DNA of 64,000 nucleotides, from NCBI GenBank assembly GCA_001972305.1, contig BDDD01000048.1:127437-191436 (forward strand). Direction: 5' to 3'. Positions 1 through 64,000 of this stretch are shown one piece after another. The notes beneath the pieces are model-generated. The model did no database searches. It was not told the DNA's origin and was given only the letters and a program-made list of their open reading frames with translations. The translations under genes were made by a program, and so were the position numbers. This DNA is from Cephalotus follicularis (Eukaryota; Streptophyta; Magnoliopsida; Oxalidales; Cephalotaceae). How positions within the stretch are numbered: the first letter of the stretch is position 1; each line of letters starts with the position of its first letter.

Positions 1-1034
1 ATTTTGAGAATAGGAGTAAATATTGATATGCTTAGAAATAATAGAAAACCTCATATGAGAAAGAATAAAAATTTTGTTTTCAAGGAAAAGAAAAGGAATA
101 TATCTCAAGGTAGGAGTGCATGCGGAAAATAAATGAAAAGAATGAATAAAAGACCATCTTGTGTTTTTTCGAGGTTTCATAAAATTTTAGTAAGGAGGAA
201 GACAAGGAATTGAAATTCTTGCATATATATAAAAGAATGAAGAAAAATGTGTTTGTTTTACCTCTTTGAATTCAGCATTGGTCTGTAGCGTATTTGATTC
301 GAGTAATTAAGCCTTAGGGGTGTTTTACACCTAGTTCCTTAAAGCCAACTGGTTTGAGAGTAACCGGTCGAAAGCTCGCTACATGGGTCCTATAGAAAGC
401 TTAAGAGATCAAGACATTGCACGAATTTAAGTTGGTCAAATCCGAAGCTACTTAGTAATTTGGGTGTCTGGTGTTTGCTCCATCCATGTCATTCAAACCA
501 AACGTAGTGGAGGATTAAGCTCAATGAAAAGAGAAAAGAAAAGAAAAAGATGTGTGTAAGTGCTAAAGTTCTTTGTCCGACTCCGAATTAAGATTTTATG
601 TTACTGAGAATGCATATCTTGATTGGTTTATATATTGTGGAAAAATGGAAAAATGTACTGAAAGCTCCTTAATTGAGATGCGTTTTGATTCTAGAAGTTG
701 GAATGAGATTATAAAATTCAAGTATGGGGGTTGCCTATGAATTTTTAAGTAGAGATACATTTTGGTTATTTTCAAAGTTTTGATGAACTGAATTTTGTGT
801 GTTTATTCGCTAAAAAACACTCACAAGACAAAACTTGTCCACTAGGGCCATCTAGGGGTTTAACAGCTTGTTGCATATGCTAAATGCAATCGTGATTCCT
901 ACGAAAGTGAGTTATGATTTAGTTTATGTTTTGTTGTGCCTTTCATTTTCATTTTCAGTTTTTGTGTTTGTGTTCTATTTTAGCTTTCTGTTTTATTTGC
1001 TTTAGGACAAGCAAAGTTCAAGTATAGGGGTATT
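1..1034 (+). mobile_element. 3' noncoding tail of an Athila-like element
   Basis: No coding frame of note. The stretch is the reverse-complement counterpart of the post-integrase region seen at 4399-5440 and 48468-49570: all three share the segments around the coding end, the AAGTTCAAGTAT stretch and the purine tract. It is therefore the region between the integrase stop (outside the window) and the 3' LTR of a plus-strand Athila-like Ty3/gypsy element. In some Athila lineages this position holds an env-like frame; I see none here. Confidence 0.8.
1018..1034 (+). other. Polypurine tract before 3' LTR
   Basis: The sequence TCAAGTATAGGGGTATT directly precedes the LTR start. It serves as plus-strand DNA primer site in reverse transcription. 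The same tract, better preserved, precedes the LTR start at 4399-4416 and 48468-48485 on the minus strand. Confidence 0.7.
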
Positions 1035-1072
1035 TATTTAGCATAAAAATATGTTGTTTTTAAAGATTTAAT
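1035..1072 (+). mobile_element. Start of split Athila-like 3' LTR (rest at 27466-29543)
   Basis: TATTTAGCATAAAAATATG matches the LTR start TGTTTAGCATAAAAATATA read on the minus strand at 48467. The LTR stops at 1072 in ATTTAAT and resumes at 27471 with TGTTATATTATTATGCTTGG, which continues the alignment to the 48467-48400 copy without a gap. The first dinucleotide has decayed from TG to TA. The break is the insertion site of the 26.4-kb block. Confidence 0.85.
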
Positions 1073-2885
1073 TGACAGGACCCATTCCCGCTAACTCTAC
1101 CGAGGACAAGCGCTGCCTGGGGATGGCGCTCTTGCCAACAACCCTGCTCTGCCAACTACGCTAAACATCTGAGGTCGATCCGTGGACCTGCTTCACAAAG
1201 GCCAAACGAGGATGCCTAGGTTGGGCGCGCAACAACGGACAGCCGGGGCAGAGCACTCAAAGAGGCAGATGATCCAAACTCCTCTCCTGCTTGTAACCCC
1301 AGCAGTGCCCAACAATAACTCCAAAAACACGCCGCATTACTTATGCCTGAGGATAACACCCACGTACTCCTCACATGCTCACTTAAGTTCAAGTCTGCTA
1401 ACTCCCGAGGACACACCTCCTCCATGGGCTTTCTTCACAGTACTACTCATCGAAACTAAACCACGCCTCAAAAACGCACAGCTTAACTAAACCTAAAACA
1501 CTGTAGCGCTAGAAACTTCAAGTCGTCCACGAACATCTGGCTTTCTTGTCTCCTCTGACCTTTTTCTGAGGACTCCCCCTTAGAGTCTTTACTCACTGAT
1601 AAGCCTTTTCTCCTCATTCGAGGACTACCAGCTCCTCGGGTAAAACCCCTTGCTCAAAACATGTACTCTTGCCATCCTCTGCTATGCTATCCGAGGACCC
1701 TAGCTCCTTAGATGAACCCTAAAACATAAAGCTCACAACATAAAACATTCATCAAAACATTAAGTAAAACTACTTCACTGGCTAGAAACATCAAATACTT
1801 TCTTAAAAGTGTTATTACATAACAAGTTTGTCCTCTGACTAAAACATCCTCTGTCCAACAAAAGAATAACAAAAGCTTACTTTCTATACAAAAGATATAC
1901 TCTCGGATACTCTACAACAAAAGGAAGGTAGAGTAACCCAAAAGAATGCCCAATGCTATGTAATGCTAGACGTCTGGTCCGCATCATCCGAGATGCCTAG
2001 GTCAAAAAGCTACCTTCCTGAGCTCTCTACTACTGGTCTGGAGGATCTTCTCCTCATCCTGCTAGGTCCTCTACAAATGAATCTGTGAGGGTACTAGTCC
2101 AACTGACTAAGTGACTAAGATCAAAACATCCTCTGGTACATTCCTTAAAATGAATGTGCTGAAAGAAAGCATGCCATGAACATGATTAAGGATCCCAACT
2201 GGGGAAAAACAAACTATACAAACATAAATGTCATGGCTCACATATGAAGAAACGCTCAAAGGACATGAAAGAAAAGCTTACTCTTTCCTCTGCTTAACTA
2301 ATGCACTAAGATACTTACAAAAGCTGAAGAAAACTTGAGATAAAACAAAGACTTACAGAAGTGCTCTGGAAGAGGATCCAACTTGGCATGGAGTGCCGAG
2401 AAGGATGAACTAACCTGGAACTTACTTTTGTTTGCGATGCTTTGCTTTGCTGTTTACATAATATAGTTGCCAACTTATAGTGGCGCTGAGCTGAGATAAT
2501 CTTGGCCGAAGCCCCCTTGGCAATATCTACTGAGAACCCATGGTTCTCCTCTGAGCTTGCTATTTTTTTTGCTTTACTTACTTATCTGTGCTGAAGGCAT
2601 GACTGCCGAGGACAAGGTCCTCCTCTAGAAGACTTACTGAAAGGCTCTGATCTCTACTCTAGCAACTTAGCTCTGCTATACTCAAACCCTAAACACTATC
2701 ATAGACAATAGTGTAAAGGAGATCCAGGTAGGACCTGGGGACAGTCTCGCTCGGCTTCCCATCATACACAATAGTAGACCGAGGAGGTTGCAGCTATGTA
2801 CATAGTGCTCGGTTGCACTCAAACCCTAAACACCATTATAGACAATAGTGTAAAGGAGATCCTGGTAGGACATGGGGGCAAACTC
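1073..2885 (-). mobile_element. X-family LTR, left copy, part 1
   Basis: The segment aligns with 25459-26738 from position 1623 on. It continues at 12552 beyond the inserted Athila. The first 550 bp (1073-1622) have no second copy here. The LTR is rich in CCGAGGA/TCCTCGG words and ends in a 138-bp tandem duplication containing telo-box-like AAACCCTAAAC. A 102-codon frame at 1182-1490 shows no recognisable protein and is ignored. The LTR has none of the TCGA palindrome arrays. Confidence 0.75.
2680..2885. repeat. 138-bp tandem duplication with telo-box words in X LTR
   Basis: ACTCAAACCCTAAACAC begins one unit near 2680 and the next near 2818, and the following 60 bp stay alike (CAATAGTGTAAAGGAGATCC). 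The second unit is cut short by the Athila insertion. The right X copy shows the same pair near 26533 and 26670. AAACCCTAA matches the plant telo-box known from promoters; a function here is speculation. Confidence 0.7.
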
Positions 2886-4398
2886 TGATGGGTGTCATTA
2901 AGCCAAATCAAAATTACCCTGATCTAACAATTTAGCAAGTGGAAGTAGGGATCGTTCCCACGAAGAGTTGAAAGGAGATGCTATAAAAATAAACATAGGA
3001 TGTACTAAAATAAAAAATAAATGAACAATAAAAATAACTTAGAAAAGATGATTGGTTGGATTAGACTATGGGAATGAGAAATTAAATAATTCAAAACAAA
3101 TATCTAATATAAATTAACAAATTAATAAATAAGAAAAGTGATATGAAACAGCAATCCCGTATATATGAGAATCCCCTCATGTATATATATATTCAAATTC
3201 ATGGTATAAGTTTCAGTTTAGCGCAGAAGATTACCGAATTAACCTAGGTACAACCTATCCTGTCAAACCTTGATACTCTCAAAAGGTTGATTTGTTAAAT
3301 GGTGTCTTTGGTTAACACAGCAAACTAGTGATTTAGCTTAGGTACAACCTATCCTGTCACACCTTGATACTCTCAAAAGGTTGATTGGTTAAAGGCTGTC
3401 ATTGGTTCAATCACATAAAAAAAAAAAAAATAATGCATGTCATTAACACAGATTTTATATATTAAAAATTCTTCTCATCAATGTTGTCACTACATTAACA
3501 ATAAAAAGTGTTTCACAAACATGCAATTAAACTTCAAACCAAAACTTATATATATATATAACATGAGTTCATCTACATCTAGGGATTAGAGAAACTTAGC
3601 CGAGCATAGTGATGATGACATCAAATTTTTGCAGAGAATTCTCCATTAAAAACCAACTGCTGCCATCTAAATTCTTCTCCACTGTCGTGCGTCTCCCTTC
3701 CTGCTACTACTCTTGCTCTCGTGCGTCTCGTCTCTCCCTTTTTTTCGTGCATTTATGCCATATATATATACCATCAGCCAACTAACCTAAAGCCAACATG
3801 GGTCCCTCTTGTTTTATTTCCGCATTTGCCATATGAAAACTGAATGTATTTGGCACATGGATACTAGGCGTCGGCATGCATGGGTTTGATGTGCATGACT
3901 TCATGGGCTGAGCTGAAGGCACCGTTGATTGGTTCGTGGGATGATGGATGATGGTGTATGGGTTGAGGTATGCACACAGGGGCTGAATGGATCACGCGTT
4001 GAATGGTTGAAACCGGCTGGAGTTACTGGAGTTGACACGTGGAGCTTTGATGATTCAACATTTGTTTTCTTATGATATCTCTTCATCGAAACTTCAGAAT
4101 GAGTTAGTCCAAGAACTAAAAGTGCTCCAAATAATTCTACGAACAAAATGAGCCCAATATTCAACATCTTATGAGCCTTCAATTTTGACTTCTCTCGCTT
4201 AAGTGGGTAAACTCTTTAACCGATTTTTGACTTCAAACAACTTTAAGTCGAAAAGTAGCGTTTTAGCTTCATTTTCTCTTATTCCACAATAATCAACATA
4301 ATACCTAAAAATCAAATAAACATAACCACAGTAGTCTATTCCAAGCATAAAAATACAATAATTAACTCATTAAAAAGAACACATTTTTATGCTTGTTA
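2886..4398 (-). mobile_element. 3' LTR of the Athila element
   Basis: It aligns end to end with 11029-12551. On the minus strand it should start TGATAAGC as in Athila LTRs; here the start has drifted to TAACAAGC. It differs from its partner by an extra 94-bp repeat unit (TAGGTACAACCTATCCTGTC occurs at 3245 and 3339) and an A-tract near 3417. It contains no TCGA palindrome array. The frame at 3901-4182 is LTR sequence, matched by 12177-12365, not a gene. Confidence 0.9.
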
Positions 4399-4416
4399 AA
4401 TACCCCCATACTTGAA
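4399..4416 (-). other. Polypurine tract of the Athila element
   Basis: On the minus strand TTCAAGTATGGGGGTATT abuts the 3' LTR. It is the plus-strand DNA primer site, conserved with 1018-1034 and 48468-48485. Confidence 0.75.
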
Positions 4417-5467
4417 CTTTGCTTGTCCTTAAGCAAACAAAGTGGAAAGCTAAAAACAAGAACATAAAAACTAAAACTAAAACAGCAAACACAAACAAAA
4501 ACCTAACTCACTTTCGTAGGAATCACGATTGCATTTAGTAGATGCAACAAGTCTTTAAACTCCTAGGTGGCCCTAGTGGACGAGTTTTGTCTCGCGAGTG
4601 TTTTCCAAGAGAATAAACACACAAAATTCAGTTCATCAAAACATTGAAAATAGGCTAAATGTATCTCTCCTTAAAAATTCATAGAACACCCCATACTTGA
4701 ATTTTATTATCTCGTTCCAAGTTCTAGAATCAAAACAAATCTCAATTAAGGAGTTTACTACATAATTTTTCTTTTCTTTCGCAATATGTAACCAATCAAA
4801 ATATGCATTATTAATAACATAAAATCTAGTTCGGAGTCGGACAAAGAACTTTAGCACTTACACACGTTTTCTTTCTTTTGCTTTTTTTTATATGCAAGAA
4901 CATCCATTCATCGTCCTTCTCCTCACTAAAATTTATGAAACTTTGAAAACATATAAGATGGTCTTTTTATTCATTTTTATTTATTCATTTATTTTTTGCA
5001 CAAAACTCCTATATTAAGATGCATTCTTTTTCTTTTCCTTGAAAACAAAATTTTTATTATTTCTCCTATGTGGTTTTCTATTATTTCTAAGCATATCAAC
5101 ATTTATTCCAACTTTCAAAATTAAAATGAACTACGGTACTAAACCCCCCCATACTTAAACGTTGCATTGTCCTCAATGCAATGAAACACATATATAAAAA
5201 TAACAATAAATGAGCAAAAATAATCAAAAAATGCAAATAAATAAAAGAACAATGGGGTAGGATTTACCGGATATTATATGGAGCTTGAACGAATTTATTA
5301 GTGCAGTGGAAATTTTGAACTGTGAAAACATCGAACTGCATGTAATTTACCTACAAAAACAATGACAAACAAAAACAAAAGCATAAAAGAAACGAGATAT
5401 ATAAAATAAAATAAAAACATAAGTGCTTTGCTTTAACGTCTTTGGCTAGACGCTGCTGGTGTGGATA
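4417..5467 (-). other. 3' noncoding region of the Athila element
   Basis: About 1 kb between integrase stop and purine tract. It is A+T-rich and conserved with 1-1034 (inverted) and 48486-49570. Only short frames occur (for example 4636-4857) and none resembles an env-like protein. Near 5140-5165 there is a second purine-rich stretch (minus strand AAGTATGGGGGGGTTTAG), like an internal copy of the tract. Confidence 0.7.
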
Positions 5468-7027
5468 TCAAAGAGGAGTGTAGACAGGATCAATCAAGTC
5501 AACAGACTCAATGATCTGTCCATCAGTAATTCCATCCACATAGGGTTTCAGATGCTGCCCATTGACTTTAAATGTGGATCCATTAATCTGGTTCTTGATA
5601 CTCACAGCACCATGAGGGAATAGTTCAGTAACAATCAAGGGGCCATCCCAACGAGATCGAAGTTTACCTGGAAACAAGCGTAACTTAGAGTTAAATAGCC
5701 AAACCTTCTGATTAGGTTCAAAGGATTTTTTAACAATATGCTTATCATGAAATTCCTTGGTCCTAGCCATGTAAATCTTTGCACTCTCATATGCGCTATT
5801 ATGCCACTCGTCAAGCTCTAAAAGTTGAATAGCACGGTTGGAACCGGTTGTTTTCAGGTCAAAATTAAATTTCCTTATAGCCCAAAGCGCACGGTGTTCC
5901 AACTCAATAGGCAAATGGCAAGCTTTTCCAAACAGAAGGCGGTATGGGGACATACCAATGGGAGTCTTATATGTTGTCCGATAGGCCCACAAAGCATCAT
6001 CTAATCTTAATGACCAATCTTTCCTATCCGGTCTAATCGTTTTTTCTAATATTCTCTTAAGCTCCCTATTGGATACCTCTACTTGCCCACTAGTGTGGGG
6101 ATGATATGGAGGGGAAATCTTATGCGTGATGGAATATTTCTTCAAGAGTGTGCCTACATTCCAGTGTTTAAAATGTGAACCACCATCACTGATAATTGCT
6201 CTCAGAAAACGAAAACGACTGAAAATGTGGCTTTGCATGAATTTAATCACTACCTTATGATCATTGGTTCTAGTGGCTTGAGCTTCTACCCATTTGGACA
6301 CATAGTCCACCGCAACTAAAATATACTCATAACCAAAAGACATTGGAAAAGGTCCCATAAAGTCTATACCCCAAACATCAAATATCTCTACAAATAAAAC
6401 AGGACTCAAGGGCATCATGTCTCTACGTGACATATTTCCTACTTTTTGGCAATTAATGCAAGTGCGGCAATACTCATAAGCGTCTTTAAACATTGTAGGC
6501 CAATAGAAACCACAAGCAAGATAGTGGTAAAAAGTAAGAATATCATGGAACTCACTCTCTGGAACACAACGATGAATAATCTGATCTGAACAGTACCGAA
6601 ATAATTCAGGATCCTCCCAAATGTAGAACTTAAGTTGAGCGAAAAATCTATCTTTTTCTTGCTTACCCCACCCATCAGGATGCTTCCCAATAGCTATGTA
6701 ATTCACTATATACGCATACCAAGGAGAAGGTTTATGAGAAACTGCAAAAAGATGTTCATCGGAGAATGAATCTCTAACTAATTCCGTGGATGGTGGAGAG
6801 TCAGGTAGGATCCTAGACAGATGGTCAGCTACGACATTTTCAGAACCTTTCTTATCACGGATTTCTAAATCAAATTCTTGTAAAAGCAAAATCCATCGAA
6901 TAAGCGTAGGTTTGGTGTCTTTCTTGGAAAGAAGGTGCTTGAGAGCACCATGATCCGTATACACCACAACCTTGGATCCTAGGAGATATGAACGAAACTT
7001 TTCCAGAGCAAACACTACGGCTAGCAA
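5468..7027 (-). CDS. pol: Athila pol, RNaseH C-terminus and integrase (open frame)
   Basis: An open frame of 519 codons. Residues 1-75 are the RNaseH end ([17 protein letters not shown], then VVADHLSR). Integrase follows: zinc-binding region around residues 165-205 ending CRTCINC, then the catalytic core with Asp in [12 protein letters not shown], Asp in [10 protein letters not shown] and Glu in [10 protein letters not shown]. The C-terminal part has the GPF/Y-like WDGPLIV motif and ends near residue 519; there is no chromodomain, as expected for Athila. Compared with 12685-14200, about 16 residues holding the second His of the HHCC zinc site are missing in frame, so the zinc site is probably defective. 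It joins upstream RT by continuing the same polyprotein. Confidence 0.9.
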
Positions 7028-8662
7028 TTCTTTTTCAGTAGTCGTATATTTAGATTGAGCCTCTAAAAAATTCTTACTAGCGTAGTAAATAACAACCGGT
7101 TTCTTATCTATCCTTTGTCCTCAAATAGCACCGACTGCATAGTCTGATGCATCGCACATGATCTCAAAACGCAACGACCAATCTGGGGGCTAGATAATAG
7201 GTGCCGTAGGCAATGAATCTTTCAAAGTCTGAAAAGACTGAAGGCAGGCATCATCAAAGACAAATGGTACCTTCTCAACAACTAAATTGCATAGGGGTCT
7301 AGAGATGGCACTGAAGTCCTTAACGAATCGCCTGTAAAATTTGGCATGTCCAAGAAAGGATTTGACTTACCGAACAGAAGAGGGAGGAGGAAGTTTCTGA
7401 ATTAATTCAACCTTTGCTCTATCAACCTCAATCCCATGAGAGGAAATGATGTGTCCAAGCACAATGCCTTGTTGAACCATGAAATGACACTTCTCCTAAC
7501 TCAAAACCAGATTTGTCTCCTTACATCGCTTGAGAACTTTTTCCAACTTAAGGAGGCCATCATCAAAGGATTCTCCAAAGACAGAGAAATCATCCATAAA
7601 AACCTCAAGGAACTCCCCTACCATATCATAGAATATATCAAGCATTCAAGGCTAGAAAGTGGCTGGGGCGTTGCATAATCCAAAGGGCATCCGTCGGAAA
7701 GCGAATGTGCCATAAGGGCTTGTAAATATGGTTATCTCTTGGTCTTCGGGGCACACACTTACTTGGTTATATCCTGAGTAGCCATCTAAAAAGCTAAAGT
7801 AGCTATTGTCAGATAGCTTCTCAAGGATCTGATCAATGAATGGAAGTGGGAAGTGATCCTTGTGAGTGACTAAATTTAGTTTTCTATAGTCAATACATAC
7901 TCGCCAACCAGTCGTTGTACGAGTGGGGATCTTGTCACCTTTTTCGTTCTTAAGTACAGTAATTCCTGACTTCTTTGGCACTATCTGAATGGGACTAACC
8001 CATTTGCTGTCAGAGATAGGGTAGATAATGCCAACATCTAACCACTTCACAATCTCATTCCTGACAACTTCACGCATATTTGGATTCAATCTTCGTTGTG
8101 CATCCCTAAAAGGTTTAGCGCCATCTTCACAATAAATCCGATGCATACAGGTAGATGGGCTTAGGCCTTTCAAATCAGTAACTGACGACCCAATGGCTTC
8201 TTTATGATCCTTTAGAACTGTCAATACTTTGTTTTCCTGATCAGTAGTCAAATTAGAGGCGATAATAACAGGGAGTGTCTCATTCGGCCCCGAGTAAGCA
8301 TACTTCAAAGAATCGGGCAAAGATTTCTTGTCTAAGATAGGGGGAGATTCTATGGATTTCAGCATTGATGACTGTGCCAAAGAGGGCAATGGCTCGAATT
8401 TATACGTCCATGGGGGAAGATTCGAAGAACTAGGAAAATCCATCAGGGCATTAATTTCCACGGTGTCAGAGTCAGTATCATAATCATCACCAAAGAAATT
8501 CAAATATTGCAGTGAAGAATTATTGACAAGTGTCTCGAGCGCACACTTGGATACTACTTCATCGATCACATCAGCAGTAAAACAATCCTCCTCGCCTTGA
8601 GGTCCTAGAGCATCATTGAAAATGTTCACTCTCAACTTCTTTTTACCAAAGGATATGCCCAT
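7028..8662 (-). pseudogene. pol: Athila pol, reverse transcriptase to RNaseH (broken)
   Basis: The open part 7652-8662 carries the linker and N-terminal RT: PIQIVPKKSG, WRVCIDYRKLNL, LPFIDQILEKL, SFLDGYSGYNQ, then FRRMPFGLCNAPATF. Stops follow at once near 7650. Other frames continue the protein: FMDDFSVFG is the YxDD-box equivalent near 7580, LGHIIS and FLGHAKFYRRF follow, and the RNaseH start with CDASDYAVGAI lies near 7130. At least five in-frame stops interrupt 7030-7655. Replication by this copy's own RT is therefore not possible. Confidence 0.85.
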
Positions 8663-8671
8663 GGCTCCGAA

Positions 8672-8950
8672 TCAACAATTCATGCAAGCATTTGCTGTGG
8701 CCAAGAAAGGACGACCTAAAATAATCGATTGTGGCTTCCCAAATGAAGAGGTTTCCATATCGAGCACAAGGAAATCCACTGGAAAATAAAACTCGTCCAC
8801 TTTCACTAACACATCCTCAATGAAACCCTGTGGAATTTTCAAACATCTATCAGCAAGTTGAAGTATCGCCTCCGTGGGTTTCAATTCTCCAAACCCAAAA
8901 TGGTCATAAACTGAGCTAGGAAGGATATTAACGCTAGCCCCTAAATCCAA
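8672..8950 (-). pseudogene. pol: Athila retropepsin-like aspartic protease
   Basis: The frame begins with the active-site region DLGASVNILP (the D-[LS]-G-A-S signature with catalytic Asp), followed by LQLADRCLKIPQG and ILGRPFLATANA, the typical second half of the retroviral-type protease fold. It would cleave the gag-pol polyprotein. A stop at the 3' end separates it from the RT frame at 8662, and upstream the frame 8975-9262 is separated by a short break, so the polyprotein is interrupted twice here. Confidence 0.85.
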
Positions 8951-8974
8951 GAGTGCTCTCTCTATTTGTAAATT

Positions 8975-9742
8975 TCAAATCTTGCAAGATATCAGAGGTG
9001 CTCCAGGGTCTTTTAGTTTATGTGGCAACTTATTGGAAAGCACCGCGCTTACTTGCTCTGTTAGATGAACAGTTTTTGGAATATGCGTTTTCAGCTTATG
9101 CTTTGTGGTGCATAAGTCTTTTAGGAACTTGGCATAAGCTGGCACTTGATGTATCGTATATAGGAGAGGAAGGTTGATCTGGACCTGCTTAAACAATTCC
9201 ATCATCTCTTCCATCCTTCCAACCTTTTTATCAAGCGGAGGAACAAGAGACGAAGATCGCAAACACTCCAGAAAATGTGGTTTAGGTGTAACTGGAGTAA
9301 TGTCCGTTTCTTTCCCTTTGGGTTCACTCTATTTGGATATGGAGGTTTCTTTCTCACCACTCTCAGAAGATACTCTCTCCTCAGGACTCGTATCATGAAT
9401 CGGATCAAGATTTGGAACATTGACTTGCGGTTCTCCGATTACCCTCCCACTTCTCAAATTTGTAATTGCTTTGGCTTGTTCTAAATGGGAACACTGTCCA
9501 GACTAATTTCTCGGATTGTCTACCCCTTGACTGGGTAGGTGGCCTTCTCCATTCTTCCTCATCATATCGGCTAGCTGTCCTATTTCAGATTCCAATTTGG
9601 ACATGGATTGGGTATGAGAGTGAAGGATTTGATCATATTTTTGGATATTCTTGTTAATCCCATCCAAAGCAAATAATACCTTATCCAATTTATCTTCAGC
9701 TAACGAGGGCACTTGAGGTGGTGGAAGATTAGATTTTTGCAA
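8975..9742 (-). pseudogene. gag: Athila gag-pol linker (broken)
   Basis: Two minus-strand frames cover this stretch. 9503-9742 has LDGINKNIQKYDQILHSH and MSKLESEIGQLADMM, a coiled-coil-like segment found between gag and protease in Athila proteins. 8975-9262 has FKQVQINLPLL, AYAKFLKDLCTTKHKL and LKDPGAPLISCKI, which leads into protease. Between them (about 9263-9502) the frame is disturbed. The plus-strand frames here are shadows. Confidence 0.75.
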
Positions 9743-10908
9743 ATCCCTATAGGCATTCTGATATGGAAGAGAATTATTTTGCCTATACAGGGGGTTTTGG
9801 CTAGTATTGGGCTGCTTTCATGCAAACTTGGGGTGATTCCTCCATCCCGGGTTATACGTGTTGGAGAATGGATCGTTCCTCGGTCTAGAGAATCCTTGTA
9901 TTGCTTGTGCTTGTTCTTGAATTAATTCTGGGTATTCCACAGCAAATGGGCAATCACTCATATAATGTGTTGGGCTAGCACATAAGGTACAAGCCTTTTG
10001 TGCAATGGAAGCTTGAGTAGATTGCGTAGGAAGCGTTCCTATGGTTAGCATTTTATCTAATTTCTGGGATAGGATGTCCACCTTGGCTTTGATAGTCTCA
10101 AATTGGTTCACCTCATATATGCCTCCTTTCTTTTGAATCTCCATTAAAAAAGACTCTACTTTTGATGATAAATTGTGCAAAGAGTTCTCACTAAGGGACT
10201 CAAATTATTGCCAAGCCTCGTCCTCACTTTTGTTCATGAATGTGCTTCCACAAGAAGCATCCACCATTTGTCTATTTTGCGCGGTCAGGCCATCATAGAA
10301 GCATTGGACTAACTGCCATTTAGGAACGGCATGATGGGGACATTTTCGGATGAGATCCTTTAATCTTTCCCATAATTCATGGAATTGCTCACTATCATGC
10401 TGTGAAAAGCTAGTGAGAGCTCGTCTTATATGGTTGGTATGACCTATGGGAAAATATTTTTTGAGGAACTCATACTGTAATTGTGCCATGTGGTGATGAT
10501 TACTGAGTCTAAGGAACGGAGCAATTGTTTAGCTCTATCCTTTAATGAGAATGGAAACAAAATTAGCTTAAGGGCATCATCTGACAAATTCTGAATTTTA
10601 AACGTGGAGCAAATCTCAATGAATTCATCCAAATGCTTGTACGGTTCTTCATTGGCAAGTCCATAAAAGGATGGTAACATATGAATAATACTGGACTTGA
10701 TCGCATACTGAGCTGCTTGGACAGCAGGCACCCTAATACACGAAGTAGTGATATATGCACATGGGGTAAAATGTTCACTCAAGGGCCGTCTTGGTTGCGC
10801 ATCATTCTTATCTCCTATTCTGCTATTCGCTCTAATGCCAGCCAAAGTTCTTTCGATGTCTAGGTCGCAAGTAAGTATTTCGGAGTCTAATGATCGGCGA
10901 CCCAGCAT
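9743..10908 (-). pseudogene. gag: Athila gag (broken in several frames)
   Basis: The N-terminal part (10444-10908) has the gag core words FYGLANEEPYKHLDEF, FKIQNLSDDALKLILFPFSL and AKQLL. The next frame (10205-10489) continues with FLKKYFPIGHTNHIRRAL, FHELWERLKDLIRKCPHH and LVQCFYDGL. The third (9818-10180) carries one CCHC zinc knuckle, C-TL-C-ASPT-H-YMSD-C. At least two frameshifts or stops separate the pieces. Gag would form the virus-like particle. Proposed start is the ATG at 10908, shortly after the primer site; the real start could be a little upstream. Confidence 0.85.
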
Positions 10909-11003
10909 GCATCTAACTAAACTAAAAAAAAAAAAGAAAATTTCCTAAGATTTTTTTTGACACTCACTAAGCTCCCTAAACTGTTTTTATGGAACTCACT
11001 ACG

Positions 11004-11022
11004 CTCCCCCGCAACGGCGCCA
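11004..11022 (-). other. Primer binding site, tRNA-Asp type
   Basis: On the minus strand the bases TGGCGCCGTTGCGGGGGAG follow the 5' LTR after a short TTT spacer. Athila elements are known to use tRNA-Asp, whose 3' end is complementary to TGGCGCCGTTGCCGGGGA; there is one mismatch (G for C). Confidence 0.85.
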
Positions 11023-11028
11023 AAATTT

Positions 11029-11323
11029 TGATGGGTGTCCTTAAACGGAATCAAAATTACCCTAATCTAACAATTTAGCAAGTGGAAGTAGGGATCGTTC
11101 CCCACGAAGAGCTGAAATGAGATGCTATAAAAATAAACATAGGATGTACTAAAATAAAAAATAAATGAACAATAAAAATAACTTAGAAAAGATGATTGGT
11201 TGGATTAAACTATGGCAATGAGAAATTAAATAATTCAAAACAAATATCTAATATAAATTAACAAAATAAATAAATAAGAAAAGTGATATGAAACAACAAT
11301 CCCGTAGATGTGAGAATCCCCGC

Positions 11324-11359
<36 letters not shown>

Positions 11360-12551
11360 GGGTGTCTTTGGTTAACACAGCAAACTAGTGATTTAGCCTA
11401 GGTACAACCTATCATGTCACACCTTGATACTCTCAAAAGGTTGATTGGTTAAAGGCTATCATTGGTTCAATCACATAGAAAGATATTTCATGATATAGAT
11501 GAAATAAAGCTACTAACAATAAATCATCAAAACAGATTTTATATATTAAAAATTCTTCTCATCAATGTTGTCACCACACTAACAAGAAAAAGTGTCTCAC
11601 AAACATGCAATTAAACTTCAAACCAAAACTGAAATATATATATATAACATGGGTATATATATATAGACATTTATATATAACTTGGGTTCATCTACATCTA
11701 GGGATTAGAGAAACTTAGCCGAGCATAGTGATAATGACAACAATTTTTTGCAGAGAATTCTCCATTAAAAACAAACTGCTACCGTCTAAATTCTTCTCCA
11801 CTGCCCTGCGTCTCCCTTCCTGCTACTGCTCTTGCTCTCGTGCGCGTCGTCTCTCCCTTTTTTTTGTGCGTTTATGCCAAATATATATATATACCATCAT
11901 CCAACAAACCTAAAGCCAACGTGGGTCCCTCTTGTTTTATTTCCGCATTTCCCATATGAAAACTGAATGTATTTGGCGCATGGATACTGGGAGTCGGAAT
12001 GCATGGGTTTGATGTGCATGACTTCATGGGCTGAGCTGAAGACGTATGGGTTGCATGCATGGACTTATGGCGTTGCTGATTGGTTCATGGGCTGATGGAT
12101 GATGGTGTGTGGGCTGATGTATGCGCACATGGGGTGAATGGATCACTCGTTGAATGGTTGGAACCAGTTGGAGTAGCTAGAGTTGACACGTGGAGCTTTG
12201 ATGATTCAACATTTGTTTTCTTATGAGATATCTCTTCATCGGAACTTCAGAATGAGTTAGTCCAAGAACTAAAAGTGCTCCAAAGAATTCTACGAACAAA
12301 ATGAGCCCAATATTCAACATCTTCTGAGCCTTAAATTTTGACTTCTCTCGCTTAAGTGGGTACACTCTTTAACCGATCTTTGACTTCAAACCACTTTAAC
12401 TCGAAAAGTAGCGTTTTAGATTCATTTTTTCTTATTCCGCAATAATCAACATAATACCTGAAAATCAAATAAACACAACCACAATAGTCTATTCCAAGCA
12501 TAAAAATACAATAATTAACTCATTAAAAAGAACACAATTTTATGCTTATCA
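11029..12551 (-). mobile_element. 5' LTR of the Athila element
   Basis: Partner of 2886-4398, ending on the plus strand with CTTATCA (minus strand TGATAAGC, the classical Athila start). It contains an expanded (TA)n tract near 11324-11355. It has no TCGA palindrome array. Confidence 0.9.
11324..11355. repeat. (TA)n microsatellite in Athila 5' LTR
   Basis: An uninterrupted run of about 16 TA units. The matching place in the 3' LTR (3180-3190) has only a few units plus extra sequence, so the tract expanded after insertion or a neighbouring segment was lost. Confidence 0.9.
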
Positions 12552-12676
12552 GACTCGCTCGACTTCCCATCATAGACAATAGTAGGCCAAGGAGTGGGGT
12601 TGAGCACGTACACGTTACTGTATCTGGAAAGTGACTAAATCACTTAAAAGAAACTTGAGCTCTAGTGCTCAGAAAC
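12552..12676 (-). mobile_element. X-family LTR, left copy, part 2
   Basis: It continues the X LTR after the inserted Athila and matches 26739-26867 closely (CATCATAGACAATAGTAGGCC, GGGGTTGAGCACGTAC). Similarity ends at AGAAAC (12676), where Athila-type integrase sequence begins. The right copy continues for another 600 bp, so this copy is truncated. Confidence 0.85.
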
Positions 12677-14200
12677 ATGCATGATCAAGGAGGCTCATAA
12701 AGAGGCTCATGCAAGTCCATGGCCTCTTTCGGCGGCGCAGCCGGAAGCTCTGAAAATTTCTTCAATCGTTGCCCATTTACTTTGAAAGCATCTTCAGTAC
12801 CTGGCTTACATATCTCAAAAACACCATGTGAGAAAACATTTTTAACAATATATGGACCATCCCAACGAGACCTAAATTTTCCAGGAAACAAATGTAAACG
12901 TGAATTATATAAAAGAACCTTGTCTCCTACTTCGAAACTTTTTTGCAAAATCCGCGCATCATGAAAAGCCTTGGTCTTTTCTTTGGAAATCTTTGCATTG
13001 TCATACGCGTCATTTCGAATTTCTTCTAATTCGGATAATTGAAGCGCACGATGACTACTCGCGATAGAACGATCAAAATTTAAACGCTTAATAGCCCAAT
13101 ATGCTCGATGTTCTAACTCCACCGGAAGATGACAAGCTTTACCATACACAAGACGGTAAGGAGATTGACCAAGGTCGGTCTTGAAAGCGGTTTGATAAGC
13201 CCATAAAGCATCCACAAGTCGAGTGGACCAATCCTTTCTATTGGGGTTAACTGTTTTTTCGAGAATTTGCTTGATTTGGCGATTGGATACCTTAACTTGC
13301 CCACTTGTTTGGGGATGATATGGTGTGGCGAGCTTGTGAGTGATCCCATATCTTTTCATCAGTGCTTCAAAAGAACGATTACAAAAATGAGTACCTCTAT
13401 CACTGATAATGGCACGTGGAGTGCCAAAACGAGAAAAGATATGTCCTTTGAGAAATTTAACAACTATGGAGTTGTCATTTGTTCGACAAGGAATCGCCTC
13501 AATCCACTTTGAAACATAATCAACAGCTAACAGAATGTATAAGTTCCCAAATGAATTGGGAAACGGACCCATAACATCAATACGCCATACATCAAAGATC
13601 TCGACCGTCAAAATCGGTGTCAAAGGCATCATATTTCGTTTCGTCACACGGCCTAAAGCTTGACACGAAGCACAAGCCTTGCAGTACTGAAATGCATCTT
13701 TAAAAATCGTCGGCCAATAAAAACCACATTGTAAGACCTTAGCCGCTGTCTTGGTCGGGCCGAAATGTCCACCACATGCTTGATCATGACAAAAAGATAA
13801 AATCGAACGATGCTCATGATCAGGAACACATCGTCGAAAAATCAAATCCGGACATGCTTTAAAAAGATAAGGATCATCCCAATAAAAAATGTTTAACTTG
13901 TGACAAAAACCTATGCCTTACTTGAGCAGACCATTCCGAGGGTACACTTCCCGTAACAAGATAATTCACTATATCCGCAAACCATGGTTCCCTCTCAACG
14001 CGCAGAATGTGCTCATCCGGAAAACTCTCATTAATCAGACCATGGACTTCGGGTGGATTATGAAGTCGGGATAAATGGTCGGCTACCAAATTCTCAGTTC
14101 CTTTCTTGTCTCGGATTTCCACGTCAAACTCTTGAAGAAGTAGAACCCACCGAATAAGACGTGCTTTTGCATCCTTTTTACTCATAAGATGCCGAATCGC
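12677..14200 (-). pseudogene. pol: Athila-like RNaseH-integrase fragment with Glu-to-Lys active site
   Basis: The open frame 12685-13845 holds integrase: an intact zinc region (H at CHDQACGGH, then CKACASC), Asp in [12 protein letters not shown] and Asp in [10 protein letters not shown]. The third catalytic residue reads [10 protein letters not shown], with Lys (AAG, plus-strand 13291-13293) where SGQVEVSNR is expected. The upstream frame 13874-14185 gives the RNaseH end ([28 protein letters not shown]). A frameshift near 13860 separates the two. The fragment is cut at 14200 inside RNaseH, where LTR sequence starts, and at 12676, directly after the stop. It is a second, distinct Athila copy. 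Confidence 0.88.
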
Positions 14201-15144
14201 AAATATTCAAGGATTTTTATTGATGGAATTGAAACAATAACAATCTAGGCTTTGTTCTTCCCTAAAACCTTAAAAGGTTTAGCTACTAAACATTGAATAA
14301 AAATTGAACAGAAGAAGAAGAAAAACTGGTAAAGAAACTATGGCTGCTACTGTTACTGCCGCCTTTGCGTTGCCACCACTCTACTCTGCCTTCTACTATA
14401 CGAAGTATATATATATGTATGCCCAGCCGACAAAAGAAACCTAATGTACTTAAAAACATAGTCTGATTATTTTAAGCGCATGGGTTGCTTAATTCATTGA
14501 TGGGTTGCATGAGAGGCATGAATTGGGCTGGACATGTTGATGTATGCTTGCATGGGCTTCGTGGCGCCTTGCTATTGGCGCATGGATTAAGAGCAGATGC
14601 ATTGCATGGCATGTTGGGCTGCATGGAGAGCTTTGCTGAAGACTCTGGCGCAAGGATTTGCTGACACGTGGTGTTGGGCTGCATGGAGAGCTTTGCTGAA
14701 GACTCTGGCGCATGGAGGCGTGATTTATGCATGTTGTTTGGCGTCAAAATTGTGAGTTTAGAATTGATGGCACAATGGTAATAAACAATGAAGGTATAAT
14801 TGTCACCTAAATTAGTTTTTTAACTGTATCTCTTCATCTGGACTCCGGAATGGGTCGGCCCAAGAACAAAAAGTGCTTCAAATAATTTTATGAACAAAAT
14901 GAGCCTAATATTCAATATCTTCTGAGCCTTAAATTTTGACTTCTCTCGCTTAAGTGGGTGTACTTTTGAACCGGTTTTTGACTTCAAACCACTTTAACTC
15001 GAAAAGTAGCGTTTTATCTCCATTTTCTCTTATTCCGCAATAATAGACATAATACCTGAAAATCAAATAAATACAACCACAGTAGTCTATTTCAAGCATA
15101 AAAAATAACAATTAACTCATTAAAAATCACATATTTTTATGCTA
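14201..15144 (-). mobile_element. Athila-like LTR fragment (start to R region)
   Basis: 14204-14330 is the reverse complement of 28550-28690 (TTCAAGGATTTT..., AAACCTTTAAGGTTTTTAG), a likely polyadenylation/R region. 14810-15144 resembles the LTR start segment of 12240-12551 and ends TTTTATGCTAAACA, that is minus-strand TGTTTAGCATAAAA. No purine tract lies beyond 15144, so this is the outer end of a 5' LTR or of a solo LTR. Its other end is fused into RNaseH at 14200. No TCGA array is present. Confidence 0.75.
14613..14715. repeat. 60-bp tandem duplication in LTR fragment
   Basis: GTTGGGCTGCATGGAGAGCT at 14613 recurs at 14673, exactly 60 bp on, and the first 43 bases of the unit are identical. 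The overlapping frames at 14472-14747 simply translate this duplication and are not genes. Confidence 0.9.
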
Positions 15145-15435
15145 AACATATAACATAACATACAAAAGGAGAAACACACACAAGCTCAAAACTCACCCGA
15201 AGCATTTTCGAAAATCGTTGTATTCTCTTTTCTGGCCAAAGAGTAAACTCTCGTTGGACCTCTTGGTCTGCTCGATAGTCTGCTACAACCAGCTCTGGTT
15301 GTACTGGTCTGGGGTGCTGTATAACTCGTTCAATGCGCTCCTGATGGCTGAGATGATTGGGTCATAAAACTTGTCGTGGTCTGCTTCTTCAGTGGTGCTG
15401 TCGCAAGCATCATCGCTTCACTAAGACATTGCCTC
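15145..15435. other. Unassigned stretch between LTR pieces
   Basis: It has no clear frame and no counterpart elsewhere in the window. It could be leftover X internal DNA or unrelated target DNA. The Tekay-like LTR similarity begins near 15436-15442. Confidence 0.5.
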
Positions 15436-15752
15436 TTTATGCAGAACATGCCTCAAAGCGTCGACGTTCACATGCAGGCGTCGGCGCTTATGTGTTTGAA
15501 TTTAAACGCGTGTTTCAACGGCTTAAGCGTCGACGCTCCAAATCCAGGCGTCTGCGCTTTATCCCCAAAATTGTGCCGTTTTCGATTTAATCGTGCTCTC
15601 TTAGCATTTCTTTAGCATTGTTCCCCAAATTGACATTACAAGGGTTTGGAAAACACCATCAAAGTGAGAAATCCATCTTTTATTAATTCCACAATAAAAA
15701 GTACACTTATTTTGTGAAATTACAACACATATAAAAAATCTCGGGCGTTACA
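15436..15752 (-). mobile_element. Truncated 3' LTR of the Tekay-like element
   Basis: Nearly identical to 25142-25458. It starts on the minus strand with TGTAACGCCCGAGATTTTTT directly after the purine tract at 15753-15767 (GAAGGAGGGGCGGA). About 2.2 kb of the LTR is missing at 15436. Confidence 0.9.
15458..15557. repeat. TCGA palindrome array 1 (G type, Tekay 3' LTR)
   Basis: Sites start at 15458, 15478, 15527 and 15548 (GCGTCGACGT, GCGTCGGCGC, GCGTCGACGC, GCGTCTGCGC). Spacings are 20, 49 and 21 bp. Confidence 0.85.
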
Positions 15753-15767
15753 TCCGCCCCTCCTTCA
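15753..15767 (-). other. Polypurine tract of the Tekay-like element
   Basis: Minus-strand GAAGGAGGGGCGGA abuts the 3' LTR and follows the sequence GAGGACGAAATTC, common just after the stop codon in Tekay elements. It is the same as at 62608-62622. Confidence 0.85.
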
Positions 15768-15775
15768 AAGAATTT

Positions 15776-16982
15776 CGTCCTCGAAATTCAAAACAAGACT
15801 AGAACAAGTGCGGGTAGCATTCTCGGATATCCTCCTCACGCTCCCAAGTTGCTTCATCCGGTCGGTCGAACTGCCATTGAACCTTGACCATGGAGATGGC
15901 TCGGTTCCTCAAAATCTATGTCTTCCAATCTAGAATCCGTACAGGCAACTCTTCACAAGATAGGTCATCTTGTACCAGAATAGTGTCATAATCCAGGACA
16001 TGTGACAGGTCCGTGATTTATCTCCTCAACATAGATACATGGAAGACGTCGTGCACGTTTGACAGTGCAGGAGGTAAGGCAAGCTGGTAGGCTACTTCCC
16101 CAACTCTCTCCAAAATCTCAAAAGGACCAATGTAGCGTGGAGCTAATTTGCCCTTTTTGCCAAACCTTCGCACGCCCTTCCATGGTGAAACCTTTAAAAA
16201 CACATGATTGCCCACACTGAATGGTCAAAGGCCTCCTCTTGACACTGTCCGCATAACTCTTCTGCCGGCTCTGAGCAGCAAGCAGCTTCTTTTTGATCGT
16301 CCTGCCGATACTGGAGTGATAGCTGTTATTATAAGAGAACTCTATCAAATAATGTGATCCTCCCAGGTACCAGCAAAATCAATAATGCAAGCCCGTAGCA
16401 TATCCTCCAAGGTCTGGATGGTACGCTCAGACTTCCCATCGACCTGAGGGTGGAAGGCAGTACTCAGGTTTAGCTTTGTATCGAAAGCTGTCTGAAATCT
16501 CATCCAGATGTTGGAAGTGAAGTTGGCATCTCTATCACATACGATGCTGACTGGAACACCGTGTAACCTCACTATCTCCTTCACATACAAATGAGCTAGC
16601 TTGCTCGCAGAATCAGTAACGTGTGTAGGCAGAAAGTGCGCTGATTTGGTGAGTCTATCCACGATAACCCACATGGCGTTGTGACGGTTCTGAGTCAGAG
16701 GAAAACCCGAAACGAAATCCATCGTAACATGTTCCCACTTCCACTTTGGAATTGGCAAAGGTTGTAGCAAACCTGCCGCTCTCTGGTGCTCGACCTAGAC
16801 GGTCTGGCAAGTCAAATGCCTTGCCACATACTCGGCGATCTCTCGTTTCATTCCAGGCCACCAGTAAGTCTTCTTCATATCTTGATACATTTTAGTGCTA
16901 CCAGGGTGGATACTGTACAGAGATTTATGAGCCCCGCGAAGTAACTCATTCTTCAACCCTAGTTCATTCGGAAGACACACAC
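15776..16982 (-). pseudogene. pol: Tekay-like integrase and chromodomain (broken)
   Basis: 16795-16980 has the zinc region ([27 protein letters not shown]) followed by a stop. 16345-16770 has the integrase core with Asp in TMDFVSGFPLT, Asp in IVCDRDANFTS and Glu in VDGKSERTIQTLEDML. A frameshift falls near 16347. Relative to 61950-62080, about 130 bp are deleted after NNSYHSSIG (the APFEALYGRKC segment is lost). 16018-16215 gives [19 protein letters not shown] and [11 protein letters not shown]; the chromodomain (VKVQWQF.RPDEATWEREEDI) is readable to about 15800 with one stop. The chromodomain is known to steer integration toward particular chromatin. Confidence 0.88.
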
Positions 16983-18133
16983 TATCACGCCCCCGTTTTC
17001 CAAATTAAGACAACATATAAAGTGGTAAGGCAATCAACATAAATAATTCAGCTCATGCAAATTACCAATGAACAAATTTCTCGATAGCGGAAGCATATAA
17101 CATAAATGAGCCGAATTTAAAATACGCATCACGCATCCCATAGTACGTGATGCCATCAAGTTTATAATAAAATCCAACATAGTGTCAGTCGCCCATAAAC
17201 GGAGCGTGAAATAATACAGTACGAGATAATAACAAAATATCCTTTGTTACAATAATCCAAAATACATAATCATTGTTCAATTACTCAAATCATAAAATAA
17301 GAGAAGTAACTAAGTCTTCTCTTTAAGCCTCCAAGCATGCTCCATATCGTATCCACTCCGTCAATCTGTTACAGTAGGGGTTAGCCTTTGTCCTCACTCG
17401 GCTAAGTAGAAAAGTTTATGAATACAGTTTAAGGTCAAGGTAATGCGTATCATGAATGAATGCATAGTGATGCAGCATGATATGTAATTTTCACAATAAA
17501 TATATCTCCGTATATACATATACAAACATATGCATGTTCACCGTACAAGAATAACTCCGTAAGTTGTATCAACACAAGCAATAAGTATGTCCCAAAAGGA
17601 ACCCGACAAACAAGTTGTTCTAACCATCGCCACCTCCTGGCCCCAACGTCAAGTGCTCTTACCCCATCCCGTTTGCGAACGGTTTGGAGCAAGTCCTCCG
17701 TATGTTGTTTAGCACGAAGGCTAACCCAACAGTCTCCGTATTGCACAGCACAATTCAAGCAATAAAGTATAATCACTTGATCAAATATAGTTGTTTAAAA
17801 TATATTACTCCGTTCACAAGTTGAAATAAGTTATAAAACTTAAAACAATACATTTGGATTGCGTAGTCAATCCTTTAAAACAGTTCTCCGTATTTGGGGA
17901 TACTTCCCCAGCCATTTCAAAAATATATAAAATCATATATTTGACAAATATATATTTTTGTACAATAATGATTAAAATAATCATGCAAGCTTTTCAAAAT
18001 GGTTAACACATTTATAAATCAACCATAATGCAATTCACAGTAATAATGCAAACATATGCTCAGAATGCACCTAGGGTTGTTGGTAATTAACCTAGGCTTA
18101 TCTCCTTCTCTAAAAGTCCCATTTCTGTTATAA

Positions 18134-18348
18134 CAGTCGGCTGTTTTTCCATAACAGTCGGCTGGACCTTGAGTCAGTCGACTGCTCTTCCCAGGCAGTC
18201 GACTTGTTCATCACGAGTACCAGGCAGTCGACTGCCTTCCTTCGACACTCGACTACTCTGGGTAACATTGCATGCGTAGTCGACTAGTATTACATGCCAG
18301 TCGACTGAAAGTTTGAGTAGTCGACTGCTTCGATTGAGCAGTCGGCTG
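18134..18348. repeat. TCGA palindrome array 2 (CAG type, solo LTR)
   Basis: Ten 10-bp sites start at 18134, 18155, 18175, 18196, 18225, 18246, 18277, 18298, 18318 and 18339. Spacings are 21, 20, 21, 29, 21, 31, 21, 20, 21. The consensus is CAGTCGACTG, with CAGTCGGCTG at both ends and TAGTCGACTA inside. The spacers show no common sequence. Confidence 0.92.
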
Positions 18349-19179
18349 TTCTGGGCTGGACAGTGACAATAACTCACTGTTAATTCATCCAATCAAGCAA
18401 TTGAACTTATTCACATGTATTCAAACCTCAGAATATCATCCATAATCATACAGTGGTCTAAAACACAACTTAATTCATGCATGATTCACTATTTTTATCA
18501 TAATTCAAATGACACCCAAATATGGCATTGCATTAAAACAATTCCAATTCTCCATTCAAAATTCAGTAAGCATGCTAGGTTATCTATCAACAATAACCAC
18601 AACAACCATACTGTAATCCACAGCCAAAAACAATTGTGCCATTCCTTTATAACACCATTACTTTTAAACTTAAAAAGCATGCATAAACTCCTCTACACTA
18701 CCCCTACCTTTGATTTCAAGTTAGAAATCGAAAGTCCACCTCTTTGTGTCTCCTTTCCAGAATCCTTGAGCTTCACAGTAGCTCCAAGAACCGTCCAGTA
18801 GCTTCAATCCAAGCTCCAAGCTTTAACAATGGAGGACCTCTCACTTCCTCACTATTTCTCTTTTAATTTCTCACTGTTTTCACTCTCAAACTCTCTGGTC
18901 CTCTCTTAACATATTATAAGGTGAGAGAGACGAAGGCAGGAAGCATTTTATGCAGTCTTCTCTCCTTCAATCTCTTTGCATGGCATAAAAGCCCATTCCT
19001 CTCACAATCCCTTGCATGCACACACACTTGTCATTTTTTATCTTTCTCTCTGTTCTTGCGGGTTCTGGCGTGGTGGTGCATGCTCAACACGTCTCATCTA
19101 TCATCATATGGCGCCTGCAAAATTCCCTATCAGTTGTAACATGTGCTTTCGTCACATGCAGATAAAACAGGGCATGATC

Positions 19180-19331
19180 CAGTCGGCTGCCTTCCCCTGG
19201 CAGTCGGCTGCTTCGCCTGGCAGTCTGTTGCCAAGTTTCACGACAGTTGGCCAGTCGACTGGTTCCTCACGCCAGTCGACTGCGTCCCCCTTTAGTCCAA
19301 CAGTCGGCTGGTATATCTCACCAGTCGGCTG
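19180..19331. repeat. TCGA palindrome array 3 (CAG type, solo LTR)
   Basis: Sites start at 19180, 19201, 19221, 19252, 19273, 19301 and 19322. Spacings are 21, 20, 31, 21, 28, 21. Four are CAGTCGGCTG, two CAGTCGACTG, and one is the weak CAGTCTGTTG. Confidence 0.9.
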
Positions 19332-19500
19332 TCCAGGCCAAAATCTCCACAATTATACTTAGAATCACACTTCTAAATGCTCTAAGTTAACTTGATATCA
19401 AGATATCAACCAGGAAATTTGCCTTTTATTAATTCAAGGTAAAGATTACATCGAGGATTACAATAATACATGAAATTGAATTTCCGAGCATTACACACAC

Positions 19501-21099
19501 GTCCCTGAAATCTCATAATACCATCAGCATGCACTCAAAAATCGGAGTCCGAGTCTAGGTTCTCCCGAATTCGTTGCAACTCCGGATCGTGTGGTTGTGC
19601 ATCCCTAATGTGATCCAGTAACACAGGCTATACTCGCATGTCGGCCACAAAGATTCCCGGTGACTGATTGAATGGAGACCACTCTTGGAAGTCTTCTAAC
19701 ATCTTCCATTGCGACACCATAGCACTGGCAACCATAGCCTTGCGGCTCAAGGCATCAGCGACTACATTCGCTTTCCCCGGGTGGTACTGAACACTGCAAT
19801 CATAATCGTTAGAGAATTCTACCCACCTGCGCTGTCTCATGTTCAATGTGTCCTGACAAAACAGGTACCTCAAACTCTTATGATCGGTAAAGATCTCAAA
19901 CTGCGCCCCATAAAGATAGTGTTTCCACTTCTGAAGGGCGAAGATAATAGCTGCAAGTTCAAGGTCATGAGTCGGGTAGTTTTCTTCATACGACTTCAGC
20001 TTCCTCGAGGCATATGCGATCACTCTGCCTCGCTGCATCAATACGCAGCCCAAACCCTTACCCGATGTATCACTGTAGATTGTAAAGCCCTCATTACCAT
20101 GAGGTAATGCCAAGAGAGGAACAGAAACTAACCGATCCTTCAGTTCACGGAAAATAGCTTCACAGTCCTCGTCCCAGACAAAAGGGGTCTTTTTCTGGGT
20201 CAGTCTAGTCAAGGGCTCGGCTATCCTTGAAAAGTTCTGGATGAACCTTCTGTAATACACCGCCAATCCAAGGAAACTGCGCAACTCCGTCACGTTCTTC
20301 GGTTGTGGCAAGTCTCGTAAAACTTTAGTCTTTGACGGATCTACCGTCAAGCCTTCCCCAGATACGATGTGACCGAGAAAGATCACATGATCAAGCCAGA
20401 ACTCACACTTGCCAAACTTGGCGTACAACCGATGTTCTCTGAGAACTTGCAATACTAGCCTCAGATTATGAGCGTGCTCCTCCTCACTCCTCGAATATAC
20501 CAGTATGTCATCGATAAATACCACAACAAACTGGTCCAGGTATGGTCAGAATACATCATTCATCAATGACATAAAAGCTGCCGGTGCATTGGTAACGCCA
20601 AACGGCATCACCAGGAACTCGTAATGACCATACCGTGTCCGGAAGTCAGTCTTCTCAATGTCTCCTTCCCTTACTCTCAGTTGGTGATAACCCGACCTCA
20701 AGTCGAGCTTGGAAAACACCCTTGATCCTTGCAACTGGTGAAACAACTCCTCAATGTGTGGTAAAGGATACTTGTTCTTGATAGTTGCCTTGTTCAACAT
20801 TCTGTAGTCGATGCAGAGTCTCATCGACCCATCCTTCTTCTTGACAAACAGTACAGGCGCACCCCACGGAGAAAAACTAGGTCGAATGAAACCCTTATCG
20901 ATTAGATTTTGTAACTGCAATTTCAGTTCCCTCAATTCTTCAGGGGCCATTCTATATGGTGCTTTAGAAATAGGAGTTGTACCTGGTATAAGATCGATAA
21001 CAAACTCCATATTTCTCTTCAGTGGCAAAGATCCCAAGTCATCAGGAAATACATCTGGAAATTCGCACACAACTGGAATTTCCTCCAAGCTCAAGCCTT
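19501..21099 (-). pseudogene. pol: Tekay-like reverse transcriptase and RNaseH (stop-interrupted)
   Basis: 20546-21094 holds the N-terminal [64 protein letters not shown] and [17 protein letters not shown] at about 20546 (expected Arg, CGA to TGA) interrupts it. 19628-20524 continues with [15 protein letters not shown] (YxDD box), [26 protein letters not shown], then RNaseH ([34 protein letters not shown]). A TAG near 19628 (expected Gln, CAG to TAG) precedes the integrase linker that is cut by the solo LTR. The stops look like C-to-T decay. Confidence 0.92.
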
Positions 21100-21100
21100 T

Positions 21101-21526
21101 CTATTTCCTTCGATCAATCACATAGGCCAGATATCCCTCGCATCCCTTCTCTAGGTATCTCGATGCTCGAATAAAGGATATGATCGGTGTCGAGAACCCT
21201 TTGTCTCCCTTGAACTGAAAAGTCATTCTATCGGGCAGACAAAAATCCACAGTTTTATTGTAACAATCCATACGAGCACGGTGTGCTGATAGCCAATCCA
21301 TCCCCAATATAACATCGAAGTCATGGATAGGCAGCAGTATCAAATCTGCATACAAGGAAACGCCTACCATAGACATCTCACAGCCTCTATATACCGAGTC
21401 AGCGTATATAGAAGTCCCGGTCGGTGTACTCACCTCAAGTATGTATGACATGCAGTCAGGAGTGACATCTAAGCAAGATGCAAAACGTGCAGATATAAAA
21501 GAATGTGATGCTCCAGAATCCATCAA
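21101..21526 (-). pseudogene. pol: Tekay-like aspartic protease
   Basis: MDSGASHSFIS is the D-S-G-A active-site motif, preceded by SVLMD-like sequence. DFDVILGMDWLSAHRA is the conserved second half, and FQFKGDKGF and GCEGYLAYVID lead toward RT. A single TAG at 21101-21103 separates it from the RT frame starting [14 protein letters not shown]. The plus-strand copy at 55644-56121 is open across this point. Confidence 0.9.
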
Positions 21527-21592
21527 TACACTAGCAGAAAAACCATATATGTACAGAGTACCTCCAACAACAGAAGTCGACTCTGGAACCTC

Positions 21593-22756
21593 TCAGTGAG
21601 CAAGTACAAAAACTCTACCTTTTGCGATGCCCTTGCCGGTGTCCTTCCTCTGTGACGGTCCTGCCGCCGTACCACTACTACTCCTCGACCCAGTAGGCGC
21701 TGTAGCAGAACTCTTCGGACAGTCCTTAACTGAGTGACCAGGTGCCCGGACCTCAGGCACCAACCATTGAAACTCGAGCAATCTTTCTATTGGTGGCCTG
21801 TACGACCACAATAATAGCAACCTCCGGATCTAGCATTACTCCCCTGGCTTGGAGTACCCAGTGAAGCTTTCTGCATGGACTTGTTCTTAGACGACTTCGT
21901 CGGAGAACCACCATCTTGACATTTCGATGATGCCGGTGGGGACTGTGTAGGACTCTGTTTACTCTGCTGTGCCTGAGCTCTCTCAGCCCGGTCTTCGCTT
22001 GATATTGTCTCCAATAGTCTTGCTTTCTGAGCAACCTCCACAAAAGTCCCCAGTTCCATAGCTCTAATTCTTCATCGAAGATCCGGTCGTCGATCTCCGA
22101 ATCTTCTTCTCTTCATCAGCTACCAGATAAGGTGAATCTCTGGCTAGCTCCATAAACCTTACTTGATATTCAGCCACAATCATCTCTCCCTGTCGCAACT
22201 CCAAGAGCTCCGTTTCTCGTCGCTCTTGCTCAATACACGGAACATAAGTCTCCAAGAACTCCGTCTGGAATCTGTCCCAAGTGCTGTCCAGTCTCTGTGA
22301 TTCCCATTTTGCCTTGACCATCTCCCACCAATGAGTGGCCTCACCCCATAGGCGGTACACAGTAAACTTCAACTTCTGAGTGTCGGTACAATCCATTACT
22401 TCAAAGATTTTCTCCAAGACTTGCAGCCATCTCTCAGCAATAGTAGCATCCAGTTCCCCCCGAAAACTGGGTGGATTCAGCCTCATTAACTTTTCAATGT
22501 CTCTCCCAAACTGGTTACCATCCTCCCCCGGGCAATGGTCGGGAGCCCTATGTTGAGGTTGAGCCTGCGCGTAGTACTGGCGCATCTCCTCCGCATTTGC
22601 CCTATTAAAGGCCATCTGTTGTTGAAAATAGTCCGTAATTCGGGCCATCGGATCCCTGTGATCTTGGGGAACATTAATTCCTTGCGGAACGTTCGCTTCC
22701 TCGGGGGCATTAGCTCCAACAACTGTAGCCCTAGAACGTGTTCTCCTTCGGTCCAT
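21593..22756 (-). pseudogene. gag: Tekay-like gag with tandem CCHC knuckles (frameshifted)
   Basis: The start ATG at 22756 gives MDRRRTRSRATVVGAN. The capsid-like core follows (FRGELDATIAERWLQVLEKIF, EATHWWEMVKAKWES, FLETYVP, LRQGEMIVAEYQVRFMELAR). A small deletion near 22090 shifts the frame. 21787-22059 reads LGTFVEVAQKARLLETISS and the knuckle CYYCGRTGH; a further shift leads to the second knuckle end GHSVKDC in 21593-21820. Intact relatives carry two knuckles in a row, as at 55272-55514. Confidence 0.9.
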
Positions 22757-22852
22757 TGGTTCCTATAAGAAGGATGACGGTTAGTCACGACTTTAGGAAA
22801 ACAATTCATTAATTGCCGAGAAAAGTATCCTAGCTAAGCATATATGGAATAT

Positions 22853-22864
22853 GCTCTGATACGA
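22853..22864 (-). other. Primer binding site, tRNA-Met type
   Basis: Minus-strand TCGTATCAGAGC lies 4 bp from the LTR end. The canonical initiator-Met site begins TGGTATCAGAGC, so there is one mismatch. The plus-strand sister at 54303-54314 is perfect. Confidence 0.85.
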
Positions 22865-24194
22865 TGTCTGTCACGCCCCCGTTTCGGTAAGACAACATGA
22901 AAGTGGTAAAGGCAATTAACACATAAATACAGCTTATGCAAACCATAAAATTTAAACTTTTATGCAAGATGTCAGTTGTGGAAGCATAAGATTCATAAGA
23001 TGAAAACTCGTAACGTGCATCCCATACTGCACGCTACACAATACAAGCACGTCATTGTTAAAAGCCCACAAAACAGAGCGTGATCACAGTACAATATTAA
23101 ATCCCATTATTAACATAACCATAAGTACATTACATCAGAAATCCTTTAACAAAACAGTTTATTACAACTTAGAAAGTAGAACCAAGAACAATAACAACAT
23201 AACGACTTGTTCTTCGTCCATGCTAGTCCAATCGGTCCACTGCATCAATCTGTAAAGTAAGGGGGTTAGCCTTTGTCCTCACTCGGCTAAGTCATAAAAG
23301 TAGCTCGGGATCAACATTAAATGCATGTCATGTAATGTGTGCATAAAGGATGCATTGTAGGAAATACCAGTTTATATATATATGAGAAATACATATATTT
23401 TAACAGTACAGTAAAATAACAGTGGGTACATATATAAGAAAATATATGTATGCAGGAATAGTAGAGTAGTGATCCGGCCAGGATCACATCCACAATCACA
23501 GTAATGTCCGAAAGGACCAACAGGCAGTACAGTATGTCCATAAAGGACCACAACAGTCAGGCAGTATGTGTAACGCCGCCAACTCCTGGCCCCATGCTAC
23601 ACTCCCAATTCGGTCCCTGCTCCTGGATACCAAGCAAGGCAATAGTACAGTATAGTGAGTCACCCACCCAAACTCCTGGCCCCTAGGTCAACCCTAGTCC
23701 CTAGGTCAACCCTACCACTAGCCAACGCTGGCAGCCTCCGCCATGCAACCAGTGGCTCAAACACAACCACATGGAAATTCACAGAGCAAGCAGTGAATCA
23801 AATAGTGAATAGTGCAGTAAACAGTACAATGGTGATCGTTTAGATCGACAGCAGACAACTCATTTTCAAATATTTCTAAGAGTAATAAATATTTGAAATA
23901 CGCATTTTAGTAGTAGAAATACCTTTGAACAATTCAGTGGTATAAATCGTTTACAGTTCGTTCGAAAATACGTTATTAACCAGTACATATTTTCATACTC
24001 AAAATAGCACATTCCTAGTTCACATATGCAATTCTAAACATCACAACTTTAGAAATCATAAACGATTTACAAAGAGTAACCAAACAGGCAGTAAACAGTG
24101 TATATGCAATGCATACAAATGCTCTAATGCATCCTAAGCAGAATCGGAATCGTCGGGTATCAAAACTGCAAAATTGTCCAAACAGGAATCTAAA

Positions 24195-24386
24195 GCGTCG
24201 GCGTTTATTCGTCAGGCATCGACGGTTTGTCCCTTAAGCGTCGACGTTCAGTTTCACAGCGTCAGCGCTTTTAGTGCCTGGGCGTCGATATCTCCTCCCT
24301 TAGACATCGACGTTTTAACACACTTCGACATATAAAACGCAGTTCACAGTGTTAAGCGTCGACGATCATTACTTAGGCGTCGACGG
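24195..24386. repeat. TCGA palindrome array 4 (G type, Tekay 5' LTR)
   Basis: Sites start at 24195, 24216, 24238, 24259, 24282, 24304, 24322 (weak), 24356 and 24377. Spacings are 21, 22, 21, 23, 22, 18, 34, 21. The consensus is GCGTCGACGC with frequent GCATCGACG changes. Confidence 0.88.
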
Positions 24387-25163
24387 TTTCAAGCAGGGGT
24401 CATCTTCTACCTCACAACATGACTAAACAGTGACATTTCCATGCATATAACATGCATTCCAACAGGTATAAAGCCCAGAAAAAGGCCACGCAATATCATA
24501 TAACACATCCAGTACAAGGTAGCATCATTTCAGTGACTAAAAATGGATCATCAAGCTATGAAATTCATGCATAAACATCACTGAACAAACACTAAGTATT
24601 GAACATGAAATACAATTATGGCTTCCCCTACCTCTGGCCTCAAGTTAGAAGCCGAAAGTCCACCTCTTTTAGTGCCCCACAGGTCACTTTGAGTCCCCAG
24701 GTACGGCTTGAAAGCTCCCTGGTTCGTCCCAGCAGTTGGTGTGCAAGCTCAAAGCTTCCTTTGCTCAACAATGGTGGTTGATCTCCCTCTCTCAAGTTCT
24801 CCTGCTCTCTTTTGTCACTCACAGTGTCATTGACCCTCTAGCTCTCTGTAACAGATGGGAGGGGTGAGAGGAGTAGAATTTTTATGCAGAAAACGTTTTG
24901 TTCTCTCTGCCAAAACCCACTAGTTTAGCCCCTCTCCTTCATGCAAGCCAGGTGCAACAGGTGTCCTTTTCTTCCCTTTCACAGGCCATGCACTCAGGGA
25001 TTCTCCCTTTGACCCATACCCTGTTGTTGCAGGTAGGTCTGGCAACAAAAGCATGCATTTGCCACGTTCTTAAGCACCTGCTAAGATGCTTGATAAGTGT
25101 CACGAAATCACCTCCCTGCGACACGTCCATCTGTTGTTATGTATATGCAGAACACGCCTCAAA

Positions 25164-25263
25164 GCGTTGACGTTCACATGCAGGCGTTGGTGCTTATGTT
25201 TTTGAATTTAAACGCGTGTTTCAACGGCTTAAGCGTCGACGCTCCAACTCCAGGCGTCAGCGC
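25164..25263. repeat. TCGA palindrome array 5 (G type, Tekay 5' LTR)
   Basis: Sites start at 25164, 25184, 25233 and 25254 with spacings 20, 49, 21, the same as array 1 in the partner LTR. A possible eroded site, ACGCGTGTTT at 25211, would split the 49-bp gap into 27 and 22. Confidence 0.85.
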
Positions 25264-25458
25264 TTTAACCCCAAAATTGTGCCATTTTCGATTTAATCTT
25301 GCTCTCTTAAAATTTCTTTAGCATTCTTCCCCAAATTGACATTACAAGGGTTAGGAAAACACCATCAAAGTCAGAAATCCATCTTTTATTAATTCCACAA
25401 TAAAAAGTACACTTATTTTGTGAAATTACAACACATATAAAAAATCTCGGGCGTTATA

Positions 25459-27465
25459 GACTACCAACTCCTCGGGTAAAACCCCTTGCTCAAAACATCT
25501 ACTCCTGCCATCCTCTGCTAAGCTATCCTCTTCGATGCTATCCGAGGACTCCTTAGCTCCTCGGATGAACCCTAAAACATAAAGCTCACAACATAAAAAC
25601 ATTCATCAAAACATAAAGTAAAACTACTTCACTGGCTAGAAACATCAAATACTTTCTTAAAAGTGTTATTACATAACAAGTTTGTCCTCTGACTAAAACA
25701 TCCTCTGTCCTACAAAAGAATAACAAAAGCTTACTTTCTATACAAAAGATATACTCTCGGCAACTCTACGACAAAAAGAAGGTAGAGGAACCCAAAAGAA
25801 TGCCCAATGCTATGCAATGCTAGACGTCTGGTCCACATCATCCGAGATGCCGAGGTCAAAAAGCTACCTTCCTAAGCTTGCTACTATTGGTTTGGAGGAT
25901 CTTCTCCTCCTGCTGCTAGGTCCTCTGCAAAAGAATTTGTGAGGGGATTAGTCCAAATAACTAAGTGACTGAGATCAAAACATCCTCTGGTACATTCCTT
26001 AAAATGAATGTGCTGAAAGAAAGCATGCCATGAACATGATTAAGGATCCCAACTGATGAAAAACAAACTATACAAACATAAATGTCATGGCTCACATATG
26101 AAGAAACGCTCAAAGGACATGAAAGAAAAGCTTACTCTTTCCTCTGCTTAACTAATGCACTAAGATACTTACAAAAGCTGAAGAAAACTTGAGATAAAAC
26201 AAAGACTTGCAGAAGTGCTCTGGAAGAGGATCCAACTTGGCCTGGAGTGTTGAGAAGGATGAACTAACTTGGAACTTACTTTTCTTTTCTATGCTTTGCT
26301 TTGCTGTTTACATAATATAGTTGCCAACTTATTATGGCGTTGAGCTAAGCTGATCTAGGCCGAAGCCTGCTTGGCAATATCTGCCGAGAACCCATGGTTC
26401 TCCTCTGAGCTTACTATTTCTTTTCTTTACTTACTTATCTATGCTGAAGGCATGACTGCCGAGGACAAGGTCCTCCTCTAGAAGACTTACCGAAAGGCTC
26501 TAATCTCTACTCTGGAAACTTAGCTCTGCTGTACTCAAACCCTAAACACCATCATAGATAATAGTGTAAAAGAGATCCAGGTAGGACCTGGGGACAGTCT
26601 CGCTCGGCTTCCCATCATACACAATAGTAGACCGAGGAGGTTGGAGCTATGTACATAGTGCTTGGCTGCACTCAAACCCTAAACACCATCATAGACAATA
26701 GTGTAAAGAAGATCCAGGTAGGACCTGGGGGCAAACTCACTCGACTTCCCATCATAGAAAATAGTAGACCGAGGAGTGGGGTTGAGCACGTACGCGTTAC
26801 CTTATCTGGAAAGTGACTAAATCACTTAGTAGAAACTTGAGCTCTAGGGCTCAGAAACTCCCTCTCTCTCTCTTCTGTCAAGGAAAACATACAAGGACGC
26901 AAGGGAAACCAATTCCCGTTAGAAAGCTCTCACCGTACTGGAACTGAAAAATGAAGGAGTTATCAAGAACATCATTAAACAACTACAAACATAGAAAGGA
27001 TGTCCCACTCACAGTTCTTAGTTGCGTTCTTACTAGCGTCCTCTGACGAGAACTACTTCTCTTTCTCCTCCTCTGCTACTGCGCCTGGCTGCTCCTCTGC
27101 TAAGCTTGGAAAGCTTCAAACTGCTGTTCTCCTCCCGCTCATCAAAGATAAGGAAGAAGAATAAGAAGAACTAGAGCTCTCTCTCACTCTAACCTGCCAA
27201 AGCTAAGGGAAAAGCCAACACCAAGAATATCTCTTGCTAAATCCAACTTAAGCCATCATTTTACCTTGGGACTTGGAAACTTCCTCAACAAGCTTTGCTC
27301 TTAAGTCCTCCAACTATTACTAATCACACTTCTCACTTGGGCTTATAACAACATTTCCACTTAACTTCCTCCTAAACTCAATTAAGTCCAAAGCCCATAA
27401 AAACAAAAATTATACACCATAGAAAAAGTTTTTCTTAGACTCCAAAACAGCTACGGGGCATTACA
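25459..27465 (-). mobile_element. X-family LTR, right copy
   Basis: Starts at GACTACCAACTCC (counterpart of 1623), directly after the Tekay-like LTR, and ends at GGGGCATTACA. 25459-26848 matches the left copy. 26849-27465 is unique to this copy and includes a CT-rich stretch near 26860-26880. The right flank TTAAT is the second half of the block's target duplication. About 550 bp are missing at the left. No frames of interest and no TCGA array. Confidence 0.82.
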
Positions 27466-27590
27466 TTAATTGTTATATTATTATGCTTGGATCAGATTAC
27501 TTGGGTATGTTTTATTTCATTTGCAGTTACAAAGGACAAATGAGCAAATTGCATCAAAATTGACTTAAACTGCTCAAATTATAGTTGAAA

Positions 27591-27663
27591 GCGTCGACGG
27601 GTTAACACAAAGCGTCGACGCTTATCTTCAAAGCGCTGACAGCATAATTTAAACCATCGATGC
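27591..27663. repeat. TCGA palindrome array 6 (G type, Athila-like LTR)
   Basis: Four sites start at 27591, 27612, 27633 and 27654, each exactly 21 bp apart: GCGTCGACGG, GCGTCGACGC, GCGCTGACAG, CCATCGATGC. Confidence 0.92.
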
Positions 27664-28285
27664 TTTATGATTACATGCTCGGCACCAGACGACCTTCATT
27701 TCTCTGCTCCACTTATCGCTTTCTCATGCCTTCTCTGATTTTGTGAAATTTTTGGATTGCTCGGCACTTTCGGGTCTGACAAACAACTCAAGTATGCCTC
27801 ATACTTGTGTTCTATTCTTTTCTCTACCATCGTTACCATGCTTAGCATCTCGGCATTTCTGCAAAGTGGTGCTCGGATATGCATGGTCTGATTGGCTAAG
27901 TTGTAATTCATGCACTGCTCGGATTCTCTTGATGGTCTGACATCGGTATGCTTTGCTCATCTCGTCATCTTGGCTCTTTTCATGTCTGGTCTGGAAGATT
28001 GATGTTGTTATGCTCCTCAAAGATTTCTCGGCATCTCTGCTCAACAATACATTCTTCATGGTCTAATCAATACTTCATCTATGTGGTGCTCAGAAATCCC
28101 AGGTCTACTCGGTATCTCAGCTATTTCAAGTATGGTCAGATCATTTGTCAAGTTGGTTTGGTTAGCATGGTCGGATGCTCTGCTATTGCTTCTCTACTCA
28201 ATGCTTGATGGTGCTGTGCATTAAGGAAGATGGTTTCAAGCGCTGCTTGGCAAGTTGTATTTCAAAGTCTGATTTTACATGTTAA

Positions 28286-28391
28286 GCGTTGACGCTTTAC
28301 TTGAGATTGTCGACGCTTAACGCCTAAAGCGCGGATCAAGTTTTCCTTCATATTTCAAAGCATCGACGCCAAAGCATTAAACCGACGACGC
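28286..28391. repeat. TCGA palindrome array 7 (G type, Athila-like LTR)
   Basis: Sites start at 28286, 28307, 28329 (weak), 28360 and 28382, with spacings 21, 22, 31, 22. Variants include GCGTTGACGC, TTGTCGACGC and GCATCGACGC. Confidence 0.8.
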
Positions 28392-28789
28392 TTATGGCAG
28401 GAACACAAAATAGAAAGTTTTGATTTTTTCACAGATAGTAATTATGGTTGTTTTATTTCCGTTTTTGTCAGCTTTTTAAGTATAAATACAATATAGGCCG
28501 GCTATAACAGACAGTAGATAGTGTCTAGCCACCCTCTTGCTCTCTTCTCTTCTTCATTAATTTTTGAAGCTTTTTACAATGTTTAGTAGCTAAACCTTTA
28601 AGGTTTTTAGGGAAGGAACAAGCCACTAGATTGTATTGCTTCAATTCAATAAATAAAATCCTTGAAGTTTCGATTTGTTCTTCAATTTTCTGCCTTCACA
28701 CACACTTTGTCTGTCTAATTAAAATCCATAAACATCTTGTCAGTGAATAAGAACGTTGGTGAAGAAATGGTTTTTAACACAATCAATGG

Positions 28790-28995
28790 AGTCTACTCAT
28801 ACGGTTTGTCACGCCGAACACACTCCGTATAGACCTAGCATGTCTACTCATACAATTTGCCGCTGCTACCGTACTCTGTATAGACCTAGCATGTCTACTC
28901 ATACGATTTGCCGCTGCTACCGTACTCTGTATAGACCTAGCATGACTACTCATACTATTTGTCATCACCGTCGTACTCCATATCGACCTAGCTGT
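28790..28995 (+). repeat. 51-bp tandem repeat, four units, reading frame kept
   Basis: The unit CTACTCATACGATTTGCCGC... ends CCTAGCATG and repeats four times at 51-bp steps. Because 51 is 17 codons, the frame at 28756-29031 shows a 17-residue repeat (STHTICRCYRTLYRPSM) without stops. The inverted LTR copy at 44110-44300 has about three more divergent units. I regard this as LTR subrepeats; a product is possible but unsupported. Confidence 0.85.
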
Positions 28996-29211
28996 TGTTG
29001 GTTACCAAGGTTTGATCGTTCAAGTAAGTGAATTGTTCAATATATCTATGGTGAGTTTCTATACCCTAAAACCGACTTTTTCTTGCATATGGTGAGTTTC
29101 TATACCCTAAAATCGACTTTTTCTTGCATATTTCCTTCAGCTTAATTTTTGTTTTGCTTGTTTAATAAACTGCGTACCTATTTCCTGTTCGTATTGCTCC
29201 AGCCCACATAA

Positions 29212-29338
29212 CCGTCGACGCTTCTCTCGATAGCGTCGACTCTTTTCGTGCTATTTTGTAAGTTTACGTCGACGCCTTCAGTCGATGTTTTCATTGTTTG
29301 CAGTCATACCGTTGATGCCTTGACAAAGCATCGACGCT
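29212..29338. repeat. TCGA palindrome array 8 (G type, Athila-like LTR)
   Basis: Sites start at 29212, 29233, 29266, 29279 (CAGTCGATGT, part CAG type), 29309 and 29329. Spacings are 21, 33, 13, 30, 20, so this array is the least regular. Confidence 0.75.
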
Positions 29339-29543
29339 TCCTTGCCTGTTTTCAGTAATTTAATTTCTTTTTCATATTTAGGAATAGTTTTAAATAATAA
29401 ACCCTCTATTTTGCATACTATGCTTAGGCTAAATAGATTAAAATTAATTTAACTTGATTTCCTTGTGTTCGACCCGTTACTGCACAACCGTGCTCTTGCG
29501 GTATAAATTTAAAACATTCAAAACACGTGAACAGTATCTCACA

Positions 29544-30421
29544 CTAAAATTGAATAGAAATGGTCATATGGGGGACCTCTGATTTTACAGTGCCATCCCC
29601 AATATGTCCACACCATTCAATGATGATTGTGAAAGGCCAATGACAGGGCAGCCATATGCCCCACCGTTTATGGACTTATTATTTGCAAGTTGGGGGGATT
29701 TGGTCTCATCAATTTTATTAAATTACCATAGCCGTTTTAAGATTACTTTTAATCTTCCAATCCATTTGGACAGCTTAGCATGCTTGGACGTGTTTGGATT
29801 GTCTCTAAAAAGAAAAACCATCCATCTCATGCACCCTAAAAATGGTCTGACTTGGGACATAAGCTATTAGTGATCACGTGAGCCAACGTGATCACTTGTT
29901 CTCCTAGGTGTACTAATTTAATATTACTCTATTACAATTGCTACCATGCATACATGGTCTTGTATTCTTATTGATCTCCTCTTCAATCTCTATCGATATC
30001 CTTTCTTCAACTTACAACCACATGTGCACAATTAAAGAAAAAGAAATACAATTGAGAGAGAAGAGAATTCTACTCTAAAAAAATAAGAACAAGAAAAATA
30101 CGACGCATGCAGGCAGCCTTATTACAAACCGATTGAATTCCATAAATGTAATAAAGCAATTAAATCATCCGCACAAAGAAAACATAAAGCTAGGCCGAGT
30201 CGTAAGTCTACCATCATGCATAAGAAATTCAAAAATATAAGCCATATATAATTGAATTAACACGTAACAATTTGGCGTTCAAAGGTTCGTCAATTTCATT
30301 AGTGTGACCAACAAAGATGCAACTCCCACTAAATATAGGGATAAAAAAATTGAGCAAGACACATATGCAATCTCCAAGCCACAAAACATCAAATTGAAGT
30401 TTGATTGTAGTCAATTAGGTC
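29544..30421 (-). other. Noncoding interior next to the primer site
   Basis: About 0.9 kb between the Athila-like LTR end and the next element's primer site. It should be the leader or internal start of the minus-strand element whose LTR is 30436-32945. I see no gag-like or other recognisable protein. The frame 29604-29870 has no feature I can name. Confidence 0.45.
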
Positions 30422-30433
30422 TCTCCGATACCA
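30422..30433 (-). other. Primer binding site, tRNA-Met type (degenerate)
   Basis: Minus-strand TGGTATCGGAGA, two bases after the LTR end CCCAACA. One or two changes from the tRNA-Met site TGGTATCAGAGC. Confidence 0.7.
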
Positions 30434-30435
30434 CT

Positions 30436-32945
30436 TGTTGGGAACGGCTCAAACGCAGTGGAAGGAAAATAACCAATTCGAACTTTAGGGTTTAGGGTCG
30501 ATTAATTTTAAATTTCATCCAATTGATTAATCCCCAAGTAATGGGATGCCCTAATCTAAGTCCAAATTGTCCCAATAGAGGTCCAACGAACCCTAATTGA
30601 TATTCAATCAAACCGAAAACCAAAACCAAGCATGGGGGAAGATCGCGTTCAACATAGGATTGCCATAAACCCTAAGAAAGGGGGCTGGAAAAAATGGCTC
30701 ATAAGGACAACACACAAACCCTAGCCAATAGCCCAAGAAACCTGAACCTTAGCTTCCCTAACCCTAAGGGTATGCTAGGGTTCCCACCAAAGAGACATGC
30801 GGGTTTGGCTAGGGTTTACCAACCCTAGCTACAACCCACTGCGATGTGCCACAAAGCAAGAAGAAAGAGATAGTTACGAAAGGTGATGCCTCATTCCTTC
30901 AAGTCTAGCTCCCTCTATACTTTAATCCCAAGAACACCAAGGATATCCAAGCTCCTCCTTAAGGCACAGATAAGGAAGATGATTTGTTAGAGGCCAAGTG
31001 TTTAACCTATGCTAAAACACTCTAGGTAAAGATAAGAAGCAGTGTACAAATAATCTCCACCAATCATGAGCTTTGAGTAGTGAAAGGAAGGTTGAAAATG
31101 GCGTTTCTTCAAACCAGACATTTTTGGCGTCGACGCCTAGCGTAAGATGAGACGCAATGAAGAGAAAGAACACGTCGGCTGGGGAGAGAGAGAGAGAATG
31201 TGCGTTGTGAAAAAATGTTTTGTCCAATGTGACCTCTTGTCCTTTTTGTCATTAAAGAAACCATTCTTTAATTCTTTTTGTCCTCTCTCATTGAATGCTC
31301 AAGGTCAACTCTCTAGCTTCTTGAACACACCTATCTTTTTCCCACCAACTTCTCTTAAGCTGAGTATGTGCCGTGTGTCAGCCCAGCATGGTGTCAACGC
31401 CATGTGTCTCTTCTTATCATGGAGTCAACGTAAACGATAAGATGAAACAGGCTATCTCATCCCGTCAAGACGTCAACGCATGCTCTTCATGGCATTAACG
31501 TTTCAGTCCCTGCTTCTCTTGGTGTCAACGCATGCTCTTCATAGTGTTAACACCAAGCGACTAAACTAGACATGGCGTCAAGGCATGAACTTCATGGCGT
31601 CGACGCCTAAGACATAGGATGAGACAATCTCTTCTAAGTTTCAACCCCTTCGCATGGAATATTTTATCGTGGCATTGCATGGACCTATATCCAGCAAATG
31701 AAATACTCACTAGCAAAGTAACATCTCCCTGATGTTATCCTTTCACTAAATGACATGTGTCCAAAACACATGTCAAACTTTTCAAAGCCAGGCAGGACCC
31801 GAAAGCCTTTCGATCTACGGTATGATGATAAACTCTTCGAACATCCCGATTTCTGGTACGACCATTCTAACAGTCTCCGACTATTAAAACAGCCCCAGTG
31901 TGAGCGCCAGTCATCCCCCGAATCCATGTATTACCAAGTCTATCTATCATAGTCCGAATAGCCAGTGCTTTACTCAGTCATCGGCATATGTGTCATGTTT
32001 CCCCCGTCATACTTAGCTCCGATCGCAGCCTAGGGTTTGGATGAATGTCACCCCTAGATATGCTGTGATACCTATGAATCTATGAATGCACTGAGACTAT
32101 CGACAGACCTCCCATGGAATCCTCCTATTCCCGGTCCACCAATGCCTGATGAGGACTTCCCGGTCCACCTATGCCTGATCAGGACTTTTAAGTCTACAAC
32201 GTACGTAGATAAATAGAGCCGGTAACCCTCAGCTCGGGTGTGACGATCCCCAATTTTGCACTATCTCATACATTTTAATACAGCTCCCACAAGACCCGAA
32301 GGCAGCCCTTTTGCCAGCACGTGGCTAGTGTTGAGGAAGGCAGAAATCAAAGTCAAACGGCTACTACACAATGTATGCCAACCGCTCAGGTCAAAGGAGA
32401 CAACGCAGGCCATAGACCTACTAGTCACCATGGACTATACACTACCGAGACCATAGGAATCCTATTGACATTGGGTATTGACTATCCAAATAGGTTTACT
32501 ATTGTTGGGTCTGTTCAGTGTCATGCTCTCTGCACGCACCTCACATTAGTTTTAGGGATAAACCCAAATGGGAATGAGATAACCATCCTCCACTGCTAAC
32601 CCGGGAGCAAGCATAATGTGACAAGTCTTTGCGGTTCATCAATGGCCCTAAGAAAGTGAACCTATGACTTGGAACATTTTATCACAGGGAGTAAGGACCT
32701 TATTCTCATAGCCTTCTTGGCATGAGATCCAACCCTTATGGTGTCACAGGGCGCTATATGACATACAGTTAATTATAAATAATTATTCTGTTCCTTTTGG
32801 TTGGATAGGATGAGCTATATAGCCTTGCCAATATAATAAATATGCACATAAAACATGAATGAAATTCAGAATTATATAAATCAAGAGTGTATATATGCAA
32901 ACAATGAGCCATATCGTGCTATACAGGGGCACCCATAACCTAACA
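30436..32945 (-). mobile_element. LTR of unclassified (Copia-like?) element
   Basis: Plus-strand start TGTTGGGAACGG and end CATAACCTAACA; on the minus strand TGTTAGG...CCCAACA, with short inverted ends as in LTRs. With a primer site on the inner side it is a 5' LTR. The outer flank is CAATT (32946-32950). The type of termini reminds me of Ty1/copia LTRs, but with no pol present the superfamily is open. It contains a palindrome array, a (TTTAGGG)2 telomere-like word at 30484-30497, and a short repeat of CCCGGTCCACC.ATGCCTGAT at about 32130 and 32159. Frames at 31012-31440, 31685-31952 and 32256-32599 are not recognised and probably noise. Confidence 0.65.
31127..31606. repeat. TCGA palindrome array 9 (G type, Copia-like LTR)
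   Basis: One perfect site GCGTCGACGC stands alone at 31127. The main array starts at 31391, 31422, 31470, 31492, 31522, 31544, 31575 and 31597. Spacings are 31, 48, 22, 30, 22, 31, 22. Most sites are GTGTCAACGC or GCGTCAAGGC, that is with the central CG changed to CA. The alternation of 22 and 30-31 is striking. Confidence 0.85.
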
Positions 32946-33017
32946 CAATTGTCTGCACTTAAAATTCAATCATTAACCCCCTATTACTATAGACCAACTT
33001 ATCCAGATTCATAAATT

Positions 33018-33718
33018 GAAGAAGAGAAAAATTTGTACAAGCTTCATGCCAAAGTGGAACCATGTATGAATGGAACATTGATGGTATGAATGAATACCAT
33101 ATTATTAATAAATTACAAGAAATGACTATGATTAGTAACGCCTACAAGATTAAAAATGCTTTAAATAAGGTAGTTGCTAATCTATTAATTGTTGGATTTA
33201 CTGGCCAATTAAAAGGATGGTGGGATAATGTTCTCACTGTTCAACAACAAACTGAAATTTTAGATTCGATTCAGATTGATGAAATAGGTGAACCAATTAT
33301 AGATTTAAACATCGAACCAATTAAAGATTCTGTAGCAACATTAATCTATAACATTACTAAATATTTTATAGGTGATCCCACATATTTAAAAGATAGAACA
33401 GCTGACCAACTTTCAAATTTCAGATGTAGGAAACTTCAATATTTTAGATGGTATAAGGATACATTCATGACTGAAGTATTACCTAGAGAAGATGCAAATC
33501 AACCATACTGGAGAGAACAATTCAAAACTGGCTTACCAACTTTATTCGCTAAAAAATTAAAAAAAATATAAAGAATCAAACAATGGTATAGTACCATATG
33601 AAACATTAACGTATGGAGATATTGTAAGTACTATTACCAAAACTGGATTAGAAATTTGTGATGACATAAAAATGAGTAAGCAAATTAAAGAAATTCAAAA
33701 ATTTACAAAAAATATTTA
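33018..33718 (+). pseudogene. Coat-protein-like frame of pararetrovirus type (decayed)
   Basis: The open part 33062-33571 (169 codons from the first ATG; in-frame codons reach back to 33020) has WNIDGMNEYHIINKLQEMT, then GFTGQLKGWWDNVL with a WW pair, LIYNITKYFIGDP, FRCRKLQYFRWYKDTFM and ANQPYWREQFKTGLP. These resemble the capsid/gag-like domain of plant pararetrovirus-type polyproteins, from family memory only. A shift in an A-run near 33560 moves the continuation (ETLTYGDIVSTITKTGLEIC) to another frame that ends in a stop at 33716-33718. Alternatives: gag of an unusual LTR element. Confidence 0.55.
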
Positions 33719-33737
33719 GGAGATTTTTGTATACAGT

Positions 33738-34019
33738 TTGATTACGAACCATTTAAGCCTCCATCCTCAAACACTAAAAATTTACAAATACATAAAAAAT
33801 ATAAAACAAAATATAGGAAAAATTACTATAAAGATCAATTTGAATTATAAAAAAAACCTAAGAAAACAAAACCTCGTTTTAAAACCAATAAATTTCAAAA
33901 GTCAAATGATTTCCAAAAAAACAAATAATTGTTATAACTACGGTAAACCAGGTCATATTGCTAAATATTCTAAAATTAAGAAAGAGATTAAAAAAAGTAA
34001 ATTTATCAGAAGAACATAA
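33738..34019 (+). pseudogene. Degenerate zinc-knuckle segment of the coat-like protein
   Basis: The frame contains CYNYGKPGHIAKYS near 33930-33971. A CCHC knuckle needs C-x2-C-x4-H-x4-C; here the second Cys is Tyr (TAC) and the last is Ser (TCT), each one base from a Cys codon. The preceding basic Lys-rich sequence is split over two frames by another shift around 33850-33900. Nucleic-acid binding is thus lost. Confidence 0.6.
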
Positions 34020-34479
34020 AAATCAAATATTTAAAATTCTTAATTATCAAATTTCTGACAAGGAAATTGAATATTCCTAACATTCAAATTCTTCAGTTCA
34101 AATAAAACCAATTAAGCCTTCTAGTTCAGAATATGAACAAGACTCTGACACAAATTCTAATAATTCCAATATTAAAACTTCTAACTGTAATAACTATATT
34201 ATTGGAACAACTTGTTCCATGGCTCAAATAAATATGCTCAACATTGATAAACAAAAAGAATATAGTCAGTCAGTCGATAAAATTGATTATTCAGAATTGA
34301 GAAAAGAATATTTATTTAAAATAAAAGACTTAGACAAAAGTATAATCCTAGGTCAACCAATTTTAGAAGAACTACTTAGACAAATCAAAAATTATGCTAG
34401 TGATAAAAAACAAATTTTCGCTATTGTATCATGTATTCAAAAATTTCAAAGTAATTTATATCTAATTAGAATTAATTGA
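34020..34479 (+). pseudogene. Unrecognised acidic/Asn-rich frame after the knuckle
   Basis: 34020-34218 translates with one stop into a Ser/Asn/Asp-rich stretch. 34219-34479 (86 codons) reads MAQINMLNIDKQKEY, IDYSELRKEYLFKIKDLDKS and LGQPILEELLRQIKNYASDK. I do not recognise a domain. Position and A+T-rich codon use tie it to the coat-like frame. Confidence 0.4.
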
Positions 34480-34659
34480 CCAATAGTTGATTCAATACTA
34501 ACAAAAGGTGTCAAGAATTTGGCATATAAACATTTTTTTGCAAAATGGCGGGAATTTAATCTGTTTTTTATTTCAGCATTGAGCATATTAAAAGAGACTC
34601 ATACTCTTTATCAGACTATCCAGTTCAAGAGTTCCTGGAAACCATTAAAAGCATCATGA

Positions 34660-34910
34660 ATGATTGTGTGCGCTTGAAACATTCTTGTTTGTGAAACCAC
34701 TTTAAACTATTGTTTGCGCGTGAAACCATTCTTGTGCATGAAAACATTATGCATGTGGAAAAATTCTGCATAAAACATTTTCATGTACGATTTTGTAAGG
34801 AAACCATTTCGAGTGATAAAACATTCATGTGTGTGAAATAATTCTGTGTGAGCAAACTATTTTGAGTGAAAAATAATTTGTGTTAAACCATTTTGTGCTT
34901 GAGAATTCAA
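34660..34910. repeat. Degenerate short repeats of TGTGTGAAACCATTTTG type
   Basis: About ten imperfect copies of a 20-30-bp unit (GCGCTTGAAACATTCTTG, TTGTGAAACCACTTT, GCGTGAAACCATTCTTG, AAGGAAACCATTTCG, GTGTGAAATAATTCTG and others). The run lies between broken frames and is not seen elsewhere in the window. Confidence 0.7.
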
Positions 34911-34936
34911 AATCTTCTCAATAACGAATTTTATTT

Positions 34937-35128
34937 TTGCTGGTAGGGACGAGTAAATTGGAATTACCATTCATTAGTACAGGAAGTGAAGAGAAAATTC
35001 TATTTCTCACTGAGATAGAAGAAAGAGATTTGAGTGAAAAGAAAATACCATCTCCCACTAAGACAGAGAAAAGAAATTTGAGAGAAGAAAAAATTCAATC
35101 TCCTACTGAGATAGAAAAAAGAAATTAG
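34937..35128 (+). pseudogene. Short frame with 16-residue tandem repeats
   Basis: 63 codons. From about 34990 it repeats a 48-bp unit three times: EKILFLTEIEERDLSE, KKIPSPTKTEKRNLRE, EKIQSPTEIEKRN. Charged, low-complexity, probably coiled or disordered. Function unknown. The stop at 35126-35128 is followed by out-of-frame continuation. Confidence 0.45.
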
Positions 35129-35139
35129 AGAGCCTTTTT

Positions 35140-35990
35140 CTTCCCAAACACTAATTTTCAAAATATAAGAGAATATAATACACCCGAGATAGTAGAAACC
35201 ATTCAAAATATGAGAAGCTCAAGAATTTTGAATTAATCCAAAATTTTCTCAAAAACATTATTTTAAATCCTGAACAATTTCAAAAAATTTCAGTGGGACA
35301 TTTTTCTTATTATCTTCCAAAAGACCAATAAGTACAATGTCCAGGAACATTGGAAACCTGCCAATTTGTACCATTAGAACATTATTCTTGTACCTGCCAC
35401 TTAGCCTATACTATCTATACAGTCTGCTGGGATTTATCAAGACCACAAGAATATCTTTTTAAAAATAAAAAAATCACTCCACAGATGATTATGGTTCATG
35501 GAATGCTTCAACAAATCATTTTCACTATCCGAATCATTTTGATCTTTTTGGAAGAAAATTAGCAATTGTTGGATTGGATCTAATGTCTCGAGGATATGAA
35601 AGCATCCAAGCAATGATCAAATCCACACCTCCAGAGTTCATTCACGGTATAGAACTTGTCAGACAATTAATACAAATTAAAGGATATAAACATACCCGAG
35701 AACCCCTCAAAATGGGGTTATGAGACTGTTCATTCCCTCTTCAAAGGCAGATTCGTCATTGGAGAGCAAAAACTATTTCAGCCAATTGGGACTATTTTAG
35801 TCTTCCATGTAATTCAAGGTTGATAACAGAAGACCAAATACAAAAAATTTACTCAACACAATCTTACACTCAAGTTCGCTTCAACGTGCGAACTAAATTT
35901 GATTCCTTGGTAAAGTATTACGAGGACGATTTAGCTCAAGAAGCAACCATAAGAAGACGAAAACTTTTCCCCATGCACTTCACATAAACG
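35140..35990 (+). pseudogene. Unrecognised decayed frames before the promoter
   Basis: Several short readable pieces: TLETCQFVPLEHYSCTCHLA and WDLSRPQEYLFKNKK in 35350-35562, then in other frames LAIVGLDLMSRGYESIQ, LVRQLIQIKGYKHTREPLK, RHWRAKTISANWDYFSLPCN and QVRFNVRTKFDSLVKYYEDD up to the stop near 35985. They read like one protein broken by at least three shifts or stops. I cannot name the domain; no reverse transcriptase motif is present. Confidence 0.45.
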
Positions 35991-36254
35991 AAAAGGAAAA
36001 GAAAACTACAAAGCTAATCACATCAGGTGACATAAAACAATTCCTAAATAGTAACCGCACCAACCGCCAGATAAGATACTATTCATGAACAGTAGACCAC
36101 TCAACTGCCATAGCCACTTAGGGGACAAGTCACTATTCATCCATAGTGAATGTACTCAGCAACCCCCACTCAGCCAGACAAGACACTATTTATCAATAGT
36201 AACCGCACCATACAAGGTACTATAGACCTACAGGAACCGTACCAATTCTCAGCC

Positions 36255-36430
36255 TATATATATGAGGCTCATTTCATACATTAAGTAGAAGTTATTTCAG
36301 GAGTTATTTCAAAGGTTATTTAGAGAGAGAAACTTTTGTAAATCCCTCAGCCTTTGTAACTATCTCTGACCACTGTAACTATTTCGGTATCCATTACCGA
36401 GTATTGTAAACACTTATTGAATTAAATAAA
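36255..36430 (+). promoter_or_regulatory. TATA box and poly(A) signal unit
   Basis: TATATATATG at 36255-36264 lies in a G+C-richer setting and is followed, 170 bp on, by AATAAA at 36425-36430 and a GT-rich tail (TTTTGTAAG). In caulimovirids the 35S-type promoter is followed by a poly(A) signal at about this distance, since the terminally redundant RNA passes it twice. LTRs have a similar U3-R layout, so this alone does not decide. Confidence 0.55.
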
Positions 36431-37102
36431 GCATTTCGTACGGGCTTTCGGGCTCTTTATTTTGTAAGTTTTCTTTACTTCTCTTTACATTGGAGAATTA
36501 TAAATTGTCTTAAAACACTAAGGTTCCATTGACATGGACGGTTATACTGCCTGACTGTGTGGTTTTCGAAACATTTTGCATTCTATTCCGATAATTGTGA
36601 CTGTTTCAGGAACTATTCATTGAAGTTTTTGGTAACTATTCATTGAAGTTTTCAGCGACTGTTCATTTTTTGGCCAGTATTCATTCAGTTCTCTGGTCAC
36701 TATTCTGGCAAAATTCATTGAAATTCTGGCAAAACTATTCAGTTAACGACTCCATCTACATGGTCGGTTCAACTGCCTGACTGAGTGGAGAAGTTAAATT
36801 TTCTTTCAATAAGTTCCATCATCGAGTGCGGACTACCACCAGTTGCATGGAAACTTATATTTATTTTTCAAAAAGATCTATCTACAAGTGCGGACTACCG
36901 CATGTAAGTGTGGATTCTTGTATTCATTTCTTTTGTTTATCCTTTATTTACAGTCATTTACATTTGTATATTTGTTCATTTGTATTGTAATTTGCTTTTA
37001 TTACTCTCTTTTTCTACTTTTCTCCTAATATTGCTGTTATTTATTCCTTTATTTAGTTATTTATCTCTCTTTAAATTGTGACTGGCCCACGCTTTCCCTA
37101 AA
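36431..37102 (+). other. Long leader with repeated motifs
   Basis: About 670 bp between poly(A) signal and primer site. It has two copies of an ATGG(T/A)CGGTT...ACTGCCTGACTG motif (near 36534 and 36760) and two of AGTGCGGACTACC (near 36826 and 36879), plus short frames such as 36843-37028. Caulimovirid leaders are long, carry short frames and fold strongly; folding was not computed. Confidence 0.45.
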
Positions 37103-37116
37103 TGGTATCAGAGCCA
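37103..37116 (+). other. tRNA-Met primer site without adjacent LTR
   Basis: TGGTATCAGAGCCA matches the initiator tRNA-Met 3' end over 14 bases. The preceding bases are CCCTAAA, not an LTR terminus. Such an isolated site is expected in pararetrovirus DNA. Confidence 0.75.
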
Positions 37117-37499
37117 AAATCATAAACTATTGTAAAAAAGCTAAAAAGAGAGAATAATAAAAGTGAATTTAAAGAGAGATTAGAGTTACTACAGACCGGG
37201 GCCAATCACAATTTAAGGTTCGTATAAACGATTGTTCTTTATTTACTTAGTGTTACAATTAGAAGAAGTGATGGAAGTTTGAGAGTTTCCATTACTTAGT
37301 GTAGTTGTGGAGCTTTATGTTGATTTTTAAAGTTTCTAGAACATTTTTATCAGTTAATTATGTGGCATATACAATTATGCCATTCTTCTAATATTGTTGT
37401 TATTTATTCCTTTATTTAGGATTTTGAACAATGTAAATATTTATTAGTTTGGAATTATTTTTCAATAATCTAAATCCTCTAGTTGTAAATATTAATTTT
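37117..37499. other. Tail of the pararetrovirus-like segment, no frame
   Basis: No protein recognised. TTCTAATATTGTTGTTATTTATTCC at about 37385 repeats a stretch at 37024-37050 from before the primer site, so a 35-bp direct repeat brackets the primer region. The boundary to the next LTR is not clear. Confidence 0.4.
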
Positions 37500-37617
37500 G
37501 TAACATTCATGTTCCTATCAGTTTGGTAAAGTGCATTTCATAAAATCATGATCAGTGGTCGTAGCTTATGGTTTTAAATTCTCGGGAATACATGCAAAAA
37601 AAAAAGAAAGACAGAGA

Positions 37618-37642
37618 TCGGGCATTTTCTAGAAATGCCCGA
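37618..37642. repeat. Perfect 10-bp inverted repeat, loop TCTAG
   Basis: Arms TCGGGCATTT and AAATGCCCGA are exact complements around TCTAG. It stands just upstream of the (GA)n tract in the decayed LTR. It could be a protein site or hairpin; no other copy is present in the window. Confidence 0.9.
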
Positions 37643-37687
37643 CACTTAAGAAAAGAGTAAGGTAGGTGCATTTTTGCGCTATGTGAA

Positions 37688-37795
37688 CAAGAGAGAGAGA
37701 GAGAGAGGGAGAGAGCGAGAGAGAGAGAGATGTGCGCGAGAGGAGGAGAGACACCAAGCGTGGCGCATGCGGCCGGGAAGAGAGAGAGAGAGAGA
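37688..37795. repeat. (GA)n microsatellites
   Basis: Two runs of GAGA (about 37688-37730 and 37780-37795). In plant LTR leaders such tracts are common. The overlapping 84-codon frame (RERERGRERERER) is only the translated microsatellite. Confidence 0.9.
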
Positions 37796-38929
37796 GCTAG
37801 TCGAAGCTTCCATTATCACCAGTAACTCCCTTTCTCCTTCTCTCTTATTCTCATTTCTTCTCTTTCACCCGAAGGAGAAGCTGTCGCTTCACTGTGCCAC
37901 CACCAGTGGTCATCACAGGTGGAACTAAGCTTCGTCTTGCAGTTTAGCTTTACCTATCGTGCTTTTAGCCTAGGATCACCGATGAATCGGCTGGATTCTA
38001 GACGCTGCATCAACTCAGTCATCTTGGCTCACCACCCATTGTGGCTCTGCGTTTTGCACCGAGTCAAGGTGGGTCTAGGTCACCAACGAGTAGATCTTAA
38101 GTTTTTGAGGCTAGCGGTGGCGAGACTGGAGTTCATGCGACCTGGCCAGAGCTCTGGCGAGGCATCATAACGTTGAGTCTTGGCAAGTCTTGGGCAGAGA
38201 CGTGTAGAATAGGCTTTGTGGAAGCCTGTTTATGAAATGGCCGGAGTTGTTGAAGGCAGGCCAGTCAACTCAGTGAGTCGGACTCACTGCCGGCTGTGGC
38301 TAAGCATTCTGAGTCGAGTCACAGTGAGTCCTGGCTACCAATGTGTAGATGAGTAGTTTTGGGGGCCGATTCTGGCGTGGCCGGAGCTTCTGCGTGTTTG
38401 CTGGAATCTAGCAGGAGCTCTGGTGACACAGAATATTTGCTGATTTTGTGTAGGATGTAATGAAAGTGTGTTATTCATGTAGTGTGAAAGAGGTGGCCAA
38501 ACATGGTAGAGCCTCCAAACGATGACAAGGATCCGATAGCTTAACAAAATCCTAGAGGGGCTAGTCCGCGGTGGTCATTTGCATTGATTCGATGAGTGCG
38601 ACATTCCCTTCCTTTACCTAACTTGTTTCTAAAATTCCTTTGATGTGATATGCGCCCTTTGTATTTATTCTTCATATGAGATTGTTGTGGATAATCTGGA
38701 CAGAGTTTGGATTTCCGTATTTGATTCAGTCGATACTGATGGTTACTTCTCCATTGTTATGATACCCTTTGTTGTGGATTGGATGATTATTTCTTATTCT
38801 GGGTGACAATGACACCTTCCCTTATGTGTTTCTATATGATATTATACTTTGCACTCTGATGCTGGGTACACCCTGTGTTATGATGTTTAGTGCTCTGAGG
38901 GTGAAGTGTACGTCTGATGCCCAATTCTC

Positions 38930-39250
38930 TGTAACAGGCCCATTGGTCTATGATGGGGTCTTATGAGGGACTGCAACGGGCTTCCATAGCCACATTTCTG
39001 TAGCATGCCCATTGGTCTATGATGGGGTGTTACATATGCAGCGGGGCATCCATAGCCTGCACATTAGACTAGAGTGAGATGTTACGTATGATGCTCAGTC
39101 TATAAACTCTCTATAGCGGTGCACGATATTGAGATGTTTTTGGCACGTTGGCTGCTCGGACAAAGGTGGGGTGTGTGCAGTGACACGTAGGCCCCTCGGA
39201 CAAGGGTGGGGTACCTGCCGTAGCAGGTCCATCGGACGAGGGTGGGGTGC
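38930..39250. repeat. Two sets of tandem repeats in the decayed LTR
   Basis: Set one: GCCCATTGGTCTATGATGGGGT at about 38938 and 39007, a 69-bp step. Set two: three units of about 40 bp with CTCGGACAAAGGTGGGGT, CTCGGACAAGGGTGGGGT and ATCGGACGAGGGTGGGGT between 39145 and 39250. Confidence 0.8.
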
Positions 39251-39559
39251 TATGTATGATATGAGATGATGATATGGGATGATATGAGATGATGATGTTT
39301 TATTTGCAACAGCATCTCCAGATATTTTATTCATACGTGAGCACATTTTGTGAATTTTGTTATATTTGAGGATTCTATTATACATTGTCTATTTTGTTTA
39401 TAATTGTGGAGCTCTTCACTTGAGCATCAAGATTGTTTCCATGGATTCACATTTCTATCTACCTTGTGCTTATAGCCATAACATTTGTTGACATTTGAGG
39501 TTATTTTTCATGGATTTCGTTTACATTTGTGAATCTTGCTTTCCTTTGTGGGTCTTGTG

Positions 39560-39675
39560 TATGTTTTCATATTGTGGAGCCCATTGTCGGGTGTCATTGT
39601 GGATCTTATCGTATTTGTGGAGCCCATTGTTGGGTATCATTATGGGTTTTGTTATATCTATGGAGCCATTTGTTG
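39560..39675. repeat. GTGGAGCCCATTG tandem repeats
   Basis: The unit with TTGTGGAGCCCATTGTCGGGTGTCATTGTGG recurs about 55 bp later as TTTGTGGAGCCCATTGTTGGGTATCATTATGG and again weakly as ATGGAGCCATTTG. Part of the decayed LTR. Confidence 0.75.
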
Positions 39676-40428
39676 TGATTGAGCTTTCTCTGTGCAGAGC
39701 TATTTATTGAGATTTGAGTTCTTCTTTGTGAAGATTTATTGTTATCTTACTTTATTGCATATGCCCTTGTTTATATGATGCTCTTTTTATTCATCACATC
39801 CCAATTATTTGAGGGATGTACCAGGGGATGTTTTGTTCCTACTCACCTAGTCATTTGGACTAACCCCTTTCTCTTTGTCCATTTCCGATAGCGACAAGAT
39901 AGTAGCTAAGTTCGCTTCAGTCGGCGTCAGACAACGAGGGCATGCCTACCAGAGTTTCAACATGTGCATTTCATCCATGACATCAAAATTTAAATTATGC
40001 ATTAATTATGTTTTATATAAATGTTTTTATATGTAGTTTTGTTTTGAAAGGCTGAGCCCTATTTAAAATTTATGCTTTGATAATATGGTTGAGGCGGAGC
40101 CCAACTCATACATGTTTACTGTTTCAAGTTGTGGTTTGCTGAGGGCTGAGCCCATTTTATGAACTGTGTGTTTTTTACAAGGGACATAGTCCGATAAATA
40201 GATACTACATGCCCAATTTTCGAAAAAAAATTAAGAGTTATAATTATTTTCAAGTTTTATTGAAAAGTTCAACTTTATGATTTTTAATGTGATTATATGG
40301 TTTTAGACAGTTTTCAAAACATGTTTTAAGATATCACCTAGGGGTTTCCGAAAGGAGGCTTGCCACGTTATTGTCACCTCCGTCTCGATAGATTCATCTA
40401 GTACCTGTCGGGACGGGTGTGACATTTT

Positions 40429-40440
40429 TTGTATCAGAGC
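40429..40440 (+). other. Primer binding site, tRNA-Met type (degenerate)
   Basis: TTGTATCAGAGC, four bases after the LTR end; one change from TGGTATCAGAGC. Confidence 0.75.
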
Positions 40441-41329
40441 TTTTGATTTTAGATTCTCTAGAATTTTAAAGTTGAATGTTTTCAAGATTTTGAAGAAAAG
40501 GGAAAATGGTTTTAAAGTTTCTGACTCATGCATGTCATGCATTGCATATAGGCATTCATATTAGAGTCACGTGTCTGGTAACATACCTCGTGGTCAGGGA
40601 GACGGGTCCACGGTGGGACATAAATAGTAAGACCTTTTAGGTCATCTAATAGACAACTTATGTACAGCCAGAGTCAAATGTAGGGTTGGGGACTCTAAGA
40701 CCGAAGGTACTCTAGGATATAACCTCTATTTATGCTAGCAGCTGAGTTGGACGCAAAGTTGTCACATCCCCATAAACCTTTAGTGATTGGTGTGATTAGG
40801 CCAAAGTTCCAATAGGCTGTAGCTTTGCTCTCCAAGATTTATTTGTCGTAAGAGCCCGATATATCTTGTGGAACTCATCAAACACCTTGGAAGTACTACT
40901 CTCATGGGTTTCGTAATCTTGTTGAGGCAGAAATCTAGATATAGTGCATGGAATATATCTTTGAACAGACGGAGGCCAGGGATGATTGGAGAATTTGGTA
41001 TGTAATCTTCTTATTAAACAAGATTGTAGACAGTGGGAGCCCCAACTATGAGCATCTAGGCATCATTGATTTCTTAGGTAACTAAAGCTTAAACTAGAAC
41101 ATTGTTCTTGCTAAGATATGTTACAATTACTTGGAAGGCTAAGATTTTGAATATTGATAATTCTTGAATAAGGGATAAATAGAGTTTTTTTTTTTTTTTG
41201 TGGATGGCTGGAATTCATGAGAAAATAGTTCTGTTTTAAAAGGAGTCTAGTGATAACTAAACGACTGAGTTGATAAAGAGAGATAATAGAATGACTGACA
41301 TTATTTTAAGGGGATTTTAAAGGATTTAT
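40441..41329 (+). other. Decayed gag region, no usable frame
   Basis: Position between primer site and RT implies gag and protease, but no frame or motif is recognisable. A T-tract lies near 41182-41200. The protease motif may be echoed at about 41330 (ATGCTAGTGGATACTGGGATGACC). Confidence 0.5.
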
Positions 41330-43430
41330 GATGCTAGTGGATACTGGGATGACCGAGCTGAGGTTAGAGGAGATCCCTGTAGTTTGCGAGTTTTTGAATG
41401 TGTTTTCGGAAGAGTTACCAGGGTGACCGTCAGAGAGGGAGACTGACTTTGCCATAGAGTTGATTCCCGGTACAGCCCCTATATCATTTGCACCTTACAG
41501 GATGGTGCCAGCGGAGATGAAGGAGCTGAAGGTATAGTTACAGGAGTTACTTGAGAAGGGGTTCATTAGACCCAACAGTTCTCTTTGGGGTGCTCCAATA
41601 TTGTTTGTAAAGAAGAAGGATGGTAACCTATGACTTTATATGGATTATAGATAGCTGAACAAGGTCACGGTAAAGAATAAGTACCCATTACCGCATATCG
41701 ATGACCTGGTTGATCTGTTGTAGGGAGCCTGCATGTTTTGAAGATAGATCTTCGATCAGGTTACCATCAGTTGAGGATCCAGAAGCGGGATGTTCCGAAA
41801 ACAGTTTTCAGGATGCGATATGGCCATGATGAGTTTTCAGTCATGCCATTTGGGTTGACTAATGCTTCGGCATGATTTATGGATCTAATTAATAGGATCT
41901 TCCAGCCTTTCCTAGATAGCTTTGTGGTGGTGTTCATAGATGATATCATGGTTTATTTTCACAGTCAGCCAGAGCATAGTGATCATCTGAGGATTGTTTT
42001 GCAGACTTTGAGGGACCACCAATTGTATGCCAAACTCAGTTAATGTGTGTTTTAGCTTGACAAAGTGGGATTTCTAGGGCAGGTGATCTCGGTTCAGGGT
42101 ATTGAGGTGGACCTGAAGAAAGTGGAGGCTGTAGTAGCTTGGGAGTGACCCAGAAGTGTTATAGAGGTGCGTAGTTTCCTGGGATTGGCTGGTTTTTACA
42201 GGAGATGTATTGAGGGCTTCTCCTAGTTTGCTTTACCCCTGTCTAAGCTGACAAGGAAAGAAGCCATGTTTACGTCGACAGATGAGTGTGAAAGTAGTTT
42301 CTAGGAGCTCAAGAGCAGGTTAACTTCAGCTCCTGTTTTGACTCTTCCATCTCCCGGTGATGGATTTGTAGTTTACAGTGATGGATCTAGATAGGGTTTG
42401 GGCTATGTGCTGATGTAGCACAGGAAGGTAATAGTTTAGGGCTTGAGACAATTGAAAACGCATGAGCTGAACTATCCTACAGATGATTTGGAGTTAGCTA
42501 CAGTGGATTTTACTTTAAAGATTTGGCGACACTATCTATTTGGAGAGACTTGTCAGATCTTAACAAACCACCAAAGCCTGAAGTATCTGTTTTCCTAGCA
42601 GCACCTGAAATTGAGGCAGAGGAGATGGATTAAGATCATTAATGATTATGACTGTACCATTGATTATCACCCAGGCAAGGTGAACATAGTGGCAGATGCT
42701 TGAGTCAGAAGCCTTCTGCTTCCCTTGCCCATATACAGTTGACCTATTTACCATTGTTGGAGCAATTGAGGTTGACGGGTGCAGAGTTGTCAATAGCCGA
42801 TGATGGTGTTGTGTTAACTACCATGCGAGTGAGATCTGTGCTAGTGGACCAGATCAAGGAAGTGCAGAAGCAGGACTGGAGGTTAGCAAAACTCTTGAAA
42901 CAAGTCGGTGAGAGCACGTGATCAAAATTTCATGTTTGGGAGGATGGTGCTTTAATGTTTGGCTAGTGGATTTGTGTACTGTACGTGGAGACTATCAAGC
43001 AGGAGATTCTGGAAGAAGCCCACTGTTCAGCCTGGTCGATGCATCCTGGTAGTACTAAGATGTATCGAGACTTGAGGCAACATTATGATGGATGTTGCTG
43101 CAGGACTTCCGCAAACACAGAGAAAGCGGGATGCCATACTGGTGATAGTGGACCGACAGATAAAGTCAGCACACTTCTTGCCGATACGTATGGATTATAG
43201 CCTGCAGTGTTAAACACAGTTATATTTGATGATATTGTTATGCTCCATGGTGTCCCTGTCAGCATTGTGTCAAATAGAGACCCTTGTTTTACCTTGTGGT
43301 TTTGGCAGAGTTTACAGGCAGCATTGCGTACTGAGTTGAGATTTAGTACCTCATATTACCCTTAAACTGACGGGCATTCTGAGCGCATTATTCAGACCTT
43401 GGAGGATATGCTGCGTGCTTCTGTGATAAG
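41330..43430 (+). pseudogene. pol: Decayed chromovirus pol (RT, RNaseH, integrase)
   Basis: It reads through the Tekay/Reina-like order with dozens of stops: EEIPVVCEF near 41370, [45 protein letters not shown], then in shifted frames the YxDD box FIDDI at 41933-41947, and RNaseH near 42350-42640. 42700-42921 and 42985-43200 are the longest clean frames ([28 protein letters not shown], the integrase zinc region). Integrase core ends DGHSERIIQTLEDMLRASVI near 43370-43433. About 100-200 bp of integrase core are lost near 43085. Many stops look like CAG or CGA to TAG or TGA. Confidence 0.85.
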
Positions 43431-43680
43431 TTAAGATGATTAAGGATTACAATTACACCAACAAATACCTCTGAGCAATGCAAAAAGGGTTACAAATAAT
43501 TTGAGTAAGAGGTTTTCTACTTTTCGTGCTCATCTTCGGATGAGTTATTCATTGGTTACAGGGGTCAGATCCTTGCATCTGAACTTGACAGGCTTGGGCA
43601 TGGGAGCTTTACCGTTTACTCTTCAGATGAGACTAATAATTCACATCAGAGTTAACGCGATTACTAACAGAGATAAAAAA
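43431..43680. other. Unassigned junction sequence
   Basis: The pol similarity stops at 43431 and an Athila-like LTR starts at 43681. The 250 bp between have a 61-codon frame (43501-43686) without recognisable features. Confidence 0.5.
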
Positions 43681-43881
43681 TGGTAATAGTGTTCATGAAT
43701 TTTGAAAAGAATTAAATTTATACCCCAAGTGCACGGTTGGGCAGTAATGTGTCGAACGCTAGGAAATAAGTTAAATCAGTTCTAATCTATATAGCCTAGG
43801 TGAACTATGCAAAATTGAGGTTTATTGTCAAAATCTACTCCTAAACATGCAAAAATAAACTAAACTAAACAGAGGTTGGAA

Positions 43882-43964
43882 GCGTCGACGCTTTGAAGGA
43901 AGGCGTTGACGTTAATAACTGGAAACACTGAAAGCGTCGACGCTTACAAGCAAGGCATCGACGG
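43882..43964. repeat. TCGA palindrome array 10 (G type)
   Basis: Sites start at 43882, 43903, 43934 and 43955; spacings 21, 31, 21. Two are perfect GCGTCGACGC; the others are GCGTTGACGT and GCATCGACGG. Confidence 0.92.
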
Positions 43965-44109
43965 TTATGCATACTGGATCAAGAAATACAGAAATTAAAG
44001 CATGCAAATTATGAATTAACAAAATAAGAAATAAAGCTGAATAAGATATATAAGATAAAATCAGTTTTAGGGTATAGAAACTCACCATATATTATATTGA
44101 GAACTCACT

Positions 44110-44300
44110 TACTTGATTGATCAGACCTTGGCAACCAATAGCTACTAGGTCGATAGAGAGTGTGAATGTGATGACAAATAGTAAGAGTAATCATGCTAGG
44201 TCTATACAGATTGTGAGTTGATTGACAAACAGTATGAGCAGACATGCTATGTCTATACGGAGTGTGTTCGGCGTGACAAATCGTATGAATAGGCATCCAT
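44110..44300 (-). repeat. 51-bp repeats, inverted copy
   Basis: About three to four diverged units with GCTAGGTCTATACAG and related ends, matching 28790-28995. The frame 44105-44320 translates them (HTICHAEHTPYRHSM type) and stays open. Confidence 0.8.
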
Positions 44301-44734
44301 TTATTTCGTATAAACTCCATTCATTCAGCAACTTTCTTCTTCACAGACAAAGTGTATTTGGATTTTAATCAGACATACAAAGTGTGTTTGATGTCGAAAA
44401 ATTGAAGAGCAAATCAAAGGTTTGAGGATTTTTATTAATGGAGTTTCATCAATACATCAAATGCTTTGTTCTAACCCTAAAAACCGTGAAAGTTTAGTTA
44501 GAAAACATTGTAATTGAACTACTAAAACTGAAACAGAAAAAGGAGGCGACTGTGTAAAGCTTATCCCCAGCTTGTCTATATTTTTTTTTGTGGCCTTCTG
44601 CTTATATTTATACTTAAAAATACGCATAAAAAGAAAAGGAAATAAAGTTTAACCTAATTATGCTATTTAATGAAAATATTACAATCCATTAAAAACTCTA
44701 AAGCTTTCCATTTTTGCTGCCAGATACGTCGTAG

Positions 44735-44859
44735 GCATCGACGGTTTTGAGCAAGGCATCGACGCTTTGTCTCTCGGCGTTGACGCTTTAAAGTGTGAAG
44801 GTGAGCTTGTTCGGCGCTTTAGTGTTAAGTGTCTACGCTAACATGCAAGGTGTCGATGC
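44735..44859. repeat. TCGA palindrome array 11 (G type)
   Basis: Sites start at 44735, 44756, 44777, 44807 (weak), 44829 and 44850; spacings 21, 21, 30, 22, 21. Variants: GCATCGACGG, GCATCGACGC, GCGTTGACGC, GTGTCTACGC, GTGTCGATGC. Confidence 0.85.
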
Positions 44860-45255
44860 TTTGAATGTGAAATCCAACTTCCTGGCGTGAAACAGACTTG
44901 ATGTGTTGACATTTATGCAATGGTAGAGCTCCTAACTAGCAAAGCATACTTGCCAAGTAGACCATTACACACTTGATGGCCAGACTACAGAGTGCTTGAG
45001 GTGCGGACTTGCAGAGCATAGCAACAGTAGACTATGAACATATATGGGTAGCATAGCAGAACATGCAATGAGGGTAGAGCAGAGCATGAAGTAAACTTGC
45101 CGAGCAGACCTTGGTGTTGGTCAGACTTGAAATGCAGTTGTGCCGAGAAGACCATGAAGAGCTGAGTTGCCAAGCATGCGTTTTGAGCTGAGCATAGCAA
45201 AGGCATACCGCCAAACCAGACTAGCCAAGCAGACTTGGTAGAGGAATCCCAAACT

Positions 45256-48055
45256 TGTAACACCCCCGGATGCCGGGAGTCATCACAGGTCATAATACAG
45301 AACCTATAGCATAACATAACTGAACATAAACATAACTTTATTAGCCAAAAACGTGGCAGTCATAGCATAACTGAAAATTTGTTCCAAACTTGAAACTTAA
45401 CATATTTCAAAAGTCAAAACTGAAACATAAACCTAAATAACATATTGTTCATGACCACTATAACAAAAGATACATATAAGGATCACACTTTAGGGATCCA
45501 CAACATAAAAGTAGCCAACTCTCATTCACACATTCCCCCGCTGCTCCTGACAACCTGACGCATGGAAAACAAAAACGCAGCTGAGCAAACCTCAGTACGG
45601 GTAAAGAAAGTAAAAGCAATAAACGATAGGTTTAAAAGCAGTAAGATTTCAATAAAATTCATAACAGAAATCTTAAGCAATTAAAACAGTTTAATCATAT
45701 TCGAATTTCCATAAAATACCAATTTCATATCTTTCGAAACATTTACGAAACATTTCAAAAACATCATTTCATGATTGATAAAGTCATACTGAGTCACATA
45801 AAGATCACATTTCATAACATAGATTGTCAAGGGAGGCGTTAATTCCACATGCCCATTAGAATTGAAGTGAACGGCACTACACAAGTCAATTCTCACATAT
45901 CATTTCATATCACATATCCATATACTAGAATCGATTCATACGCCTCTATCATACATAGCGGATCCATAAATCCACCTCATGGGATTTATTCATAACATTG
46001 ACAGACACCGTAGACTAATCACACCGCTACGGAAGTGTCATGTCCCCGTGCCAGGCCTACAACATGCCTATGGTACGCCCCATAGGTGGGTACAATATTC
46101 AGTATTCAATCATTTCGAAAACATCACTTTAAAAACACATAAATATGCTTTCTCAAAATATATTTGAAAATCGTTCATAACGATAACATACATTTCATAG
46201 TCAAAACATCAACTCATTTATTTTTTCGATATAAAGAAATGATCATTTCATAACATATCGTAACGTATCATAGCATAAGAATAAAGTCAGGAACATTTAA
46301 ATTCGTAAAATATCAAAAACTAACTTTATTTCCGAAACATGTCAGAACTATAAGACATAATCAAGTTCATAAAACGAAGGATCATAGCATAAAACAAAAC
46401 TGATTTCAGTTCGATAAAAACCAAATAGCCAAAGAACGATAGAAATCCGTACCTTATGCGTTCACAAAAGCACTTACGGAAAGATTGTTAACTTAAACTC
46501 CCCTTTGAAGCACAACAATCTAAAAGACACAAAACCATTTATATAAGGGTCTAAGAAACATTAGAGACATAATACAAACTCATTACAGTGTTCAGAACAG
46601 ACCCGGATCGATTTGACGAACAAATAAATCAAAACAGTTGAAAACAGGAATTCTCTGGATAAAACAGCTGGCCGTTACAGAGCTCCAGTCGACTGTTGGA
46701 AGCTTGGTAGTCGACTAATCATAAGTGTCAGTCAACTACTCAAACCAGACTGTAGGCAGTTGACTGTGACAGAGGTCCAACCGACTGTGCATAGCAAGGC
46801 AGTTGACTATTTCATATGGCAGCCGACTACACAACGTAAGACAGTCGACTGTTTTCAATAGGTAGTCGACTACACAACAAAACTAGCCGACTGTCCACAA
46901 GAACAGCCGACTTTTCTGGACGACGGAACAGTAGAAACACAACATTTTTGTGCAGAACTTGTCCAAATGAGTATAACATTACACCAGAGACATATGAACA
47001 TATACATATGACATTGTACGATATTTAGATGACACAAAAACACAAAATTGACATGGAATAGAATATTGGCAGTGATTAACTTCAATATAAAGAAAGAAAT
47101 TTTCAACATATGCATACATATGAGTCCAAATTTCTGTCCATAACCATATACAGATATTAAAACCATATTACAACATGTGTATGATGTCTAAAACATGCTG
47201 ACAGGCTTAGGAATACAATGATAGAACATATGTAGTCAAGAAATCAAAATCAAGAGACACTAACAACACAAAACCGAAAGACCAAGTAGAACAAATCATT
47301 ACAGTAAGATTACTCACCTGCAATGAGATTACAGACACTGAAAAATAGCAAGAAGAACACCACTGTTCAAGACTACTCGGCTGTTTACAGGAAAACAAGG
47401 AGAAGAAAACAAAGAATACATAAACAGCCTTCTACAAACCAAAGGAAACCCAACCAAAACAACCAAAGGAAATTACCTCTGTAAATTGATGAAACAACTC
47501 CACAAGAAATCAACACAGGATTCGACAAAGCAGAATTCGGCAGTGTGTTGTGCAAAGAGAGAGAGAATGACATATAACAATGGAATGTGACTCTCCAAAT
47601 GGAAAATAGGAGACAAATTCTTATTCATAATGAAAGAAGAGAGGATTTCAGGAAATTGATAAGGAAAGGAAAGCGAAAACGTGCGAAGGGATAGGGAGAA
47701 GGAGAGAGTTATGGGAGAAGAGAGGAGAATAAAGAAGGAAAGAAGGAAAAAGGAAACAGAAAAGAAAAAAAATCTATAATAAAAGAAATGTTTTCAATAA
47801 ATATTTAAAATTGTAAGATAAAGTTTGATAAAATAAAAGTCATAAACATAGGCCCAAACCAACATTGTATTAACATATCAACATATCCAAAATTCAGGCT
47901 GGTATCAGTCAGCCCGAAACACTTAGGCCCAAAAATACGGCAACCGGACTTTTAAATAAAACAATTTAAAAAGCCCGAAAACAAACATATATATATATAT
48001 ATATATATTCGTATATAATATTCGTAAAGCACATACGAACAAGAAGGGTATTACA
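45256..48055 (-). mobile_element. Solo LTR of family C, TSD AAACT
   Basis: Plus strand starts TGTAACACCCCCGG and ends GGGTATTACA. The perfect duplication AAACT lies at 45251-45255 and 48056-48060, and the host LTR continues on both sides. It is homologous to the plus-oriented LTR 59141-61756 (shared ends GTATTATGACCTGT...GGGGGTGTTACA and the block around GGCATGTT...CGTGCC...CACACCGCC). 2.80 kb. It carries one CAG-type array where the homologue has a G-type array. Frames at 45681-47573 are LTR sequence. A (TA)n tract lies at 47985-48009. Confidence 0.93.
46686..46913. repeat. TCGA palindrome array 12 (CAG type, family C)
   Basis: Eleven sites start at 46686, 46708, 46729, 46757, 46778, 46800, 46820, 46842, 46863, 46884 and 46904. 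Spacings 22, 21, 28, 21, 22, 20, 22, 21, 21, 20. A weak CAGCTGGCCG at 46665 would add one more 21-bp step. This is the longest nearly unbroken array. Confidence 0.93.
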
Positions 48056-48108
48056 AAACTACCATACCAGAGCAAAACACAACTTTGCAAAGCATGTATC
48101 AATTCTAA

Positions 48109-48338
48109 GCATCGACGCTTAAAAGAATCTCGTAAGCGTTTTACAGACTAAGCGTCAATGCTATCTTTGAAACCCTCGACACTTTAAATATAGGCGTTAT
48201 CGCTTTCTTTGCAAAGCAGTAACGATTATACCTTCTGTCTAAATTGCACAACTTTTGGGGTTGACGACTTGTGGATGGCATTGACGCCAATATGTTCAAC
48301 TTCCAGTACGTTGACGTCAATAACGTTGGTGTTGAGGC
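48109..48338. repeat. TCGA palindrome array 13 (G type, worn)
   Basis: Sites start at 48109, 48152, 48173, 48194, 48216, 48258, 48278, 48308 and 48329. Spacings 43, 21, 21, 22, 42, 20, 30, 21. Several sites have lost the central CG (GCGTCAATGC, GCATTGACGC), yet 43 and 42 equal two 21-bp steps. Confidence 0.82.
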
Positions 48339-48467
48339 CAATAATCCAAATATGAAGAATTTGGCCTCTTTAACCTAAAAATCAATCAAAACAACTACAA
48401 TAGTCTATTCCAAGCATAAAAACTCAATAAATAAATCTTTAAAAATAATATATTTTTATGCTAAACA

Positions 48468-49588
48468 AATACCCCATTACTTAAACTTTGCTTGTCCTCA
48501 AGCAAATGAAACGAAAAACTAAAATAAGACAAACAAAACAAAAATCATAACTCACTTTCGTAGGAATAACGATTGCATTTAGCATATGCAACCAGCCTTT
48601 AAACTCCTAGGTGTACCTAGTGGACGGGTTTTCTCTCGTAAGTGTTTTCAGCGAATAAACACATAAAATCCAGTTCATCATAACTTTGCTAGTAGGCAAA
48701 ATGTATCTCCACTTTAAAAATTTATAGGCATCCTCATACTTGAATTTTATTATCTTGCTCTAAGTTCTAGAATCATAACACATCTCAATTAACAAGTCTC
48801 ACTGAATTTTTCTGTTATTCCACACTATTTAGCAATCAAGATATGCATTCTCAGCAGCATAAAATCCTACTTTGGAGTCAGACAAAGAACTTTAGCACTC
48901 ACATATTTTTTTATTTTGTTTTTCTTTTATCAAACTCATTCCTCCACAACTGTTGGTTTGAATGACATGGATGGAGTATACACCAGACACCCAAATTACT
49001 AAGTAGCTTTAGATTTTACAATTTGCACATGAGATCAATAAAAATTTTACCAACTTAAATTCGTGCAACGTTTTAGTCTCTTAAGGTTTCTATATGACCC
49101 ATGTAGCGAGCTTTGGACCAGTTACTCTCAGGCAAGTTGGCTTTAAGGAACTAGGTGTAGAACGCTCCTAAGGCTTACTTACTGAAATCAAATAGGCTAT
49201 AAACCAAAACTAAATTCAAATAGGTAAAATAGATATATTTTTGCCTCTTTCTTTTCTTTTTGTCTCTTTTTTTATATGCAAGAACATCAATTCTTTATCC
49301 TCCTCCTTACTAAGATTTATGAAACCTTGAAGACACACAAGATTGGTCTTTTTAATTCTCTTTTTTCATTTATATTTGCACAAACTCCTACCTTGAGATG
49401 TATTCCTTTTTTTTCCTTGAAAACAAATTTTTTATTATTTCTCCTATGGGGTTTATATTATTTCTAAGTGCATCAACATTTACTCATACTTTCAAAATTA
49501 AGTTGAACAATAACAATGAATGATCAAGAAATATATGTTAAGCAATGCAATAAATTACCGAACAATAGGGGTAGGGTTTACCGAATAT
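48468..49588 (-). mobile_element. 3' noncoding tail and purine tract of Athila-like remnant
   Basis: The purine tract (minus-strand TTTAAGTAATGGGGTATT) adjoins the LTR. The following 1.1 kb matches 1-1034 (inverted) and 4417-5467, including GCTTGTCCTCAAGCAAA and AAGGAACTAGGTG. No frame of interest. Confidence 0.8.
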
Positions 49589-50456
49589 GATCATGGAGGC
49601 TCAAAATAAAGAGGTTCATGATGGTCTTTGGCCTCTTCCATTGGTGCAGCTGTAAACTCGAGAAACTTGTTCCCCTTGAAAGCATCGTCAGTACCTGGCT
49701 TACAAATCTCAAAAACATCATGTGAGTAAACTGTTTTAACAATATAAAAACCATCCCAACGGGATCTCCACCAATAAAATCCATCAAGAAAACCATAACA
49801 ATTGTGGCCAGCCAGCAAATCAAACATTTGATCATTGAGGATGCACACCCTCCATCCTGTTTGAACCTTCGCAGGGAAAAAACTAGTTTGGGGATGGTAA
49901 GGCTTTGCAAGTTTATGAGTGAAATGGGATAGATGATCCCATTGACTATCCGAGGTGGGATAAATAATCTCATTGTCTAGCCAACTCAAATTTCCTTTTG
50001 GGTAGCTTCCACTTCCTCGAATTCCCTCATACACTCATTGAAGTTTCCATCAAGGTCTATGTCAAAGTACGTTTGGTCAGGTGTGGCAAGTTTTTGAGTG
50101 AAATAGGATAAATTATCCCATTCACTATCCGAAGTGGGATCAATGATCCCATTTTCCAGCCACGCCAATATCTCCTTTTGGATGGCTTCCATATCCTCTA
50201 ATTCCTTCATACTTTCATTGAAGTTTCTATCAAAGTTAATGTTAAAATATATATCAATGGTGTCAGGAATCAAATGTATCACGTTGACTTCATCAAAGTC
50301 AGCTGGATGCTTTCCCAAATAGAAGATGTTAAAGTCCATTGATGACTTTCCAAAACTCAACTTCATAACAACATCATGGTAATTGATCAAAGCATTACTT
50401 GTGAACAAAAATCGTCTACCAAGGATAATTGGGATTTGATCTTTTATATTATTCAC
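49589..50456 (-). pseudogene. pol: Scrambled Athila-like pol remnant (RT and integrase pieces fused)
   Basis: Near the stop, RSRWDGFYIVKTVYSHDVFE and [14 protein letters not shown] are integrase C-terminal sequence as in 12685-13845. Directly upstream are pieces of RT (GWRVCILNDQ, CYGFLDGFYWW), then integrase HKLAKPYHPQTSF, then linker/RT words WLENGIIDPTSDSEWD. The order is not that of any intact pol, so several internal deletions or template switches joined distant parts. A segment of about 180 bp (FNINFDRNFNE...TSDSEWDNLSYFTQKL) is present twice with changes. Confidence 0.75.
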
Positions 50457-51606
50457 AGGTTGGGTATCTAAAGTGACAAATCAACAGGAAAGAAAAACTC
50501 ACCAACCTTGATTAAAACATCATCAATTTTCCCTCAGTACTTTCACCGATCTATCCGCTAGTTGCAAAGTCATACTGGTCGGGTGCAGTTCCCCTAAACC
50601 TAGCTGGTCATATAATAAAGATGGCAACGAATTCACACTTGCTCCTAAATCAATCAAAGCATGTTCAATTTTGGTGTTGCCGATTACACAAGAGATTGTC
50701 GTGTAGCCAGGATCTTTATACTTTTGAACCTTGGGTTACGAAATAATGGCACTGATATTGGCTACCAAGAAAGACTTTTTTGGAACTTGAAGGATCCTCT
50801 TTTTAGTGCATAAGTCTTTTAGGAATTTTGCATAAGAGGTCACCTAAGCAATTGCATCCAGCAATGGAAGGTTGGTTTGGACTTGTTTAAACATTTCTAT
50901 GATCTTTTCCATAGCTGGGGCTTTCTTATTTTGTAATCTCTTTGGGAAAGGAACTGCGGGAACGTATGTGTATTCGGGTATTTCCGTTGTTTGTTCTTAT
51001 TATCTTCCTATAGTTCTTCCCTAGATTCCTCATGTGAGTCTACATTTTCTTGTTGCGCAAAGGAATCCACCAGCTGCTATGGTTGGTGTTCAGAGGACTC
51101 TACCAACTTCTCTCTCACTTCGGCTCCTTGATCCGCTGGTTGGTACTCATTTCCACTCACCAGGACATAGATGGAATTAACTTGTTTTGATGGTCCCAAG
51201 GATGAAGAGGAGCCTTGTGGATTGGATGTCACCTAGGTGTGAGTTGGATGGGTCATGGCCGTCGTAGGATTTGGGTCTGGTTAAGACAACATCTTTTGCT
51301 TCTCTCTTTCATGTAAATCAGATACGAGCTGTGAAATCTATTTTTCAATGTTATGCTGACTGGTCATAACAGTGCTCATGAGAAGCTCCATGCTCTTTTC
51401 TAGAGAAGAAATCCTAGAGGCATCTACTGACTGATTCAACAAAATGCTAGAGGCATCTACTGGATGATTCAACAATGTTTGATTGTAAAATTACTGTTGT
51501 GGGAAGATAGGTCTAACATTATTGGAAGTCTGAGGGAACCTTTGATAAGTCTGCTGAGGTGTAGACTGACTAGTGAAGGTTGAAGGTTTCCTAGAGAAGT
51601 GTGAGG
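50457..51606 (-). pseudogene. gag: Decayed Athila-like protease and gag end
   Basis: Around 50450-50680 the minus strand encodes a broken protease: DLGASVNSLP-like sequence near 50640-50660, QLADRS near 50555 and ILGRRFLFTSNALI running into the frame below. The rest to 51606 shows Gln/Pro-rich gag-linker DNA with short frames only. The element is cut at 51606 by the next LTR. Confidence 0.65.
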
Positions 51607-51798
51607 TGTAACGCCTGGGATTTTCATATGTTATAATTTCACGATGTGAATATACATTATTGTGGAATTAATAAGATGATGGATTTTCCAACGTTGATGA
51701 TGTTTCCCAAACTCTAATAATATTGATTTTGGAATAAAAATGTTAAAGAAATGTTAAAAGAGCAATTTGAGATAAAACGGCGCCGTTTTGGGAGAAAC

Positions 51799-51947
51799 GC
51801 GTCGACACTCTTTTGAACGCATCGATGCCTTTGAAACAAAAAGACGCATATGAATGCATGTGCATGCACGTCGACGCCTTTGAATAACATCGACGCCTTT
51901 CAGGTAAAATGCTAAAAGCATCGATGCATGCATAAAAACGTCGACGT
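51799..51947. repeat. TCGA palindrome array 14 (G type, Tekay LTR)
   Basis: Sites start at 51799, 51819, 51868, 51887, 51918 and 51938; spacings 20, 49, 19, 31, 20. Forms: GCGTCGACAC, GCATCGATGC, ACGTCGACGC, ACATCGACGC, GCATCGATGC, ACGTCGACGT. Confidence 0.87.
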
Positions 51948-52705
51948 TTAGCGACAAATGACAGACATGTTCTTTTGCTGACAGAATAATGTGCAAGGTG
52001 ACAACTTAAGGTCACTTTTTAGGTGCCTTGGGGCACGGACGTTACGTGTTGAGCATACTGGTATGTTACCAGCCATGAAGGGGATAGAAGAGAAGAGATG
52101 GCATGACACTTGGGTGTGCATGCAGGCTGAGAGATAATCTTCATCACCTACTCCTGCAAAGGAAAATTGACAGAGCTGGGAAAGAGAGAAAAATGGGAAA
52201 ATGTACTTTGTGAGATGCATGCAACGGACAAGTAAATAAAGGGGAGAGATTCCATAGCATAAATGCTCCTCTTCTCCCCACTGGTTTGGCTAAAAACACC
52301 TGAGTGCGAACATGGAGAGAGGTTCCACCATTGTTGAGCATTTTAGAGCTTGGAACTTGAAGCTTGTGGGCTAGCAGCAATGGGACGATCCTTGGAGCTG
52401 CTGTGGCCGGTTCTAGGACTTAAAGAGGTGGACGTTCTAGTTCCTAACTTGGAACAAAAAGGTAGGGGGAGCCATAATCGTATTCTTGAGATTAATATTC
52501 ATGCCTGGACTATGGTTTTTGTGCATAGATTGCATGATTATTGAATTGTTTTTGATCACTAGATCAATTCCATGTTATGCTGGGTATGTAATATGTATAT
52601 GTATGTTGGTTTCCTGCCTTGATTACATGTTGTCTTGCATGTATGTGGATTTTGATGGTCATTGTTTGTCACGTCGTGAGGAAGAAGACGACTGGTGCTC
52701 GAAAC

Positions 52706-52967
52706 ACATCGACGTCTTTGAAGAACATCGACACATTTGGGTTATCTTCTTGGATATGGACAGATTATACATCGACGCCTAAGGTTCCTACCTTAACGCG
52801 TCGACACCTTAAGCAATACACTGACATTTAAGGTTCCATACCTTGAGCGTCGATGCGTATAAAGATGGACATCGACATCCTGAAATAGTGGAAAGCGCTG
52901 ACACTAAGGACTTGAACGTTGACGCTGAGGGACAAAGACATCGACGCCTAATAATAGACATCGACGC
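52706..52967. repeat. TCGA palindrome array 15 (G type, Tekay LTR)
   Basis: Sites start at 52706, 52725, 52769, 52798, 52818, 52847, 52869, 52895, 52916, 52938 and 52958. Spacings 19, 44, 29, 20, 29, 22, 26, 21, 22, 20. ACATCGACGC is the commonest form here. Confidence 0.87.
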
Positions 52968-54302
52968 CTTCTTGCACTGTTTGGGATTTTTCTTATATAA
53001 CGATACGAAATAGTCCCAATTCCTGTTAGGATGCATTTAAGCATTTGTATGCATTGCATATGTACTGTTTACTACCTGTTACTGACTGTTTATAAATTGA
53101 TTATGATTTCTAAAGTATTGTTACGTTAGAAATGTATATATGAGACGAAAACCACTACGTTTGGGTATTGAAATATAAAATGAATATTGTTATATTTTCG
53201 AACATACTGGGAAAGTAATTTCCACCTACTGAACTGTTAAAAGTATTTTCTATCTACTGAAAATGCATATTCCAAATGTTTATGACCTTCGAAAACATTT
53301 TGAAATGAACTGCCTATTGTCGATCTAAATGATCACTACTGTACTGTTTACTGCACCGTTTACTGTGATTTCACTGTTTGCTCTATGAATTTACTGTGTT
53401 TGTGCTTGAGCCACTAGTTGCATGGTGGAGACTGCTAGCGCCGGCTAGTGGCAGGGTTGACCTAGGAGCCAGGAGTTGGCTGGGTAACTCACTGTACTGT
53501 ACTGTTGTCTTGCTTGGTTGCCTGGAGAAGGAACTGAAGTGGGAGTGCAATGTCGTGCCAGGAGTTGGTGGCGTTACACATACTGACTACCTGTTTGTGG
53601 TCCCTTTGTGGACTTACTGTACTGTTTACTGGTCCTATTCGGACACTACAGTGCCCGTTGACATAGCCCTGGCCGGGCTACTACTGTACTATTTTTGCAT
53701 ACACATATTTTTCATATATATGGTCCTACTGTTAATTTACTGTATTGCTAAATTATATATTTTTTCATATATATATATATAAAATAGAATTTTCTACTGT
53801 ACTACATCATCTACGCATACATTTCATGACATGCATGTAATGTTAATCCCAAACAACTTTTATGACTTGGCCGAGTGAGGACAAAGACTAACCCCCTACT
53901 TTACAGATTGATGCAGTGGACCGGTGTTGGACTAGCTTGGACGAAGAACAAGCCTTATCTTAGTTGTTGTTGGTTTTATGTTCTTCCGGGTTGTAATAAA
54001 CTGTTTTGTTTTAAGGATACTGATGTACTGTACTAATGGTTATCGATTGTACTTTACTTTTTGGTTAGTGTACTGTGATCACGCTCCGTTTTGTGGGCTT
54101 TTAACAATGACAGATTTGTATTGAGTAGCGTGCAGTATGGGATGCGCGTTACGTGTTTTCAGCTTATGAGTTATAATGCTTTCGCAACTGATATCTTATT
54201 TCAAAAGTTTAAATTTTATGGTATTTGCATGAGCTGAATCTTCTTGTTAATTGCCTTTACCACTTTTCTGTGTGTCTACCTGAAACCGGGGCGTGACAAG
54301 AG

Positions 54303-54314
54303 TGGTATCAGAGC
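54303..54314 (+). other. Primer binding site, tRNA-Met type
   Basis: TGGTATCAGAGC, four bases after the LTR end; a perfect match to the initiator tRNA-Met primer sequence used by many plant gypsy elements. Confidence 0.92.
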
Positions 54315-54407
54315 ATATTCCATATATGCTTAGCTAGGATATTTTCCTTGGCAATTAATGAATTGTTGTCCTAATGTCGTGACTAATCGTCCTCCTTATA
54401 GGAACCA

Positions 54408-55600
54408 ATGGACCGAAGGAGAACACGTGCGAGGGCTAGAGCTGTTGGAGCCAATTCCCCTGAGGAAGCGAATGTTCCGCAAGGGATGAATGTCCCCCAG
54501 GATGAGAGAGATCCGATGACCCGAATTGCGGATTATTTTCAGAAACAGATGGCCTTTAATATGGCTAATACGGAGGAGATGCACCAGTACTACGCGCAAG
54601 CTTGGCCCTCAACATAGAGCTCCTGACCACAGCCCGGGAGAGGATGGTAACCAGTTTGGGAGGGACATTGAAAGGTAGGCAGAATCCACCCAGTTTCTGG
54701 GGGGGAACTCTATGCCACCGTTGGTAAGAGATGGCCGCAGGATTTAGAAAAAATGTTTGAAGTAATGGACTGTACCGACAATCAAAAACTGAAGTTTGCT
54801 GTATACCGTCTATGGGGTGAGGCCACTCATTGGTGGGAGATGGTCAAAGCGAAGTGGGAATCTCAGAGGCTTGACAACACTTGGGACAGATTCCAGACAG
54901 AGTTCTTGGAGACCTATGTTCCACGAATTGAAGAAGAGCGACAGCAGATGGAGGTCTTGGAGTTGTGATAGGGAGAAATGACGGTGACAGAGTATCAAGC
55001 AAGGTTTATGGAGCTACCCAGACATTCACCCTATCTGGTAGCTGATGAAGTGAAGAAGATATAGAGATTCCTCAGAGGTCTGCGGCCAGACCTTCGATCA
55101 AGAATTAGGGCTAAGGAACTGGGGACTTTTGTGGAGGTTGCACAGAAAGCAAGATTACTGGAGACCATATCCAGTGAAGACCGGGCTGAGAGGGCTAGCG
55201 CATAGCAGAATAAATAGAGTCCTACACAATCCAGACCAGCATCGTAAAAATGGAAAGATGGTGGTTCTCCGATGAAGTCGTCTAAGAACAAATCTCATCA
55301 TACAGCTTCACAGGGTACTCCCAGCCAAGGGAGTAATGCTATATCCGGAGGTTGTTACTATTGTGGTCGAACGGGACACCAACATAAAGATTACTGGAGG
55401 TTTAATGGCTGGTGCTTGAGGTGCGGGGCACCTGGTCATTCGGTGAAAGACTGTCCAAAGAGTTCAGCTATAGCGCCTACTGGGCCAGGAAGTAGTAGTG
55501 GTGCGGCGGCATGACCGTCACAGAGGAAGGACACCGGCAAGGGCGTCGCAAAAGGTAGAGTTTTTGTAGTTGCTCATACAGAGGTTCCAGAGTCGACTAC
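54408..55600 (+). pseudogene. gag: Tekay-like gag with two CCHC knuckles (broken)
   Basis: ATG at 54408 (MDRRRTRARARAVGANSPEE). A frameshift near 54605 and stops at 54676-54750 interrupt. 54753-54968 has the capsid core (VYRLWGEATHWWEMVKAKWE, FLETYVPRIEEE) and ends in a TGA/TAG before GEMTVTEYQARFMEL. 55272-55514 has the tandem knuckles: CYYCGRTGHQHKDY (last Cys is Tyr) and a complete CLRCGAPGHSVKDC, then a Ser-rich tail and a stop at 55512-55514. Sister of 21593-22756. Confidence 0.9.
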
Positions 55601-56121
55601 CGTTGTTGGAGGTACTCTGTATATATATGGTTTTTCTGCTAGAGTGTTGATGGATTCTGGAGCATTGCATTCTTTTATATTTGCACGTTTTGCATCGTGT
55701 TTAGATGTCTCCCTTGACTGCATGTCATATGTGCCTTATGTGAGTACACTGAGTGGGACTTCTATGTACACTGACTTGATATATAGGAGTTGCGAGATGT
55801 CTATGGTGGGCATTTCTTTGTATGCATATTTGATAGTACTGCCTATCCATGACTTTGATGTTATACTGGGGATGGATTGGCTATCAGCACACCGTGCTCA
55901 CATGGATTGTTATAATAAAACTGTGGACTTTTGTCTGCCCGACGGAACAACATTCCAGTTCAAGGGAGACAAAGGGTTCTTGACACCGATCATATCCTTT
56001 ATTCGAGCATCGAAGTATCTAGAGAAGGGATGTGAGGGATACCTGGCTTATGTAATTGATCGAAGGAAAGAGAAGGGTTTAAGTATGGAGGAAATTCTGG
56101 TTGTGTGTGAATTTCTGGATG
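55601..56121 (+). pseudogene. pol: Tekay-like protease, cut by an LTR insertion
   Basis: VLMDSGALHSFIFARF is the active-site motif (D-S-G-A, with Leu for the usual Ser after it). DFDVILGMDWLSAHRAHMD and GCEGYLAYVIDRRKEKG follow; the frame runs into the RT start EEILVVCEFLDV and stops being pol at 56121, where a minus-strand LTR begins (TGTTATTTC). RT, RNaseH and integrase of this copy are absent. Confidence 0.9.
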
Positions 56122-57436
56122 TGTTATTTCATTTACATTAGACAAGCATATATGGTGATATTAGAATAAGCATAATAATCCATCATTCTCATAACAATTC
56201 AAATACATAAGTGGAAGCAGTGATTTGGATTATAAAACATAAGTCATCCGCACGCATCCCATACTACGTGCGGGTACAAACCAACTAAATTATCCTTACA
56301 TAAGGAAAGTACAACAAAGTACGAGGTATGATTCGTTCATTACAAAATACATCATAACAAAATAACAACCTTAAGGTGAATAACAGAAGCTCTCCAAGCT
56401 TCAGCAGCAACTCCGATCGTCTTCGCTTAATCTGAAATTGTAGGGGTTAGCCGTTGTCCTCACTTGGCTAAGTAGGAAGATAATGCATGCTAAGGAATAT
56501 ATGAATGCAACATGTATGATAGTTTGTATTTAATATAACATTTAAATGTACCAATATATAAGAAATCATGCCAAGTGGCCATAGACAATACATATGCAAG
56601 AATACCGCACAAGGGTACAATTAATTCATCCTGGTTTGGGTGTCACATGTCGCTATCTCCTAGCTCCGACTGCGCACCACCTAACTATCACCCTACACTC
56701 CGAAGATGATAGAACAGGTAACATTTACTACTGGCGTTGGTGGGTAGTTTAACAAATAAGATATGCAATGCAGATAAGTTTGGGTGATACTCTGGCCAAC
56801 TCCTGACACCCAGGATCCCCACCGTAGTCGGTGACCATCAGCCATCACTCGACTACCGGCAATAAGCATAGACAAACAATTCAAGCATTTCAATAATAAT
56901 ATTACATATATCAATAATATGAAATATAAAATTTGTTTTCTTTAGAAACATTTACAATTCATTTATCGTACTTCTCATAGGAGGGAAACGGTATCGATTC
57001 AATAGTGGTTCTCGATTTGGAGAACAAAACAGGTGGTACCTCTCATAGGAGGAAAATCAATAATTGCTTTAAACAATAGGTTTTCATTTGTAAATGATAG
57101 TTGACATCATAATTTGGGTACATAGCCCATAGTTGGTTTGAATCATTGAAATATAAGTAGCAGTGGTGTTGAATAACACCAAACAGTATATACTAATATA
57201 AGGTAGCATATACAGTAACAACATTACAAGACAGTAGCAATTCAAGGATTCACAAGGAATAGCTTTTCATAGTCATTCATATGCAACTCTCACAAGGAGT
57301 GCGTACGTTGTTTAATTTTGGGATGTAATTGTATATAAGGCCAGGATTGATTGTTCTAATCATCCGTATGGAGGCCAAGTTAATTACATTCAAAATTGAG
57401 GCCCAACAGAACCTATAACAGCATTTTTACCCAGGA

Positions 57437-57549
57437 CAGTTGGCTGTTCTCAAGAACAGTCGGTTGTTTTGGTTGAGCAGTCGACTGTTTTCTCTTAACA
57501 GTCGACTGGATGCATTTAGTAGTCGACTGTCATGAAGAACAGTCGACTG
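57437..57549. repeat. TCGA palindrome array 16 (CAG type)
   Basis: Six sites start at 57437, 57457, 57478, 57499, 57520 and 57540; spacings 20, 21, 21, 21, 20 with no gap. Three are perfect CAGTCGACTG. Confidence 0.95.
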
Positions 57550-58594
57550 CTTCTGCCCAGAAATACAGGCAGCAGCAGTTTATGTGTATTTCAAAATCTA
57601 ATGCCAATCAAATCAATGCATGCAACAAGCAGAAAATAACATACATGATATGCGTAATATATCTTCCATAAACATGTCATTACCCCTACCTCAATTGCTA
57701 TCCCAAGATCAATTGGAATTGATCTTTCTGTTTGAGTTTCCAAGCTTTTCCCCAACCAAAGCTTCCAATTCCAGCAAGATTAATCTATATCATGCATGCA
57801 TGTGGTTCAGTCATTAACTAGTAGGTTTGACTAACTATCAGTTACAATTACTACTTCAACAGTAGCCTATTACCAATTCCTTAAGTCTTAGACTTCCATT
57901 TTACAACTTCCTCTTGAACTCTTGGTCAATATATCTTTCAATTCCAGATTCCTTGTTTCTAACGTGTGGACAGAAGGTGTATATTGATACTTAAGAGAAT
58001 CAATGTACATTTATCTTGACAACTAACAACATCTATAATCCAAGTTAGAGTTATCAACAATTTCCTTAGCTTCACATCCATTATTTCTTAATCCCTCTCA
58101 TTATCATTTCTAATTGTAGCATTATGGACAGAAGATATTAAACATTCCCAGTCACATTCTTGACAGATTACAACATCAGCAGGGAGCTCGAATTTTAAAC
58201 TTACCAGGAGATATCCAAAGCTTCCAAGTCTTTCTTTGAGCTCACCAAATCCTCAAATGCAAGCTTTCCCAAATTTTCAGCAATTCTCTTCAATTTTAGT
58301 GTTTTCTAACTCACATTCAGCTTATGGACAGCTTATATAAAGCTTTGAATTCGCCAGATTCTCCTAACTCAGCCTTCTCTCCTTCTCTCTCTCACATGCA
58401 CTTCTTTTCTTACCTTTTCTCTTCTATTTTTGCAGGTTGCAAGTCTGCAATTCTTGCAGAGGGAATAGAGGACATGCAAGGTACTCCCCTTGCATGTTAT
58501 GGCAGGTGGAGACACGCATTCTTCATGCATTCCACGACTAGTACACCTGTCCTCCTTGTCTCTGCGCATGCCAAATGTCTGTTCTGTACCAATC

Positions 58595-58673
58595 CAGTTG
58601 ACTGTCTACAACAGGCAGTCGACTGTCCACTCTCGCCTCAGACAGTCGACTGTTCCCCTGTGACAGTCGGCTG
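58595..58673. repeat. TCGA palindrome array 17 (CAG type)
   Basis: Sites start at 58595, 58616, 58643 and 58664; spacings 21, 27, 21. It lies about 260 bp upstream of the probable TATA box of this LTR. Confidence 0.9.
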
Positions 58674-58821
58674 TCGATGGCTGTTTTAGGTTATTTTAGG
58701 TTCCTTTGCACAATAAAACTAGCAACCACAAATCATATAATAATTGGACATTAAATTCAAATAAGTGCACATTTATTCATCAATATTACAATGTACACGA
58801 ATTGAATTTGCGGTTTTTACA

Positions 58822-58836
58822 TTCCCCCCTACTTAA
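58822..58836 (-). other. Polypurine tract
   Basis: Minus-strand TTTAAGTAGGGGGGA adjoins the LTR start, downstream of GAGGACGAATTTTC, as in other Tekay-type ends. Confidence 0.85.
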
Positions 58837-58867
58837 AGAAAATTCGTCCTCGAATTTAGCCCTTACA

Positions 58868-59140
58868 TTACATTCCGAACAAGTGGGGAAATGTCTCCCT
58901 CATTTCGTCCTCACGCTCCCACGTAGCTTCCTCTGCTCCGTGAAAACGCCACAGCACCTTTACCATAGGAATGGTCTTGTTCCTTAGAACCTTTTCCATT
59001 CGATCCACTATCCTTGTCGGCCTTTCCTCATATGTCAATCTAGGACTAATGAATCCAGCGTTGTAACTCAAAATGTGAGATGGGTCGGGTACGTATTTTC
59101 GTAGCATGGAGACATGAAATACGTTATGCACATCCGACAA
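58868..59140 (-). pseudogene. pol: Tekay-like integrase end with chromodomain (fragment)
   Basis: 91 codons: [20 protein letters not shown], then the chromodomain VLRNKTIPMVKVLWRFHGAEE with ATWEREDEMRETFPHLF and a stop. It is cut at 59140 inside LSDVHNVF by a family-C LTR. The protein differs from 61910-62575 at many positions, so this is another copy. Confidence 0.88.
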
Positions 59141-59273
59141 TGTAATATCCCGCTTCTATGTTGACATGTTTATATGTTTAATTGTTGGGATTATATCCTT
59201 TTGATTTATGCTATGGTTTGTGGACCTCTTTGATTTTTGTTTGAATTCCTTTTATTTTTTTTCTGGGCACAAA

Positions 59274-59403
59274 GCGCCGACGCTCTAATTAGAACCGCCA
59301 ACGCTTTGGCTGCTGTGTGACACGTTGACGCCAAAACGTGTGACTTCGACGCGTTTTGTAATTCAGTGCTTAAACGTCGACGCTTTGAGTAAGCAGTCGA
59401 CGC
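59274..59403. repeat. TCGA palindrome array 18 (G type, family C)
   Basis: Sites start at 59274, 59295, 59322, 59343, 59374 and 59394; spacings 21, 27, 21, 31, 20. The last is CAGTCGACGC, half CAG type and half G type. Confidence 0.87.
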
Positions 59404-60182
59404 TTTAGTCCTCTTCCTAAATTGTTTGGGACAGTGACAGTATTTTTGGTATGTTGGATTCTTTCTTTAAACTAGCCAAATGTTTTCCTAAATAGTAGAA
59501 TGCGTTTTTGCCCATAAGGAAATCTTTTAACATACCGAATTTTGCCATTAAACACACGATTTGTGCATTTATCAGACAAATTTCTTTTAAAACTCAAAAC
59601 TCATATCTGCATATTTCTACAAACGAACAGCAACTTTGCAAGCCATTTTCTACACTGATTTTGATGTCTTTTGAAGGTAACTTCTAAACGAAAATTGTAG
59701 CTGGTATTATGTAGTTTCTATACCACCCATTAATTCGTTTTGAAAAAGGCTAGAATTTAATTTTGATCATGTTTTTAGAGGCCTGTTGAAACTAAATTTC
59801 TGTTGTTATCTTTATATGTTCATTCATGGGTTTTATGCATAATTTGTAATATTGATGATTAAAAACAAGGAATCATGTCATTGACATATGTATATATATA
59901 TATATATATATATTACTGTTTTACGGATTATACACAGGAAAAATCAGATTATAGTTCATGATTTTGGTAAACTATTTTAAAACCATATTTTGACATGTAC
60001 ACACTATGCTAAACTTGTTATTTTCATGATTTCGTGTTTATAATCACCATATTGATAATTACAGACTCATATGACATGTTTTTAGGTTTGGTTATTGCTA
60101 TTATAACTTCTGAATATGAAAAATCTGAATTGTTCATGAAATTGAAACTGCTTTCTGCATTGGTATTATGTGCTGACGCAAA

Positions 60183-60311
60183 CCGTCGACGCTTAGTATT
60201 TGAGCGTCGCCGCTTTGTACTGTTTTGTGCTTTAGTCAGTCGACTCTTGGCTCGATGCTTTGTCCTTTTGTTCAACTAAACCGTTGACGCCTAAGAACAA
60301 ACTGTCGACGC
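60183..60311. repeat. TCGA palindrome array 19 (G type, family C)
   Basis: Sites start at 60183, 60204, 60237 (CAGTCGACTC), 60281 and 60302; spacings 21, 33, 44, 21. The position relative to the LTR start (1.04-1.17 kb) equals that of array 12 in the other family-C LTR. Confidence 0.85.
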
Positions 60312-61756
60312 TTTATGGCAGTTTTGATGTTTTGATCTTTTTATGTTATGTGATGTTTGGACTCGTATGTTTAGGTGTTAATATCATTCGTGGTGGAGTT
60401 TAGGACACTTCTAGGGTGCTTTTGTTCGGTATTCTAGTTTGTTTAGATTTTCGACCTGCTAAGGTACGGATTCTTCGTTCTTTGGTACTCCTTCGACTAA
60501 ACTTTCGTTAATTGATGATTTTGTACGTTTTATTGAACGAATTTATGTTCCTGGTTTTATTTGAAATGAAACTAGTATTTTGTTACGGATATTCTCATTA
60601 TGATAATAATCTTACTGAAATGGATTTTAACATTGTTACTTCGGATATTGATTATTAATAAGCATATTTTCTGTTATCGAAAGTATGATATTTGTTTCAG
60701 ACATGGCTTCCACTTTAGGAAGTATGTCAAACTTCAGATACAGATCAGATTTTGATTTTAAGGTCGGATTTTGATTTTGGATTGTAATATGGAAGTATGA
60801 TTCTTTTTAAATAATTTCAGATATGTCTGGAGACAGTTTACATAAGTACATTTTAGAACTGTTTTGGAATAAAACAAAGTTTTAGCATAATAACATACAG
60901 AGAAAAATCCTACCTATGAGGTATCATAGGCATGTTCTTTGGCACGGAGAACATGACACCTACCGTGGCGGTGTGATCGGTCTACGACGTCTCTTTTAAA
61001 TATGTATCCTGAGGGTAGGATATGGATCCTTTTGAGATGTATGAGTATACTCTAGTTATTGTCAGAATTCAGAAATTCAGTATTTGGGATTGTTTGTGCA
61101 GTGCCGTACATGACTTTTCCGTCAGAGCATGTGGGTCTCGCGAACCCCTTGCACCTATATATGTATGTATGTCAAAAATTCTCTATTATGGAATTATGAA
61201 ATCAGATAATGTTTTGAATTATGATGTTATGTTTTCGCAAAGTTATGATGATTTTACAACTGCTCGCTCTTAAATATTCTGCTTCACATTTTAAGGAATA
61301 TTTACTATGTTTTAAGTTCAAGATATTTTGTTTACCGTTTATTGTTTTAATTCCTTATCCGTACTGAGGTTTACTTAGCCGCGTTTTTGTTTCCATGCGG
61401 CAGGTTTTCAGAAGGATGGGGGAAACGTGTGATGAGAGTTATCCACTTGTCAGAGGATCAACTAGCAGTTAGTTCTTGTGTTTTCCAGTAGGATCAGATT
61501 AGTTTTCAGTAAAAACATTTTCAGATTTTCGTTTGTTTCTGTTATGGTTTCATCTTAAACAGTATTTGGATATCGGATTATGATCTGTTTTTATTTATGA
61601 TTGGTTAAGTTTTTAGACTCTATTTTATATCAGTTTGTTATAAGATATGCTTTCAGACCACCACATCCGTTTCGTATCAGTCTTTTGTTTAGATTTTCAT
61701 TATGTTTCAGTTTGGTATTATGACCTGTAAAGGCTCCCACCATCGGGGGTGTTACA

Positions 61757-62575
61757 AGGTTTCAGACAGCTTTCGGGACGAAGCTGAACCTGAGTACTGC
61801 CTTCAACCCTCAGATCGATGGGCAGTCTGAGCGTACCATCCAGACCTTGGAGGATATGCTATGGGCTTGCATTATTGATTTTGCTGGTACCTAGGAGGAT
61901 CACATTCCTTTGATAGAGTTCTCTTATAATAACATCTATCATTCCAGTATCGGCATGGCACCATTTGAAGCACTGTATGGGAGGAAGTGCAGATCTCCTG
62001 TATGTTGGGACGAGGTCGGGGAGCGACCTTTACTCAGGACTGAGTTAGTGGAGGAAACTTCAGAAAAGATCAGGACGATCAAAAAGAAGCTGATTGCTGC
62101 TCAGAGCCGGCAGAAGAGCTATGCGGACAGTGTCAAGAGGAGGCCTTTGACCTTCAGTGTGGGCGATCATGTGTTCTTAAAGTTCTCACCATGGAAGAGC
62201 GTGCAAAGGTTTGGGAGAAAGGGAAAATTAGCTCCTCACTACATTGGTCCTTTTGAGATTTTGGAGAGAGTTGGGGAGGTAGCCTACCAGCTTGCCTTAC
62301 CTCCTGCACTGTCAAACGTGCATGACGTCTTCCATGTATCTATGCTGAGGAGATATATCCCAGACCCGTCACATATCCTGGATTATGATGCTGTTCCGGT
62401 ACAAGATGACCTATCTTGTGAAGAGTTGCCGATGCGGATTCTAGATTGGAAGACGCAGATTTTGAGGAACCGAGCCATCTCCATGGTCAAGGTTCAATGG
62501 CAGTTCCACCGACCGGATGAAGCAACTTGGGAGCGTGAGGAGGATATCCGAGAACTCTACCCACACTTGTTCTAG
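61757..62575 (+). pseudogene. pol: Tekay-like integrase C-terminal half and chromodomain
   Basis: It starts inside the integrase core (RFQTAFGTKLNLSTAF; Glu in DGQSERTIQTLEDML). One TAG at about 61892 replaces the Trp of GTWEDHI. The long open frame 61910-62575 (221 codons) holds [75 protein letters not shown], and the chromodomain VKVQWQFHRPDEATWEREED. The N-terminal two catalytic Asp are lost with the family-C LTR junction. Best-preserved Tekay C-terminus in the window. Confidence 0.92.
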
Positions 62576-62607
62576 TATCGTTTTGAATTTCGAGGACGAA
62601 ATTCCTT

Positions 62608-62622
62608 TGAAGGAGGGGTGGA
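62608..62622 (+). other. Polypurine tract
   Basis: TGAAGGAGGGGTGGA directly before the LTR start at 62623, after GAGGACGAAATTCC. Same as 15753-15767 on the other strand. Confidence 0.9.
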
Positions 62623-62799
62623 TGTAACGCCCAAAAATTTCATGTATTGTAATTTCACAATGTAAATGTACCTTATTTGTGGAATTCATAAAATAATAGA
62701 TTTTCTGAATTTGATGATGTTTTCCCAAACTTCGATGATGTTGCTTCTAAATCAGTTAATGTACTTAGAAGTGTGTTTACCTTGTGGATACATCAAGTG

Positions 62800-62950
62800 C
62801 AGTCGACTGGTACGTTTGACTAGCCGGCTGGGTGTCTGTGTCTTGGAACAGTCGAGTGGTGGGATGAACCAGTCGACTGGCCAACTGTCGAGCCATATGG
62901 TAACGAACTGCCAGACGAGCAGCCGGCTGTTGGGTGTGGACAGCCGACTG
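62800..62950. repeat. TCGA palindrome array 20 (CAG type)
   Basis: Sites start at 62800, 62821, 62849, 62870, 62920 and 62941; spacings 21, 28, 21, 50, 21. Forms: CAGTCGACTG, TAGCCGGCTG, CAGTCGAGTG, CAGTCGACTG, CAGCCGGCTG, CAGCCGACTG. Confidence 0.9.
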
Positions 62951-63774
62951 GATTGTGCTCTGTTTTATTGCATGTGACGAGATCACATGTAGCCACTGAT
63001 AAGAGCACCCTGCAGGCACCATCTGATGATAGATGAAACGTGTATGTCATGCACATGACTGCTAGAACCTGCAGAAACTGAAGGGAAGGGTGGATTGACA
63101 TGTGTGTGTAAATGCAAGTGATAGAAAGGAAAATGGCATTTACTGCCATGTGAGAGGAGCTAGGGAAGAGAGGGAGAGAAACCCCCTGCATAAAACGTCT
63201 TCCCTCATCTCCTTCGTCCTGGTACTGAAGAGCCTAAGAACCAAAGTGGATAGTAGAGAAAAACGCAGAGAAAAGAGGGAAGGGAGTGTTCTGCATTGTT
63301 GAAGCTTGGAGCTCGGGTTGGATCTTTTGGGCTGTTCTTGGAGCTGCTGGGCTTGGAGTTGGAACTTCTAAGGAGCCCGAAACGTCACTGTTGGAACACA
63401 AAGAGGTGGACTTACAGATTCCTAACTTGGGATCAAAAGGTAGGGGAAGTTATGATGGTATTTTGAACTTAATGTTACTGCATGTTATATGATTTGAACG
63501 CACTAGTTGCATGAGTTGTAGTTACTGATTTTAAGACGTGGTTGATACTGTTTTCCATCTGCTATGCTTGCTACTGAGAATCAAATGAGTTTATGTGCAT
63601 GCATGTTGAACCTTATCATGGTGTTGACTTGCATGATGAAATGTATGTTGGATGTGGTATTATATGGACGATATGATAACCTGTAGTTGTGTTTCTGTCC
63701 TTGAGCTTGAATTCTCTGTTTACAACGATCCGTTGGAGTAGATAGATCGATTTGCATGCAACTGGTTTGCGGGG

Positions 63775-63991
63775 AAGCCGACTGTCGAAGGAAGACAGCC
63801 GACTACTCAATGGAACCAGTCGACTGTCAATGGAAAGCAGTCAACTGTTCATACTTCATCCTGCCAAGAAAGTGGAGGGAAGTGTGATCTGGGTAATACT
63901 TTTGAACGGGTGTGCAGTAACAGTCGACTGTTGAAGGATAACAGTCGACTGCCTAATGGACAGTCGACTGGTAGAAGGAACCAGCCGACTA
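63775..63991. repeat. TCGA palindrome array 21 (CAG type, to window end)
   Basis: Sites start at 63775, 63796, 63817, 63838, then 63921, 63942, 63961 and 63982. Spacings 21, 21, 21, 83, 21, 19, 21; 83 is close to four 21-bp steps. It may continue beyond 64000. Confidence 0.92.
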
Positions 63992-64000
63992 TCTGGTACT

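Follow-up and report, generated by a model that had tools for sequence, protein, structure and literature searches.

The analysed window is a 64,000-nt stretch of the Cephalotus follicularis genome (GCA_001972305.1, contig BDDD01000048.1, 127,437 to 191,436, forward strand; assembly size 1.58 Gb). It contains the coding remnants of an LTR retrotransposon, element 1, at 16348..22762 (−), in which ORFs and Pfam matches identify gag, RT, RNase H and integrase, interrupted by a solo LTR (L3). The order RT, RNase H, integrase is that of Ty3/gypsy elements, with an integrase match of 28.4 bits that lies under the Pfam cut-off of 32.6. On this gene order, with gag in front, element 1 is therefore not a Sirevirus, a Ty1/copia group, and we reject Sirevirus membership. 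The 3′ end of a further integrase ORF (61895..62572, +) adjoins the LTR L2R and matches SH3_Tf2-1 (PF24626, 5.3e-28) and, weakly, a chromodomain (PF00385, 0.0005, 20.4 bits against a cut-off of 25.1, profile positions 13-46 of 53). Primer binding sites complementary to initiator tRNA-Met are exact at 54303, next to L2L (TGGTATCAGAGC, a word we take to be of the initiator tRNA-Met type), and carry one mismatch near 22853, next to L1R. Judged from these sequences, the repeats carrying the arrays described below are Ty3/gypsy, Tekay-like LTRs (Tekay being our assumed lineage name) together with one unclassified promoter repeat; L5 and L8 are tied to the lineage by partial LTR similarity only, and L6 and L7 have no lineage tie.

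The arrays are built from a pseudo-palindromic site with the consensus CAGYCGACTG or AAnCGTCGACGCYT, that is, a core GTCGAC with CA/TG arms (CAG type) or GC/GC arms (GCG type). Element 1 has a truncated 3′ LTR (L1L, 15438..15752, −; PPT AAGGAGGGG, then TGTAACGCCC) with a GCG array at 15458-15557 (4 sites), and a 5′ LTR (L1R, 22869..25458, −) with GCG arrays at 25164-25263 (3 sites) and 24195-24386 (8 sites). L1L matches the beginning of L1R at 95% identity and is nearly a duplicate of it. Nested in the pol region of element 1, L3 (16983..19495, −; flanks GTGTG) has CAG arrays at 19180-19331 (6 sites) and 18134-18348 (10 sites). The 5′ LTR L2L (51607..54298, +) has GCG arrays at 51799-51947 (6 sites) and 52706-52967 (9 sites). 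L2R (62623..64000, +; PPT AAGGAGGGG, then TGTAACGCCC), cut by the window end, has CAG arrays at 62800-62950 (6 sites), 63775-63847 (4) and 63921-63991 (4), making 14 sites in the portion inside the window. L4 (56050..58821, −; 3′ end approximate) starts with a PPT-like AAGTAGGGG and then TGTAA, and its CAG arrays lie at 58595-58673 (4 sites) and 57437-57549 (6 sites).

The remaining carriers are less completely delimited. L5 (59141..61756, +; end GGGGGTGTTACA) has degenerate GCG arrays at 59274-59403 and 60170-60311, in which some left arms are CAG-like. L8 is part of an LTR (45256..47200, −; upper bound provisional) that ends in GGGGGTGTTACA at 45256, with an 11-site CAG array at 46686-46913 and TATATAAAT 141 bp beyond it; we judge its probable lineage from its partial resemblance to L5 and to a pair of LTRs in L043. 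The promoter-bearing repeat L6 (28240..29560, +) has GCG arrays at 28286-28391 and 29212-29337 and a TATAAAT 90 bp past the first. Its relative L7 (43640..44900, −; 66% over 1.3 kb) has GCG arrays at 44735-44859 and 43882-43964 and a TATAAAT 123 bp past the first; the ends of both are provisional. In the Tekay-like LTRs the arrays occupy two zones, at about +134 to +340 and about +1030 to +1384. A simple upstream enhancer does not explain the second zone, which lies some 0.9-1.1 kb deeper in the LTR.

A rule-based caller found 19 arrays in the window, spread over 10 copies of LTRs or repeats, with 112 sites and 93 neighbour distances and spanning 15,458 to 63,991; the original prediction had placed 21 arrays over the same span, in LTRs. 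These arrays are not independent trials, because several of the LTRs are related and share a common layout and L1L all but repeats the start of L1R. The hexamer GTCGAC occurs 52 times, all beyond position 15,400 and none in the first 15.4 kb, compared with a mean of 4.8 and a maximum of 12 in 100 Markov-1 simulations. Allowing one mismatch, 55 pairs are 19-23 bp apart (simulated mean 1.8, maximum 5), and 5.0 are expected from the number of sites. Ranked by ratio on the same mismatch basis, GCCGGC (6 pairs) comes slightly ahead of GTCGAC among the 64 palindromic hexamers in the window. In an independent 200-kb sample of 20 stretches of the same genome, picked blind to the motif (5,010 positions are N), we found 23 arrays with 119 sites; there, on exact words, GTCGAC is the top hexamer (24 pairs where 0.14 are expected, ratio 171), and the runner-up reaches a ratio of 20 from a single pair.

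Genome-wide, some 270,000 exact sites of both types are present. The commoner CAG word CAGTCGACTG occurs 197,377 times and its reversal 939 times (~210-fold), and the GCG word GCGTCGACGC 73,186 times and its reversal 121 times (~605-fold). A genome-wide distance count, proposed as a check in the original prediction and covering exact CAG pairs at 21 bp, gave 25,896 pairs against 89 for the reversed-pattern control and ~25 expected from the genome-wide count under uniform scatter. The palindrome arrays are thus confirmed as real and present genome-wide, and the simulations, random sample and hexamer ranking rule out chance or base composition as their source. Elsewhere, exact CAG pairs at 20-22 bp were absent from the viral contigs searched and so, with the patterns used, were relatives of the RT-RNase H ORF, and a scan of prokaryote contigs returned 37 loci, 23 of which have at least two 21-bp spacers.

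The sites are not the full palindromes first described but have an asymmetry that follows the direction of the LTR: of 56 GCG sites, 30 are altered at the left outer base alone and none at the right outer base alone. Symmetric double changes within sites are weakly above chance, at 3/56 for the outer pair of GCG sites (P 0.028) and 3/51 for that of CAG sites (P 0.096), with P 0.41 or more for the other eight pairs. Arrays are mostly of a single type (19/23 in the random sample), and L5-type LTRs have mixed arms. The first zone has nearly the same layout in GCG LTRs (L1L, 21/49/20 bp; L2L, 20/49/19 bp) as in CAG LTRs (L3, 21/51/21 bp; L2R, 21/50/21 bp), and across the four matched sites the layout is kept while every arm base differs. 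Site specificity has apparently been switched in concert between the two groups of LTRs.

Spacing is dominated by a 21-bp step. Of the neighbour distances in the window, 65/93 are 19-23 bp (42 exactly 21), 14 are 27-33 bp, 11 are 43-53 bp and 3 fall elsewhere; 68/96 are 19-23 bp in the random sample. An earlier count by hand had given 82/118. The class of distances around 30 bp that was reported alongside divides in two. A centre of 31 bp stands for GCG arrays (mean 31.2, n = 13, range 27-35), but in CAG arrays 11 of 12 long gaps are 27-29 bp (mean 28.25, or 2.69 turns at 10.5 bp/turn). A count of all pairs in the window with up to one mismatch gives none at 30 bp and none at 32 bp, and one contig with 89 exact GCG sites has no neighbours 22-40 bp apart. 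A general step of three helical turns is not supported in the form first stated. Because the CAG long step is 28 bp, the sites do not all lie on one side of the helix: this gap sets adjacent groups roughly 110 degrees apart, and strict one-face phasing across all steps is rejected.

The palindromes are conserved far above the DNA between them, as originally predicted. In alignments steered by the palindrome cores, zone 1 of L3 and L2R has 55/60 identical palindrome positions and 22/51 in equal-length spacers (Fisher P 2.5e-8; 4 of 5 spacers, the one of unequal length omitted). In zone 2, where 8 of the 10 L3 sites have partners and 4 of 7 spacers were used, the values are 72/80 and 14/44. Three further LTR comparisons go in the same direction. 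Spacers do not clearly have fewer gap openings than the remainder of the LTR.

On sequence grounds we regard it as an evenly balanced proposition that the arrays are a cis-regulatory lattice for a putative dimeric DNA-binding protein that drives or conditions LTR transcription. The Tekay-like LTRs carry one or two arrays of the candidate pseudo-palindromic binding site. A sequence-specific dimeric protein, for which a host transcription factor is the likeliest candidate, would bind this lattice cooperatively as double-stranded DNA, and the arrays may act as enhancer modules. The arm switch between families would reflect a changed protein partner or a changed specificity. A link between arrays and TATA boxes is weak: for the 16 of 19 arrays given, TATA-like words occur within 160 bp downstream of 6 and upstream of 1, where their density predicts about 2.6-2.8 of 16, and 10 arrays are followed by none. 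More tentatively, a large share of the LTR retrotransposons may carry a fixed-pitch lattice, its specificity switched between CAGTCGACTG and GCGTCGACGC, as an enhancer or anti-silencing platform co-evolving with its partner.

The arrays could instead descend from duplication of a 21-bp unit, what remains today being inertia. The layouts of relatives look like gain and loss of ~21-bp units, the sites share one orientation, and TRF finds a 20-21-bp period across parts of two arrays. Spacers, scored in the window on the inner 7 bp of 11-bp spacers, show weak likeness within arrays (0.39 against a null of 0.338, P 0.018), and to that extent the original statement that they share no sequence goes too far, although they are almost unrelated: between arrays, spacers in the window are no more alike than chance predicts (0.282 against 0.278, P 0.23). 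In the random sample likeness is 0.321 against 0.295 within arrays (P 0.11) and just above chance between them (0.274 against 0.251, P 0.002). By contrast, spacers in the 23 prokaryotic loci with 21-bp arrays are 79% alike (13 bp compared). Since the spacers are nearly unlike and the palindromes are retained where spacers have been lost, the arrays are not a plain decayed satellite, and the spacer tests in both window and random sample reject decay as a full account; the well-aligned spacers named in the original prediction as its refutation were not found. Duplication could account for the origin of the arrays but not their upkeep, and as the explanation of what is seen it is unlikely.

An RNA role, in which pairing of neighbouring palindromes in the transcript is the function or a cue for host recognition, has been suggested with siRNAs for maize Sireviruses (quoted in PMC10760457). 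CAG arrays fold more strongly than dinucleotide shuffles (n = 7, z −2.3 to −7.1) and GCG arrays less so (n = 10, z −0.9 to −5.0), against averages of −0.98 to 0.46 in control segments of the same LTRs, single segments of which reach −5.4. Palindromes yield such folds anyway, however, a sharp 21-bp pitch would be unnecessary, and compensation between neighbouring sites is not significant (Watson-Crick P 0.52 and 0.82; with G-U 0.07 and 0.67). RNA pairing of neighbours is disfavoured as a constraint, and the RNA reading is quite unlikely overall. A monomeric stress factor (AP2/ERF, CBF/DREB-like) might read the core RYCGAC, a CBF site, with the palindrome as a doubled site. The core is matched in LTR orientation alone at 25 sites, in reverse alone at 10 (P 0.017) and in both at 43, and T4>C changes outnumber A7>G changes (23 against 6, P 0.002). 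Yet 29/107 sites lack a match in either orientation, and the conserved arms outside the hexamer are not part of a CBF/DREB-like element; we consider this reading very unlikely, and it would in any case be a special case of the dimeric-protein lattice. Also unlikely, finally, is an anti-silencing lattice like that of VANC, bound by a protein of the same or a related element, with motif and protein co-evolving in each family. The CAG/GCG difference and the mostly pure arrays resemble the behaviour of VANDAL motifs, but in the few element bodies inspected by eye we recognised no ORF beyond gag-pol.

If the dimeric-protein lattice is correct, Sireviruses are not alone in having LTR palindrome arrays: such arrays also originated in, or reached, the second great superfamily of LTR elements in plants, and Ty3/gypsy LTRs offer a pitch rule that can be measured and a natural change of specificity. 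These would give a direct route to the protein that reads the arrays, and to whether it switches the elements on or flags them for silencing. In titles and the starts of abstracts, no Ty3/gypsy palindromic LTR array was among the literature matches listed, and among those listed for the exact 10-mer none concerned LTRs by title.

VANDALs are DNA transposons. According to PMC5735166 and PMC10398659, their non-coding tandem arrays of short motifs differ among related families and evolve synchronously; like the arrays here, they consist of short motifs outside the coding parts of TEs and change jointly across families, but VANDAL motifs are not palindromic and VANC is encoded by the element, whereas the present motifs are palindromes. 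A closer parallel, missed when the arrays were said to match no named element, is the repeated motifs (RM boxes) of Sireviruses, palindromic LTR arrays reported by Bousios et al. 2010 (PMC2829016), the available part of which describes the box as Sirevirus-specific within a Ty1/copia comparison and already poses the question of which protein reads it. As far as that text goes, palindromic boxes in both systems are present in many copies and cluster in LTRs, the palindrome differs from family to family, the flanks diverge and a probable promoter lies downstream; the boxes of Vitis (CGGTCGACCG) and Tnd-1 (ACAATCGATTGT) have TCGA at the centre, as here. Sireviruses have at least 8 boxes per element, a number that L3 (16), the L2R portion (14) and L8 (11) also reach; their boxes begin 200-400 bp inside the LTR and cover 300-500 bp, against the two zones found here in most carriers, and a TATA box follows shortly after them, against 6/16 arrays here. 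The same text shows no fixed pitch, and a CGG-CCG centre where ours is GTCGAC, with Tnd-1 a published exception that also lacks CGG-CCG. Sireviruses are Ty1/copia, with integrase before reverse transcriptase, unlike element 1. In maize, Sirevirus LTR palindromes are small-RNA hotspots (Bousios et al. 2016, as cited in PMC5311732 and PMC10760457); they form, like those here, clusters in the cis region of the LTR with strong predicted RNA structure, and differ in superfamily and in motif (CACCGGAC...GTCCGGTG).

The palindrome arrays are real, abundant and under constraint. Across 20 stretches of the genome (parent assembly, 1,577,397,061 bases) picked solely by contig number and coordinate, we found GTCGAC 75 times (15.3 expected), CAGTCGACTG 25 times (0.07 expected) and GCGTCGACGC 3 times (0.01 expected). 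CAGTCGACTG is the most enriched palindromic 10-mer among those seen at least 4 times in these stretches, where ATATATATAT and TATATATATA outnumber it in raw count. Twenty-four GTCGAC pairs lie 19-23 bp apart (0.14 expected), and none at 10-17 or 24-26 bp in the same sample. On contig C1, the first 100 exact sites listed of the CAG type (CAGYCGACTG) give 99 neighbour distances, with 37 at 19-22 bp, 6 at 27-28 bp and none at 29-40 bp; among pairs of these sites 700-1500 bp apart, 26/42 fall at 1050-1249 bp, which we liken to the two-zone layout of the window. The 89 exact C1 sites of the second, GCG type show 8 neighbour distances of 19-21 bp, none of 22-40 bp, and 14/22 of the pairs 700-1500 bp apart at 850-1049 bp. 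These two independent views, sampled stretches and C1 sites, bear out the original prediction of arrays with a step of about 21 bp.

The window (contig C48, 127437-191436) is nested plant LTR retrotransposon DNA. Its first 15.4 kb, occupied by Athila-type elements, contain no GTCGAC. Beyond lie seven LTRs that start with TGTAA or a near variant (L1L, L1R, L2L, L2R, L3, L4 and L5), part of another LTR (L8), and a pair of mutually related promoter-bearing repeats of unassigned class (L6 and L7), in which 51-bp tandem repeats (28791-28992 and 44145-44288) lie 3′ of a TATA-like box. L1, L2 and L3 are connected with Ty3/gypsy coding remnants or, through similarity, with one another, and L5 and L8 are linked to other LTRs by partial LTR similarity alone. 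Among the best 120 of 7,997 scored relatives of one RT-RNase H ORF, Cephalotus follicularis proteins give the top identity (76%) and Tanacetum and Solanum the best E-values. A solo LTR (L3, 16983-19495) sits between GTGTG flanks within another element's pol region. Segments 1623-2885 and 25459-26738, 93% identical, adjoin an Athila-type LTR and the Tekay-like LTR L1R, respectively. The ORF at 33020-33568 (+) matches DUF7746 (1.2e-30) and a Caulimovirus coat domain (7.6e-07) and is probably an endogenous pararetrovirus relic.

In Tekay-like LTRs the arrays fall into two zones, roughly +134 to +340 (zone 1) and roughly +1030 to +1384 (zone 2), counted from LTR starts that in four LTRs lie 1-2 bp inside the true start. 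Small additional GCG-type clusters (27591-27663 and 31127-31606) lie outside any assigned LTR and outside the array counts. Sites form pairs or runs with 20-22 bp steps, broken by longer gaps and by a further class of about 43-53 bp. The predicted step near 31 bp holds for GCG arrays (27-35 bp, centre 31) and not for CAG arrays (27-29 bp, 31 once). CAG sites (n = 51) are fixed or nearly so at A2 (51/51), G3 (50/51), C8 (48/51) and T9 (51/51), with T in 35 and C in 16 at position 4; GCG sites reach about AAnCGTCGACGCYT, the left outer base being weak. Methylated CpG and CHG sites decay by C>T and G>A changes, and the share of such changes among deviations (GCG, 65/97; CAG, 24/51) appears in line with this decay. 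At locus L043, outside the window, a young LTR pair (2649-4735 and 7355-9441, 97.5% identical) carries the same 8-site CAG array in each LTR, with gag- and protease-like ORFs, as judged by eye, between them.

Palindromes are kept while spacers drift, as predicted. In L3 versus L2R, identity is 0.83-0.92 in palindromes, 0.46-0.51 in spacers and 0.56-0.57 outside arrays; corresponding values are 0.79, 0.45-0.46 and 0.68-0.69 (L1R versus L2L), 0.80-0.81, 0.63-0.65 and 0.72 (L6 versus L7), and 0.61-0.67, 0.37-0.47 and 0.45-0.46 (L3 versus L4). A one-unit slip in array alignments may depress spacer identity, and sites in one LTR are non-independent trials. Zone 1 is safer: L3 and L2R, in register without alignment, agree at 55/60 palindrome and 22/51 spacer positions. 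Palindromes show 0-1.0 gap openings per 100 columns, compared with 1.4-3.6 for spacers and 1.5-2.1 for the remaining sequence. Because spacers resemble other regions in this respect, the predicted selection on spacing draws its support from the sharp peak at 21 bp, not from gap openings. Prokaryotic contigs (L001, L002, L007, L016 and L019, among others), several of which belong to Treponema and Tannerella MAGs, carry AGTCGACT every 21 bp with similar spacers; these look like ordinary tandem repeats.

CAG-type and GCG-type LTRs are related in sequence. Compared with L1R and L2L, L2R shows about 77-78% identity in its initial 120 bp and about 67% in another stretch, and both types share the zone 1 spacing 21/49/20. 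At four matched zone 1 sites one set has GC/AC left and GC/AC right arms and the other CA and TG, so all arm bases differ between types. Site types also differ between LTR sets in zone 2, compared at the level of the zone. Of 23 sampled arrays, 19 are single-type and 4 have one odd site each, 3 of these 4 in L5-like LTRs; L5 itself has mixed left arms. Independent point changes would need the same direction at many sites, and the four matched sites suggest that arms switched in concert, conceivably through selection by one reader or because a unit spread and its spacers drifted afterwards.

Enrichment, pitch, conservation, oriented asymmetry and the arm difference at matched sites are direct observations. 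Their best reading is a double-stranded DNA lattice that would be bound cooperatively by a dimeric protein and so regulate the LTR, a plausible mechanism in which we infer the protein, its cooperativity and a transcriptional role. The arrays might instead act as folded RNA, with neighbouring palindromes as hairpin partners; CAG-type arrays are indeed predicted to fold strongly, but neighbouring sites show no significant covariation as partners. For the protein-bound lattice, the forward bias of RYCGAC (25 versus 10) offers a lead, no more, towards AP2/ERF factors. TATA-like words follow 6/16 arrays by 27-160 bp, in a tally omitting L1L and two zone 2 arrays of L2R; the distance is 90 bp in L6, 123 bp in L7 and 141 bp in L8.

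The original prediction knew of no matching element, yet work on Sireviruses anticipates the arrays in part. In the portion of that source considered, these Ty1/copia elements have LTRs with palindromic repeated motifs, family-specific and with a TATA box downstream; the motif is termed Sirevirus-specific within a Ty1/copia comparison, and Ty3/gypsy elements are mentioned only in passing (PMC2829016). The maize follow-up, as described in citing papers, concerns small RNAs. An incomplete search of listed titles and abstract openings found no Ty3/gypsy LTRs with such arrays; within the reach of that search, the arrays are new for this group. The likeness to Sireviruses lies in palindromic motif arrays within LTRs, and the difference in their residing here in Ty3/gypsy LTRs. 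The VANC/VANDAL system, as outlined in the parts of the sources covered, offers a second comparison, with transposable element motif arrays able to switch in step with their binding protein (PMC5735166, PMC10398659).
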